This document shows positions 1-64,000 of a DNA stretch of 64,000 nucleotides, piece after piece. The notes below the pieces were generated by a model, which was not told where the DNA came from, searched no databases, and saw only the letters and a list, made by a program, of their open reading frames with translations. Source of the stretch: Branchiostoma floridae (lineage: Eukaryota > Chordata > Leptocardii > Amphioxiformes > Branchiostomatidae); assembly GCF_000003815.2 (NCBI RefSeq), contig NW_023365820.1, positions 94,451 to 158,450 on the forward strand, written 5' to 3'. Within the stretch, counting starts at the first letter, position 1. Each line of letters starts with the position of its first letter. Made by a program: the position numbers and the translations under genes.

Positions 1-800
1 ACCCACCAAATATCATCAGTATCCATCGAAGTCTTCTCGAGATATGCTGTCCACAGGACATTTGGGACAAACATCTACACAAACCAAAAACATTACCTTC
101 GCCATTCTGGCAAAGGTAAACGTTACCTTAGGCTTAGCCATTCTGGCAAAGGTAAAAAACACAAACACGCAGGCACACCCAAAACTATATCTCCATTTAT
201 TTATTTGTCATGGAAATAACTATGAACAAAACCGCAGAAGTTCAAAACACATGAAATCAACCTATGCTCCCTAATTTTCCTTGAAAATAAGCCTGTTCTA
301 GTTGGTAAGAGTGTTTGGCACCCAGGGGGCAGGGGGCAAGGCTGGGTCAGCCTGCTAGCTTGATCTACTTGCATGGCACCTGCAGCTGTCAATAAGACAC
401 GTCCAAGCAGAGGGAAGGGAAAGTGGATTTATAAACTTCCCTCATGGATTATGCAAATTAGCTTGTTAATTTGCTTAATTAGCATCTCATTATGAAAGTC
501 TTCACTTAGCCTATCAACTTATCAAAAATCATGACCATCCGGCAACACGTTCATATTTCCCATGCATTATTTAGGCAAAAAGGTCACCATTTGCATAATT
601 GATATCTATCGACATTTCTCTCCTTCCCAGCCACACATGTCACAAGTTTGAAAGTCCTATCATGGACTGAGGGGGGCTTAAAAACTTTCCTCATTAATTA
701 GGTAAATCAGCTGACGATTTGAATAATTAGCATGTCATTCCATTTGCATACCAAAAATCATGACGATCCGTCAACACGTTCTCCAGTTATTCTCGCCCGA
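1..800. repeat. degenerate dispersed and tandem repeats, no gene
   Basis: No coding region is recognisable. Bases 1-150 resemble 1315-1440 and 47790-47880, sharing the ATATCATCAGTATCC-type segment, the TCTTCTCGAGATATGCTGT segment and the CATTCTGGCAAAGGTAAA segment, which occurs twice here. Bases about 423-555 and 675-785 are two diverged copies of an AT-rich unit; each ends with AAAAATCATGAC followed by a CAACACGTTC block. I read this as old tandem repeat sequence flanking the TRIM1 unit. Confidence 0.6.
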
Positions 801-1376
801 AGTTTGAAATGAAACTGCCGCCTGCAGTTCCAAGAAAGCCGCAAGGGGGCCCAAACTCGCAGCAATCACTCTCTGCTCTAAGGGCTCTCTACTGATCAAA
901 AATCACGACCGAAGCATGTCCAGAACGCGAGATATCAAAAATGGAGGTTCCGCTGCAGTACCTTAGCAAACCGCTAGGGGGCCGAATATCGAACTCCACC
1001 TTCGTTTTCCAGACCCCTACCCACCCACCAGATATCATCAGCGTCCGTATATGTAGAAGTCTTCTCGAGTTATGCTATGCACGGACAAAAGTTTGCAAGT
1101 AAACCGGCGCCTGCACTTCTAAGAAAGCCGCTAGGGGCCCAAACTCGCAGCAGTCACTCTCTGCTTTAAGGGCTCCCTACCGCTCACAAATCACGACCGC
1201 AGCATGTCCAGAACACGATATATCAAAAATGGTAGTTCCGCTGTAGAACCTTATCAAGCCGCTAGGGGGCCCATTATCGAACTCCTCCTTCGTTTTCCAG
1301 ACCCCTACCTACCCACCAAATATCAGCTACATTCGTCGCAGTCTTCTCGAGTTATGCTGTTCACAAACAGGGGTTA
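800..1376. repeat. tandem duplication of an about 289-bp unit
   Basis: Two head-to-tail copies lie at about 800-1087 and 1088-1376. Both contain the CGCTAGGGGGCC-type segment, the CACTCTCTGCT segment, an AAATCACGACCG segment and the CCTTCGTTTTCCAGACCCCT segment in the same order. The second half reappears at 47740-47870, on the left flank of the 9.6-kb foldback element. No coding potential is seen. Confidence 0.8.
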
Positions 1377-1399
1377 AAACACACAACCGGACCGAAAAT

Positions 1400-1931
1400 A
1401 TAACCTTAGCCATTCTGGCAAAGGTAAAAACTCGAAAGGTAGTCCTTTACAGTTATCATTATGAGTACCCCCCTCCCCTTTTTAATAGATATACGGAACA
1501 TGTTATATTTTTCTGATACAGATTCACCATTACAATTTTTAATGAAAATGCTTGGAACGATGCACGAATGGGGTTTGTCTTACACATATAGTCTTTTCAG
1601 TAAGAAAACAAGTATATTTAGAAGTTATTGACTAAGCAAATATATTGTCATCATAATCATGTCTTCATTTAATCAATACATTAGAAATATTATTTTCACA
1701 TTTCATCACACATTATGCCTTGAGATTAAGAATGTACTGTGTATGATGTCAGCTGAATAAATAGAATTGGCTGATATATCAAAAGATCGGAGTATTATGG
1801 TTTATTTGAACGCTAAATGTCCTGTAGTCCCTGAAGCGGGGCTTCTGATAGACTTATTTTGTACTTATTGCTCCTATAGTAAACAGATGGTACAGTGTAA
1901 GAAATTTAGAAGATTTGACTAGCCTTTTTCC
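1400..1931. repeat. TRIM1 3' flank, near-identical to TRIM4 3' flank
   Basis: This stretch aligns almost base for base with 57530-58044, downstream of TRIM4, including the run from CTTAGCCATTCTGGCAAAGG to the stop codon of the TRIM gene. It holds no gene of its own. The shared flank shows that TRIM1 and TRIM4 are the most recently related pair over their 3' halves, or have been homogenised by gene conversion. Confidence 0.8.
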
Positions 1932-3919
1932 TTACACCTTGAATATATTGATAGAATGATTGTCAGAAACAACCAAATGTCCGTCGTGAGTAAGTGTTAG
2001 CCCAAATGGATAGTTCAGTCCGTGTTCCTTCCGTGTCAGCACGTGTCTGATAAACGTGCCGTCCCGACTGAACACGGAAACACGGTGGTTGCTACAGTCA
2101 GCCACGATGATGTTGTCCTCGCCGTCCGTGATGACACAGTATGGGCAGGTCAGCTGTCCAAGTCCCGAGCCACGTGACCCGCACGTGAAGAGATGACGAC
2201 CGGTGGGGTCAAATATCTTCAAGTTGTGGTTGCCACAGTCACTAACGATGATTTGGTTGCTGCTGTTGACGGTCACATGAAGGTAGAAACTCAGCTTCTG
2301 CTGACCTTGACCTTTGTCCCCGAACTTCAGAATGTTGTCCCCATTGAAACTGAGTACAAGCACTTGGTACCCGATAGTGACGATGATACGTCCTAAACTG
2401 TCAAAAGCGATATCTTCCGTATTTTTATCTTTCTCTGCAGCCCCTGTCACCTGGATGACACGTGACTCCCTCCCCTGTTTGTCCAGTACATGAATCTTGT
2501 GTTCGTCTCCTGTCACCAACAGTTCACCGTTTGTCAGTGCCACCACACACCCTGGCTCAAACTCCAATTCAACTTTCTTCTTAAAGGAGCCATCTTTGTC
2601 AAGAAACTGCAGGCGTCTGTTGTCATGATCAGCCACTACAATGTCTCCATCTGTGGTGACAGCGACTGATGTAGGGTAGTAAAACTGTCCATCTCCTCTG
2701 CCTTCCTGACCAACAGTTTTTAGCAGTGTAGGACTTCCGTGTTGGGTACCTTTTTCTACGTTTATTTCAACTGATAACAGTGTGCTTGTGAATGAAGTTC
2801 TTGTTTGTTTTATCCCACCTATCAATTTTGAAACCTCCGGTTCAGGGTCACCATCTGGTGGGTCAAAGGTCAAGTTCATGAAATCGTTGGTCAGTTCAGC
2901 CCTCTTTGCGATTTTCTCGTCAGCGGTTTGCTCCATCCGTGCGGTCAGTTCTCCGGCCACCGACATGACCTCCGCTGGACTCCCGTACTCCAACACATTG
3001 TCCGTGAACTGGACACAGCTCATGGCTGAGGCCAGGTCCATCTCAGCTGCCTCCATGGCGGCTTCCATCTGTTTCTCCCGAGCAGCATTCATGGCGCGAA
3101 GCTGACTGATTTTCTCACTTTTCACCTTCTGAACGGCCTCTATGATAGCCTCTGCCTGTTTTTCTATCTGTTCTTCTGTACGCTGTACCTGTAAAGGCCA
3201 ATCGTTCTTTATTGATTGTAACTCTTTTATCCACTTCTCATGCAGGTCTGCTGTGTTCTTGACTGTCGGCAGTTTTGCCTTGATCTTTGCCCTCTCCCTC
3301 TCTGCCGCCTTCTCTATCTCCACATACTGGTGATCTTTGTGCGCCGTTACCACACAGTGCAGACAGATGACCCGGTGACAGGTGTCACAGTAGAACTTGT
3401 TCAGTTCATTGTGATACCCACACTTGGAGGTCTCCCTTGCACGAAGCTCAGCCGTAAGTCGGCCTGATTGTAGGTCTTCAATCGTTAGAACTTTGTGGGA
3501 TCTACTCACTCTGAGGCCACGGTGCGTTTCGTTACACATCTGACATAGGTAGTCGGTACACTCCACACAGTAGAACTCGGCAGGGTTCAGCCTCTCTCAC
3601 AGGCCGTACAGGGGATTCCCTCTGCCCGTGGTTCCGATGTTCTTCCGATCCCTTTTGGTTGTTGTCGCAGAATGTCATGCAACTTGCCGACGAGGAAGTT
3701 GGACTTCAGCCCCTGGACGCCATTTTGTGGGAGGGGCACGTCCTGTCGGCACGTCGGACAGGAGAGTTTCCCTACCGGCTCTGTGGCCAGGAGCCTCTCC
3801 AAACACGGCTGGCAGAAGGTGTGAAGACACGGCAGCACCTTAGGCTGCCTGAAGTCCTCCAAACAGATCTGGCAGACGAGAAATTCCTGAGTTATTTCGC
3901 TAAATGCGTTGGACGCCAT
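1932..3919 (-). pseudogene. TRIM1: intronless TRIM-NHL gene broken by a 2-bp frameshift
   Basis: Family role: TRIM-NHL proteins are cytoplasmic RING E3 ubiquitin ligases whose NHL propeller binds RNA or protein partners. Seen on the minus strand: start ATG at 3919 (MASNAF, as in the sister copies) and a C3HC4 RING (CQIC...CLHTFC...CPTC). The reading frame then stops at about 3587 in B-box 1, right after TACERG. The frame resumes at 3566 with ECTDYLCQMC and continues through B-box 2, a coiled coil rich in Glu/Lys/Ala, and six NHL-like blades to 1932. Compared with TRIM4 there are two extra bases near 3580-3590 that create a TGA. Without them the length would equal the intact copies (661 residues). 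The rest is undamaged, so this is a very young pseudogene, a null allele or an assembly error. A second product starting inside B-box 1 would lack the RING. Confidence 0.85.
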
Positions 3920-4121
3920 CACACGGTTGTATTTGCAGTCCTTGTGAAGTACTTGTCAACAAACATGTGATTCATGGACTTTAATTTGTTGCGTCATTTT
4001 GGGATATTTCATTGTTAGTTAGGGGGGCGTACGTCCATAGGCAGGTTAAAAATATTTTATTTGCTCTTTGATTGTAAGCAAACTTATTCTCAAATGTAAG
4101 CTCTCATAGAAATACCTAGAG
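3920..4121. other. TRIM1 upstream spacer
   Basis: Only the first about 90 bp resemble the 5' flanks of TRIM2 and TRIM3 (a TTGCGTCATT segment is shared). Similarity is then lost. The NF-kB-like block found about 300 bp upstream of TRIM2, 3 and 4 is not present, and a MITE begins at 4122. Confidence 0.5.
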
Positions 4122-4485
4122 CAGGGTTGTAGCCAGCCTGAAATCATTTTAAGTCCCCTCGATTTTGAATGGGAATCCTATCGAGCACCGAAGGCATGGC
4201 GTGGTGTTACGCATCATTTCTAGGGGGTGTGGATCCCAGAAAATTTTCAAACCTAGACACTCTGAAACACTATTTCCTGCATTTTAGGCGCAATTTTTCT
4301 TGTAGACTAAGCTGTTCAATGTCATCTGTTTTGGTGAGGAAAAACACATGGGTTTTAGTTTTTTTTTTCTATCTTTACATATCAATTTTTGTCTGTCCCT
4401 GGGGACGTAATGGGAAAACTTTTTTCTCTCCCAAACTGCAAAATTCCTTCAAAGGACTGAAGGACAGGTGCTGGCTACAACCCTG
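4122..4485. mobile_element. hAT-type MITE with exact 8-bp target duplication
   Basis: The ends are inverted copies of CAGGGTTGTAGCCAGC (4122-4137 and the reverse complement ending at 4485). The element is directly flanked by ACCTAGAG at 4114-4121 and again at 4486-4493. An 8-bp duplication with CAG-starting inverted repeats is characteristic of the hAT superfamily. Length is 364 bp with no transposase, so it is non-autonomous. The perfect duplication suggests a fairly recent insertion. Confidence 0.9.
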
Positions 4486-4493
4486 ACCTAGAG

Positions 4494-5600
4494 CATAAGA
4501 AGTGAATATATATCAGAAAATGTGAAAATGTTACAGAAATGAGAACGGAATTTGAGCAAAACATACCGTCGGCTAATGTCATAGTTCAGGCCACGTTGAA
4601 ATTTCCCCAATGACGATATCAAAATTAGCATAAATCCTGAATACTCAATTAGAAATATAAGTTAGAACTACACAGGATGTTAATAAAACAGGAAATTGAG
4701 TGTGGTCTAGCAAGTGAACTTCAAAAACTCATTGTTTAAACCAATACTTGCAAATTTCATAAAATATGCATGTATGAAACCAGTTACCATGGTAACACAA
4801 AAATCACAAACTCACATTTTTATATTTGAATCGTTGCAACTATATTTTAACAATTTGAACAATATTTTAGAAAAGTCGATAAGTTTTGTAATTCTAGAAT
4901 TCTAACACACGTCGTTATACGACGTCAAAGTTGGCGCTGGTCAATAAGGCAAGGAACTTAATTTATAAGACAACGTGACCGGTAAGGAAGTCGTGTTACT
5001 AGACGGAGTTACCAAATGTTTTAATCCTGTATAACTCCGAGTAACTGAGTTAGTGTGTAGTCAGAAAGAGCCCCCCCCCCCCCCCCCCCACACACACACA
5101 CAAACAAATGATTGGGTATCAAAAGCGTGTGTTTAGGTTGATGATAAATTTTGTCCCATATAAACGATTTGAGATGAAAGATTGTGACTACTACCATCAT
5201 GTCGGGATGTTTCGTAATGCAAGCGATTGTCGTACATTTACTTTTCTTTGTCCTGAGCACTGCGATCAGGCATTTCTTCGCTTAAAAGGCCCTCTAGTGA
5301 CTATTGGGTACGTGCAGTTTGAAATTCGATAACTACTATTAGATTTTTTATAGCCTAAGAAACGAGTGCGCTTGCAAATTGAAATAAAACATCTCCACAT
5401 ATACAGTTTTTATTTTATTTGCGCGTATAGAATGTGCGTGTTTTTTGCGTCGATTTCAATGGACCGGATAAAAGCAGGATTGAGACCTAAAGAGTACTAT
5501 TTTGCTAACATTTTTTTCCTATCAATATTAGTCTCATGTTGAGAATAAAGTGAAAGCCACTTGTGACTGTTCCATTGCAAATAATAGGCAAATAATTTAA
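4494..5600. other. intergenic, no gene seen
   Basis: The sequence is AT-rich and without a convincing open frame. A homopolymer C run followed by an (AC)n microsatellite lies at about 5070-5104. In the other units a small plus-strand membrane-protein gene would begin about 1.1 kb from the TRIM start; I looked around 4950-5100 and did not find its promoter block or signal-peptide exon. Confidence 0.5.
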
Positions 5601-6060
5601 AGTAATAGTGCAGTTTGAGTTTTGATGAAGTATCGAGTATTAAGGGAATCGGTGGAAAGATTTGCAGGTCGTACTTCCATCATTTCTTTATTTTTTAATC
5701 AAATGAAACCTACCTGCACACGCTATGGAGTTTGCCAGTGTCTGGTACTGTTCGTCATGCTGGCGTCATGTTTAGAATGTGTTTCAGCTGTTGGCCCACA
5801 CCCTGCAAGTACAGTAGTTCAGGTGCAAAAGTGTACTTGCAAACAACCTCCAGTCAGCATGACATGAAGACTATTTCGTCTCAAACTATGTCTAAAATAC
5901 TGTATTTACTATCAAGGTTTACCGGTACCTGATACAGTCTGTCATGCTGACGTCATGTTTAGAATGTTTTCTAGCTATTGGTCTAAACCCTGCTAGTACA
6001 GTAGTTCAATTGCAAAAGTGCACTTGCAAACTATTTGCAAACTTGCAAATCAGTAGATAT
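5600..6060. repeat. unit-flank duplication with an internal about 188-bp tandem repeat
   Basis: Two copies, at about 5744 and 5932, share a GTCATGCTG(A/G)CGTCATGTTT segment and a CTACAGTAGTTCA-type segment. The surroundings (about 5600-5900) resemble 40600-40880, the spacer between the smTM relic and TRIM3, so this is part of the same ancestral duplicated unit. The open frames here are not supported by conservation. Confidence 0.55.
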
Positions 6061-6328
6061 CTGCTTGATGCTGACATATCAACGAGAAAGGTAAAACAAC
6101 AAATTGAACAAGAATCTTCTATACAATTTAGTGTTGGCCTTTGGGGAAACTGTATATCAATTTTTTGTTTGGTCTAGAATATGGCGAGGTAAAAGATAAA
6201 TACTAAATTATTGACAGAGTTCTCTCACATTGCCACGTTCTACGGACTAGGTACCCGTCTATCTCGTCTCCGCTAATACATCAAATCAGCTATGTGCAGA
6301 GTCCTGCACGTATACACCAGCACTAACG
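6060..6328. other. intergenic, nothing recognised
   Basis: AT-rich sequence without a coding region, inverted repeat or tandem structure that I could support. Confidence 0.4.
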
Positions 6329-6630
6329 CACCAAAATTAGTTACTCAAGCAACTGGATATGGTTTTGAAACGGTCAGGCGTTTCGGATAGAATCCACTAT
6401 CCTTCGTCAGTAACACTGAAGAGATCTGGAAGAAACAGGCCTTTTATACTCTATGAATGAAGACAATTTCAAACGTTGTAAAACAATTCAGACTGAAGAA
6501 AATTTGGGTGCCAAAGAAAACAAAGGTAAGCCAAAGTCAGGCTGAAGACAACTTGGATTTCAAAGGATAGCAAGGCTAAGACACAGTTAATGCAAATGAG
6601 TCAATTAGCTCCTGTTGTTTTAGTTGCAGC
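6329..6630 (-). mobile_element. retroelement-like dispersed repeat, hammerhead-like motif
   Basis: Closely similar to 25409-25730, starting with CCAAAATTAGTTACTCAAGC. On the minus strand it contains CTGACGA, then a 6-bp stem GGATAG/CTATCC with a 6-base loop, then GAAAC. This is the order of the conserved core of a hammerhead ribozyme. Such motifs are known from terminal repeats of Penelope-like elements; the link here is inference. No reverse transcriptase is present. Confidence 0.5.
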
Positions 6631-6854
6631 ACTAATGATTTTGGGCTGCACGTCACTGTGGTAGGTAGGCCCAGCACAAGGCATCCCATCGTCATGACTG
6701 ACAGACAACTGTCATCAATACTAAATAATTCATAACTCCACTGTCACTCATTCTACGGGGAAAACATGCTGACTCTGCCTATTCGTAAAGCAAAGTATGT
6801 TGAGACGGTATACGCCGTCATCTAAATATTTTGGGACCGCACGCCATTGTGCTA

Positions 6855-7795
6855 AAGCCCCCTTTACAAATCAAGAATTTAGCTCGGCCGAGTTGTTGGC
6901 GAGCACCAAATGGACATTTTCGGCCGGAGTATGACCGGCGTTTGGGCGATTATGCGGGCCTCGACCGATTTTTAGCAGCTCGGCCGGCGTTTGCGGGGCA
7001 GCTCGGCCTGCGCTTAATATCAGCGAGGCCTCGGCGGTGAGCGTTGAGCTCGGAGAGCTCGTCAATGGGTTGCGTGTAGCTCGACCGGAGCTTGACCGGA
7101 GCCTGTCCTAATCAATTTGACACCTGTGTTGAACACGTGCCTTTGTTTTTGGCTTTCATCTTTAGTAAACAATTTGTTCCGAAAAATAAGATTCAAAAAG
7201 ACTACTGTATGAACTTAAGAAAGCTACGTACCTTTTATAATGTAAGGCAATTGGACACGAAGACAATACTTCCTATTTCTTTTTTGCTATAGGTTTGGAT
7301 GTGTGACTCGGACGGCGTTTGCCGGCCTTCGCTCGAGGTTCGCCCAAGGTTCGCCCGAGGTTTGCCCGATTTCAGCTTTGTCTAAATTATTGTATTATGT
7401 TGAATAAGACTGGTCTGTTCACTTTGTGGCTCTTGTGGTGGTTTTCGGATTGGTGTATCACAACATTCCAGTTGATATTATTGTTTTCAGCGTGCCCGTC
7501 CACTCCACTCATGCCCTACATATATTCCGCAACTCAGAAATTACATTTGACACAAATATTGGCTTTTTACAAGGTTAGTCAGTTCTGACTTCGTCCACGT
7601 TCAAGACATAGTACAATCTCATTAACAAATTATAATCAGTTGTGTTGGACGGACGTCGGACGGGCTCCGTCTATTTGTAAAGGGGGCAGATTTTCAGCGA
7701 AAAATACAGCCGATACTCGGGCGATGTTGAAATTCGGCGAACTCTGACCGAGCTACAAATTCGGCCGGCGTCCGCATGAATTGTAAAGCCGGCTT
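6855..7795. mobile_element. MITE-like element abutting the LDLa gene start
   Basis: The ends are imperfect inverted repeats: AAGCCCCCTTTACAAAT at the left and the complement of AAGCCGGCTTTACAATT at the right. An extra ATTTGTAAAGGGGGCAG copy sits at about 7672-7688. The interior is GC-rich with many CGGCCG and CTCGGCC segments and has no plausible protein. A related copy, sharing the GGGC-GAAAAATAC segment and the middle T-rich portion, is at about 51380-52210. It ends 54 bp before the LDLa start codon, so it must form much of that gene's upstream region. Confidence 0.65.
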
Positions 7796-7849
7796 AACAT
7801 AACCTCGGTACGCGGAATGCCACTGTCCTTCTTCACCCAAAATCCAATC

Positions 7850-10800
7850 ATGGCCACTGGCTTGCTTCTTTTTGTATGCCTGCTGTCCATCGAGCATGCC
7901 TCCCTCACTCGTGCTGCCAACATAACCGTAGAGTGCCCGTCCTCTACCTTTGCATGCAAGACGACCGACGACTGCGTCCATCTAAGCCAGCGGTGTGACG
8001 GGTTCCGGTCCCATTGTCCGGACGGTTCCGATGAAGAGTGCACGACTCCGGACTGTGTGTCCCCAGACGTTTTCAGCTGTAATATTGACGACCGCTGCTT
8101 CTCTCTCTCCCGAGTGTGTAATGGAGTAGAAAACTGTCCCGACGGCTCCGATGAGGTAGATTGCATGTTAAAAGAGTGTCCCTTACCAGGCTATTTCAAG
8201 TGTGTAGGTAGTGCCACTTGTTTCCCGCCAGTGTGGCAATGTGACGGGTGGGATGATTGTGAAGACGGCTCAGATGAGAAAGATTGCACTAGCAAAGAGT
8301 GCTACAACTCCTACGATCTCAAGTGTGAAAGTAGTGGAGTATGTTTCTCTCCATTGAAGCAATGTGACGGTTTTGACGATTGTGCAGACGGTTCAGATGA
8401 GGAAAACTGCACCAGCATTGAGTGTCCCTCGCCCGAGTATTTTAAGTGTGAAAGTAGTGGTATTTGTGTCGCACCACATCGGCAATGTGACGGTGTGGCT
8501 GATTGTCTAGACGGTTCAGATGAGGAAAATTGTACCAGCATTGAATGTCCCTCTCCCGAGTATTTCAAGTGTGAAAGTAGTGGAACATGTGTCCCACCAG
8601 AGTGGCAATGTGACGGTTTTGACGATTGTTCAGACGGTTCAGATGAGGAAAATTGCCCCAGCACTGGCAATGAGTGTCCCTCGCCCGAGTATTTCAAGTG
8701 TGAAAGTACTGGAGCATGTGTCCCACCAGAGTGGCAATGTGACGGTTTTGACGATTGTTCAGACGGTTCAGATGAGGACAATTGCCCAAGCACTGGCACT
8801 GAGTGTCCCTCGCCCGACTATTTTCAGTGTGAAAGCAGTAGTTTTTGTGTCCCACCAGAGTGGCAATGTGACGGTTTTGACGATTGTTCAGACGGTTCAG
8901 ATGAGGACAATTGCCCAAGCACTGGCACTGAGTGTCCCTCGCCCGACTATTTTCAGTGTGAAAGCAGTAGTTTTTGTGTCCCACCAGAGTGGCAATGTGA
9001 CGTTTTTGACGATTGTTCAGACGGTTCAGATGAGGAAAACTGCGCCAGCATTGAATGTCCCTCGCCCGAGGATTTTAAGTGTGAAAGTAGTGGAGCATGT
9101 GTCCCACCAGAGTGGCAATGTGACGGTTTTGACGATTGTTCAGACGGTTCAGATGAGGAAAAATGCGTCAGAATTGAGTGTCCCTCGCCCGAGGATTTTA
9201 AGTGTAAAAGTAGTGGTATTTGTGTCGCAGCACATCGGCAATGTGACGGTGATGATGATTGTCTAGACGGTTCAGATGAGGAAAATTGTACCAGCATTGA
9301 ATGTCCCTCTCCCGAGTATTTCAAGTGTGAAATTAGTGGAGCATGTGTCCCACCAGAGTGGCAATGTGACGGTTTTGACGATTGTGAAGATGGTTCAGAT
9401 GAGGAAAACTGCACCAGCATTGAGTGCCCCTCTCCCGAGGATTTCAAGTGTGAAAGTAGTGGTATTTGTGTCGCACCACATCGGCAATGTGACGGTGTGG
9501 CTGATTGTCTAGACGGTTCAGATGAGGAAAATTGTACCAGCATTGAATGTCCCTCTCCCGAGTATTTCAAGTGTGAAAGTAGTGGGGCATGTGTCCCACC
9601 AGAGTGGCAATGTGACGGTTTTGACTATTGTTCAGATGGTTCAGATGAGGAAAATTGCCCCAGCACTGGCACTGAGTGTCCCTCGCCCGAATATTTTCAG
9701 TGTGAAAGCAGTAGTTTTTGTGTCCCACCAGAGTGGCAATGTGACGGTTTTGACGATTGTTTAGATGGTTCAGATGAGGAAAACTGCACCAGCATTGAAT
9801 GTCCCTCTCCCGAGTATTTCAAGTGTGAAAGTAGTGGTATTTGTTTTCCTCAATGGAAGCAATGTAACGGGGTGGATAATTGTATTGACGGTTCAGATGA
9901 GAAAAATTGTACAAGCAAAGAGTGCCCCTCTCCCGGGTATTTCAAGTGTGAAAGTAGTGGTATTTGTGTAGCACCACATTGGCAATGTGACGGTGAAGAT
10001 GATTGTTCAGACGGTTCAGATGAGAAGAATTGCACTAGCATGGAGTGCTACAACCCCTACGATCTCAATTGTAAAAGTAGTGGAGTATGTTTCTCTTTAT
10101 GGAGGCAATGTGACGGATACAATGATTGCGAAGATGGTTCAGATGAGGAAAATTGCACTAGCAAAGAGTGCTACAACCCCTATAATCTCAAATGTAAAAG
10201 TAGTGGAGTTTGTTTCTCTTCGTGGAGGCAATGTAACGGGTTGGATGATTGTGAAGACGGTTCAGATGAGGACAATTGCACTAGCAAAGAGTGCTACAAC
10301 CCCTACGATCTCAAGTGTAAAAGTAGTGGAGTATGTTTCTCTTTATGGAGGCAATGTGACGGATACAATGATTGCGAAGATGGTTCAGATGAGGAAAATT
10401 GCACTAGCAAAGAGTGCTACAACCCATACGATCTCAAGTGTAAAAGTAGTGGAGTATGTTTCTCTTCGTGGAGGCAATGTAACGGGTTGGATGATTGTGA
10501 AGACGGTTCAGATGAGGACAATTGCACTAGCAAAGAGTGCTACAACCCATACGATCTCAAATGTAAAAGTAGTGGAGTATGTTTCTCTTTATGGAGGCAA
10601 TGTGACGGATACAATGATTGCGAAGACGGTTCAGATGAGGAAAGTTGCACAAACCAAGGGCCGTGTGCAGAGCAGGGACTGTGGCAGTGTGACGTGTACA
10701 CCCGTACATGCATCAACCAAACCTCCGTATGTGACGGAAACGAGGACTGCCAGTTTGGGACAGACGAAAAGAACTGTGCCAGTAGGTTCCATTTTTTGTT

Positions 10801-11611
10801 AGCCTTGATTGCTCTGCGAAAGAACTGTCCGTTGACCAAATACATATCCGTTGAATCGACAGACTTGCGAAGTACTCGTTATGTTGATATCCTTTTCTAT
10901 GTAAGCATATGACATTAGCAATGCCTGCGTTCATTTTATTGAGTTGGAATGTCCAAGTAAGTTTAAAAACATGTCTTTCCATTTGTTATTGTTTTTATAA
11001 ATCCACAAGCATTGACAATGGACACTTCTAATTCTATTTCTTCTTTTATTAGTAATAGATAAAATCAGAAAATGCCGTATATATATATATGTGTGTGTGT
11101 GTTTCAAGACCTAAAAAAAGAACTACATGTATTACAGCGTAATCGTAGTTATACTTGGATTACAAAACTAAGAATTTTAAAGATGCGTAGAGTCCTAGTT
11201 GCTTCTAGATATAGGGACTTAGACTCGTGTGTTTCCATTTACAGGTGTGCCCAAAGACTGCTTTTTCACCTGCCGAGACAACGTCACCTGTCTGCCAACA
11301 CGTCAGCTGGGTGACGGGCAGAAGGACTGTACGGACGGGGAGGACGAAAGACCCGGTGACGGTAAGTATTGAGGTTTGCAATTAATGGTTGGTGTTTGAT
11401 GCATCATGCAAAATAGTTTTTTTTAAATCTTGCTTTGTGTTGTGCTATTGTAGACAATTGTTTGTATTGTGTTTTGATGTAGTTCACTTTGCTGTATTGC
11501 TAAATTGTATTAGGTTGTGTTGTACTACATGTATGCTGTTCCACGTTGTCTTGTCATATGTCAAAGTCAAAATAGATATGTACGAGTCTGCAAGTCATTT
11601 GAACTCTCTCT

Positions 11612-11643
<32 letters not shown>

Positions 11644-13345
11644 GCATGTGTGTGTGTGTATATATATATATTTGTGTCTTCTATAGGCATAATGTTAGAT
11701 GCCATATCTTATACATATATGTTTCTACAGTTGAGCAGGCTCTGACCGAGATGTGGGGCTCCTGCAGCTACAACTGTTCATCCGTCTACGGTAACGCGTC
11801 ATGCGTCCCTGACGCGTTCAGCTGTGACGGTGACGCGGACTGTTTGGAGGAAGAAGACGAGCAGGGCTGTATCGAACATATATATATAATATATAATAGG
11901 GCTTCCTTGGACGGATATTCCTCTGGGGGAGCAGATGGCAGCGCGGGCGATATGTCCACCCAAACCAGCGCCACGCGAACCGCAGGAACTACGCAAAATT
12001 ACGTAGAGACAGCGGAGTGTCCGACGTTCTACTGCGGCCTGTCCAGCTCTATGGAACCGTCCTGTGTGCAAGATCATCTGATCTGTGACGGACAACCGGA
12101 CTGTACATTGGGAGAGGACGAGCAGGGATGCGGCAACGCGGACGACACGCCCACCCAAGCCACCATCACGTCAACCGCAGGCACAACTACCCAAGATTCC
12201 GGAGAGACAGCCGAGTGCCCGACGTTCTACTGCAGCCTGTCCGGCTCTACGGATCCGTCCTGTGTGCAAGATCATCTGATCTGTGACGGACAACCGGACT
12301 GTGAGTCAGGGGAGGACGAGCAGGGATGCGGCAAGGCGGACGACACGTCCACTCAAGCCACCATCACACCAACCGCAGGCACAACTACGCAAGATTCCGG
12401 AGAAGAAGCCCATTGTCCGACGTTCTACTGCAGCCTGTCCAGCTCTACGGACCTGTCATGTGTGCAAGATCATCTGATCTGTGACGGTCAACTGGACTGT
12501 GTATTGGGAGAGGACGAGCTGGGATGCGGCAAGGCGGACGACACGTCCACCCAAGCCACCATCACGTCAACCGCAGGCGCAACTACCCACGATTCCGGAG
12601 AGACAGCTGAGTGCCCGACGTTCTATTGTGGACTGCCCGGGTCTATGGATCCGTCCTGTGTGCAAGATCATCTGATCTGTGACGGTCAACTGGACTGTGC
12701 ATTGGGAGAGGACGAGCAGGGATGTAGCCACGAGGACGACACATCCACCCAAACCGACCCCACTCCGAGTAACGAGCCAGTGTCGTATGGAGAGCAGACA
12801 GGTACAAAACCTTTCCTCAGGATATTCATCCCAAGAACTTTATAATCTACTCTATGCTTTAAGCACGTTGCTTAGTTACAACTTAGAGTAAACATTTCCC
12901 ACTTTGACGACTATACCATTCAATTTATACTCAGAACTCCAGCTTACAGGTACCTGTTCGCTACATCTTCCTCAATTTTTGTCTCTTGTTATGATTGTAT
13001 CTCTTTTATTGTGTGGCAAAATTGAGAATAAATGAAGTTCAAAACGCCGGATTTCCTACAGTTGCAGTACTTCTGTTTTTACCAATTCTCTACTCACTTA
13101 CTAGGAGACAATGAAATATTCATACTGCTTACTCCTCGTAAAACAAGCAATCTCTCTAAAATGTACTTTCAGGCTGGCACGTAGCATGTAATTTACAACT
13201 GTCGAATTGTCAGTGCTTGTTTTGGGGAACCTTCTTTGTTTTTACAGGGTTCTATGTAGGGAACCATGGATCCAAGAACCAGCCTGTGGTCTGGCTGACA
13301 GCCGCCGTACTGGGCTGTCTGATTTTCTATCGCCAGTATTTCTAA
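7850..13345 (+). CDS. large LDLa-repeat type I membrane protein, four exons
   Basis: Proposed exons: 7850-10781, 11245-11361, 11731-12801 and 13248-13345; all introns are GT-AG and phase 1; total 1,405 residues. I chose ATG 7850 over 7817 because it opens directly on a signal peptide (MATGLLLFVCLL). Exon 1 carries 23 LDLa modules with six cysteines and the CDGxxDCxDGSDExxC calcium-binding pattern. Exon 2 carries one LDLa-like module. Exon 3 carries one module plus four near-identical ones separated by Ser/Thr-rich, mucin-like linkers. Exon 4 encodes one hydrophobic helix (VVWLTAAVLGCLIF) and a tail of five residues (YRQYF), then TAA. Family knowledge: LDLa modules bind ligands in calcium-dependent endocytic or adhesion receptors. 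No EGF, propeller or NPxY endocytosis motif is visible, so an extracellular binder or adhesion protein is more likely than a classical LDL receptor. AATAAA follows near 13869. Confidence 0.8.
8040..10650 (+). repeat. in-exon tandem array of LDLa modules (123/129 bp)
   Basis: Unit length is 123 bp (41 residues), or 129 bp where the linker is PSTG-containing. Modules 5-17 are of the ECPSPEYFKCESSG type and modules 18-22 of the ECYNPYDLKCKSSG type. Modules 18-22 alternate LWRQCDGYND and SSWRQCNGLDD variants, so the last expansion was of a two-module, 246-bp unit. The long open frames in other frames and on the other strand are shadows of this repetition. Confidence 0.9.
11605..11643. repeat. (CT)n microsatellite in LDLa intron 2
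   Basis: A CT-dinucleotide run is followed by TG and TA runs just upstream of the exon 3 acceptor at 11730. It could act as an extended polypyrimidine tract, but the true acceptor has its own short TTTCTACAG. Confidence 0.9.
12000..12735 (+). repeat. 198-bp tandem repeat coding LDLa plus mucin-like linker
   Basis: Four copies have an exact 198-bp period; the GTGTGCAAGATCATCTGATC segment recurs at about 12065, 12263, 12461 and 12659. Each encodes 66 residues: a CPTFYC...CVQDHLICDG...GEDEQGC module and a Thr/Ser-rich linker likely to be O-glycosylated. Similarity between copies is high, so the expansion is recent. Confidence 0.9.
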
Positions 13346-14555
13346 TGTATACATTGTCCCCAAAGTATAGGAAATAGCATGGAGCCATTTTGCTGATATT
13401 TACACAACCTTGTCTTATATCGCTAAATATTACTTGGATATCAACTGGATATGGTTTTAAACAATCAGACGTTCCAGATAACATATGTTATCTTTTGTAA
13501 TGGACATTGAAGTGATCTTGTTGGATAGTACGTTTTATATCCCAACTATGAAATTACATGGAAATGAGCTGTAATTTTATATTTGGGATGTAAAACCTGC
13601 TCTTCAACAACATTATATTATAGCATTATATGATAAAATGCTGGAAATATGATTTGTGGGTTAGTTAGTATGTAATCCACTGTCAGTCTTATACATTGTC
13701 TTAACCAATGTTTTGTTGTATACAATGTTAACTATTTCTTTAATAGGCTTCGATACCATTTCTGTTTTCAATATAGTTTCTATATATACATTATCAAGAT
13801 GACATGATTTGCAGTTGATGTATCTAAGATGCTAGCATGCGAACATTATGATTTATAGTTTTCATTCAAATAAAATAACTACACTAATATACATTAAGCT
13901 AGTAACTTATCAGTTTTTGATTACTACAGTACCAAAATGATTTTTTTTTCTGATGTTGCTCACCCGATGGACAATTCTTATGTGGAGAAAAAAATTCTTA
14001 CAGGAAGAAAATGTAGAATAAAATTCAAGCAAAACGAGAAAACTACAAAAATTTCTAGAGATTTAAGCAAAATCTTTTTTCTCATAATGCAAAAAAAAAA
14101 AATCTTGAAATTCTAGTTTTTTTTACAACCAGGTTTAACTCTTAAGAAATGCAAGGATTTTTTTCTGGAAGATAAATTTTCTGTGAGGAAGCTAAACAAG
14201 ATAAAAAAGAAAAAGCATTTTTGGTAATACAAGAAAACAAATCTCAAATCGTCTCAAAAACTTAACAAGCAAAAATTTGCTTGCCCTATGGACAAGCACA
14301 TTTTTCTAAGATTTCTTGGGGACAGAATAATTTTCTTCCGGGAAGAAATTATTCTACTTGAGATTCCTGAAGCATTGTGAAGCACGTTTATATTCATGAA
14401 GTCGCTCTTTTGATTGTTAAATAAATCATCGTATATTGTATATCTTGGATGATGGAAATAAAACTTGGGGAAACATAATTTATACATTTTATGTGTCTTT
14501 GTTGTAACAAAAAGAAACACCTTCATAGTGTATAACCCATACCCTGATTAGTATA
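13346..14555. other. LDLa 3' flank, no further gene
   Basis: AT-rich sequence with several A and T runs. At 13436-13535 there is a decayed relative of the hammerhead-like repeat (CTGGATATGGTTTTAAAC and a GATAAC/GTTATC stem). Possible polyadenylation signal near 13869. No coding exon is recognised. Confidence 0.5.
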
Positions 14556-14721
14556 CTGTAAATGCATTTAAGTTCGCGGGGATTTAATTTGGCGGTAACA
14601 CCATAGACTGCAGTCTAATACCACAATAGAATAATATTCGCGGTAGTTTTAAGTTCGCGGTGAAGTGGTCACCGCGAAAACCGCGAACATTAATCCACCG
14701 CGAACATTACTGCATTTACAG
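14556..14721. mobile_element. TA-flanked MITE, CTGTAAATGC ends
   Basis: 166 bp bounded by CTGTAAATGCATTTA and its inverted copy, with TA on each side (14554-14555 and 14722-14723). The interior holds TTCGCGG and CCGCGAA palindromic pieces. TA duplication is typical of Tc1/mariner-related MITEs. A second member is at 35828-36038. Confidence 0.8.
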
Positions 14722-15420
14722 TAGTTTATACCAAGTACATAGCTATAGTTTTCATGGCAAAGCAAGAATTCCATTTCAAATACCCATTGTAAACTCCAGT
14801 GTAATTGTAAGATCCCGCCTTGTTTATAACAGATATAGTTTCTAAATTAGTAAACATCTAGGTTTAGTTTCACGTCACAGAAAAAAGTCAATTTCAAATT
14901 CTACAAGAATTCTTTGTATTACTTGAAGTTGTTGTCCTTTTTATTACAAATATACTTTCTACATCAGTAAATATCTAGGTCGAGTTTCAAGACACTAGAA
15001 AGACGTCATTTCACAGAAAGTACAACAAAGGCATGTTGAGTTCCTGTCCTGTTTATGACAGATATATTAAGTCAGAGAAGACTCCATTTCAAATGTAACA
15101 AGAATTCTTGTTCTCACAATTTACTTCAGTGTTTTTTAGATTTTGTCCCTGTTGAATTGAACTATAATATTTTTTTTTCATAGCAGTATCAGGTTACTCT
15201 CTAAATTATTAAGGTGTTTCTTTATTGACCTGTAGTGAGAGACATAAAACTTGGGTATGAATTTGTGACGAAGCTGTTCCCACAGCCGTTCCCACATCCA
15301 CAACCATCCCTACATGGACAGTTGAGAAATTCGTTAGATTTCCATGCAGTTAGATGTCAACATAAGGGGTAGGTCAGTTTGTTTGTAGCGATACGGACAA
15401 AGCAACAGATATAAATTTGT

Positions 15421-15600
15421 GGCGTCGGGCGTAACTGGTAGAGCGTACGGCTCGGAACCTAGAGGTTCTAAGTTCGATCCCCGCCGTGCCCCGCCCCGAC
15501 GTTGTGCCCTTGGGAAAGGCACTTTACACGACCTTTCTCACTTCACCCAGGTGTAAAAATGGGTACCGTGTATGTGGCACTGTTAATATAAGTTACAAAA
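15421..15600 (+). mobile_element. tRNA-derived SINE
   Basis: The head looks like a tRNA gene: an A-box region (GTAACTGGTAGAGCG) and a B box (AGTTCGATCCCC), with a poorly pairing anticodon arm. It is followed by TGTGCCCTTGGGAAAGGCAC and TTTACACGAC, a downstream module also present after the SINE head at 54640. That body makes a functional tRNA gene unlikely. The exact end is uncertain. Confidence 0.7.
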
Positions 15601-16965
15601 ACTTGAGTGCAGTGCCACATTGTCTGTCCAAAAGCAAAATATATAAAAATAAAATAAAAAAAATTGATATAAATGACATCGTATGCAGACTCCAAATTCA
15701 ATGCGCAAGATCAATAAAAACAAAACGAACAAACTTTCAAAATAGACATCACGAATGTTATGAAAATAGCAGCTATGGCAGTGAGAAAACGAGCCAACAA
15801 GTCTTTTATTCCTGTATTGACGAAAAGCAAACAGTGAGGGACATGGTATCACACACCACTTGCACAATTACGCTCATGGCAACCACATCAATGCAACTTC
15901 ACAACTATCCACGTTCACATATAGAAATACAGATAAGCCATTAGGCACTTCTGTGACACCTTTACAAGTACAAATAATATAAAGCTACAATACGACATGT
16001 TTTCCATTTTTTGTATTTTCTCGTAATGTTGACTATCTCCCGAAGAGGAATTTATTCTGCTTATGTCTTCTTTCGCTGATGTTATCCATAAAAATTACTC
16101 GTTGTGTCCTGGGTAGTAAATGATAGTTAAGTGGAACCATGGCTTACCTTAGCAACCTAGCAACTACATGTATCAAACGTATAGACTGCAACAATGCAAT
16201 AACAAAAGGAAAACAGTGAAACTTAGCCGGATCATTTTGTTGATTTCCTAGCAGGCTTATGTGCCGTTCGCTTGTAATTGCTATTAAGTAAATCAATAAG
16301 GACGAACATCCTATATAGAGTTTAATCCATCTTTGGCACAAACACAACTATTCCCATGATAACTCGTCCACCATTTCCTTTGTTGTCTGTCCAGTAGGGC
16401 TACTTGTTGACCCATCAATTTGGCTCTTTTATTAAAATAGTACTGACGCGAATGTCTAATTTTAGTTGGCCGTAATGCTTACACAAAATCTTTTGATTTT
16501 ACAAACTGGGTCGATATGTTTTAATTAGTAGATCATGATCAGTAACTTCTTCAATATTTTGAACTCTTTGGTGATTCATAAAGGACGAGCTGGGCGTGAT
16601 CAATGAATGACGACCATAAGTGAATGACGTGAAATTCAGTGCTTTTACTTGTAAATTAGATAATCAGCAACATAGCAGTCGCACGCGAGGGGAGGTGGAA
16701 GTTTTTCACACCTTTTGTTTTGACTGAACGACTGATAATAAATTTGCCCAAGGCTTTGTATCGCTTAGATCGCATATTTTGTAAGAATATTCCACAGATA
16801 TTTAGCCCACAAAACGGAGAAGAACGACGTGGAATAAAAACAGAGTGGAATGGAATGCCTCTTTAACGTTGTACATAAGTATTCGTCGGTCGTCTTGTTG
16901 CCTGGAGGCAAATGTTATCAAATAAAGGCTTTATACATAAACGTTAGCACACTTACCTTTACATA
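15601..16965. other. intergenic, nothing recognised
   Basis: AT-rich with short unrelated open frames on both strands and no family signature. No inverted or tandem repeat I could support. Confidence 0.4.
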
Positions 16966-17284
16966 ATCGGGCAAATCACATTAATTGATACCTTATATGA
17001 GTTATCACATTAGTTTCACATATAGAATAATGTGATATGCTGTCACTTTTTTTTCACATCTTCAGTAGTGGCAAAATATTGGACATTCTGAAACATGGGG
17101 CATTTCAAAAACTTACAAATAAGCTTACAAACCAACGGGTTATCGATTTAAATACATCATTGTGTTTTCATAACAGTCTGCATTCAGTGGCTACGAGTAA
17201 AATCTACACCAGGGGTTCATTCATGTCTCCCTTGGGAATTTCAGTACAGAGGACTAACAGGTTGCTCGGTGTCGTTCATGGCCC

Positions 17285-17710
17285 GTTGCTTGCCCGCTAT
17301 CTCGAGCTGCGATTTCTTTTTGGTCAACCCTTACGTTACGGAAGCCTGTCCGCTATCTCGAGCTGCGATATTTTAGTCAACCCTTACGTTACGGAAGCCT
17401 GTCCGCTATCTCGAGCTGCGATGTTTTAGTCAACCCTTACGTTACGGAAGCCTGTCCGCTATCTCAAGCTGCGATTTTTTAGTCAACCCTTACGTTACGG
17501 AAGCCTGTCCGCTATCTCGAGCTGCGATGTTTTAGTCAACCCTTACGTTACGGAAGCCTGTCCGCTATCTCGAGCTGCGCTTTTTTTGTCAACCCTTACG
17601 TTACGGAAGCCTGTCCGCTATCTCGAGCTGCGATTTTTTAGTCAACCCTTACGTTACGGAAACCAGTTCAAGCCAGTTGCGTGTCCGCTATCTCGAGCTG
17701 CGATCTTTTC
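17285..17710 (+). repeat. 53-bp tandem array, left arm
   Basis: About eight units, each with CTGTCCGCTATCTCGAGCTG then CGAT, a T run, and GTCAACCCTTACGTTACGG. The spacing is 53 bp where measured (17341 to 17394). The same unit occurs in inverse orientation at 23785-24010. The regular repeats are not a CRISPR array: units are contiguous, without unique spacers. Confidence 0.9.
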
Positions 17711-18058
17711 GTCAAACGTTATGGAAGTGGTCAATTATGTCCAGGTCCTGTGTGGCCCGTTGACGGAAGTGGTCAATTATACGCAAAATCCAAACACTCA
17801 GGGCCCCAACGAATATCGAAACAGTCTATATAAAGACACGAAAATATGAAAAAAATGGAGCGTTTAATACCAGTCCTATGATCTTTTAAACCGAACGTTT
17901 TTAGGTGGAGACACAGCCCGGTGTGATTCTTTTAGTTCATGTTTACCAGAATCGTTGGAGAATGCCCCACTGAATGACCAGCAGCATGCACGCCTGGCTT
18001 GGCACGTGTTGAGTAAATGTGCTTCCAAGTGTAAACTCGAAGGTCATACTACACATCA
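17710..18058 (+). repeat. long inverted repeat of the composite element, left copy
   Basis: Matches 20374-20715 in reverse orientation over about 340 bp, from the AACGTTATGGAAGTGGTCAA end to the GGTCATACTACACAT end, with few differences. It bounds a 2.3-kb interior. Confidence 0.9.
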
Positions 18059-18139
18059 CGCTCATTACCTGCATGTATGCAGGTATGGTTTTGATGCTGG
18101 TGGGAACTTTTCGGTAGCCGGGGATGTAGGGCGCTGTAT

Positions 18140-18715
18140 CTCGTGAACGGATGGTGCGAGCACGACGATTTTTGGTACGTGGGTTGGGGGTGGTAGCCTA
18201 ACACTCAGGTTTGATTTTGGGCCTCCTGGCGTTTGAACTTGACATTGCAGGTGGCATTTTTGGTGTTTTTTGGGCACTTTTGGCGCTGTGTGTCCGGAAC
18301 GATACGCGCGATTGCGACGATTTTTGGTGCATGGGTGGGGGGTTGTTGCCTGTTGCCTAGGATTGACTTTGGGCCTTGTCGCGTTTGAACTTGACCCGGC
18401 AGGTCGAATTTTGTGTCCGGGAGGGGTGTTTCCGGAGTTATATCTTCTGAACGGCTGGTGCTGGCGCGATGATATTTGGCACATGTGTCGGCGGTGGCTG
18501 AATAATGCTCAATTTTGATTTTGGCGCCCTTGGTGCTTGAACTTGACATTTTAGGTTACCTTTTGTGCGGGCACGGGGCGTGCGCATTATCTCCGGAACG
18601 CAAGGTACCATTGTGTTGCTATTTGGTACGTGAGTTGTTTGTGGTGTCCTGGTGGTCAGGTTTGATTTTGGGCCTCCTAGTGCTTGAACTTGATACTGTA
18701 TAGGTTGACCCTGTT
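18140..18715. repeat. four tandem units of about 150 bp
   Basis: Units start near 18147, 18297, 18448 and 18596. Each contains a GAACGG-type start, TTTTTGGTACGTG-like segment, TTTGATTTTGGGCC and GCTTGAACTTGACA-like segment. The units are diverged, so the array is old. Minus-strand open frames here follow the repeat and have no family resemblance. Confidence 0.75.
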
Positions 18716-18954
18716 TTTGTGTGGTTGGGGCATCCTCCCAATATCTGCTTGGTTTTAAAAACAGATTATGGTTGGGTGTAGAACCATCATCTGGCCTGGG
18801 CCACCTTCAATGTATCAGGTTACTTAGTGGCACTGACAGTTTGCCAGATGACGGGAGTGTACAAGATTATATATCTGTTGGTCAGGTATAATTGGAGTTT
18901 GCTTATTACTCTTTGTGGTGTTTCTAGAGCTGTATAGTACTGAGTTTTAAGTTT

Positions 18955-19185
18955 CGGTACAAGTTCCTTTACCCTGTTGGCAATCATGGTTGAACTTGAA
19001 CTTAAACAGAAGAAGATGCAATTTTCTAATGTGGAGGAGAACTGTATAGAGTGTGGGCATAAGAGAAAGGTATGTTTTGTTCTGGTACAAGTTCCTTTAC
19101 CCTGTTTGGCAATCAGCAGAAGATACAACTTTCTAAAGTGAAGGAGAAATGTATAGAGCTTGAGTGTAAAACAAAGGTATGTGCA
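18955..19185. repeat. two direct repeats of about 126 bp
   Basis: GGTACAAGTTCCTTTACCCT occurs at about 18957 and 19083. Each is followed by an AGAAGAT-CAA-TTTCTAA segment and GGAGAA-TGTATAGAG. Non-coding interior of the composite element. Confidence 0.75.
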
Positions 19186-19394
19186 TGACTTTTCCTGTGT
19201 TTCTTGTTGTTTCTTCGGGGATGCCATTTTCGTATTGTATGCAGGTAATTTGTAGTTTGGGGCTAGTCATATTCGCTTGATTTTTTGGGCCTGCTTAATC
19301 TATAGTACGGGCAGGGTTAAGTGGTAGAGGCTTTGTTCTGTTTTAAATTTGGTATCTTTTGTTGCATTTTGTCACTGCAAAATATGATGAAATT

Positions 19395-19815
19395 GTTTCC
19401 CCCTCTAACCAACTGCTCATTGATATGGGGGAATGTTTGCTGGGTGTTCACTCTGACTACAACAGCTTTCTGAACTTTTTAATGTTGCCAGCAGCGTGCC
19501 ATCTATGAATGGGATTGACAAGGACATTTTGAATAGTAAATTCTGCTGTAAAATTTTGCTTACGGTAGGTACTTCAAGAGATTTAGGTTTTAGTTGGACG
19601 GATTGAATAAAATGTCATACCACCCTAATGCTGCTGGATGGGGCTACCACTATTCATATTGTCTATGGAACTACTGTACAAATATAATTTGTCAAATTAT
19701 GCAAATAACCTTCGAGTGTCAAGTCATATAACACTCCAGAAATACATCTTTAATGAATATCATTGGTGCAATAAGGAGATTTAGCAGCTGCATTAGGTCA
19801 GTACATTGAAATAGG
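19395..19815. repeat. dispersed about 420-bp repeat, shared with 52235-52665
   Basis: Collinear similarity to the centre of the 9.6-kb foldback element: shared segments include CTGCTCATTGAT, GTTTGCTGGGTGTTC, GACATTTTGAATAGTAAATT, TTAGTTGGACGGATTGA and CAAATTATGCAAATAACCTT. There is no long open frame. It was either carried by both elements or inserted independently into each. Confidence 0.8.
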
Positions 19816-20130
19816 AAGATATCAGTACTGAATATATTTGAAGTTAGTTTTCAAGGAGCCCAGTGTACGATGATGATTATGTTTTCCGGTTCAATGCCGT
19901 GTATCAAATATTAGTTTAACAAGAGTGGAACTTTTGCTACAACAAGAGTGGAACTTTTGCTACCACGGCGTTCCAAGCTGTATAAAGTGACGTCCCCTCT
20001 GGCGTTATCACGTCTGCGTTGCACCCAGTTTGGTGCTGTTTAGTGTGTGAGGTTGACGATTTTGAAAATGACCACCAAAATCGACTTCATTTGTTAGGTA
20101 GTGATTTTTGGCCATCAGAAGGAGAACTAA

Positions 20131-20334
20131 TATTCCGACATTCAAAATGTTGTGCAGAACTTTGGGAGCTTACATGATTTTCTTCTAAAGAACGCTGTAA
20201 AGGGGAAGAAACGTGAGGCCGGCGAGCCCACAGCTGGAAAAATCCGGCGGTTGGGGGAATTTAGCAGTCATCAGTACACAAGCTGTCACCGAGCTTCTGT
20301 TAAGCAAAGTTCTCGTAAAAAACATTACATATAG
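20131..20334 (+). other. short unassigned basic open frame in composite element interior
   Basis: An open frame of 67 codons without an ATG (it could start at GTG 20152), preceded by a TATAAAG at about 19981. The product would be Lys/Arg-rich (KGKKREAGEP, GKIRRLGEF). I do not recognise it. It may be an exon remnant of the element's former gene or chance. Confidence 0.2.
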
Positions 20335-20373
20335 CATAATCTAAACATTTCGAAAAAATGTTTCTCTGGTAAA

Positions 20374-20715
20374 ATGTGTAGTATGACCTTCGAGTTTACA
20401 CTTGGAAGCACATTTGCTTAACACGTGCCAAGCCAGGCGTGCATGCTGCTGGTCATTCAGTGGGGCATTCTCCAACGACTCTGGTAAACATGAACTAAAA
20501 GAATCACACCGGGCTGTGTCTCCACCTAAAAACGTTCGGTTTAAAAGATCATAGGACTGGTATTAAACGCTCAATTTTTTCATATTTTCGTGTCTTTATA
20601 TGGACTGTTTCGATATTCGGTGGGGCCCTGAGTGTTTGGATTTTGCGTATAATTGACCACTTCCGTCAACGGGCCACACAGGACCTGGACATAATTGACC
20701 ACTTCCGTAACGTTT
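20374..20715 (-). repeat. long inverted repeat of the composite element, right copy
   Basis: Inverted match of 17710-18058. At its outer edge (CGTAACGTTTGA) the expected 53-bp array is interrupted by the 3-kb tandem block and resumes at about 23780. Confidence 0.9.
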
Positions 20716-20718
20716 GAG

Positions 20719-21193
20719 GTCTCAGAACACAGTTTTTCGCCTATGGGGATTTACATGGTTAAGGACCCCAAAGTGAGGTGGTTCGACGACTCAAATCCTA
20801 TAGAAAGGTGCAGATACAATTTACAAGAATTTAGTATATTGAAGTCGAGGGTATGACCTACAACATATCTGAAAATGAGCATAGATTTGCCTGCTCGTTT
20901 TTCTATAAAAGACACTTTGATTTGACCCCCAGCGGAGGTCATGGAACTGCAGGCGACGACCAGGAAGTGCCGGTAACAGTATCAATGCGCAAATTCCCGC
21001 CGGCCGAAGAAGCAACGTAATCCAATTTATACAGTGTCAACAACGATATATTCCTCTACCATTTACCACAGTTTCCACCTCGCTGTTGTGCACGGAAGAA
21101 TAACTGCGGCCTTTGCAAGTACAGCGGTGCACTATTTTAACCCAAACTACTTTTGGGGACGGGGGTCGCGTATAAATACTGTGTTCTGAGACC
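20719..21193. mobile_element. 475-bp MITE-like segment inside the tandem unit
   Basis: Begins GGTCTCAGAACACAGT and ends with its exact inverted copy ACTGTGTTCTGAGACC. Further copies lie at 21700-22174 and 23186-23662. In the second copy the left flank is GATTCAA and the right flank TTGAAACAACTTG. The partial unit at 22683 reads GATTCAAACAACTTG, as expected for a site without the segment. Superfamily not assigned. Confidence 0.75.
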
Positions 21194-23779
21194 TTGAAAC
21201 AACTTGACCTTGGATTTCTTTTCGCTCATGTAATAAAACTAGTCAAGATATAAAACCGTACCAAGTTTTAGAACAGAAATCCAAATGGTTCCTGAGATAT
21301 GGCCAACTTTGCACTTCGGCGCCTAGCACAGGTGTCGGCCCTGTACAAGGACTATCTGAGGGGCCGCTAATTGGTCTCATTATCTCAACAAATTTAATAT
21401 TCTGGTTGACTTTTTCTTCTGCAAGATGCTTGCCAGACCACATTCTACCGTTCTGAGTGATTTTGATTGGGGGTTAGTCACTTTTAGGGCGGAAAAGGGG
21501 GGGGGGGTCGAGCGGGTTTTAGACCGCACTAAGTCCTATACTTAAGCATAGGGAGCGGTCTTGGCGGCCGTTGCCATGGTAACGGCGGTTCTGACGGTAA
21601 CAAAAACGTTACAGTTCAAGTCATCCGAGGTCAATTCCTAACATATCAGTCGAATTCAATGTTATTACCCGTCCCTGGGGAATTAACGCTGTGATTCAAG
21701 GTCTCAGAACACAGTTTTTCGCCTATGGGGATTTACATGGTTAAGGACCCCAAAGTGAGGTGGTTCGACGACTCAAATCCTATAGAAAGGTGCAGATACA
21801 ATTTACAAGAATTTAGTATATTGAAGTCGAGGGTATGACCTACAACATATCTGAAAATGAGCATAGATTTGCCTGCTCGTTTTTCTATAAAAGACACTTT
21901 GATTTGACCCCCAGCGGAGGTCATGGAACTGCAGGCGACGACCAGGAAGTGCCGGTAACAGTATCAATGCGCAAATTCCCGCCGGCCGAAGAAGCAACGT
22001 AATCCAATTTATACAGTGTCAACAACGATATATTCCTCTACCATTTACCACAGTTTCCACCTCGCTGTTGTGCACGGAAGAATAACTGCGGCCTTTGCAA
22101 GTACAGCGGTGCACTATTTTAACCCGAACTACTTTTGGGGACGGGGGTCGCGTATAAATACTGTGTTCTGAGACCTTGAAACAACTTGACCTTGGATTTC
22201 TTTTCGCTCATGTAATAAAACTAGTCAAGATATAAAACCGTACCAAGTTTTAGAACAGAAATCCAAATGGTTCCTGAGATATGGCCAACTTTGCACTTCG
22301 GCGCCTAGCACAGGTGTCGGCCCTGTACAAGGACTATCTGAGGGGCCGCTAATTGGTCTCATTATCTCAACAAATTTAATATTCTGGTTGACTTTTTCTT
22401 CTGCAAGATGCTTGCCAGACCACATTCTACCGTTCTGAGTGATTTTGATTGGGGGTTAGTCACTTTTAGGGCGGAAAAGGGGGGGGGGGGGTCGAGCGGG
22501 TTTTAGACCGCACTAAGTCCTATACTTAAGCATAGGGAGCGGTCTTGGCGGCCGTTGCCATGGTAACGGCGGTTCTGACGGTAACAAAAACGTTACAGTT
22601 CAAGTCATCCGAGGTCAATTCCTAACATATCAGTCGAATTCAATGTTATTACCCGTCCCTGGGGAATTAACGCTGTGATTCAAACAACTTGACCTTGGAT
22701 TTCTTTTCGCTCATGTAATAAAACTAGTCAAGATATAAAATCGTACCAAGTTTTAGAACAGAAATCCAAATGGTTCCTGAGATATGGCCAACTTTGCACT
22801 TCGGCGCCTAGCACAGGTGTCGGCCCTGTACAAGGACTATCTGAGGGGCCGCTAATTGGTCTCATTATCTCAACAAATTTAATATTCTGGTTGACTTTTT
22901 CTTCTGCAAGATGCTTGCCAGACCACATTCTACCGTTCTGAGTGATTTTGATTGGGGGTTAGTCACTTTTAGGGCGGAAAAGGGGGGGGGGGGTCGAGCG
23001 GGTTTTAGACCGCACTAAGTCCTATACTTAAGCATAGGGAGCGGTCTTGGCGGCCGTTGCCATGGTAACGGCGGTTCTGACGGTAACAAAAACGTTACAG
23101 TTCAAGTCATCCGAGGTCAATTCCTAACATATCAGTCGAATTCAATGTTATTACCCGTCCCTGGGGAATTAACGCTGTGATTCAAGGTCTCAGAACACAG
23201 TTTTTCGCCTATGGGGATTTACATGGTTAAGGACCCCAAAGTGAGGTGGTTCGACGACTCAAATCCTATAGAAAGGTGCAGATACAATTTACAAGAATTT
23301 AGTATATTGAAGTCGAGGGTATGACCTACAACATATCTGAAAATGAGCATAGATTTGCCTGCTCGTTTTTCTATAAAAGACACTTTGATTTGACCCCCAG
23401 CGGAGGTCATGGAACTGCAGGCGACGACCAGGAAGTGCCGGTAACAGTATCAATGCGCAAATTCCCGCCGGCCGAAGAAGCAACGTAATCCAATTTATAC
23501 AGTGTCAACAACGATATATTCCTCTACCATTTACCACAGTTTCCACCTCGCTGTTGTGCACGGAAGAATAACTGCGGCCTTTGCAAGTACAGCGGTGCAC
23601 TATTTTAACCCGAACTACTTTTGGGGACGGGGGTCGCGTATAAATACTGTGTTCTGAGACCTTGAAACAACTTGACCTTGGATTTCTTTTCGCTCATGTA
23701 ATAAAACTAGTCAAGATATAAAACCGTACCAAGTTTTAGAACAGAAATCCAAATGGTTCCTGAGATATGGCCAACTTTG
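20719..23779. repeat. near-identical 981-bp tandem block, four copies with two truncated
   Basis: Copies: 20719-21699, 21700-22682, 22683-23185 (lacks the first about 480 bp) and 23186-23779 (truncated at CCAACTTTG). Differences are almost confined to G-run length (about 9 to 12) and single bases, so the amplification is very recent. Each full unit begins with a 475-bp MITE-like segment. The minus-strand frames of 63-66 codons are identical between copies because the DNA is; they have no start context or domain. Confidence 0.9.
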
Positions 23780-24010
23780 AAAACATCGCAGCTCGAGATA
23801 GCGGACAGGCTTCCGTAACGCAAGGGTTGACAAAAAAATCGCAGCTCGAGATAGCGGACAGGCTTCCTTAACGTAAGGGTTGACAAAAAAAATCGCAGCT
23901 AGATATAGCGGACAGGCTTCCGTAACGTAAGGGTTGACGAAAAAATCGCAGCCCGAGGTAGCGGACAGGCTTCCGTAACGTAAGGGTTGACGAAAAAATC
24001 TCAGCTCGTA
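23780..24010 (-). repeat. 53-bp tandem array, right arm
   Basis: Four to five inverted units relative to 17285-17710, with the ATCGCAGCTCGAGATAGCGG segment and AACGTAAGGGTTGAC. Confidence 0.9.
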
Positions 24011-24379
24011 GCGTAAGGTGGAAAAACGTGGTTGCGTGTGTCTTGTGTCTTGTTAAGAAGTACCACCCGTGCTAATGCCGTTATGTAAGGTTTGCTTGAG
24101 ACTCGGTGTCCCTCTTGTGTCAGGATGGCGTGTGTCCCTTGTTAGGCTGTGGAAGGTTTTGGACGAAGGGTTGATGGAAAATGTGTATAATGTCCCAGCC
24201 CAGACAACATGAAATTCAATTACCTGATTGGCATGTAAGGTGGATTGTGTTGCAAAAATCGGTGAATTCCCTTGGGTGCAATATCATTCTACGTTAGGTC
24301 TTCTGTTAGGTTTGGAAATGCCCCATGTTTCTTAATGTCCAATTTCTTGCCATGTATACACATCTTGCAAGTTTGTGAA

Positions 24380-24905
24380 CATCACATAAAATTCACATTT
24401 TTCAGCATGACAGTTGTCTTCACTTGTTTTATATTTCGTAGCTGGCCGCATTTCACATAAGTTTAACATAAAGTCACATTTCTTAGAATGAATTTTACAT
24501 TTTTTTAAACATTTTTATCAAGAGCCCTTTTCACATAAAAATCACATAAGTATAGCCGGTCGAGCGTGTATCGACAGTCACATAATTTCACGTAATGGCT
24601 GCACAGCCAATGTCATATTAGGTAATATGTTTTCACATTTGAAAATGTGATTCTTCAAGAATGTTTAGAAGAAATGTGAAAAAAATTTATGTTAACTAAT
24701 AACTTTTTTTCACATCAAGCTCAATTTCTGTGCCACCCTTTAAAAATGTGACTTGAATGTTATTTTATGTGATTATATGTCAACTTATGTGATAAAATGC
24801 GATATTATTGAACCTCAAAATGTTTCACACAATATCACATTATATCACATTTTCATGGATTTTTGCAGACAATTCACATGATTTTCACATTTATGCACCT
24901 TGTAC
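24380..24905. repeat. TCACAT/ATGTGA hexamer cluster
   Basis: By eye about 18 occurrences of TCACAT or its complement in about 530 bp, where chance predicts well under one. A smaller cluster (about five in 90 bp) lies at the opposite end, 16972-17062. The spacing is irregular. It may be a subterminal binding-site array for a transposase. Confidence 0.8.
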
Positions 24906-25074
24906 GTAGTGTTATAACCTCAATGTTCTAATTGTAGTAAAGACAGGGTCGAATTCAAAACCATAATAGTTCTAACGACTTGAGTTTGATACTAAAATAT
25001 GCACTTAAAGTTAACTTTATTTGGTATTTTCTGACAGACGTTTTAATTGGTACTTACCACGTGTACGTTTAGTA

Positions 25075-25150
25075 CTGAACTGTTGACCCGGAACGGTGAA
25101 AAGACGACAAAAAAGTTGTCTGACGAGCCGGATAACATTCTATACCCTAA
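25075..25150 (+). promoter_or_regulatory. smTM-A promoter block
   Basis: Contains CTGTTGACCCGGAACGGTGA, the dyad GACGAC (25103-25108) / GTTGTC (25115-25120), GACGAGCCGG and a TATA-like TTCTATACCC 15-25 bp before the ATG region. The block is conserved in all four smTM copies. Confidence 0.7.
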
Positions 25151-25162
25151 GCCACAAACAAG

Positions 25163-28100
25163 ATGAACTCTGCAGCGAAAATAACATTTTTTAACCACAT
25201 GTTTGCTGTGTTTTGGATGCTTCTAGCGCTGGCTCGGACAACATGGGGTAAAGGTAAGAAGGTGTTGGCCTCTCAGTGTGAAACTGGTTAAAACATGGCC
25301 GATTTGAAGAAAGATTACCAGAAGTGCTGAAGTCAACCACTAGTCTCTGACATTGTGTACATTTGTTACTGACTAATTGGATACGTTTTGCCATTAATAC
25401 CATTGGTACGCCAAAAATAGTTACTCAAGCAACTGGATATGGTTTTGAAACGGTCAGACGTTTCGGATAGAATCCACTATCCTTCGTCAGTGACACTGAA
25501 GAGATCTGGAAGAAACAGGTCTTTTATACTCTAACTATGAATTAAGACAATTTCAGATGTCCAATAGGAAAGGTTGTAAGACAATTCAGACTGAAGACAA
25601 TTTGGATTCCAAAGAAAACAAAGCTAAGCAAAAAGTCAAGCTGAAGACAATTTGGATTTCAAAGGATAGCAAGGTTAAGACACAGTTAATGCAAATGAGT
25701 CAATTAGCTCCTGTTGTTCTAGTTACAGGAGCTAAAAGTTTTGTCGGCGGGGGGGGGGGTAGTGCTATGTCCCAAATACCATTGGTAGCAGCAAGAATTC
25801 ACGCTAATACACTTATTCTGTTGTGACTGTTCTATCGTTGAACTTAAGGAGACAAATTCAGAGTAAACATGTCTTAGAGACGCCATTTTCCCATTGGTTT
25901 GATAATACTCTGAGCACAGTAATTAGATCTGAATCTGTGCCACTAGAATGTCAACAAACTTGTCTACTAAAACCAAGAACAGAGAACATAATATAAACTC
26001 CCGTATTGACTTGCTAGGGACTCTCTACGCAATTCTCGTCTACGAACAAGACATTTGGTAGATGCTGTAACACACACATGGTGTGATTTTGGTTAATGTA
26101 TACGATTAACAGATAGCTTTGTTTCAGATATTTTATTTCATTCTTTTGTAGCCATACGTATTAGCAAGAAGCCACAGTTTTAAACAATGTATTTAGTCCA
26201 TACAGTAACTGCTATAAAAACTCTAAAATCCGTATGATTAAAGGACTCAAACATTGTTTATCTGTATAATGTTGTACACGGTTACAGTGTAGATACAATA
26301 GAAGTGGTTTAGATTTATAGGTGTCACATTCCAAACTGGACTAAAAGAATGCGTGCCCTCCCGGTAAAACAAAACACTAGTAGAAAAACGACAACAAAGG
26401 ACAGGGACGATTTTTACACTAGATATATTCTTGTGGATTTGTAGATTTATATAAGCAAAGTATAGTATAAATTGTAAGAAATGTAAGCTGCAATATCTTA
26501 TGCAATCTTTACTGACTGCTAGACCGACATTTTCATCTGGGTAAGAAGCGCTCCCGGCGCCAGCCATTTTAGTCACCACAGGCCGGTCACGAGGGGCTGG
26601 TCACGACAGGCCGAATGTACCATTATACGTGTGGGGGCTTTTCCTAACTGGGAAAAACGTATTTCAATCAATGTTGTTATGTTTTCTATCACTACAGTAC
26701 CCATTCTGTAATTCTCAATCATCGGTTTTTAACAAATGAGCTTAATTACTCAAAATATACCCCATAGGTATCAAAGAATCAATGATCACAAGAGGCTGAA
26801 ACTTTGGGCTTTCTCCTAACTAACAAATTTTCAGTCAATTTTTTTTAATGTTTTCTATCACTAGAGCATCGGTTTTGTATTTTCCAATCATCAGTTCTTA
26901 ACGAATGGGCTTGATTACTCTTAAGAGCCATATTGGTCACCACAGGTCATAAGTATCAGAGAGACCATGGTATCGAGAGGCCCAAACCTTTCTCCTAACT
27001 GGGAAAAACAATTTTCTGTCAATTTTTATGATATTTTTTTATTACTAGAGCAACCATTATCTATCATCAGTTCTTAACAAATAAGCTTAATTACTCTAAA
27101 GAGACCTCTCGTGACAGTAGCCTTTCTAAAACTTAAAGTTGTCTCATTTGAGTAATTAAGTTTATCTGTTAAAAACAGCAGTTACAGCAGGGAATCTTTC
27201 CGGTGTGACTAGACATGCAGCTTGTAAGCACTTGATCGGTACAAAAGTCAGATACAAACCAATAAAAGCAAAAAAAAATCAAATACATGACACATTTAAA
27301 TAAACAGCCACCCAATCACCCCCCACCCGCCCACGATTAAGTACAAAACTACATATAACGTTAGGTCTTTCCTCACTTAGCTATAAAAGGAACAAAACCA
27401 ACTGTCTCTAAAACCAGCTTCACTCTAAGTTATTTTGTTCTTTCTGTCTGCAATCTTTTAAATTGTATACGAATTTCTACTTCAAAAGAAGGGTTCGTCG
27501 CTATTTTTAATAAACTACAAAAAATATTTATCCAACTGGTGGTCTATGAGATTCAGCGTATTTGGGTTTCTTTTCATTTTCAAACAGTAAAAAATTATTT
27601 GAATTTATGATAGCACATTAAGGCAAATTACCAACCATGAACACAGATCTATCACTTCAAGCCATTTCCCTAATGGGGTGTGTTTTGATACTCTTTTTGG
27701 GCTCGTGGTAGTCTAATAAAAAAAGAGGTGAAAATCACCCCAAAATCACTAAACACTATTCCGTGTTTTTAATGCGTACTGTCTTTGAAATTTATTTATT
27801 TCTGAAGTCTTGTACAATTAAATGTAATAATTGTTTATCGTCAGACTCCTTTGCTGACCCCAGCATCATTCGCCCCCCCGGGTTGGACAGTGTGGGGCTG
27901 AACGTTGTGGTCGGGTCGTCCGTGTGTTTGGGGGTCGTCGTCATCGGGGTGATGGCCGCCATCTTCTACCACCTGGTCACCAAATCACGCAGGTAAGATT
28001 TCTTCACGAACACTGAGTGTAAAAGATAAGAGATGAAAGTCTACGACCGTTTTAAGGCGGTATCAAGCGATAGCAGTAAGTTACGCAGAATTCTTTTTTT

Positions 28101-28256
28101 AAGTTGATCACAACCAAACACAAATAGAAATTCTTGTACGCACAACGCCGTTTGCGTCACACTGTTACAAATGTTCTACATTTTGAACTTGTAACTGATT
28201 TATATATAATTCATGTTTTTCCATATTTTTCCAGGAGTGAATTTCGTCTTCCTTGA
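25163..28256 (+). CDS. smTM-A: small type I membrane protein, three exons
   Basis: Unrecognised family. Proposed exons: 25163-25253 (phase 1 donor GGTAAG), 27845-27992 (acceptor CGTCAG, donor AGGTAAG) and 28235-28256; total 86 residues. Exon 1 gives a signal peptide (about residues 1-29, core MFAVFWMLLALA). Exon 2 gives a roughly 20-residue ectodomain (DSFADPSIIRPPGLDSVG), a membrane helix (VCLGVVVIGVMAAIFYHLV) and KSR. Exon 3 adds the tail RSEFRLP. The same exon lengths, splice sites and frame recur in smTM-B, and exons 1 and 2 recur in smTM-D, which argues strongly for a real gene. Intron 1 (2.6 kb) may hide further exons, but none is visible in conserved sequence. The partner TRIM gene upstream has been replaced by the composite transposon ending at 24910. 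Confidence 0.65.
25409..25774 (-). mobile_element. 366-bp retroelement-like insertion with 13-bp target duplication
   Basis: AATACCATTGGTA flanks it on both sides (25396-25408 and 25775-25787). The homologous intron of smTM-B has a single copy at 44899-44911, the empty site. A 13-bp duplication suits target-primed reverse transcription. The minus strand contains CTGACGA, a GGATAG/CTATCC stem-loop and GAAAC, then ACG...CGT, resembling a hammerhead core. Closely similar to 6329-6630. Confidence 0.8.
26640..27125. repeat. three intronic tandem units of about 175 bp
   Basis: Each unit has a TCCTAACT-GGAAAAA segment, TTTTCTATCACTA-AG, TCAATCATC-GTT-TTAAC and AATTACTC segment, starting near 26642, 26815 and 26992. 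The same three units are present in smTM-B intron 1 (about 45535-46020), so the array predates the duplication. Confidence 0.7.
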
Positions 28257-28429
28257 ACACCAGAGCAGTGCTCAAACATCGCAGAAGAAAGAAAACACTT
28301 CTTTTATTTATTCATCAACACAGTACAATACAGGACAGAGAGGTGATACACTCTACCATTACGCTAATATTCACATCACCTCTCAAAAAAAAGATAACAA
28401 CTCACAAGAAGAAATGAAATAACAATATC

Positions 28430-29934
28430 AAAACAAACAATTCACAGCTATTTACAAAAAATCGGGTTACTAGTTGGTTGCAAAGCGTTTGGTGCATATA
28501 ATGTGTATCTGGGTTAACTGTAAGATACTGCTGTTTGTATGATGTGACAGGAAATGTGAACCCCTTAATAGTAGATGGATGCGGGCTAATTCGAATAAAC
28601 TGTTGAAGTCAAGACTATTACCTAGCAGATTCTGTAGATTGCCGAAAAGATGAGTTCTATGTTGTTGATAGGTAGGGCAGCATAACAAAAAAAAAACGTA
28701 GAACACATTCGCATCGACACCCACAGTTACAGGCTGGACAAGAGACTAAATTGCGGATAAATGAATAAACTATGATTCAGACTGCAAGTGCCGATGCGAA
28801 GGCGTGTGAGGAGGGCGCAGGTGTATCGAGGACCGTGAGTAAAATGTGTATTGATGGAGGGGCGTACTAATTTGATTAAATGTTTTTATACAGTAAAAAG
28901 CTAAGTGAACGAACAGCAATGTCAAGACTATCCCAATGTTGCGTGACATAAGGAGAAAAAAAAGACTTTTGGTATCGACTTGTAGCACAAATCGGTACCC
29001 GTAGGTTGTGTTTGTTGCGAAGATTATGAGAAATGGAAGCAGAAACTGTGGGAGGGATCAAGTTCTTAAGATTCTGGCGAGTGCGGCCGTTAACAATTTT
29101 GTAAAAAAATGACCAAGGAGTGAACGTGGCGCCGATCAGAAAGTCTTTCCCAACCAAGTTCAGCAAGGAGCGACGAGTAAGAAGAACCTCTTACTGTTCC
29201 TGAGCTGAGACTGTAAGTGCACACTCGTACTGAACACGTTCTAAACGTTGGGAATCACATAAAGTACATCCATGCCATATGATATCGGCATACTCAAGAT
29301 GAGGACGGATGAAGGACTTATAAATTATATCAAGTACTATTCGTGGTTATCTAAATTTCAATTTGTTAAGTTTCGATGCCTTGGCAATCGCATGTGAAAT
29401 ATGCATTTAAAAAAGACGTGGTGGTCATTAAAAAAGTTCCTATTTGCTTATGAGATTTAACGGACTTAATGACACAGTTGTTGAGGAAAAGAGGTGGATG
29501 GTGAGGAGGATTCAGTTTCTTGAAAAAAAAAGCATTTCTTCTGTCTTTAGGGAATTTCAGGGAATAAGCCATCTTTCAGACCAGGGTGATATCTTCATGA
29601 GATCACCATTAAGTCGATTGGCAGTAGAGATGGGATTTTCCACAATATTCAATAAGGAACTGTCGTCCGCAAACAGAAAAGGACAAGTATCTGAACCATC
29701 CACCATGTCGATGATATATATTACAGAGAAGAAAAGAGGGCCTAATATCGAACCCTGAGGTACACCTGCGCCAACATAACCCAGTTTGCCATTACAACAT
29801 TGCTTTAAAAACAGTTCTATGAATGGCAAAACGTTACATGTTTGTTGGTTAGTAAATGAAATGTACACAATGCCCTGTGGTTGACTTCTGATTGATAACG
29901 CTTGCATTTTTGGCCTACTAGTACGCCAGATCAT
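28430..29934 (-). pseudogene. decayed non-LTR retrotransposon reverse transcriptase
   Basis: Minus-strand frames in order, separated by frameshifts: RT core with GVPQGSILGPLFF and FADDSSLL (about 29557-29860), thumb-like PPLFLNNCVIKSVKSHK (about 29366-29572), a segment with FFYKIVNGRTRQNLKNLIPP and QHWDSLDIAVRS (28876-29166), and a C-terminal piece with CCPTYQQHRTHLF (28600-28724). FADD and GVPQGSILGP are hallmarks of non-LTR RTs of the Jockey/CR1 type. No endonuclease domain is seen, so the copy is 5'-truncated and inactive. It lies just after the smTM-A 3' end; smTM-B lacks it. Confidence 0.85.
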
Positions 29935-29945
29935 TCACAACAGTT

Positions 29946-30193
29946 GTACATAGCCAGTCTTATACGCTAAATAAACATTGTGCAGGCTTTGGTGATTGGA
30001 GGTCTATCATGCCTTATTTTTATTAGCTGTATGTGGGCTTTTCTTCCTGGTTAACAGTAACAGTTACAGCAGTTACGCTATTGGCTCAAACAAAGCAATA
30101 ACAAAAACTTGAATAATATTTCTCGCAGAGCCTTTTGCAATACAAATATAATGATCAAAGAGTGGGAGTAATTCATTTGTAATACCTTTCCTT
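29946..30193. other. spacer, nothing recognised
   Basis: AT-rich sequence between the retroelement remnant and the TRIM relic. No feature that I can support. Confidence 0.4.
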
Positions 30194-30838
30194 TTACAAA
30201 TGGAACATCTTGATAGACTTATTCCCAGAAACAACTAAATCTAAGTCATCAGTTTGCGTAAGTCCTGATGGAGAACACAGTCCGTGTTACTCCCGTGTCA
30301 GCAAGTGCCTGATAAACGTACCGTCCCGACTGAACACGGAAACACGATGTTTGTGAAAGTCAGCCACGATGATGTTGTCCTCGACCGCTGTCCGTGATGA
30401 CAGAGAAAGGGCCGTACGGTTGCCCATATAACCGAGCCAAGTGACCCACAAGTGAAGAGATGAAGACCGGTGGGGTCGAATATCTTTAGGTAACCGTTGC
30501 TACAGTCAATGGCAATTATTTGCTATCTGCTGTTGACGGCTACACGGAGAGTAGGATCAAATTGCTGCTGACCTTGACCTTTGTCCCTCAACTTTCAAAT
30601 GATGTCACCAATAGGACTAAGTACAAATACTTGGTACTTTACAGTGACAACGATACATCCCAAACCGTCAACAACGATAAATACTAAGTAGTTTAAACGT
30701 TCGCTAAAGCTCCTGGCACATGAAAAAACGTGCCCCCCTCCCCTGCTTGTCTAGTACGTCGACCATGTGTCTGTTTCCTGACATCAACAGATCACTGTTT
30801 GTCTGTGCCGCCACACACTATGGCTTATACCTCAACTC
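30194..30838 (-). pseudogene. TRIM-NHL relic: C-terminal NHL part only
   Basis: Aligns with the last about 215 codons of TRIM1-4: matches include CGTGTTACTCCCGTGTCAGC, the segment CCGTCCCGACTGAACACGG, GATGATGTTGTCCTCG and TGCTGACCTTGACCTTTGTC. It carries several frameshifts and substitutions, for instance extra bases around 30387, and is cut off sharply at about 30838 where another repeat starts. RING, B-boxes and coiled coil are missing. It marks a fifth TRIM position, tail-to-tail with smTM-A, and is far older than the TRIM1 and TRIM2 lesions. Confidence 0.9.
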
Positions 30839-31627
30839 GTGATGCTTTAGACGGATTGTGATGATATTTTGTTGTATGTAGTTTGGTATTAGGAAGGCTA
30901 TGTCAAGGTCTGTGGCCTTCTGAAGGCTTTCTTTGGTACTGCAGTGGTGCTTACCACTGTCGTGTTTGTCCTGGAGTGAGGACATAAAATCAAAAACCAC
31001 GCCCCGTTCGGGAGTGTTGCGTTTGCCGTAGCCCGTCTCAATCCTGTTTTACCACAGAACCACACCTTACCACAGCGGACCACTACCTACCACGCTCCGT
31101 ACAGGGGTTTTGCGTTTGCCGTAGCCCGTTTCAATCCTGTTTTGCTGCATTACCACACTATCACAGCGGACCGCTAGCTACCATGCTCCGTACGGGAGTG
31201 TCGCGTTTGCCGTAGCCCGTCTTTATACAGTTTTGCGGCAGAACCATACCCTACCACAGCATACCGCAAGCTACCACGGCCCGTAGAGGAGATAAGCAGG
31301 CGTGGGTCGCCTGATATGTCGTGCGCCCGCCTGCGTCTCCCGGCGATTTTATGACTGGCTTACAGGAAGACTGTGCCAAGTTATTACGCTGTTTGCCATC
31401 AATTTCGTGATACTATAGCTATTACGAGGATAGCGCGTTCGGGCATAGGGCCCGAAATTGTCCCGCACCCCTGGCTGCATTTGCCGGCGATGTCGTGATG
31501 GCTTACATGAACGCTACAGCAGCGTAGACATGGACGGCCCGATCGGGCATGGACCCCAACAGGTCCCCTGTACCCCTGGCTGCGCTCGCCGGCGATTTCG
31601 TGATGTCTTACACGAAACATCTGCCGC
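30839..31627. mobile_element. repeat element with 92-bp units and a foldback-like right end
   Basis: Three units with a 92-bp period (GTTTGCCGTAGCCCGT at 31021, 31113 and 31205) occupy about 30998-31290. The last 60 bp (GGCGATTTCGTGATG, then a CATCTGCC end at about 31627) resemble the right terminus of the 9.6-kb element at 57480-57520. The element truncates the TRIM relic. The left end is not identified. Confidence 0.55.
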
Positions 31628-31904
31628 GTGTTTACTAATATATATGGGTTGGTTATTATCAGATTCTGTCACGGTTGCACGAGGTGATATGTTTCTTGCT
31701 GAAATCCATTCCATGGATTAAGAGCCAGTATCTTACCTTATTCGTTGTTAGCTACTAAAATAAAAATATTCTCATTTTACCAGTTAAAAGGTCGAGTCAA
31801 ATCGAAACTATAAAAGCCCTCAAATGTCAATAATGATGTATTTTGAACCCTGCATTCATTGTACTCCTCACATATAAAATTTTCATGAAGATTCATTTGC
31901 CTTG

Positions 31905-31905
<1 letters not shown>

Positions 31906-31958
<53 letters not shown>
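31906..31958. repeat. (AT)n microsatellite
   Basis: About 50 bp of alternating AT in an otherwise featureless spacer (31628-32140). The Tyr/Ile open frames over it are artefacts. Confidence 0.95.
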
Positions 31959-31965
<7 letters not shown>

Positions 31966-33366
31966 ATTCATATCTAAAATGACTTACATGTTCAAACTGT
32001 ATCAACTTCAACGTTTCTACAACTACATCCTGCCCAGTGCGGTTATTAAGATACAACACTGTTCTGGCAATGTATAGAAACGGATGCAAAGGCATCCATG
32101 TGATGTTAAATGGCCCCAGTATGTATAATATGAAAACTATTTAACCTGATTCGTCATTGGTCCCGAAGGTTGCCCTTTGACCCCACAATACTAAGAGATG
32201 TCAAACTGTCAGTCCTCCTGTGGTCCTCGTCTACGATGGACCCCTCCATTTCTGCTCACCACGCAAAGCAGAAAACCTGCCCAGCGGCGATTTGGTTTTG
32301 GACGCCGTAGGGAAGCACGTTACAGCTCGAGGCCTTGGCGGTCACGTTTTGATTACCTTCGGGAGGACACGTTCTTTCCACGGAAGGTTTGATTTGGTTC
32401 CGCGGTCGGTTGGTACTTTTTTGTGTGTTTCTTTCGTATCTTTACTCTTGTGTGTGCTTCGTTAGAGGTTCGGAGCGACCTTTACTGATTATGGTTCTCG
32501 CTTTTGTGTTTCCTTTCTAGCACGGAATTCCGGCTGCCAGCTATATCATTTTAATCCTTGCGTTGTCTGTTGTTTTTTGCATATGAATACTTGATTTTTG
32601 AGGGAGGAATGTTCCGCAGTGCAGGGGTGACTGCTTTACGCCATTTTTCGTTACAATTTCAAGCCTTTTTCCAAATCTTAGGCCGGGACGAGTTTAGGAC
32701 GCCTTTTTCGTTCAGGCTGGCGTTTTGTTCCGCGTGAAGCTGATTGATTCTTGTGTGATTTCGTGCCTTTGTGAATGTTTTAGCAGCGTCCGACAGCTAC
32801 TCCAAGCAGATAGTTGGTGCCCACATGGCAGATGGTGGTTCTCTCGAATTTCTTTTGTCTTCGTCATGTTTTTGTATCCATAGTGATCCTCTGCGAAGGA
32901 AAGCTGTGTGGGTGTTGGCTTTTATTGCTGAGGTATGGAGCAGAGCGAGAGTTTCCAGATTTTGATGTCATTTTTTGATTTTCGTGAATATTTCAGGCAG
33001 GAACAGAGAACGACGATGGAATGTTTCAGGAGGCAAGATGGAGACCCCTCCCCCCCCCCCCTGGTTCTTTGTTTTCAGGATCAGACGTCACCCCGCTGAG
33101 AGAGCTTGGCGTAGTGTTCAGCCAACCCCTCTGAGCTTCGAAGGCTGCAGTCGGTACGATTTGGATATCATTTTTTGTTTTGGCAAGGTAGAATTTTCTT
33201 TTGCATTCCTAGATTGAACGTCGAGGATGTGTATGGGGTTTCCGCTAATATTTTGTATTAGTTTGGAGTTTGATTTGCATGTGTATGAGTGTGTACCTGT
33301 AAGGCGCGTTCGGATGTTGTGGGCGCGCGTGACCCAGTCCTACGCCACGTAACGCGGCTAGCTCGC

Positions 33367-33396
33367 ATGTGTGTGTGTGTGTGGGGGGGGGGGGGC
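33367..33396. repeat. (TG)n/(G)n microsatellite
   Basis: A TG run followed by a G run inside the retroelement derivative; produces spurious Cys/Val/Gly frames. Confidence 0.9.
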
Positions 33397-33935
33397 GGTG
33401 TGGAAGATGCGTTTGTTTTAGACTTGTCTGTCTGGGACCGGACCTGTTGCCGGGCGCCCGCCCCTCCCCACTTTCTCATGGTTCACGTGTTGTTCATACA
33501 GGTCTGACGCTCTCCCCCTCCAACAACAGGGATGCGAGGGACACACCACCACCCAGCTCCGGGACACGCCATCATCAACCTCGCCAGATGTGCGGCCCGA
33601 TAGGACCCGTTGGTGGCATGCACAAGCTTCAGCAGCAGAGAGGGGCCAAGACGCGCCAGGGAACTTGTTAGGCTGTGATGTTTTATGTTGTGAACCATGT
33701 TTCTTTGTACCGAATAAAGTTGTGAAATAATAAATACCAGGGAGCCTGATGAGGCGGTTGCAGGGCACAGTGCTACAAGGGACAGCGGTCAGAGGATCAG
33801 GGTCGACTGGCGCTCCGGTCCCCGACACCGCCCAGCCCCTGCCGGTCAGTTCAGCTAACCCCGCCGACAGCTCAAGGAACGGACTGTAAGTCAGTTTTCC
33901 CCCTACTTTTCTTCATGGATTTTGACATGTCGTTT

Positions 33936-34335
33936 TCCAGTGCGATGGGGTGTCGCGGGATGCTGGATGGTTAGGAACTAATCGAGTAACCCTGTTTTGA
34001 GATTGGTCTGACCAAGAACGTCTTTGGTTTGACGCCTTTTTTATAGCACAGCAAGATATCATTCAGTGCGACGGGGTTCCTCAGTAAGCTGAATGACCCG
34101 AAAAGTGTGCAGTCGTATTTTCAGCATGTTGTGACGTTATCCAGCGCGAAGGGTTTCCGCGGAAGGCTGGACGATCCGAGAAATTGTGCTCGTTTATTTT
34201 CTTTCGTGATTTGCTGTGACATCATTCAGCGCGAAGGGGTTCCGCGGAAGGCTGAATGATTCGGGAAGTCATGTACGTTCTTCCATGACATTTTGTGCAT
34301 TAATCCAGTACGATGGGTTTCCGCGGGAGACTGGA
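33936..34335. repeat. five 32-nt hairpins with covarying stems
   Basis: Hairpins lie at 33936-33967, 34062-34093, 34140-34171, 34225-34256 and 34304-34335; each spans exactly 32 nt. Stems are TCCAG/CTGGA in 1, 3 and 5 and TTCAG/CTGAA in 2 and 4: a compensatory C:G to T:A change. The next pair inward is T-A, T-G or C-G. The loops share a GCGA-GGGGTTCC-GCGG-like sequence. Confidence 0.75.
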
Positions 34336-35280
34336 TGATTTGCTAGGCGGAAGTGCGTAAGTATCGGGGCTGGACTGAGGCCTGGCTAATTAGTGTGCGC
34401 GGGAAACGAGCATTGAGGACAGAAGTGAGAAGCCTGATGTGCGTTTGTGTATAAATGATTTTGTGTCGCACAGTGATGACTTATCAGATGCAGTACAGAG
34501 CACGGTTCAGTTATGTCTGCTTTTCTTCATGTTTGAAGCGCTGTGTAAGTTTAGAGTGGGTATGATTAGTGTTGGGAAAACGAGAGTGAATACTTAGGAA
34601 TGTGTGGTTTATGTAACGTTAGTTTTAAAAGTTCAAAGAAGAGCAAGATGAGTGAGGGGGACAAGTCGAGAGGAGTAAGAAAGGAATAAGATGAGTAAGG
34701 GGAGAGGAAAGGTGATAGATCGAAGATAAGAATGGGAAGATGAGAGAGGGATAAAGACAGGGAGTGATTTGAAAGAGTAGACAGGGAGAGGAAGGGAGCG
34801 AGAAGATTCCATAGGGAAGTTTCATTGTAGGGAGGTATTAGGGGACAGGAGAGGAAAGGCTCCAAAGCCAGAGAGGGCAAACGCGGAAGACGATTTCCGC
34901 ATCACTTCATAACGGAGTGGCCGAGGACTAATTCAGGACAAATAGGATACTTTTAACCTGATTAGTCATTGGTCCCGAAGGTTGCCCTTTGACCCCACAA
35001 TACTAAGAGATGTCAAACTGTCAGTCCTCCTGTGGTCCTCCGGCTACGTCTGCAGCCTGAAGCGACCCATCCGCCCAGCCCTCGACAAGTTTTCTGCTTT
35101 GCGCGGTTTTTGGACGCCCGCTTAAGGCGAGCAAGGGGCCAGTCACTGGCCTAGGCACTTAGATAGATAGATAGATATTAAGGCGTTCGTCTCAGCGCAT
35201 AGGGGACTTTAGGCTCCAGACGATTTCCGCATCACTTCATAACGGAGGGGCCGAGGACTAATTCAGGACAACTAGGATAC

Positions 35281-35827
35281 TATCTAAGCCTGATCTAGTC
35301 TCGTATTCTCTCAGGAGATCGAGACTAGACCATTCTCCGCGTCCAAGATGTACTGACAGACATCGAAAATTTGGAGGTACGTTCTGTACCTTTAATAAAC
35401 AGTCATTGCTCGAAGAAAATTGATAGTAACTTAAACACACGTGACTGATGAACCTCTTTAACTATTTGATGTCAAGCTAAGTCAAAAATGCCCTATTTAC
35501 TTTGACCAATATAAACAAGATGTCCTTCAGCATAAATTTTAAAAAAAATGTCACGTTATTTGCATAAAGTCTATTGCATGGAGGGATTAGGTCACTAGGT
35601 CTTCATTCTTTATTCAAATGAAATTAATATTTGAGATATAGTAAACAGATATTTCACTAAGTTAATTCTTTATCTGTTATTAACTTTACATTAATAGACT
35701 TGGGAACGCGTCACTTTGAGTATTCTGATCAAGATTCGCTATCATTTTAGATAATGGCGGTTGGAACAATCCGCAAAGACTATGGTTTTGTCTAACACAT
35801 GTACAGTCTTTCCAATGAGAAACAATA
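35281..35827. other. TRIM2 3' spacer
   Basis: Resembles the 3' flank of TRIM3 at 40850-41170 in scattered segments, for example CATAAATT and a TTTGACC stretch; part of the duplicated unit. No gene seen. Confidence 0.45.
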
Positions 35828-36038
35828 CTGTAAATGCAGAAACTTTCGCCGTGGATTAATTTTCGCGGTTTCCCGGTGGCCGCTTCAACGCGAATCTAAA
35901 ACCACCGCGAACATTTTCCAGTAAGAGCTCGAGTCTACAGTGCATGGTGCTACCGCGAAATTAAAACCACCGCGAAATTAAAGTCCATTTTCCCGCTTCC
36001 GCGAAATTAAATCTCAGCGAACTTCAATTCATGTACAG
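35828..36038. mobile_element. TA-flanked MITE, second copy
   Basis: 211 bp, CTGTAAATGCA at the left and TGTACAG at the right, with TA on both sides (35826-35827, 36039-36040). The interior is rich in TTTCGCGG and ACCGCGAA. Same family as 14556-14721, more diverged. Confidence 0.7.
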
Positions 36039-36340
36039 TATATGGATATGAATAACTGACTATAGATACTATTGTCTTCATTTAATCAATACATTAGAAA
36101 TGTTATTTTCATATCCATTATAGATTACACACTAAGCAAAAGCATGGTTTGTATTTGATATCAGCTGATGTAATAGATTAAGTGGAAATATTAAAAGATC
36201 CAAGAATGGTAGTTTCTTCGAAAATAGTACTGAACTGTAGGCGCTGAAGCGGGCTAATAAAAGAGTTATTTGGTTTTTCTTGTTACTATGTTGCAGATGG
36301 TACAGTGGAAGGAATTTAGAAGATCTGACTAGCCTTTTCT

Positions 36341-38327
36341 TTACACCTTAAATATCTTGATAGAATGACAGTCAGTAACAAATAAATGTCCGTCTTGAGT
36401 CAGCGTTAGTCCCTTTGGATAGCACATTCCGTGTTCCTCCGGTGTCAGCACGTGTCTGATAAACGTGCCGTCCTGACTGAACAGGGAAACACGATGGTTC
36501 CAAAAGTCAGCCACGATGATGTTGCCCTCGCTGTCCGTGACGACACAGTTGGGGCGGCACAACTGTCCTAGTCCCGAGCCGTGTGACCCGCAGGTAAAGA
36601 GATGACGACCGGTGGGGTCAAATATCTTCAAGTTGTGGTTGCCAAAGTCACTGATGATGATTTGGTTGCTGCTGTTGACGGTCACACGGAGATAGGAACC
36701 CAACTGCTGCTGACCTTGACCTTTGTCCCCGAACTTCAGAATGACGTCACCACTAGGACTAAGTACAAACACTTGGTACCCGATAGTGATGATGATACGC
36801 CCTAAACCGTCAACAGCGATACCTTGTGTAGTTTTATCTTTCTCTGCAGAACCTTTCACCTGGATAACGCGTAACTCCCTCCCCTGTTTGTCCAGTACAT
36901 GAATCTTGTGTCCGTCTCCTGTCACCAACAGATCACCGTTTGTCAGTGCCGCCACACAACATGGGTTAAACTCAAATGCAAATTTCTTCTTGAAGGAGCC
37001 GTCTTTGTCAAGAAACTGGAGACGAAAGTTGTCACTATCAGTCACTACAATGTCTCCATCTGTGGTGACAGCGAGTGATGTAGGGAACTTAAACTGTCCA
37101 TCTCTACTGCCTTTCTGACCAACAGTTTTTAGCAGTGTAGGACTTCCGCGTCGGGTACATATTTCCACGTTTATCGGAAAGGGTGACATTTTCGTAAATG
37201 ACGCTCTTGTTTCTTTTATCCCGCCTATCAATTTTGACACGTCACGTTCTAGGTCACAAGCTGGTGGGTCAAAGGTCAAGTTCATGAAACCATTAGTCAG
37301 TTTAGCCCTCTTTGCGATTTTCTCGTCCGCGGTTTGCTCCATCCGTGCGGTCAGTTCTCCGGCCACAGACATGACCTCCGCTGGACTCCCGTACTCCAAC
37401 ACATTGTCCGTGAACTGGACACAGCTCTTGGCTGAGGCCAGGTCCATCTCAGCTGCCTCCATGGCGGCTTCCATCTGTTTCTCCCGAGCAGCATTCATGG
37501 CGCGAAGCTGACTGATTTTCTCACTTTTCACCTTCTGAACGGCCTCTATGATAGCCTCTGCCTGTTTTTCTATCTGTTCTTCTGTACGCTGTACCTGTAA
37601 ATGCCAATCGTTCTTTACTGACTGTAACTCTTCTATCCACTTCTCATGCAGATCTGCTGTGTTCTTGACTGACGACAGTTTTGCCTTGATCTTTGCCCTC
37701 TCCCTCTCTGCCGCCTTCTCTATCTCCACATACTGGTGATCTTTGTGCGCCGTTACCACACAGTGCAGACAGATAACCCGGTGACAGGTGTCACAGTAGA
37801 ACTTGTTCAGTTCATTGTGATCCTCACACTTGGATGATTCTCTTGCCCGAATCTCATTGGCGAGTCGCCCTGATTGTAGGTCGTCTTGAATCGTCATAAC
37901 TTTGTGGGACCTGGTCCCCTTGAGCCCACGGTGCGTGTCGTTACATACGTGACACAGGTAGTCGGTACACTCCACACAGTAGAACTCGGCAGGGATGCCT
38001 CTCGCACACGCCGTACAGGGGATTCCCTCCCTCTGTGACTCCGATGTTTTTCCGCTAACTTTTGGTTGTTGTCGCATAATGTCGTGCAATTTACCAACGA
38101 GGAAGTTGGACTTCAGCCCCTGGACGCCATTTTCTGGGAGGGGCACGTCCTGTCGGCACGTCGGACAGGAGAGTTTCCCTACCGGCTCTGTGGCCAAGGA
38201 GCTTCTCCAAACACGGCTGACAGAAGGTGTGAAGACACGGCAGCACCTTAGGCTGCCTGAAGTCTTCCAAACAGATCTGGCAGACGAGAAATTCCTCGGT
38301 TATTTCGCTGAAAGCGTTAGACGCCAT
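36341..38327 (-). pseudogene. TRIM2: intronless TRIM-NHL gene with 1-bp insertion in the RING
   Basis: Start ATG 38327 (MASNAF). The RING begins normally (CQIC, CLHTFC). After CLEKLL one extra T near 38195 (CTCCTTGGCC where sisters have CTCCTGGCC) shifts the frame, and translation stops at about 38091. The other frame is open from 38197 to the stop at 36341, covering the rest of the RING, both B-boxes, coiled coil and NHL blades without any further lesion. Removing one base would give the 661-residue family length. An ATG at 38197 could start a protein lacking half the RING zinc ligands. A single-base change in a short T run may be a sequencing error, so the gene could be intact. Its 3' flank and NHL region are closest to TRIM3. 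Confidence 0.85.
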
Positions 38328-39733
38328 AGTTGCCACCCACCGAAACTGAACTGGAGAGAACAACAGGTTTCTTGCGTCATTGGGTTATCTCATTTCACGC
38401 AAAAGGGGTTTGATGATTTCACAACTTAAAGTGATCTTGCTGTTGCTTTTTCATTTAGTAATATCTACGAAGGCTAGTTTTTTGCCTATTGTTCATAAAA
38501 GGTTAGACATTGTATTCGAGGCTTAATTTTACTAATTGTGCTAAATGCCATGCCGACACGCAAGTATCAAACACCCACTGGGACTGAGCTGATAAACATG
38601 TACTACGCCATAGGGAAGTCCCATGTTTAGCATTAACGGGTGCTTGTACAGGTTTGTCTTCCTCCAAAAAGCAAAACAAATTTTATCGTTCGGCTGAGGA
38701 AAGGTCGTAATGATTTTATTAGTAATATGATGGGCGACATTTTTATCGAATACTGCAATTTTCTGTATTTGTTTCTAGAACAAATATTTAAGACAATTGC
38801 CATATGGAAGAATTATAAACATTGAGAGTGCTAAATTAACCCTATTCAGACGGGGGGGCTTTTTATGACGTCAATTTGACGTCATTGATGTTGCTATTGG
38901 CAACGCAAGTCGTAATAAACATTATTATTCTGTTATCTGCACTTGTTAAATTTTTGTTTCATGAGAATACCCTTTTTTCATGGGTCCGTCCAATATAATC
39001 AAATTGATGACGTCATAATCACGTCATCTTACATCAACGCATAATCAACGTCATACACTTGTCAGATATTATGTCGACATCATGTCCTGAAAATTAAGTG
39101 GCCCTACGGTACGTCGTATCAGAGTTATAGGACTTAGAAGTGGATGACCAAAAAAGCCCGGTCTAAATAGGGTTAAATCAACGGATTAGAAACTAATATT
39201 AAATTCCATACCAACTAAGCTAATAATCTCTTTTTTCTTGTGCCAGTTGATCGAATCAAAAATTAAAAATTTAGTACCTGCTGCAAAAGATCAATAATGA
39301 CGTGTTTTCGACCTTGAAACAATAACCTTTGACCTGGACAAGGTTTAAACTACCGTGAGTCTACGTGTTTGCAATATACCTCACTTATAAATCTTTCATG
39401 ATACTTCATTCACCATGCAATACGCTTACTATTGAAGGCATGGCCGCTTTAACCTAGCGAAACAACGTCGAGAATAAATATTATAATTATAAGGAATTGG
39501 GTTTAAAGCAAAAGTATATGTCATGCTGATATTGCAAATACACGACTTTATCGACTACTTGCAAAACTATCGTTTGACAGACGTTTTAATTGCTACGTAA
39601 CCGCTACAAAATAGACAACGGCACATACGCGTTAAGTACTGATCTGTTGACCCGGAAGGGTTGAAAGACGACACCAAAAAGTCGTCTAACGAGCCGGATC
39701 ACTTTATATAGTATACGCTAAACAACAAACGAG
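38328..39733. promoter_or_regulatory. bidirectional spacer TRIM2 / smTM relic
   Basis: Collinear with the TRIM3/smTM-B and TRIM4/smTM-D spacers at several blocks. At 38590-38622 is the conserved block GATAAACATGTACTAC followed by GGGAAGTCCC (38613-38622), which fits the NF-kB consensus GGGRNNYYCC. At 39645-39710 is the smTM promoter block with a perfect GACGAC (39667-39672) / GTCGTC (39681-39686) dyad and TTTATATA. No other gene seen. Confidence 0.6.
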
Positions 39734-39824
39734 ACGAACTCTTCAGCGAAACTGACATGATTTTACCACGTATTGGCTGTGTTTGTGATGCTTTTAGCGC
39801 TGACTATGGCAACATTGGGTGTAG
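39734..39824 (+). pseudogene. smTM relic: signal-peptide exon only
   Basis: A 91-bp segment with the same length and donor (GTAGGTAAG) as exon 1 of smTM-A and B. The start codon is ACG instead of ATG, and an in-frame TGA follows the ninth codon. Later codons still read VLAVFVMLLALT. Exons 2 and 3 were searched for between here and TRIM3 and not found. The promoter block upstream is the best conserved part. Confidence 0.75.
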
Positions 39825-41526
39825 GTAAGACCACTTAGGCGGATGAGGGTTCAACTAGTTAAGAACAAAAAAGGCTTACTTGAAGAGAGACTATCAAAAG
39901 CCCACCACAAGTCTCTTGCAATGTGTACATCTAAGTTAGTAACTAACATGCAGTGTTTTGCCTTTCATAGTAATGGTGTTAAAGCAATGCTAAAGCGATA
40001 TTGAAACGGTAAACGGCAGCAGCCAGAATTAACGCAAACATATTGAATTGAATAGTCTCTTGGACCTCTTTAATTGTTGACCATGAGAGAAATTGAAGGT
40101 GAAGGCGCTTGAACGACTTAATGGAATGGTGTACGTATACGGTAAAACACGTACAGATATGCACTTTATATTTAGACAGAAATTGATATGTAAATTGTAA
40201 GGAAATACTTTTCCAAGAAGACTGTTAACTGTTAACATTTTATGAATGTACATGCGGTGTGCTCTTTATGACATGGCTACTGACTATAGTTTGTTTTATA
40301 TCATCATCATAAGCTAAAATGATATTTCACGAATATGTGCAGTTTGATTTCTTCTAAGTATAATGTGTCAGGGCAATCGACCGAAGGATTTAAAGGTCAC
40401 ACTTGTATTTAACATTCCTATCATTTGATATAATAAAATTTCCCTGTAAGTGCAACATCAATAAGTAATATGTTGACTAGAATAATGCGTAATGGTAATA
40501 CTAAAACGGGTTTATGTATAGCTTTGTTGTTCTATTTCAAGTAAGAAGTCCAGAAATAAGGACTGGTGCAGGTGGATTAAGTTAAGGAAAAAAGGCAGTC
40601 GACCGAAGTATTGGAAGGTCACACAGTGTCAAGCATCTATCATATCCTTTCATATGCTTTAATCAAATCAAACCTGCCTGCACACCACATATATACCGGC
40701 TATATAGATACAGATACAGATACATGGAGTTTTTCTGTGCTTTGTACTGTCCGTCATGCATACAACAGTGTACTGATCACGCATGAAACGAATACAAAAA
40801 TATACATGCAATGTTAAAATGACCCCAGTACGCATAATATGCATATGAGGACTATTTGGTCTCAATCTCAGTCAATAATACCTGATTCACTTTGACCGAT
40901 TTGAGATGAACTTCTAGTCCAGCATAAATTACGGAAATTGGTAGTTGTCTGTATACAATCTATTTTATGGAGGTATGAGATCGCCGAAGTCTAGTTCTTT
41001 ATTCTTCATTCAGACAAAATTAACAGCTGAGACACACTAAACACATACCTGGCAAAGAGCATTAATTATACGTAGCTTCATAAATTTTCAAAACAGCATG
41101 TCACTTTAAGTATTAGAATCCAGATTTACCATCACATTTTAAATGGCAACGGTTGGAACAATTAACGAAGAGTGGAATTTTGTCTTGCAAATGTACAGTC
41201 TTTTGAGTAGGAAAACAATATACATTGTATAGAAGTTACAAAATCATTGACTATAAAAGTTATTGTCATTATAACGTGTTATTATCATGTTATCAATACA
41301 CCAGAAAAGTGATAGGTTACCCCTTGAGCTTAAGAATGAATTGTACATGGTATAATATGGTGCAATAAATTTAGTTGAAATCCAAGGGTCAAAGTATAAA
41401 AGCTTTTCGAATAATTTACTGTTCTATAAGGCCAAAAGCGAGGCTTCTAAAGAGCTATGTTGTTTTTCTTGTTGCATATGGTATGAACAGTGAATGAAAT
41501 TTTGAAGATCTGACCATCCTTTTTCT
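39825..41526. other. spacer between smTM relic and TRIM3
   Basis: AT-rich. The stretch at 40590-40880 matches the flank at 5600-5900, and 40880-41526 matches the TRIM2 3' flank in pieces. No gene is supported. Confidence 0.5.
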
Positions 41527-43509
41527 TTACATCTTGAATATCTTGATACAATGTTGATTAGACACAAGCAAATAGTCGTCTCGAGTCAGCGTTAGTCCCC
41601 TTGGATAGTTCAGTCCGTGTTCCTCCCGTGTCAGCACATGTCTGATAAACGTGCCGTCCCGACTGAACAAGGAAACACGATGATTGTTCCAGTCAGCCAC
41701 GATGATGTTGTCCTCGCCGTCCGTGATGACACAGTAGGGGAAGAACAGCTGTCCAGGTCCCGAGCCACGTGACCCGCACGTGAACAGATAACGACCGGTG
41801 GGGTCAAATATCTTCAGGTTGTGGTTGTCCCAGTCACTGATGATAATTTGGTTACTGCTGTTGACGGTCAGACGAAGGTAGGGACCCAATTGCTGCTGCC
41901 TTTGACCTTTGTCCCCGAACTTCAAAATGACGTCACCTGTGGAACTAAGTACAAACACTTGGTACCCGATAGTGACGATGATACGCTCTAAACTGTCAAC
42001 AGCGATACCGAGTGTAGTTTTATCATTCTCTGCAGCACCTATCACCTTGATGACACGTGACTCCCTCCCCTGTTTGTCCAGTACGTGAATCTTGTGTCCG
42101 TCTCCTGTCACCAACAGATCACCGTTTGACAGTGTCGCAACACACCGTGGGTTGAACTCCAGTTCAACTTTCTTCTTGAAGGAGTCATCTTTGTCAAGAA
42201 ACTGGAGACGAAAGTTGTTACTTTCAGTCACTACAATGTCTCCATCTGTGGTGACAGCGAGTGATGTAGGGAAGTTAAACTGTCCATCTCTACTGCCTTT
42301 CTGACCAACAGTTTTTAGTAGTGTAGGACTTCCGCGTCGGGTACCTATTTCCACGTTTATCGGAACTGGTGACATTTTCGTAAATGACACTCTTGTTTCT
42401 TTTATCCCGCCTATCAATTTTGACACGTCACGTTCTAGGTCACAAGCAGGTAGGTCAAAGGTCAAGTCCATGAAACCATTGGTCAGATCAGCCCTCTTTG
42501 CGATTTCCGTGTCAGTGGTTTGCTCTAACCGTACTGTCAGTTCTCCGGCCACAGACATGACCTCCGCTGGACTCCCGTACTCCAACACATTGTCCGTGAA
42601 CTGGACACAGCTCTTGGCTGAGGCCAGGTCCATCTCAGCTGCCTCCATGGCGGCTTCCATCTGTTTCTCCCGAGCAGCATTCATGGCCCGGAGCTGACTG
42701 ATTTTCTCACTTTTCACCTTCTGAACGGCCTCTATGATAGCCTCTGCCTGTTTTTCTATCTCTTTTTCTGCACACTGCACCTGTGAAGGCCAATTGTTCT
42801 TCACTGACTGTAACTCTTCTATCCACTTCTCATGGAGGTCTGCTGTGTTTTTGACTGACGACAGTTTTGCCTTGATCTTTGTCCTCTCCCTCTCTGCCGC
42901 CTTCTCTATCTCCACATACTGGTGATCTTTGTGTGCAGGTACCACACAGTGCAGACAGATGACCCGGTGACAGGTGTCACAGTAGAACTTGTTCAGTTCA
43001 TTGTGATCCTCACACTTGGATGATTTTCTTGCCCGAATCTCATTGGCGAGTCGCCCTGATTGTAGGTCTTGAATCGTTAGAACTTTGTGGGACCTGGTCC
43101 CCTTGAGCCCACGGTGCGTGTCGTTACATACGTGACACAGATAGTCGGTACACTCCACACAGTAGAACTCGGCAGGGATACCTCTCGCACAGGCCGTACA
43201 GGGGATTCCCTCCCTCTGTGACTCCGATGTTTTTCCGCTAACTTTTGGTTGTTGTCGCATAATGTCGTGCAATTTACAAACGAGGAAGTTGGACTTCAGC
43301 CCCTGGACGCCATTTTGTGGGAGGGGCACGTCCTGTCGGCACGTCGGACAGGAGAGTTTCCCTACCGGCTCTGTGACCAGGAGCCTCTCCAAACACGGCT
43401 GGCAGAAGGTGTGAAGACACGGCAGCACCTTAGGCTGCCTGAAGTCCTCCAAACAGATCTGGCAGACGAGAAATTCCTCGGTTATTTCGCTGAAAGCGTT
43501 GGACGCCAT
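41527..43509 (-). CDS. TRIM3: intact intronless TRIM-NHL protein
   Basis: 660 residues from MASNAF at 43509; the upstream ATG at 43584 is in frame, but its 25 extra residues are not conserved, so I prefer the internal start. Order: RING about residues 15-60 (CQIC, CLHTFC, CLERLL, CPTC), B-box 1 about 110-145 (CTACARG, CVECTDYLCHVC), B-box 2 about 170-205 (CEDH, CDTC, CLHC, HKDH), coiled coil about 210-340, then NHL blades from about 390 to the end, each with a D/E-x-x-N-h-R/L signature. Family role: RING-dependent E3 ubiquitin ligase with a propeller for RNA or protein recognition, usually cytoplasmic. No filamin domain is evident, unlike vertebrate TRIM2/TRIM3/TRIM71. One exon. It is head-to-head with smTM-B at 1.15 kb. 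Confidence 0.9.
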   Translation of the reverse strand: MASNAFSEITEEFLVCQICLEDFRQPKVLPCLHTFCQPCLERLLVTEPVGKLSCPTCRQDVPLPQNGVQGLKSNFLVCKLHDIMRQQPKVSGKTSESQREGIPCTACARGIPAEFYCVECTDYLCHVCNDTHRGLKGTRSHKVLTIQDLQSGRLANEIRARKSSKCEDHNELNKFYCDTCHRVICLHCVVPAHKDHQYVEIEKAAERERTKIKAKLSSVKNTADLHEKWIEELQSVKNNWPSQVQCAEKEIEKQAEAIIEAVQKVKSEKISQLRAMNAAREKQMEAAMEAAEMDLASAKSCVQFTDNVLEYGSPAEVMSVAGELTVRLEQTTDTEIAKRADLTNGFMDLTFDLPACDLERDVSKLIGGIKETRVSFTKMSPVPINVEIGTRRGSPTLLKTVGQKGSRDGQFNFPTSLAVTTDGDIVVTESNNFRLQFLDKDDSFKKKVELEFNPRCVATLSNGDLLVTGDGHKIHVLDKQGRESRVIKVIGAAENDKTTLGIAVDSLERIIVTIGYQVFVLSSTGDVILKFGDKGQRQQQLGPYLRLTVNSSNQIIISDWDNHNLKIFDPTGRYLFTCGSRGSGPGQLFFPYCVITDGEDNIIVADWNNHRVSLFSRDGTFIRHVLTREEHGLNYPRGLTLTRDDYLLVSNQHCIKIFKM

Positions 43510-44661
43510 ACTTGCAACCCACCGAAACTGAACTGGAGAGGACAATAGGTTTCTTGCGTCATTAGGTTGTTCCATTTTACGCAATGGGGGTTTGTAAGAT
43601 ACTTCAAGTAAACGTATTGTTGCTTTTTAAATTTCTTTGTATCTACGAAGGCTATGGGATTTGTTGATTGTTTGTCCTTAATGTTTTAGTGTCTACGATG
43701 GCTGTGGATTTTGTTCTTAAATGGGAAGATATGACATAAGAGACATTCCTTGGATAGTTTACTAAATGTGCTGGACTCTTTTTTGACACGGAAGTATCAG
43801 CACCCACTGAAACTATGATAAACATGTACTACGTCATTGGGAAGTTCCTTGTACGGCGTTAAGGGGGTGCTTGTACGGATATGTCTTTCGTCAAAAACCA
43901 AGACAAGAGTGGGAAAAAGCCGTTATAAATAATTCAAACATAATCGTTTAATTGTGAAAAAGGCATATATATATATAAATGATCGATATCATTAGTAATG
44001 TTATGGTCGGGCACAAGTTAAGTATGCTGACCTTTCCATATTACGCTGCATTTTTCCAGTATTTTTTTACATAATTAGAATTATTTAGACTACAAACCGA
44101 GCTCTAATTTCTAAAACTCATGCAATCAACGGCTTCTAAGCTACTAATGAAATTCGTAGCTACTAAGCTGATTATCTTTTTTTTCCCGCCATTTGATCGA
44201 ATTAAATTAGATTATGAAAAAAGTCGCACCTGCTTCGTAAGATCAATGATGACGTTTCCATATTAAAACAATAACCCTTGACCTGTACAGGTTAAACTAC
44301 GTTTATTGTTTAACTAGATTCAGCGCTTATAATAGATTCCGGCTTATATTTCACTGGGCTCACAAACGCGTACTATTGAAGAAATAACCTCAATGTCCTA
44401 AATGTAGCAAAGACGACGAGGACACGCGAAGACAAAAACACGTAATAGTTCTACCGACTTGGGTTTGACACTATGCACTTAAAGTTCACTTTATTTGGTA
44501 TTTTCTGACAGACGTTTTAATTGGTACTTTACCCTTACCAAATACACAGCAGTACGGGTACGTTTTAATAGTACTGAACTGTTGACCCGGAACGGTGAAA
44601 AGACGACAAAAAAGTTGTCTGACGAGCCGCATCACTTTCTATACCCTAAGCCACAAACAAG
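43510..44661. promoter_or_regulatory. bidirectional spacer TRIM3 / smTM-B
   Basis: Contains GATAAACATGTACTACGTCA (a forkhead-like and a half-CRE-like site) followed by GGGAAGTTCC at 43839-43848, a match to GGGRNNYYCC, 330 bp upstream of the TRIM3 start. Near the other end (44577-44650) lies the smTM block with GACGAC (44602-44607) / GTTGTC (44614-44619) and TTTCTATACCC. Confidence 0.6.
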
Positions 44662-46966
44662 ATGAACTCTGCAGCGAAAATAACATTTTTTAACCACCTG
44701 TTTGCTGTGCTTTGGATGCTTCTAACGCTGGCTCGGACAACATGGGGTGAAGGTAAGAAGGTGTTGGCCTCTCAGTGTGAAACTGGTTAAAACAAAGCTG
44801 GCCAATTTGAAGAAAGATTACCACAGGTGCAGAATCCAACCACTAGTCTCTGGCATTGTGTACATTTGTTACTGACTAAATGGATACGTTTTGCCTTTAA
44901 TACCATTGGTAGCAGCAAGAATTCACGCTTATACGCTAATTCTGTTGATACTGTAACGCACACAGGGTATGATTTTGGTTAATGTATACGATTAACAGAT
45001 GGCTTTGTTTCAGATATTTTATTTCATTCTTTTATAGCCATACGTATTATCAAGAAGCCACAGTTTTAAACAATGTATTTAGTCCATACAGTAACTGTTC
45101 TAAAAACTAGAGCTCTAAAACCCGTATGATTAAAGGACTCAGACATTGGTTATCTGTATAATGTTGTACACGGTTACATTGTAGATACAATAGAAGGGAT
45201 TAGATATTTAAAGGTGTCACATTCGAAACTGGACTAAAAGAATGTGTGCCCTCCCGGTAAAACAAAAAAACAAGTAGAAAAACGACAACAAAGGACAGAA
45301 ACGATTTTTACTCTAGCTATATCCTTGCGGATTTGTAGATTTATATAAGCAAAGTATAGTATGAATCGTAAGAAATGTAAACTGCAATATCGTATGCAAT
45401 CTTCACTGACTGCTAGACCGACATTTTCATCTGGGTAAGAAGCGCTCCCGGCGCCAGCCATTTTAGTCACCACAGGCCGGTCACGAGGGGCTGGTCACGA
45501 CAGGCCGACAGTACCATTTTACGTGTGGGGGCTTTTCCTAACTGGGAAAAATCTAATTTCAATCAATGTAGTTATGTTTTCTATCACTATGGTACCCATT
45601 CTGTGATTCTCAATCACCGTTTTGTAACAGATGAGCTTTATTACTCAAAAGAGACCCCATAAGTATCAAAGAGTCTATGGTCACAAGAGGCTGAAACTTT
45701 GGGCTTTCTCCTAAATGTGATAAACAAATTTTCAGTCAATTTTTTAAAATGTTTTCTATCACTAGAGCATCGATTTTGTATTTTCCGATCATCAGTTCTT
45801 AACGAATTGGCTTGATTACTCTTAAGAGCCATATTGGTCACGACAGGCCATAAGTATCAGAGAGACCATGGTATTGAAAGGTCCAAACCTTTCTCCTAAC
45901 TGGGAAAAACAATTTTCTGTCAATTTCTATAATATCTTTGTTACTAGAGCAACCATTCTGTGATTCTCAATCATCAGCTCTTAACAAATAAGCTTAATTA
46001 CTCTAAAGAGACCTCTCGTGGCCGAAGCCTTTCTAAACCTTAAAGGTGTCTCTTTTGTGTAATTAAGTTTATCTGTTTAAAACAGCAGTTACAGCAGGGA
46101 ATCTTTCCGGCGTGACTAGATATGCAGCTTGTAAGCACTTGATCGGTACAACAGTGAGATACAAACCAATAAAAGCAAAAACAAAATTATCAAATACATA
46201 ACGAATGTAAATACCCACTCCTTACCCGCGCACGATTAAGTACAAAGTACATATAACGTTAGGTCTCTCCTCACTTAGCTATAAAAGGAACAAAACCTAA
46301 TGTCTCTAAAAACAGCTTCACTCTAACTTATTTTGTTCTTTCTGTCTGCAATCTTTTTTAAATTTCAAGCCATTTTCCCTAATGGGGTGTGTTTTGATAC
46401 TCTTTCTGGGCTCGTGGTAGTCTAATAAGAAAAGAGGTAAAAATCCCCCCCCCCCAAATCACTAATCACTATTTCGTGTTTTTAATGCGTACTGTCTTCG
46501 AAATTTATTTATTTCTGAAGTCTTGTATAATTAAATGTAATAATTGTTTATCGTCAGACTCCTTTGCTGACCCCAGCATCATTCGTCCCCCCGGGTTGGA
46601 CAGTGTGGGGCTGAACGTTGTGGTCGGGTCGTCCGTGTGTTTGGGGGTCGTCGTCATCGGGGTGATGGCCGCCATCTTCTACCACCTGGTCACCAAATCA
46701 CGCAGGTAAAATCTCTTCTCTTCAGTGTAAATGATAAGAGATGAAATTGTACGACCGTTTTAAGGCGGCATCTAGCGATAGCAGTAAGTTACGCAGAATT
46801 CTGTTTAAAACTGTTGATCACAACCAAACACAAATAGAAATTCTTGTACTCACAACGCCGTTTGCGTCACACTGTTACAAATGTTCTACATTTTGAACTT
46901 GTAACTGATTTATATATAATTCATGTTTTTCCATATTTTTCCAGGAGTGAATTTCGTCTTCCTTAA
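44662..46966 (+). CDS. smTM-B: small type I membrane protein, three exons
   Basis: Exons 44662-44752, 46558-46705 and 46945-46966 have the same lengths and splice phases (1, then 2) as smTM-A; 86 residues. Signal peptide core HLFAVLWMLLTLA; exon 2 protein is identical to smTM-A (DSFADPSIIRPPGLDSVG, then the helix VCLGVVVIGVMAAIFYHLV); tail SRRSEFRLP ends at TAA where A has TGA. Intron 1 is 1.8 kb and lacks the 366-bp insertion of copy A. Conserved coding with synonymous change (for example ATTCGCCCC against ATTCGTCCC) supports selection on protein. Function unknown; head-to-head with TRIM3. Confidence 0.7.
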
Positions 46967-47882
46967 ACACCAGAACAGTGCTCAAACATCGCAGAGGAAA
47001 GAAAACATTTCTTTCATTTATTCATCAACAGAGTACAATACAGGACAGAGAGGTGATACACTCTACCATTACGCTAATATTTACATCACCTCTCAAAAAA
47101 AAAAAGATAACAACTGACAAGAACAAATAAAACTAGAGTTACACGAACACATATCTTTGCCAAATAAACCAGGTTTGTTATGTAGACAGGTGTCTGTAGA
47201 CATGAAAATTTTATTCTATATGTTATGTAAAGTCACACGAAATCTTATCAACTAGAGTTTGGTGACCTAATAACTCCATGAAATATTGAGTTTACGATGT
47301 TTTCGCCGTCATTACCGCTAGTTACCTGCACAATGTTTTTCGTCATTTCTCAACGCAAATTTCTCGATCTTTGGAAGGTTTTAGATGATCTACAATTATA
47401 CTGCAACATAAAAGAGAATATATACAAGTTCTATTTTTCCAAGTCCAAGAAGCGTTTCCTGCCGTTCCGGTTTTAACCGGACTTGAACTGAAACTTTTTA
47501 CAAGTTTAGTGCCGGGTTCGGCGCAGCCTACCGTACGCAACACTTATCAAAACTTCCTTGTAGTTGTTTTTTTTTCTTGCACCAATTAAATTTAATTTCG
47601 CAGTTTTACAAGTACATTTAATTTTCGCGGTTTTACAATTAAATTTAATTTTCGTGGTTTTATAATTGAATTTAATTTTCGCGGCACTCCTTTCCCAAGT
47701 GGAAGGCCTCTCAGCTGAGGTCAGGCGGAAACACTGCTTAGCAAGCCGCTAGGGGGCCCATAATCGAATTTGTTTTCCTGATCCCTACCGACCCACCAAA
47801 TATCATCAGTATCCATCGAAGTCTTCTCGAGATATGCTGTTCACAAACAGGGGGACAACACACAATCGGACCTGCCATAAAA
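46967..47882. other. smTM-B 3' flank with AT-rich tandem repeat
   Basis: 3' UTR-like sequence similar to the smTM-A flank to about 47120. At 47581-47690 are about four imperfect units of a TTTAATTTTCGCGGTTTTAC type. From about 47745 sequence matches 1255-1395 up to the left end of the 9.6-kb element. No gene seen. Confidence 0.55.
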
Positions 47883-48345
47883 GGCAGATGTTCCATGTAC
47901 CACATCACGAAATCGCCGCGAAATGCAGCTAGCCGTGCGGTGTCGTTGCGACACCCTCGCCGTAACCGTGTCAGGCATTTCGCCGTAAGAAATTTCGTGA
48001 TGTTCCATGTTCGCCGCGAAATGCAGCTAGCCGTCAGGTGTCGTTGCGAAACCTTCGCCGTAGCCGTGTCAGGCATATCGCCGTAAGAAATTTCGTGATG
48101 TTCCATGTAAGAGATCACAGATTAACCAACACCCTCGCCGTAGCCGTGCCAGGCATTTTGCCGTCTGAGATTTCGTGATGTACCATGTAAGAGATCACAG
48201 ATTAAACGCGAAATGCAACTTACCGCGCGGGTTCATTGCAACACTTTCACCGTGTCAGGCATTCCGCCGTGATCTTGTCGGGATTGTGAATGACATCACG
48301 TATTAAATCAACGCAAAATGCAGCTAGCCCCGCGGGCCCGGTTCA
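47883..48345 (+). repeat. left terminal inverted repeat
   Basis: Contains itself three degenerate subrepeats, each with CGCGAAATGCAGCTAG, a CTCGCCGTAGCCGTG segment, CAGGCATTTCGCCGT and ATTTCGTGATG. Inverted match at 57081-57520. Confidence 0.9.
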
Positions 48346-48352
48346 ACACCAG

Positions 48353-50688
48353 GAACATAGGAAGCGGACCATCCAAGTTTTACATGTAGGCAGTGTAGTT
48401 TTGTAGAAATTCTACACATTTCTACAATGGTTCCTGTAGACATTTGTAGTGATGTAGAAATCCTACATAAGTCTACAGTCGTCGCTGTAGATATTTGTAG
48501 GGTAGGACATAGGAAGCGGACCATCCAAGTTTTAGATGTAGGCAGTGTAGTTTTGTAGAAATTCTACACATTTCTACAATGGTTCCTGTAGACATTTGTA
48601 GTGATGTAAAAATCCTACACATTTCTACACTTGTCACTGTATTTATTTGTAGAGAGGCACACAGGAAGCGGACCATCCAAGTTTTACATGTAGGCAGTGT
48701 AGTTTTGTAGAAATCCTACACATTTCTACAATGGTTCCTGTAGACACTTGTAGTAATGTAGAAATCCTACACATTTCTACAGTCGTTACTGTAGATATTT
48801 GTAGAGAGTGACATAGGAAGCGGACCATCCAAGTTTTACATGTAGGCAGTGTAGTTTTGTAGAAATTCTACACATTTCTACAATGGTTCCTGTAGACATT
48901 TGTAGTGATGTAGAAATCCTACAAAACCCTACAGTCGTCGCTGTAGATATTTGTAGAGAGGGTCATAGAAAGCGGACCATCCAAGTTTTACATGTAGGCA
49001 GTGTAGTTTTGTAGAAATTCTACACATTTCTACAATGGTTCCTGTAGACATTTGTAGTGATGTAGAAATCCTACACAATCCTACAGTCGTCGCTGTAGAT
49101 ATTTGTAGAGAGGGACATAGGATGCGGACCATCCAAGTTTCACATGTTGGCAGTGTAGTTTTGTAGAAATCCTACACATTTCTACAATGGTTCCTGTAGA
49201 CACTTGTAGTGATGTAGAAATCCTACACATTTCTACAGTCGTTACTGTAGATATTTGTAGAGAGGGACATGTTATGCGGACCATCCAAGTTTCACATGTA
49301 GGCAGTGTAGTTTTGTAGAAATCCTACACATTTCTACAATGGTTCCTGTAGACATTTGCAGTGATGTAGAAATCCTACATAATTCTACAGTCGTCGCTGT
49401 AGATATTTGTAGAGAGGGACACAGGAAGCGGACCATCAAAGTTTTACATGTAGGTAGCGTAGTTTTGTAGAAATTCTACACATTTCTACAATGGTTCCTG
49501 TAGACATTTGTAGTGATGTAGAAATCCTACATAAGTCTACAGTCGTCGCTGTAGATATTTGTAGGGTAGGACATAGGAAGCGGACCATCCAAGTTTTACA
49601 TGTAGGCAGTGTAGTTTTGTAGAAATTCTACACATTTCTACAATGGTTCCTGTAGACATTTGTAGTGATGTAAAAATCCTACACATTTCTACACTTGTCA
49701 CTGTATTTATTTGTAGAGAGGCACACAGGAAGCGGACCATCCAAGTTTTACATGTAGGCAGTGTAGTTTTGTAGAAATCCTACACATTTCTACAATGGTT
49801 CCTGTAGACACTTGTAGTAATGTAGAAATCCTACACATTTCTACAGTCGTTACTGTAGATATTTGTAGAGAGTGACATAGGAAGCGGACCATCCAAGTTT
49901 TACATGTAGGCAGTGTAGTTTTGTAGAAATTCTACACATTTCTACAATGGTTCCTGTAGACATTTGTAGTGATGTAGAAATCCTACAAAACCCTACAGTC
50001 GTCGCTGTAGATATTTGTAGAGAGGGTCATAGGAAGCGGACCATCCAAGTTTTACATGTAGGCAGTGTAGTTTTGTAGAAATTCTACACATTTCTACAAT
50101 GGTTCCTGTAGACATTTGTAGTGATGTAGAAATCCTACACAATCCTACAGTCGTCGCTGTAGATATTTGTAGAGAGGGACATAGGATGCGGACCATCCAA
50201 GTTTCACATGTTGGCAGTGTAGTTTTGTAGAAATCCTACACATTTCTACAATGGTTCCTGTAGACATTTGCAGTGATGTAGAAATCCTACATAATTCTAC
50301 AGTCGTCGCTGTAGATATTTGTAGAGAGGGACACAGGAAGCGGACCATCAAAGTTTTACATGTAGGTAGCGTAGTTTTGTAGAAATCCTACACATTTCTA
50401 CAATGGTTCCTGTAGACATTTGCAGTTATGTAGAAATCCTACATAATCCTACAGTCGTCGCTGTAGATATTTGTAGAGAGGGACACAGGAAGCGGACCAT
50501 CCAAGTTTTACATGTAGGCTGAGTAGTTTTGTAGAAATTCTACACATTTCTACAATGGTTCCTGTGGACATTTGCAGTAATGTAGAAATCCTACACATTT
50601 CTACACTTGTCACTGTAGATATCTGTAGAGATAACATGGGAAGCGGACTATTCAAGTTTTACCGTATGATGTAGACAGTGTAGTTTTG
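48353..50688 (+). repeat. 152-bp minisatellite, left array
   Basis: About 15 units. Each has a spacer (AAGCGGACCATCCAAG) and two 51-bp subrepeats composed of TGTAG and CTACA pentamers, mostly 8-13 bp apart. Seven units form a higher-order repeat of 1,064 bp duplicated in tandem (48473 against 49537, 48643 against 49707, 48929 against 49993). The 61-68-residue minus-strand frames recurring every 152 bp are artefacts of the unit. Confidence 0.95.
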
Positions 50689-51527
50689 GCAAACATCGTT
50701 GGACCCCTGAAAATTGCCGGCGATCCTTTAAGCGTCCTTTACACGAGAGCACGAATTAGCCGGAATGCCGTCAGGATAGAAATTGTTTTCTATTCCTTGC
50801 AATTTCTGGCAATTCTTAACATTTTTACTGCACTCGAGATATTCGTCCCCGTTCTTTTAGCTGGCTCGAAAGTTTTTGACATGTCAAAAACTGTCGAGTT
50901 GCATTCGAAGTGGAGAAATATCGAAAATGGTATTCCAAGTGGACTCTAAGTGTATTCTAACTATTCTAACTGCAGTCTGACCACATTCTGTGGCATTCCA
51001 ACATCATTCGAAACATTCTAATCTCATTCGATGGAGAACCGAAACGGCAACCCAGTTCAAATCCTGCCCGAATGTGGCCAAAAGAATATCTCGAATGCAG
51101 TAAGAATTTCTAGAATACACTACGAATTTCCACGAATAGAATCGAAAAGACTTTTAATTCTGACGGCATTCTGCCTTATTCCTTCTCGTGTGAATGGGAT
51201 ATAAGTTCCATTTGGAAGTCCCACTCGGAATGGCCCCGAATGTGGCACGAATTTTGCAAATACTTCATTCCGACTGGTTCTGCTTGATTCCTGCTAATTC
51301 GGTTTCAGTGTGAAGGCCCTATAAAATTCGCAAGATGATCGTAAGAACACCTGACGTCTCACCTACGATAATGTCATTTATACCCGCCTCACATTAGGCG
51401 CGATTCGATCGGAAGACTAGTTTACGAGCTCTAAATGACATTTTCGTGAGTATGACGTCCGGTGTTCTCACGATCATCTTGCGATTTTTAGGGATCGCCG
51501 GCAATTTTCAGGAGTCTTACGACGGTC
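50689..51527. mobile_element. foldback MITE with a second MITE nested in its left arm
   Basis: Outer arms: CCTGAAAATTGCCGGCGATC (left, about 50702) and its inverted copy at about 51492-51511. Continuing arms at about 51327-51365 and 51455-51490 (CGCAAGATGATCGT, GACGTC) form a hairpin. The left arm is interrupted at about 50728-51323 by an element with inverted ends around CCTTTACAC-CGAATTAGC-GGAAT, whose interior is rich in ATTC on one half and GAAT on the other. Confidence 0.65.
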
Positions 51528-52210
51528 GCGGTGCAGCGAAACATGTTCTTAACATAAGCGACAAGTCGCAGGAGATCTCCAAAATCGCAGAGCTCGTTAC
51601 CGAGGCGCAGATCGTGCGTGAAAATTGTGCGTACCTTGCAAGGGTATCGGTCAATAGTCTTGCGTCAATCCAACGATTGAAGACCGATAGGCGAGCACAG
51701 ACATAGTTATTAATCATCGAGCGCAAATTGGAAGGCGAACGCCCGTTAGTCGGGCGACGTTCGGGCGACGTTCAACCGACTTCTGATTGTTTACAAATAT
51801 TGAATTTCTGCGAATGTGAGGGTAATTCTAACATTGTGGCCCTTGTTGCAGTATGTAGGCTGGCTTTGTGACACACTTTTCTTTCTTGTGTCATTTCTAT
51901 TATGCCCGCGCATTCCATTCATTGGTTAAAAAGATTCCGACAACAAAATTAGCAACATTTATTGATCTCTTGCCTTTTTTGAGGAACGTTTTGTGTTCCC
52001 TTGTCCACGTGCGAGAGGTCATGGGAGGTTCATTATCATAGATCTATTCACCGTCGATTGCACGAAGCTCGCTTATATGTGAGGGGGAAGATTTTGGGCG
52101 AAAAATACGCAAGACCATCTTAAGATCTTAAAACCAGCCGACCTTCCTGCAATCGCGAAGTACGTCCGAAGATCGTATATAATGTGAGGCAGGTATTAGA
52201 GCTCGTAGAC
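51380..52210. mobile_element. MITE-like element related to 6855-7795
   Basis: Inverted ends: CGCCTCACATTA and GATCGGAAGACTAG-TTACGAGCTC at left against TAATGTGAGGCAGG and GAGCTCGTAGACAAGTCTTCCGATC at right. The interior shares a CGGGCGACGTTC-rich part and a GGGCGAAAAATACGCAAGACC segment with 6855-7795. A further scrap is at 53965-54080. No protein. Confidence 0.55.
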
Positions 52211-52234
52211 AAGTCTTCCGATCGAGTTTCCCCC

Positions 52235-52665
52235 CTCTAAGCAGCTGCTCATTGATTTTGAGGGATGTTTGCTGGGTGTTCGCTCTGACTACAACGTCTT
52301 TCTGAACTTTATAAAGTTCTCATGGCCAACAGCTTGCCATCTATTAATGAGACTGAAGAGGACATTTTGAATAGTAAATTCTGTTGTTAAATTTGGCAGA
52401 TGGCTTAGATACTACAAGAGATTTAGGTCTTAGTTGGACGGATTGACGAATAAAAATATCATACCACCATGGGGACTAACTGTTGCTGCTGGATGGGGGC
52501 TACCATTATTCATATTGCCTATGGAACTACTGTAAAAATAGAATTGGTCAAATTATGCAAATAACCTTCCAGTGTCAAGTGATACTCCAGAAATGAATCT
52601 TTAATGAATAGCATTAGAAGAACACAACCAAGGAGATTCAGCAGCTACATTAGGTCAGCACAGCC
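52235..52665. repeat. dispersed about 420-bp repeat, copy 2
   Basis: Collinear with 19395-19815 (see there); this copy is inside the centre of the 9.6-kb element. Confidence 0.8.
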
Positions 52666-52684
52666 AGACTCCCCCAAACTACAG

Positions 52685-52870
52685 AATATGTACATTTTGC
52701 AACAAAAGGTGTAGAGAATTAAGTACATTTTCTTTTAGAGTGCCCACTATAAACAGAGATGCGCAAATCTCTCATAAATACACTACAACTTGATAATGAA
52801 TATGTGTGTTTAAGCAACGACGAAATGTTCAGCAACATATATATGATATGCGATATTGCAGGAGATCGTA
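52685..52870 (+). pseudogene. C-terminal scrap of a non-LTR reverse transcriptase ORF
   Basis: Reads RICTFCNKRC then, after a frameshift and a stop, ECPL and TEMRKSLINTLQLDNEY. A zinc-knuckle CxxC followed by HFLLECPLY-like sequence is the usual end of several non-LTR RT proteins. Only the last about 60 codons remain, so the assignment is tentative. Confidence 0.45.
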
Positions 52871-52904
52871 GCACGCTATCGTTACGATATCGTAACGTCC
52901 CTGT

Positions 52905-53130
52905 TGAAACATCGTACAAGTATTTTCGCTTGTTTAAGGTACCCTTTTCAAAAACGTTATTTTGACATTAAAATTGTAACGTTGTATAAATGGGATGTAT
53001 AGGCTTCATTCAAAAGGCCCCGTAAGGCCTATCGAAACGTCGTTTTGTTCAAAGCATCGTAGACGTATTTACGTCTATTTTCGCTTCTTTAAGGTACCTT
53101 TTTCAATACGAAATTTTGACACGGAAATGA
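52905..53130. repeat. two diverged direct repeats
   Basis: The ATCGTA-AAG/GACGTATTT, TTTTCGCTT-TTTAAGGTACC and TTTTGACA segments occur in order at 52909-52968 and 53060-53125. Non-coding. Confidence 0.6.
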
Positions 53131-53534
53131 TGCCATAAGGTGCCCCAAGTGCAGTCAGAGTCCACCTTTAAGTAGGTACTTCCTACTTCTGGGCTTGGAA
53201 TCTTGTGTTATGCAGATATCCTCCAAGCAAGCATCTATCCATCTATATTTAATGGTTAATGACCCGACCCAAGGTGTATATGGTGCCTGGTCCTTTGCTA
53301 TAACCACCGAATAAAACCACCGAGTGAGCGAACTTGCTGAAAATTCACATTTGTTCTTTGGTGCATACATTTGATTACAGATTGCATTTTGAAACAAAAA
53401 TATCCACAGAAAATATCAGAAACATTGCAGTCTTTGGCTGTTAAGAACAACAAAACTCATTATCAATGTTAACACAATGAGCCATTCCCCCTTGCAGTCT
53501 GTACATGTTCCCTCTGCTCTGGCATATGTTTCGC

Positions 53535-53710
53535 TTCTTTTGATTGGTCATATACCTTACTTTCATGTATGTATCGCTCCTTCTGATTGGTCAGAATGAA
53601 TCGACACCGGTGCCGGTGAGGAGCAGAGGAGCGATACACACCTGCCTGGCCGGAATCTATGTTTTACGGCGTCATAGCCATCGTGAAACGGGGCCTTCTG
53701 ATTGGTTCAC
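53535..53710. promoter_or_regulatory. cluster of three inverted CCAAT boxes
   Basis: TGATTGGTC at about 53540 and 53582 and TGATTGGTT at about 53698, all the same orientation, in an otherwise ordinary part of the element centre. NF-Y-type sites often cluster in promoters. No transcript can be assigned. Confidence 0.35.
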
Positions 53711-54240
53711 GGCGCCTGGCTATATGATAATAGATAATATCGCTGGCAAAATCGTAAAACTTTATTCAAACACAAAAGGCATGTTTTGCCAGGTATGTTG
53801 AGGGCTAATACCACATCGTCGCCAATGTAGTCCCAGAACAGTGGTCACCCTGTCACATTTGGAGAAAATCGATCGGACGACGATTCTGCGACAATCGCCC
53901 GTGCCTCGCTAATAATAATAACTTTATTGCAGAACAATTGTAAAAGGTACAAAGAATGGCTTATTTTACAGTGACAGGGACGGTTTTCAGGTGAAAAATA
54001 CACGCAACCCTCTGTCGATCTTAATATACGGCCAATCTTCCATCGATACGCCCGAAGATCGTGGATAATGTGACGGGTATTATTAGGGGGCCAATTCTAC
54101 TCAACCTTTTCCTTATATCACAAGCTATCTGCCACATAGCCTCGATCATGACTCTCTGGGCATGTTGCGTCTTTATAGGGGGGTCATAATACACTTTTGC
54201 TAAGGCCCCATTTCCACTTGACGGCGCTCTCACCGCGCTC

Positions 54241-57083
54241 TCTACATCACTACAAATGTCTACAGGAACCATTGTAGAAAAGTGTAGAATTTCTACAAAA
54301 CTACACTGCCTACATGTGAAACTTGGATGGTCCGCTTCCTGTGTGCCTCTCTACAAATATCTACAGTGACAAGTGTAGAAATGTGTAGAATTTTTACATC
54401 ACTACAAATGTCTACAGGAACCATTGTAGAAATGTGTAGGATTTCTACAAAACTACACTGCCTACATTTGAAACTTGGATGGTCCACTTCCTGTGTGCCT
54501 TTCTACAAATATCTACAGTGACAAGTGTAAAAATGTGTAGGATTTCTACATCACTACAAATGTCTACAGATACCATTGTAGAAATGTGTAGAATTTCTAC
54601 AAAACTACACTGCCTACATGTCAGGGACATTTTGTGGGGCCGCGTAGCACAGTGGTAGTGTATTCGGCCCGTGACCGAGAGGTCGCCTGTTCGAATCCGC
54701 CTGCCGTGTTGCCGGTCTTGTGCCCTTGGGAAAGGCACTTTACACGACTTTCCTCACTTTACTCAAGTGAAAAATGAGTCGTCCCTCGGATAGGACGTTA
54801 AATGGAGGTCCCGTGTATGAGGAGAGCTATACCCTATGCACGTTAAAGAACCCGCCACATGTGCGAACATCCACCCGAGCGGATCAAACCATTCCGGCCA
54901 AAATAGGGGTAGGGAATCTCCCGAGCAGCCCTCGAAACCCCTGCTTCGCCTATTGGGTCAGTTAGTCCTCACTCATAGTGAGCAATTGGGCTGGTCTCGA
55001 TCATGATGTTTCTGACCTAGGGCGAAGAGTTGCTGTTACAGTTCCAATCATGTAACCAGTAACATTGAGTGGCCTTCAGGCCTTGTTACGTGGTGACCAT
55101 TGAGTAAAAAAAAAAAATGTCAAACTTGGATGGTCCGCTTCCTGTGCCCCTCTCTACAAATATCTACAGTGACAAGTGTAGAAATGTGTAAGATTTCTAC
55201 ATCACTACAAATGTCTACAGGAACCATTGTAGAAATGTGTAGGATTTCTACAAAACTACACTGCCTACATGTGAAACTTGGATATTCCGCTTCCTGTGTG
55301 CCTCTCTAGAAATATCTACAGTGACAAGTGTAGAAATGTGTAGAATTTCTACAAAACTGCACTGCCTACATGTCAAACTTGGATGGTCCGCTTCCTATGT
55401 TCCTCTCTACAAATATCTACAGTGACAAGTGTAGAAATATGTAGGATTTCTACATCTGATTCACTACAAATGTCTACAGGAACCATTGTAGAAATGTGTA
55501 GAATTTCTACAAAACTACACTGCCTACATGTGAAACTTGGATGGTCCGCTTCCTGTGTGCCTCTCTACAAATATCTACAGTGACTATTTTAGAAATGTGT
55601 AGGATTTATACATCACTACAATTGTCTACAGGAACCATTGTAGAAATGACTGTGTAGAATTTCTACAAAACTACACTACCTACATGTGAAACTTGGATGG
55701 TCCGCTTCCTGTGTCCCTCTCTACAAATATCTACAGTGACAAGTGTAGAAATGTGTAGGATTTCTACATCACTACAAATGTCTACAGGAACCATTGTAGA
55801 AATGTGTAGAATTTCTACAAAACTACACTGCCTACATGTCAAACTTGGATGGTCCGCTTCCTGTGTCCCTCTCTATAAATATCTACAGTGACAAGTGTAG
55901 ACTTATGTAGGATTTCTACATCACTACAAATGTCTACAAGAATCTTGTAGAAATGTGTAGAATTTCTACAAAACTACACTGCCTACATGTGAAACTTGGA
56001 TGGTCCGCTTCCTGTGTGCCTCTCTACAAATATCTACAGTGACAAGTGTAGAAATGTGTAGGATTTCTACATCACTACAAATGTCTACAAGAACCATTGT
56101 AGAAATGTGTAGAATTTCTACAAAACTACACTGCCTACATGTGAAACTTGGATGGTCCGCTTCCTGTGTCCTTCTCTATAAATATCTACAGTGACAAGTG
56201 TAGAAATGTGTAGGATTTCTACATCACTACAAATGTCTACAGGAACCATTGTAGAAATGTGTAGGATTTCTACAAAACTACACTGCCTACATGTCAAACT
56301 TGGATGGTCCGCTTCCTGTGTCCCTCTCTACAAATATCTACAGTGACAAGTGTAGACTTATGTAGGATTTCTACATCACTACAAATGTCTACAGGAACCA
56401 TTGTAGAAATGTGTAGGATTTCTACAAAACTACACTGCCTACATGTCAAACTTGGATGATCCGCTTCCTGTGTCCCTCTCTACAAATATCTATAGTGACA
56501 AGTGTAGAAATGTGTAGGATTTCTACATCACTAAAAATGTCTACAGGAATCTTGTAGAAATGTGTAGAATTTCTACAAAACTGCACTGCCTACATGTGAA
56601 ACTGGGATGGTCCACTTCCTGTGTGCCTCTCTACAATTATCTACAGTGACTATTTTAGAAATGTGTAGGATTTCTACATCACTACAATTGTCTACAGGAA
56701 CCATTGTAGAAATGTGTAGAATTTCTACAAAACTACACTGCCTACATGTGAAACTTGGATGGTCCGCTTCCTGTGTCCCTCTCTACAAATATCTACAGTG
56801 ACAAGTGTAGAAATGTGTAGGGTTTCTACATCACTACAAATGTCTACAGGAAGCATTGTAGAAATGTGTAGAATTTCTACAAAACTACACTGCCTACATG
56901 TGAAACTTGGATGGTCCGCTTCCTGTGTCCCTCTCTACAAATATCTACAGTGACAAGTGTAGGAATGTGTAGGATTTCTACATCACTACAAATGTCTACA
57001 GGAATCATTGTAGAAATGTGTAGGATTTCTACAAAACTACACTGCATACATTTAAAACTTGGATGGTCCGCTTCCTATGTTTC
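54241..57083 (-). repeat. 152-bp minisatellite, right array
   Basis: About 16-18 units inverted relative to 48353-50688 and more variable: several units have deletions or a 5-bp insertion (near 55456) or changed pentamers (GACTATTTTAG for GACAAGTGTAG). Interrupted by a SINE at 54622-55115. Confidence 0.95.
54622..55115 (+). mobile_element. tRNA-derived SINE inserted in the minisatellite
   Basis: tRNA-like head at about 54635-54705: A box TAGCACAGTGGTAGTG, an anticodon stem TTCGG/CCGAG with a 7-nt loop, B box GTTCGAATCC. The body contains TGTGCCCTTGGGAAAGGCAC and CACGTTAAAGAACCC. The tail is an A run ending at about 55115. The minisatellite is broken after CTACATGTC and resumes with ATGTCAAACTTGG, so ATGTC is duplicated. 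Confidence 0.85.
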
Positions 57084-57520
57084 TGGTGTTGAAGCGGGCC
57101 CGCGGGGCTAGATTTTGCGTTGATTCAATTCCTGATGTCATATACGATCCCGACACGGTCACAACGGAATGCCTGACACGTCGAAGGTGTTGCAACGAAC
57201 CCGTGCGGTAAGTCGCATTCCGCGGTGAATCTGTGATGTCTTACGTGGGACATCACGAAATCTCAGACGGCGACATGCCTGGCACGGCTACGGCGAGGGT
57301 GACACCACGAAATCTCAGACGGCGAAATGCCTGACACGGCTACGGCGAGGGTTTCGCAACGACACCGCACGGCTAGCTGCATTTCGCGGCGAACATGGAA
57401 CATCACGAAATTTCCTACGGCGAAATGCCTGACACGGCTACGGCGAGGGTGTCGCAACGACACCGCACGGCTAGCTGCATTTCGCGGCGATTTCGTGATG
57501 TGGTACATGGAACATCTGCC
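57081..57520 (-). repeat. right terminal inverted repeat
   Basis: Inverted copy of 47883-48345, lacking one internal AGAGATCACAGATTA segment. Ends ACATGGAACATCTGCC at 57520. Confidence 0.9.
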
Positions 57521-58044
57521 AAATAAAACCTTAGCCATTCTGGCAAAGGTAAAAACTCAAAAGGTAGTCCTTTACAGTTATCATTAGGAGTACCCCCCTC
57601 CCCTTTTTAATAGATATTCGGAACATGTTATATTTTATTGATGTAGATTCACCATTACAATTTGAATGAAAATGCTTGGAATGGGGTTTGTCTTACACAT
57701 ATAATCTTTTCAGTAAGAAAACAAGTATATTTAGAAGTTATTTACTAAGCAAATATATTGTCATCATAATCATGTCTTCATTTAATCAATACATTAGAAA
57801 TATTATTTTCACATTTCATCACACATTATGCCTTGAGATTAAGAATGCACTGTGTATGATGTCAGCTGAATAAATAGAATTGGCTGATATATCAAAAGAT
57901 CTGGGTAATATGGCTTATTTGAACGCTAAATGTCCTGTAGGCCCTGAAGCGGGGCTTCTGAGAGACTTATTTTGTACTTATTCCTCCTATAATATACAGA
58001 TGGTACAGTGTAAGAAATTTAGAAGATTTGACTAGCCTTTTTCC
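57521..58044. repeat. TRIM4 3' flank
   Basis: Near-identical to 1400-1931 (see there). No gene. Confidence 0.8.
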
Positions 58045-60030
58045 TTACACCTTGAATATCTTCATAGAATGATTGTCAGAAACAACCAAATGTCCGTCGG
58101 GAGTCAGCGTTAGCCCCAATGGATAGTACAATCCGTGTTCCTCCCGTGTCAGCACGTGCCTGATAAACGTGCCGTCCTCACTGAACATGGAAACACGATG
58201 GTTCCAATATTCAGCCACGACAATGTTGTCCTCGCTGTCCGTGATGATACAGTAGGGTCCGCTCAGCTGTCCAGGTCCCGTGCCATATGACCCGCACGTG
58301 AAGAGATGACGACCGGTGGGGTCAAATATCTTCAGGTTGTGGTTGCCACAGTCACTGATGATGATTTGGTTGCTGCTGTTGACGGTCACACGGAGGCAGG
58401 AACTCAGCTTCTGCTGACCTTGACCTTTGTCCCCGAACTTCAGAATGTTGTCCCCACTGAAACTGAGTACAAGCACTTGGTACCCGATAGTGACTACGAT
58501 ACGTCCTAAACTGTCAAAAGCGATACCTTCCGTATTTTTATCTTTCTCTGCAGCCCCTGTCACCTGGATGACACGTGACTCCCTCTCCTGTTTGTCCAGT
58601 ACGTGGATATTGTGTCCGTCTCCTGTCACCAACAGATCACCGTTTGTCAGTGCCGTCACACACTCAGACTTAAAGTCCAATTCAACTTTTCTCTTGAAGG
58701 AGCCATCATTGTCGAAAAACTGCAGACGACTGTTGTTAAAATCAGACGCTACAATGTCTCCATCTGTGGTGACAGCGACTGATGTAGGACAGTTAAACTG
58801 TCCATCCCCACTGCCTTTCTGACCAACGGTTTTTAGCAGTGTAGGACTTCCGCGTCGGGTACATATTTTAATGTTTATCTGAACTGGTGACAGTGTGCTT
58901 GTCAATGGCACTCTTGTTTCTTTTATCCCACCTATCAATTTTGACACGTCCCGTTCCAGGTTACAATACGGTAGGTCAAAGATCAGGTTGGTTAAACCCT
59001 TGGTCAGATCAGCCCTTTTTGCGATTTTCTCGTCAGCGGTTTGCTCCATCCGTGCGGTCAGTTCTCCGGCCACAGACATGACCTCCGCTGGACTACCGTA
59101 CTCCAACACATTGTCCGTGAACTGGACACAGCTCTTTGCTGAGGCCAGGTCCATCTCAGCTGCCTCCATGGCGGCTTCCATCTGTTTCTCCCGAGCAGCA
59201 TTCATGGCGCGAAGCTGACTGATTTTTTCACTTTTCACCTTCTGAACGGCCTCTATGATAGCCTCTGCCTGTTTTTCTATCTGTTCTTCTGTACGCTGTA
59301 CCTGTAAAGGCCAATCGTTCTTGACTGACTGCAACTCTTCTATCCACTTCTCATGCAGGTCCGCTGTGTTCTTGACTGACGACAGTTTTGCCTTGATCTC
59401 TGCCCTCTCCCTCTCTGCCGCCTTCTCTATCTCCACATACTGGTGATCTTTGTGCGCCGTTACCACACAGTGCAGACAGATGGCCCGGTGACAGGTGTCA
59501 CAGTAGAACTTGTGCAGTTCATTGTGATCCTCACACTTGGAAGTTTCCCTTGAGCGAAGCTCCGCAACAAATTTGCCTGACTGTATGTCTTGTATTGTTA
59601 GAACTTTGTGGGACTTACTCACTTTGAGCCTACGGTGCGTTTCGTTACACATCTGACACAGATAGTCGGTACACTCGACACAATAGAACTCGGCAGGGTT
59701 GTCTCTCTCACAGGTCATACAGGGGACTACAACTGTCCCCGGATCCGATGTTTGTCCGTTCCCTTGTGGTTGCTGTCGCAGAATGTCGTGCAATTTACCA
59801 ACGAGGAAGTTGGACTTTAGCCCCTGGACGCCATTTTCTGGGAGGGGCACGTCCTGTCGGCACGTCGGACAGGAGAGTTGTACTACCCGCTGTGACGCAA
59901 GAAGCCTCTCCAAACACGACTGGCAGAAGGTGTGAAGACACGGCAGCACCTTAGGCTGCCTGAAGTCCTCCAAACAGATCTGGCAGACGAGAAATTCCTC
60001 GGTTATTTCGCTAAAGGCGTTGGACGCCAT
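58045..60030 (-). CDS. TRIM4: intact intronless TRIM-NHL protein
   Basis: 661 residues from MASNAF at 60030; an upstream in-frame ATG at 60090 adds 20 unconserved residues. The RING has all ligands (CQIC, CLHTFCQSC, CPTC) with a distinctive ASQRVVQLS stretch; B-box 1 (CMTCERDNPAEFYCVEC), B-box 2 (CEDH...HKDH), coiled coil identical over long stretches to TRIM1-3, then NHL blades with GSGDGQF and D/E-x-x-N signatures. Role as for TRIM3: probable E3 ligase with a recognition propeller. NHL and 3' flank are closest to TRIM1, whereas the 5' flank and spacer follow the TRIM3 pattern, which suggests exchange between copies. Head-to-head with smTM-D at 1.15 kb. Confidence 0.9.
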   Translation of the reverse strand: MASNAFSEITEEFLVCQICLEDFRQPKVLPCLHTFCQSCLERLLASQRVVQLSCPTCRQDVPLPENGVQGLKSNFLVGKLHDILRQQPQGNGQTSDPGTVVVPCMTCERDNPAEFYCVECTDYLCQMCNETHRRLKVSKSHKVLTIQDIQSGKFVAELRSRETSKCEDHNELHKFYCDTCHRAICLHCVVTAHKDHQYVEIEKAAERERAEIKAKLSSVKNTADLHEKWIEELQSVKNDWPLQVQRTEEQIEKQAEAIIEAVQKVKSEKISQLRAMNAAREKQMEAAMEAAEMDLASAKSCVQFTDNVLEYGSPAEVMSVAGELTARMEQTADEKIAKRADLTKGLTNLIFDLPYCNLERDVSKLIGGIKETRVPLTSTLSPVQINIKICTRRGSPTLLKTVGQKGSGDGQFNCPTSVAVTTDGDIVASDFNNSRLQFFDNDGSFKRKVELDFKSECVTALTNGDLLVTGDGHNIHVLDKQERESRVIQVTGAAEKDKNTEGIAFDSLGRIVVTIGYQVLVLSFSGDNILKFGDKGQGQQKLSSCLRVTVNSSNQIIISDCGNHNLKIFDPTGRHLFTCGSYGTGPGQLSGPYCIITDSEDNIVVAEYWNHRVSMFSEDGTFIRHVLTREEHGLYYPLGLTLTPDGHLVVSDNHSMKIFKV

Positions 60031-61180
60031 TGTTGTATAGAAGAAAGCCTTGCCACTGAAACTAAACTCCAGACGACAAAAAGGTTGCAAGCTTCGTTGG
60101 GTCGTTCCATTTTACGCTATAGGGGGCGTGTTGATTTTACGAACCATTTCCCTCAGCCACTTTGCACAAATTTGCTGTTGTTCCTTGGTGTTTTTAGTGT
60201 CTACTTTGGCTGTGGATTTTGTTAATTGTTCTTAAATGAGAAGACATGACATAAGAGACATTCTTTGGTTAGTTTACTAATTGTGCTGGATTTTTTTCTT
60301 GACACGGAAGTATCGGCACCCACTGCAACTCCGATAAACATGTACTACGTCATTGGGAAGTTCCATGTTCCATTTTAAGGGGGTGCTTGTACATATATGT
60401 CTTTCTTCAAAAACAAAAAACAAGATTGGAAGTAAAGCGTTATAAATAATTCAAACATAATCGATTGATTGTGAATTGGCATAAATGATCGATTTCATCA
60501 GCCATGTTATGGCCAGGCACAAGTATGGCGACCTTTGCATATTACGCTGCATGTTTTCAGATTTTTTTTACATAATAAGAATTATTAAGACTACATACTG
60601 AGCTCTAATTCTTAAGATTCATGCAATTAACGGCTTCCAAGCTACTAATGAAATCCGTACCTAAGAAGCTAATTATCTCTGCTTTATTCAGCCATTTGAT
60701 CGAATTAAAACAGATTGTAAAAAATTCGCACCTGCTTTTATTTATAAGATCAATGATGACACTTTTACCTTGTAACGATAACCCTTGACCTAGTTAGGTT
60801 ACGATTACGTCTTAGTGTTTGTAAGATTCATCACTTGCACAAAAATGCCGTCTTATATTTAATTGGCCTCACAATACGCGTACTATTGAAGAGATAACCT
60901 CAGCGTTCTAAATTTAGCAAAGACAAGGTCGAGGTCAAAACCATAATAGTTCTAACGACTTGGGTTTGACACTAAAATATACACGTAAAGTTCACTTTAT
61001 TATACTTCTGATTGACGTTTTAATTCGTACTTTACCCTTACCAAATATACAGCGGTACGTGTACGTTTAGTACTGAACCGTTGACCCGGAACGGTTGAAA
61101 GACGACACCAAAAAGTCGTCTGACGAGCCGGATCACTTTATATACCCGGAGCCACAAACAAGACGAACTCTGTGGGGAAA
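60031..61180. promoter_or_regulatory. bidirectional spacer TRIM4 / smTM-D
   Basis: GATAAACATGTACTACGTCA, then GGGAAGTTCC at 60355-60364 (325 bp upstream of the TRIM4 start). The smTM block is at 61078-61150 with a perfect GACGAC (61101-61106) / GTCGTC (61115-61120) dyad, GACGAGCCGG and TTTATATA (61137-61144). Intervening sequence is AT-rich and collinear with 43510-44661. Confidence 0.65.
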
Positions 61181-63831
61181 ATGGCGTGTTTTAACCACCT
61201 GTTGACTGTGTTTGGAACGCTTCTAGCGCTGGCTGTGACAACATGGGGTGAAGGTAAGAAGGTGTGGGCCTCTCAGTGTTAAACTGGTTAAAACAAAGGA
61301 GGCCAAGTTGAAGAAAGATTACCAGAAGTGCAGAAGTCAACCACTAGTCTCTGGCATTGTGTACGTACATTTGTATCTAACTAAGTAGAAACGTTTCGAT
61401 ATTTTCACAATTGGTGTTAACGTTGAGACGGTAGGAGCAAGAATTCACGCTTATACGGAAAAGTCTGTTGTCACTGTCCAATCGTTGAACTTAAGGAGAC
61501 AAATTTAGAGTAAACGTGTTTGAGCGACGCCATTTTTTCCTGCGGGTATACTCACACCACAGTAATTAGATCTGAATCTGAGCCAAGCACTCCACTAGAA
61601 TGTCAACAAACTTGTCTACTAAAACCAAGACCAGAGAAACTATACTTCTGTCTGAATTAGCTATAGACTTGCTAAGTTTACCATAATCCTTCTGTGAATA
61701 TTAAGTTTCGTGTGTTTTTAACACACACAGGGTGTGTTTGTAGTTAACGTACACGAATTACGAATTTTTCAGACATTTTTAATTCTTTCTTTTGTTTCCC
61801 ACGTAATAGCAAGAAGCCCCAGTTTGAAAGATATTTATTCAGTCAAGACATGTAAAGTAACTGCGATAAAATCTAAAGCTCTAACATACACACAATAAAA
61901 GGACTAAGATTAAATGTACAACGTTGTACACAGGTACAGTGAAGAGGTTAGGATATTTATAGGTGTCAAGTACCAACTAAAAGAATGCCGTCCCGGTAAA
62001 ACAACACACCGGTAGAAAAACGACAACAAACGACCGATTTCAACACTAGATAAATCCTTATGGACGTGTTCAATAAAAGTATAGTATATCATGTAAATTG
62101 TAATATCGTATACATTCTTTTTGACTACTAGAATGATATGCAAGGTGTGTGCGTGAACGAATGAATGGGTGTTGTTGTTGCATGGCGAACTTGGTCAACA
62201 GACTCAAGTTCTGCTTGGGTTAGCTTCCAAATAACAGGCCTGAAAAGAAACGTGGTTTGGTTTTCTCAGTGACACTCCTACTAGTGTTAACTCAACAGTA
62301 AATAAAATGAGCTAGGCTTGTTTTGAACTCCTCAAATTGAGTAATCACTTTAAGGTTGGTTTATGAGCGGAAGGCATTTGCAACTGTAGGGTACTAAACA
62401 ATATGAGTCGTTAATTTATTCATGTGTCCCTGATTTCTAAACTCTTCTGCAATCTACCCTACAGAACCATGTTTGTAGACCTACCAACCTACCTACCTAG
62501 TCCCTTGACCTCCAGGTCCTTGGGGGGGACAAGGTAGACACCGAGTCTTATTACATCTTCCACCTTTGTCGAGTTCACGGGGTTAAGTCTGCTCTTGACG
62601 TGCCACCCTCCCACCCCTAAAGCATTATTCTACGTGATGACAAATCCTGTGAGGGAAACATTTTTTTAATTTTTTTTATTTATTGATCTCAAAACATGTG
62701 GGTAGCCCCTTCAACTTGTTTGAAGTTGATTTCCAAGGGGGCCCACTACATAAATAACAAAAACGAAACGTGTTACATTCGGTAAGACAACCAGAGGACA
62801 CCAAACAAAATATACAAATAAACCGATGCGTCTTTACCAAGAACAGTTGTCGAGGTCAACAAAAAACGTCAACGGTGGAGGTCAGAGGTCCATGTGCGGA
62901 GGAGTGTGTCTTAGGGCAGCTTTAAACTGCCGTAGAGTTGGTGCATGTCTTATGTCCATTATCATCGAGAGGAGAGACAAACCTCGGGCACGTTAAAGAA
63001 CCCAGTACACCTATTGAGAAGAGAAGGAGTCCTACCCAGTGTGACTGGATCAAATAAATCTGTGCAGATATGCAGCTTGTACGTCCATAGGAATTTTTAC
63101 TGAGTATGCAACACAGTTATACAAGCCAAATAAATCATCATAATTACTGAAACATGTGACAAACCACATTCAGATTAGGCCTACATGCCACCATCAAATA
63201 CAAACCTAGTGCGTATAGCGTAAGGTCTTTCCTCACATTGTTATAAAAGAAAAAAAGCCAAATGTCTCTAAAATCGGTCTCTTTCTAAGATATTTTGTTC
63301 TTTTTTGTTGTTGTTGCGTGCAATCTCATATAACCCATACCAAGTATTGCATAAAAACAGGGTTAGTTGCTTTAATTAGGAAACTGAAATACAAACAATA
63401 ACTACCTTGGTCTATGTGTTATCATAAAACAGAAGCATAAATTATATAAGTTTTCCTTTCAATTTTGAATACAAAACATTTAGTAACATTTATGAAAGCA
63501 CATTTAGGCCATAGGATACCATGAACACTCAAGGGTGGCTAGTTAATGATAAAGCAATTATCCTCAACCGGGGTGAATCCTAATACTCTTTCTGAGCTCG
63601 TGGTAGTTTGTTTGTTTCATCCTTTGCTTATTCATAAAAGCTCAATTGTTGTATAATTGAATGTAATATTTCTTTATCTTCAGACTCATTTGCTGACCCC
63701 AGCATCATGCGTCCGGCCGGCTTGGACAGTGTGGGGCTGAACGTTGTGGTCGGGGTGTCCGCGTGTGTGGGGCTCTTCGTCATCGGGGTGATGGCCGCCA
63801 TCTTCTACCACCTGGTCACAAAATCACGCAG
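61181..63831 (+). CDS. smTM-D: small type I membrane protein, 3' end outside window
   Basis: Exon 1 is 61181-61253. The ATG is six codons downstream of the A/B start because that codon is ACG here; it reads MACFNHLLTVFGTLLALAVT, a good signal peptide. Exon 2 is 63684-63831 (acceptor TTCAG, donor AGGTAAAA): DSFADPSIMRPAGLDSVG, then helix ACVGLFVIGVMAAIFYHLV and TKSR. By analogy exon 3 should begin about 200 bp past the donor, beyond the window edge. Ectodomain and second half of the helix are conserved with A and B, while the residues around VVGVSACVGLF differ. Intron 1 is 2.4 kb. Confidence 0.65.
62640..63065. mobile_element. partial SINE-like sequence in smTM-D intron
   Basis: CACGTTAAAGAACCC (about 62990) and a following GTGTGACTGGATCAAA segment resemble the SINE body at 54838-54890, which has CACGTTAAAGAACCC and GAGCGGATCAAA. 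No tRNA-like head is found. Low-complexity T run at the left (62660-62690). Confidence 0.4.
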
Positions 63832-64000
63832 GTAAAATCACACAATAGACACTGAGTGTTGATAATAAGAGATGAAGATCTACGACCGTTCGACAGTGGC
63901 ATCTAGCGATAGCAGTGAGTACTGCAGCGTGATTGTTAAACTGATGATAACAACCAAACGCTAATGGATATTGTTCTACCCACAATGGCGCTTGTACTGC

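Follow-up and report, generated by a model that had tools for sequence, protein, structure and literature searches.

Short, widely spaced exons recur across the 64,000-nucleotide stretch of Branchiostoma floridae DNA analysed here (the window), several of them head-to-head with TRIM-NHL genes, and this raises the question of whether they encode a small membrane protein in their own right. The genes of this cluster seem to specify a membrane protein of ~86 residues that lacks an earlier description and has a tiny outer stub under selection. Each family gene consists of three exons, namely a signal-peptide exon, a 148-bp membrane exon and a short tail exon, and three copies (A, starting at 25163; B, at 44662; and C, at 61181) and one relic (D, at 39736) were located within the window. 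Exon 1 is 91 bp long, or 73 bp in copy C when counted from a downstream Met, and GT/AG sites flank the exons at the positions below, with splice phases 1 and then 2. The exons and their neighbours are as follows:

25163..25253, + strand: copy A exon 1, predicted signal peptide
27845..27992, + strand: copy A exon 2, stub and predicted transmembrane helix
28235..28256, + strand: copy A exon 3, coding part, SEFRLP then TGA
30197..30847, − strand: TRIM-NHL remnant downstream of copy A, reduced to the NHL part
36344..38327, − strand: TRIM-NHL gene of unit D, with a frameshift close to its start
39736..39824, + strand: relic D, exon 1 only, without start codon and with an in-frame TGA
41530..43509, − strand: TRIM-NHL gene of unit B, open
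44582..44630, + strand: upstream element of B, inverted repeat AGACGAC...GTTGTCT
44662..44752, + strand: copy B exon 1
46558..46705, + strand: copy B exon 2
46945..46966, + strand: copy B exon 3, coding part, SEFRLP then TAA
58048..60030, − strand: TRIM-NHL gene of unit C, open
61181..61253, + strand: copy C exon 1 from the downstream Met; the usual ATG is ACG at 61163
63684..63831, + strand: copy C exon 2
C262:158538-158577: copy C exon 3, just beyond the window end

A search with copy B matched exon 1 and exon 2 of both A and C with E-values of 1e-21 to 2e-73 and exon 1 of relic D with an E-value of 4e-16, so that chance is excluded for these matches. In relic D, ACG stands in place of the usual ATG, and no exon 2 was found by blastn. 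The exon sizes, places, GT/AG sites and phases that a preliminary description had given for A, B, C and the relic were all borne out. A 174-kb stretch of the same contig was examined and yielded in addition copies F, G and H, a further relic (E), and a more distant pair of neighbouring genes, I and J, which have the same three exons with phases 1 and 2, encode 86 and 85 residues, and are 37% and 30% identical to B, respectively. Seven copies (A, B, C, G, H, I and J) are thus open from start to stop with a common exon plan and phases, and F is open except for a stop in the tail. A genome search with exon 2 of B returned relatives on C262 and C9 only, and that with exon 2 of J nothing but J itself.

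A signal-peptide-like start and one further helix were predicted from hydropathy and from the −3,−1 rule, and the sequences themselves show basic residues after the helix. The predicted 19-residue helix has a hydropathy of 2.2–3.1 and carries no charged residue in any of the seven proteins. In the B-like copies and in I, the stub and the outer helix end read FADPSI-x-RP-x-GLD-x-VGLNVV-x-G; the distant J retains only P-x-GL and NVV-x-G, with a later G, and most of the stub motif is missing. Family searches with Pfam returned Mid2 for B, C, H and J (E 0.0011 to 0.08), Rep_1B for I (0.027) and FeoB_associated for J (0.12), and NCBIfam returned SecE for three of the seven members (best 0.0096) and small_EYxxD for one (0.16), all of them below the curated cut-off or at chance level. 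Likewise at chance level were herpesvirus gD (0.26) in a single-sequence PDB search, and ACE (0.75) and NDUEG3 (1.4) in a profile search. LDL-receptor-type genes gave no good match to the exon-2 peptide by tblastn across the window, none of the literature titles and abstract openings searched was about the small membrane gene, and passages of PMC12373286 concern lancelet gene presence and absence rather than this locus. The results point to a small orphan family of type I membrane proteins, with its topology predicted from sequence. Small membrane proteins are missed by annotation when, as is usual for them, short exons are scattered among long introns.

The relationship among the paralogs and the constraint on them were assessed by alignment. 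The B–I and B–J alignments each beat 2000 of 2000 layout-keeping shuffles, C–J beat 1999 and I–J 1979 of 2000, and BLASTP of I against J gave an E-value of 0.046 only. Over exon 2, dN was 0.53 and dS 1.31 between B and I, and 0.80 and 1.04 between B and J, the latter pair being uninformative. Within the B–I comparison, the first 23 aligned codons, which cover the stub and the outer helix edge, showed a dN of 0.17, a dS of 1.53 and a dN/dS of 0.11, and the remainder of exon 2 a dN/dS of 0.95, with the split at codon 23 picked after the alignment had been seen and two one-codon gaps set by hand. In 20,000 neutral simulations at the B–I divergence, an identity as high as that observed together with no stop occurred at a frequency of 0.0002; the absence of stops alone occurred at 0.26 and so is not telling. 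The interpretation in the preliminary description was borne out in part. For the undescribed small type I membrane protein family that it proposed, support comes from diverged paralogs that keep one three-exon plan, from the selection on the stub seen in the B–I comparison, and from the lack of any Pfam match above cut-off or PDB match beyond chance. Diverged paralogs and a fixed exon plan make this case from the genome alone.

Whether the young copies also function is less evident from their substitutions. The dN/dS among young copies, a check named beforehand, gave no clear signal, being 0.68 between B and C in exon 2 (dN 0.076, dS 0.111) and about 2 in exon 1 (dN 0.24, dS 0.12); decay or truncation is seen in D, E, F and the copy on C9; exon 1 is no closer than its flanks in B–C and H–B, and exon 3 is closer in none of the seven pairs. 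These observations would fit young copies drifting without function, with only I and J, or neither, being working genes. However, exon 2 is closer than its own flanks in all seven pairs tested (12/148 versus 62/141 and 67/232 for B–C, flank figures that are inflated by forced alignment, blastn implying about 46/207), exon 1 is closer than its flanks in A–B, F–B and G–B, and the start, splice sites and stop have been kept in five young copies, and we regard such drift as unlikely. A different reading of the same exons is that they encode the two ends, signal and membrane, of a larger receptor that either still splices in its ectodomain exons or has recently been reduced to this remnant. The exon 1/exon 2 junction is in phase 1, the usual phase of shuffled ectodomain modules, and the 1.8–6.3 kb first introns of the young copies give room for such exons. 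Intron 1 of eight copies was scanned for open phase 1-1 exons, 60–600 bases long and bounded by a pyrimidine-rich acceptor and a GTRAG donor, and no common candidate was found and none at all in J. The candidates that did appear were unshared, comprising a 63-base stretch in B, an 81-base one in I and a long one in G that by eye looks like a retroelement reverse transcriptase. Moreover, I and J keep the same plan, and intron 1 of J is only 654 bp and leaves little room for a hidden ectodomain. A larger receptor is quite improbable, and an origin by old ectodomain loss is possible.

The remaining alternative concerns the neighbouring genes. TRIM-NHL ubiquitin ligases form TRIM Subfamily C in PMC3503706, and the neighbours of B and C gave RING, B-box and NHL repeat matches. 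The head-to-head spacing of 1.1–1.4 kb described earlier was confirmed, with 1407 (D), 1153 (B) and 1133 bp (C) from the TRIM ATG to the exon-1 start. It was further claimed that the pair duplicated as one unit, and this holds for G, H, B and C, in which ~2 kb of upstream homology runs into the TRIM gene, and for D in parts; A and F have only ~283 bp of upstream sequence in common, and I and J have no TRIM gene of their own alongside. One could suppose that the small protein serves the ligase as its dedicated partner or as its membrane anchor, the pair being kept for co-expression from the 1.1-kb intergenic region. Within the 174 kb examined, a TRIM-NHL start lies head-to-head at 1.1–1.4 kb in five of the eight young exon-1 copies, the small gene is present with five of the seven TRIM-NHL copies retaining the RING start, and the two genes of a pair share their fate in units H, B and C, where each is open, and in D, where each is decayed. 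Against this, A, E, F, I and J have no head-to-head TRIM gene, the small gene of unit G is open despite a TRIM gene cut to residues 1–415, two array TRIM copies (66581–68563 and 96385–98369) have no exon 1 opposite, and the two closest TRIM-NHL paralogs outside the array, on C6 (81%) and at C262:286193 (76%), have no small-gene relative within the ~4.4 and 4.5 kb upstream. In addition, a TRIM query gave 71 matches on many contigs, pieces being counted apart, versus the two contigs holding relatives of B exon 2. Support for a co-regulated ligase and adaptor is confined to neighbourhood in one array, and a dedicated partnership seems rather improbable. The TRIM pairing is real but local and looks like a by-product of local duplication, an origin from which a striking gene pairing can arise.

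We favour, as moderately probable, a tandem family of ~86-residue type I accessory proteins whose stub, together with the outer end of the helix, packs against a partner in the membrane. If the genes are transcribed and the product enters the secretory route, the exon 1 signal peptide would be cleaved off, the exon 2 stub of about 20 residues would run into a single transmembrane helix, and a short tail, 6 to 13 residues of it from exon 3, would follow. FADPSI-x-RP-x-GLD-x-VGLNVV-x-G would be the working surface in the B-like copies and I, and the segment with the N-x3-G-x5-G small-residue spacing may pack against some larger membrane protein, on its outer and membrane part, or alternatively against itself. 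The TRIM-NHL gene would have been co-duplicated, travelling with the small gene because both sat in one duplicating segment. The diverged paralogs single out the outer stub as the stretch to mutate or use as bait. It is very unlikely that FADPSI-x-RP-x-GLD-x-VGLNVV is an undescribed extracellular docking segment regulating a lancelet membrane receptor or pump, with the small membrane protein and the TRIM-NHL ligase co-expressed as a pair in H, B and C and setting the turnover of that receptor or pump.

Among known systems, FXYD proteins are small type I regulators of the Na,K-ATPase with a PFxYD motif before the helix. The predicted lancelet proteins resemble them in being small and single-pass, with a signal peptide, a short outer stub, a glycine-spaced helix and a short basic tail, but the PFxYD motif is absent from all seven. 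The FXYD Pfam model was not among the matches listed for B (E up to 1) or for C, H, I and J (E up to 10), a scan of these five of the seven proteins in which HMMER filters drop most weak matches. The FcR-gamma and DAP12 adaptors, which bear a charged residue in the helix and an ITAM in the tail, are likewise short proteins that combine a tiny ectodomain with a single helix, whereas the seven small proteins have neither a charge in the predicted helix nor an ITAM. The TRIM-NHL ligases are neighbours of the small protein, not relatives. As to the inverted repeat upstream of B, it forms an island only in the comparison of C with D, and its equivalents precede A, C and D.

The three-exon organization proposed in the preliminary description, namely a signal-peptide exon, an exon carrying a stub and a transmembrane helix, and a short tail exon, was confirmed in the gene copies A, B and C, which have intact splice sites and share phase 1 after exon 1 and phase 2 after exon 2, and the fourth locus, D, was likewise found to be a relic with exon 1 only. 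A and B encode proteins of 86 residues ending in SEFRLP, and their genomic sequences carry an in-frame TAA 15 bases upstream of the ATG. In copy C, the usual ATG is replaced by ACG, with an in-frame Met 18 bases downstream, and its protein, also of 86 residues, extends to KTPEHG.

A six-frame search of the genome assembly (513 Mb in 431 contigs) with the 50-residue exon 2 of B returned eight places, seven on the same contig, NW_023365820.1 (C262), where the window spans 94451-158450, and one on another contig, C9. Searched by blastn and tblastn, a 174-kb stretch of C262 yielded exons of F, G, H, A, B and C and the relics D and E, and a 30-kb stretch of C9 yielded a frame-shifted copy; the tail of F is interrupted by a stop. 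Two diverged neighbours, I and J, lie on C262:

C262:160012-160084, 169117-169261 and exon 3 from 169942: gene I, 86 residues
C262:171684-171768, 172423-172573 and 173024-173045: gene J, 85 residues

Both have the three exons and the phases of the B-like (young) copies, and are 37% (I) and 30% (J) identical to B. Exon 2 of J was detected at E 3e-4 by tblastn without composition correction in the 174 kb, and the B-J alignment outscored 2000 of 2000 shuffles that preserve the stub/helix/tail layout (1999 of 2000 for C-J and 1979 of 2000 for I-J). As a genome-wide query, exon 2 of J recovered only J itself, and BLASTP of I against J gave E 0.046. Much of the case for the membership of J lies in the common exon plan and adjacency. 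Seven copies (A, B, C, G, H, I and J) are open throughout.

In all seven of these proteins, hydropathy predicted one uncharged helix (2.2-3.1 over 19 residues), preceded by a start that resembles a signal peptide, potentially cleaved close to the exon junction, and followed by basic residues. Ten positions are invariant in the alignment (V16, R40, P41, G43, L44, N50, V51, V52, G54 and G60 in B numbering); the full stub motif is restricted to the B-like copies and I, and J retains its end only. No Pfam model scored above the cut-off among five proteins scanned, and searches of PDB and NCBIfam gave matches at chance level only. Since it lacks the PFxYD of FXYD proteins and the ITAM and helix charges of FcR-gamma/DAP12, the small protein is not placed with either group; like them, it may pack its short helix against a larger partner.

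The dN/dS comparison among young copies, proposed as a check in the preliminary description, gave dN 0.076 and dS 0.111 for B-C exon 2 and dN 0.24 and dS 0.12 for exon 1. Exon 2 is closer than its own flanks in seven of seven pairs, with 12/148 differences for B-C versus 62/141 and 67/232 in the flanks, which are inflated by forced alignment (blastn implies about 46/207). Exon 1 is closer than the flanks in A-B, F-B and G-B, but not in H-B nor in the three pairs with C, and the 5′ flank is inflated in comparisons with A and F because homology there covers only about 283 of the 400 bases. Exon 3 did not differ from its flanks in the seven pairs. On sequence comparison, the young copies do not settle the coding status of the gene, and the deep B-I comparison is clearer. 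Exon 2 of this pair gave dN 0.53 and dS 1.31 (Fisher p 0.014). The first 23 aligned codons, covering the stub and the outer helix edge, gave dN 0.17 and dS 1.53, a ratio of 0.11, and the remainder of the exon 0.95; Fisher tests on the 23 codons gave 2.6e-4 or 2.5e-5 depending on rounding, with the split set after viewing the alignment. In neutral simulations (n=20,000), identity at least as high as that observed together with no stop occurred at 0.0002, and stop-free sequence alone at 0.26. The B-J values (dN 0.80, dS 1.04) were uninformative.

An inverted repeat lies about 30 to 80 bases upstream of the exon-1 ATG in nine of nine young copies and relics examined:

window 44582-44630: upstream inverted repeat of B, with counterparts ahead of exon 1 in A, C, D, E, F, G, H and the C9 copy

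Its arms read AGACGAC...GTCGTCT in C, D, E and C9, and an outer CCGG...CCGG is limited to A, C, D, E and C9. RNAfold, run on native sequences only, gave a stem of seven pairs in seven of the nine, six pairs in G and five in H. At one position of the stem, C, D, E and C9 carry a G-C pair, A and B a G-U pair and F an A-U pair. The element could be either a palindromic binding site in the promoter or a hairpin in the leader. It was not seen by eye before I and J. As A and F retain it without a TRIM-NHL gene, it belongs to the small gene's side. C and D are 86-96% alike in three windows spanning the element, versus 0.08 to 0.84 in windows from +25 to +1025; B-C and B-D have equally alike windows elsewhere, around +275, and the element stands out as an island only in C versus D. 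The earlier proposal of an undescribed family draws support, as an orphan family of small membrane proteins, from the common exon plan of I and J and the B-I stub selection; we hold this reading with moderate confidence, slightly reduced by the narrower support for the upstream island and by the failure of the reverse genome search with J.

Intron 1 was scanned in eight copies for open exons of 60-600 bases with phase 1 at both ends, a GTRAG donor and a pyrimidine-rich acceptor, and no candidate ectodomain exon common to the copies was found; F, H, A, C and J yielded zero candidates. The candidate in G was reverse-transcriptase-like by eye and unshared, and the candidates of 63 bases in B and 81 bases in I were likewise unshared. 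Given the lack of a common extra exon and the short intron 1 of J (654 bp), the whole gene most likely comprises just the signal peptide, stub, helix and tail, and the phase-1 junction may be a trace of ancient descent from a larger receptor. The 9-kb intron 1 of I holds, on the minus strand, two long reading frames (1254 and 805 residues; C262:160778-167129) that by eye resemble non-LTR retroelements.

Seven TRIM-NHL genes or pieces retaining the RING start occur in the 174 kb, and five are head-to-head with an exon 1. The spacing first described in the window held (1.41 kb in D, 1.15 kb in B and 1.13 kb in C, from exon 1 to the TRIM start), with about 1.12 kb in G and 1.13 kb in H; the TRIMs at C262 66581-68563 and 96385-98369 have no exon 1 head-to-head. 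The suggestion that the pair duplicated as one unit stood for G, H, B and C, whose upstream regions match that of B for about 2 kb, and in parts for D, but failed for A and F, where the match covers about 283 bases. Neither I nor J has an adjoining TRIM of its own, and in the C9 relic a broken TRIM lies between exons 1 and 2 on the opposite strand. The B TRIM as genome query gave at least 71 matches, each separate piece being counted (67 of 980 candidates scored). Among the matches listed, the nearest two from outside the array (C6, 81%; C262:286193, 76%) contain nothing related to the small gene within the roughly 4.4 and 4.5 kb upstream of their starts. These unpaired copies and outside TRIMs show the pairing to be a property of a single duplicating segment, and a partnership between the small protein and the ligase is the less likely reading. 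Also among the matches listed, TRIM-NHL genes and pieces at C4:28391584-28466136 form a dense tandem cluster with 60-71% identity to the B TRIM, and the genome search found no B exon-2 match on C4.

In G, the TRIM is cut short and the small gene is open. All four TRIM genes included in the comparison (F-side, H, B and C) are open; dN/dS among them is 0.05-0.36 for the RING part and 0.48-0.66 for the NHL part. In six of six pairs, the linker before NHL had the highest dN and the RING and coiled-coil parts the lowest, and in three of the six the dN of the linker was above its dS. Elsewhere in the window, 152-bp tandem repeat arrays lie at 48351-50630 and 54129-57164, the second inverted relative to the first, and a long LDL-receptor class A repeat gene with 23 matched stretches occupies 7787-10912, with a similar gene upstream on the contig at C262:51514-57009.
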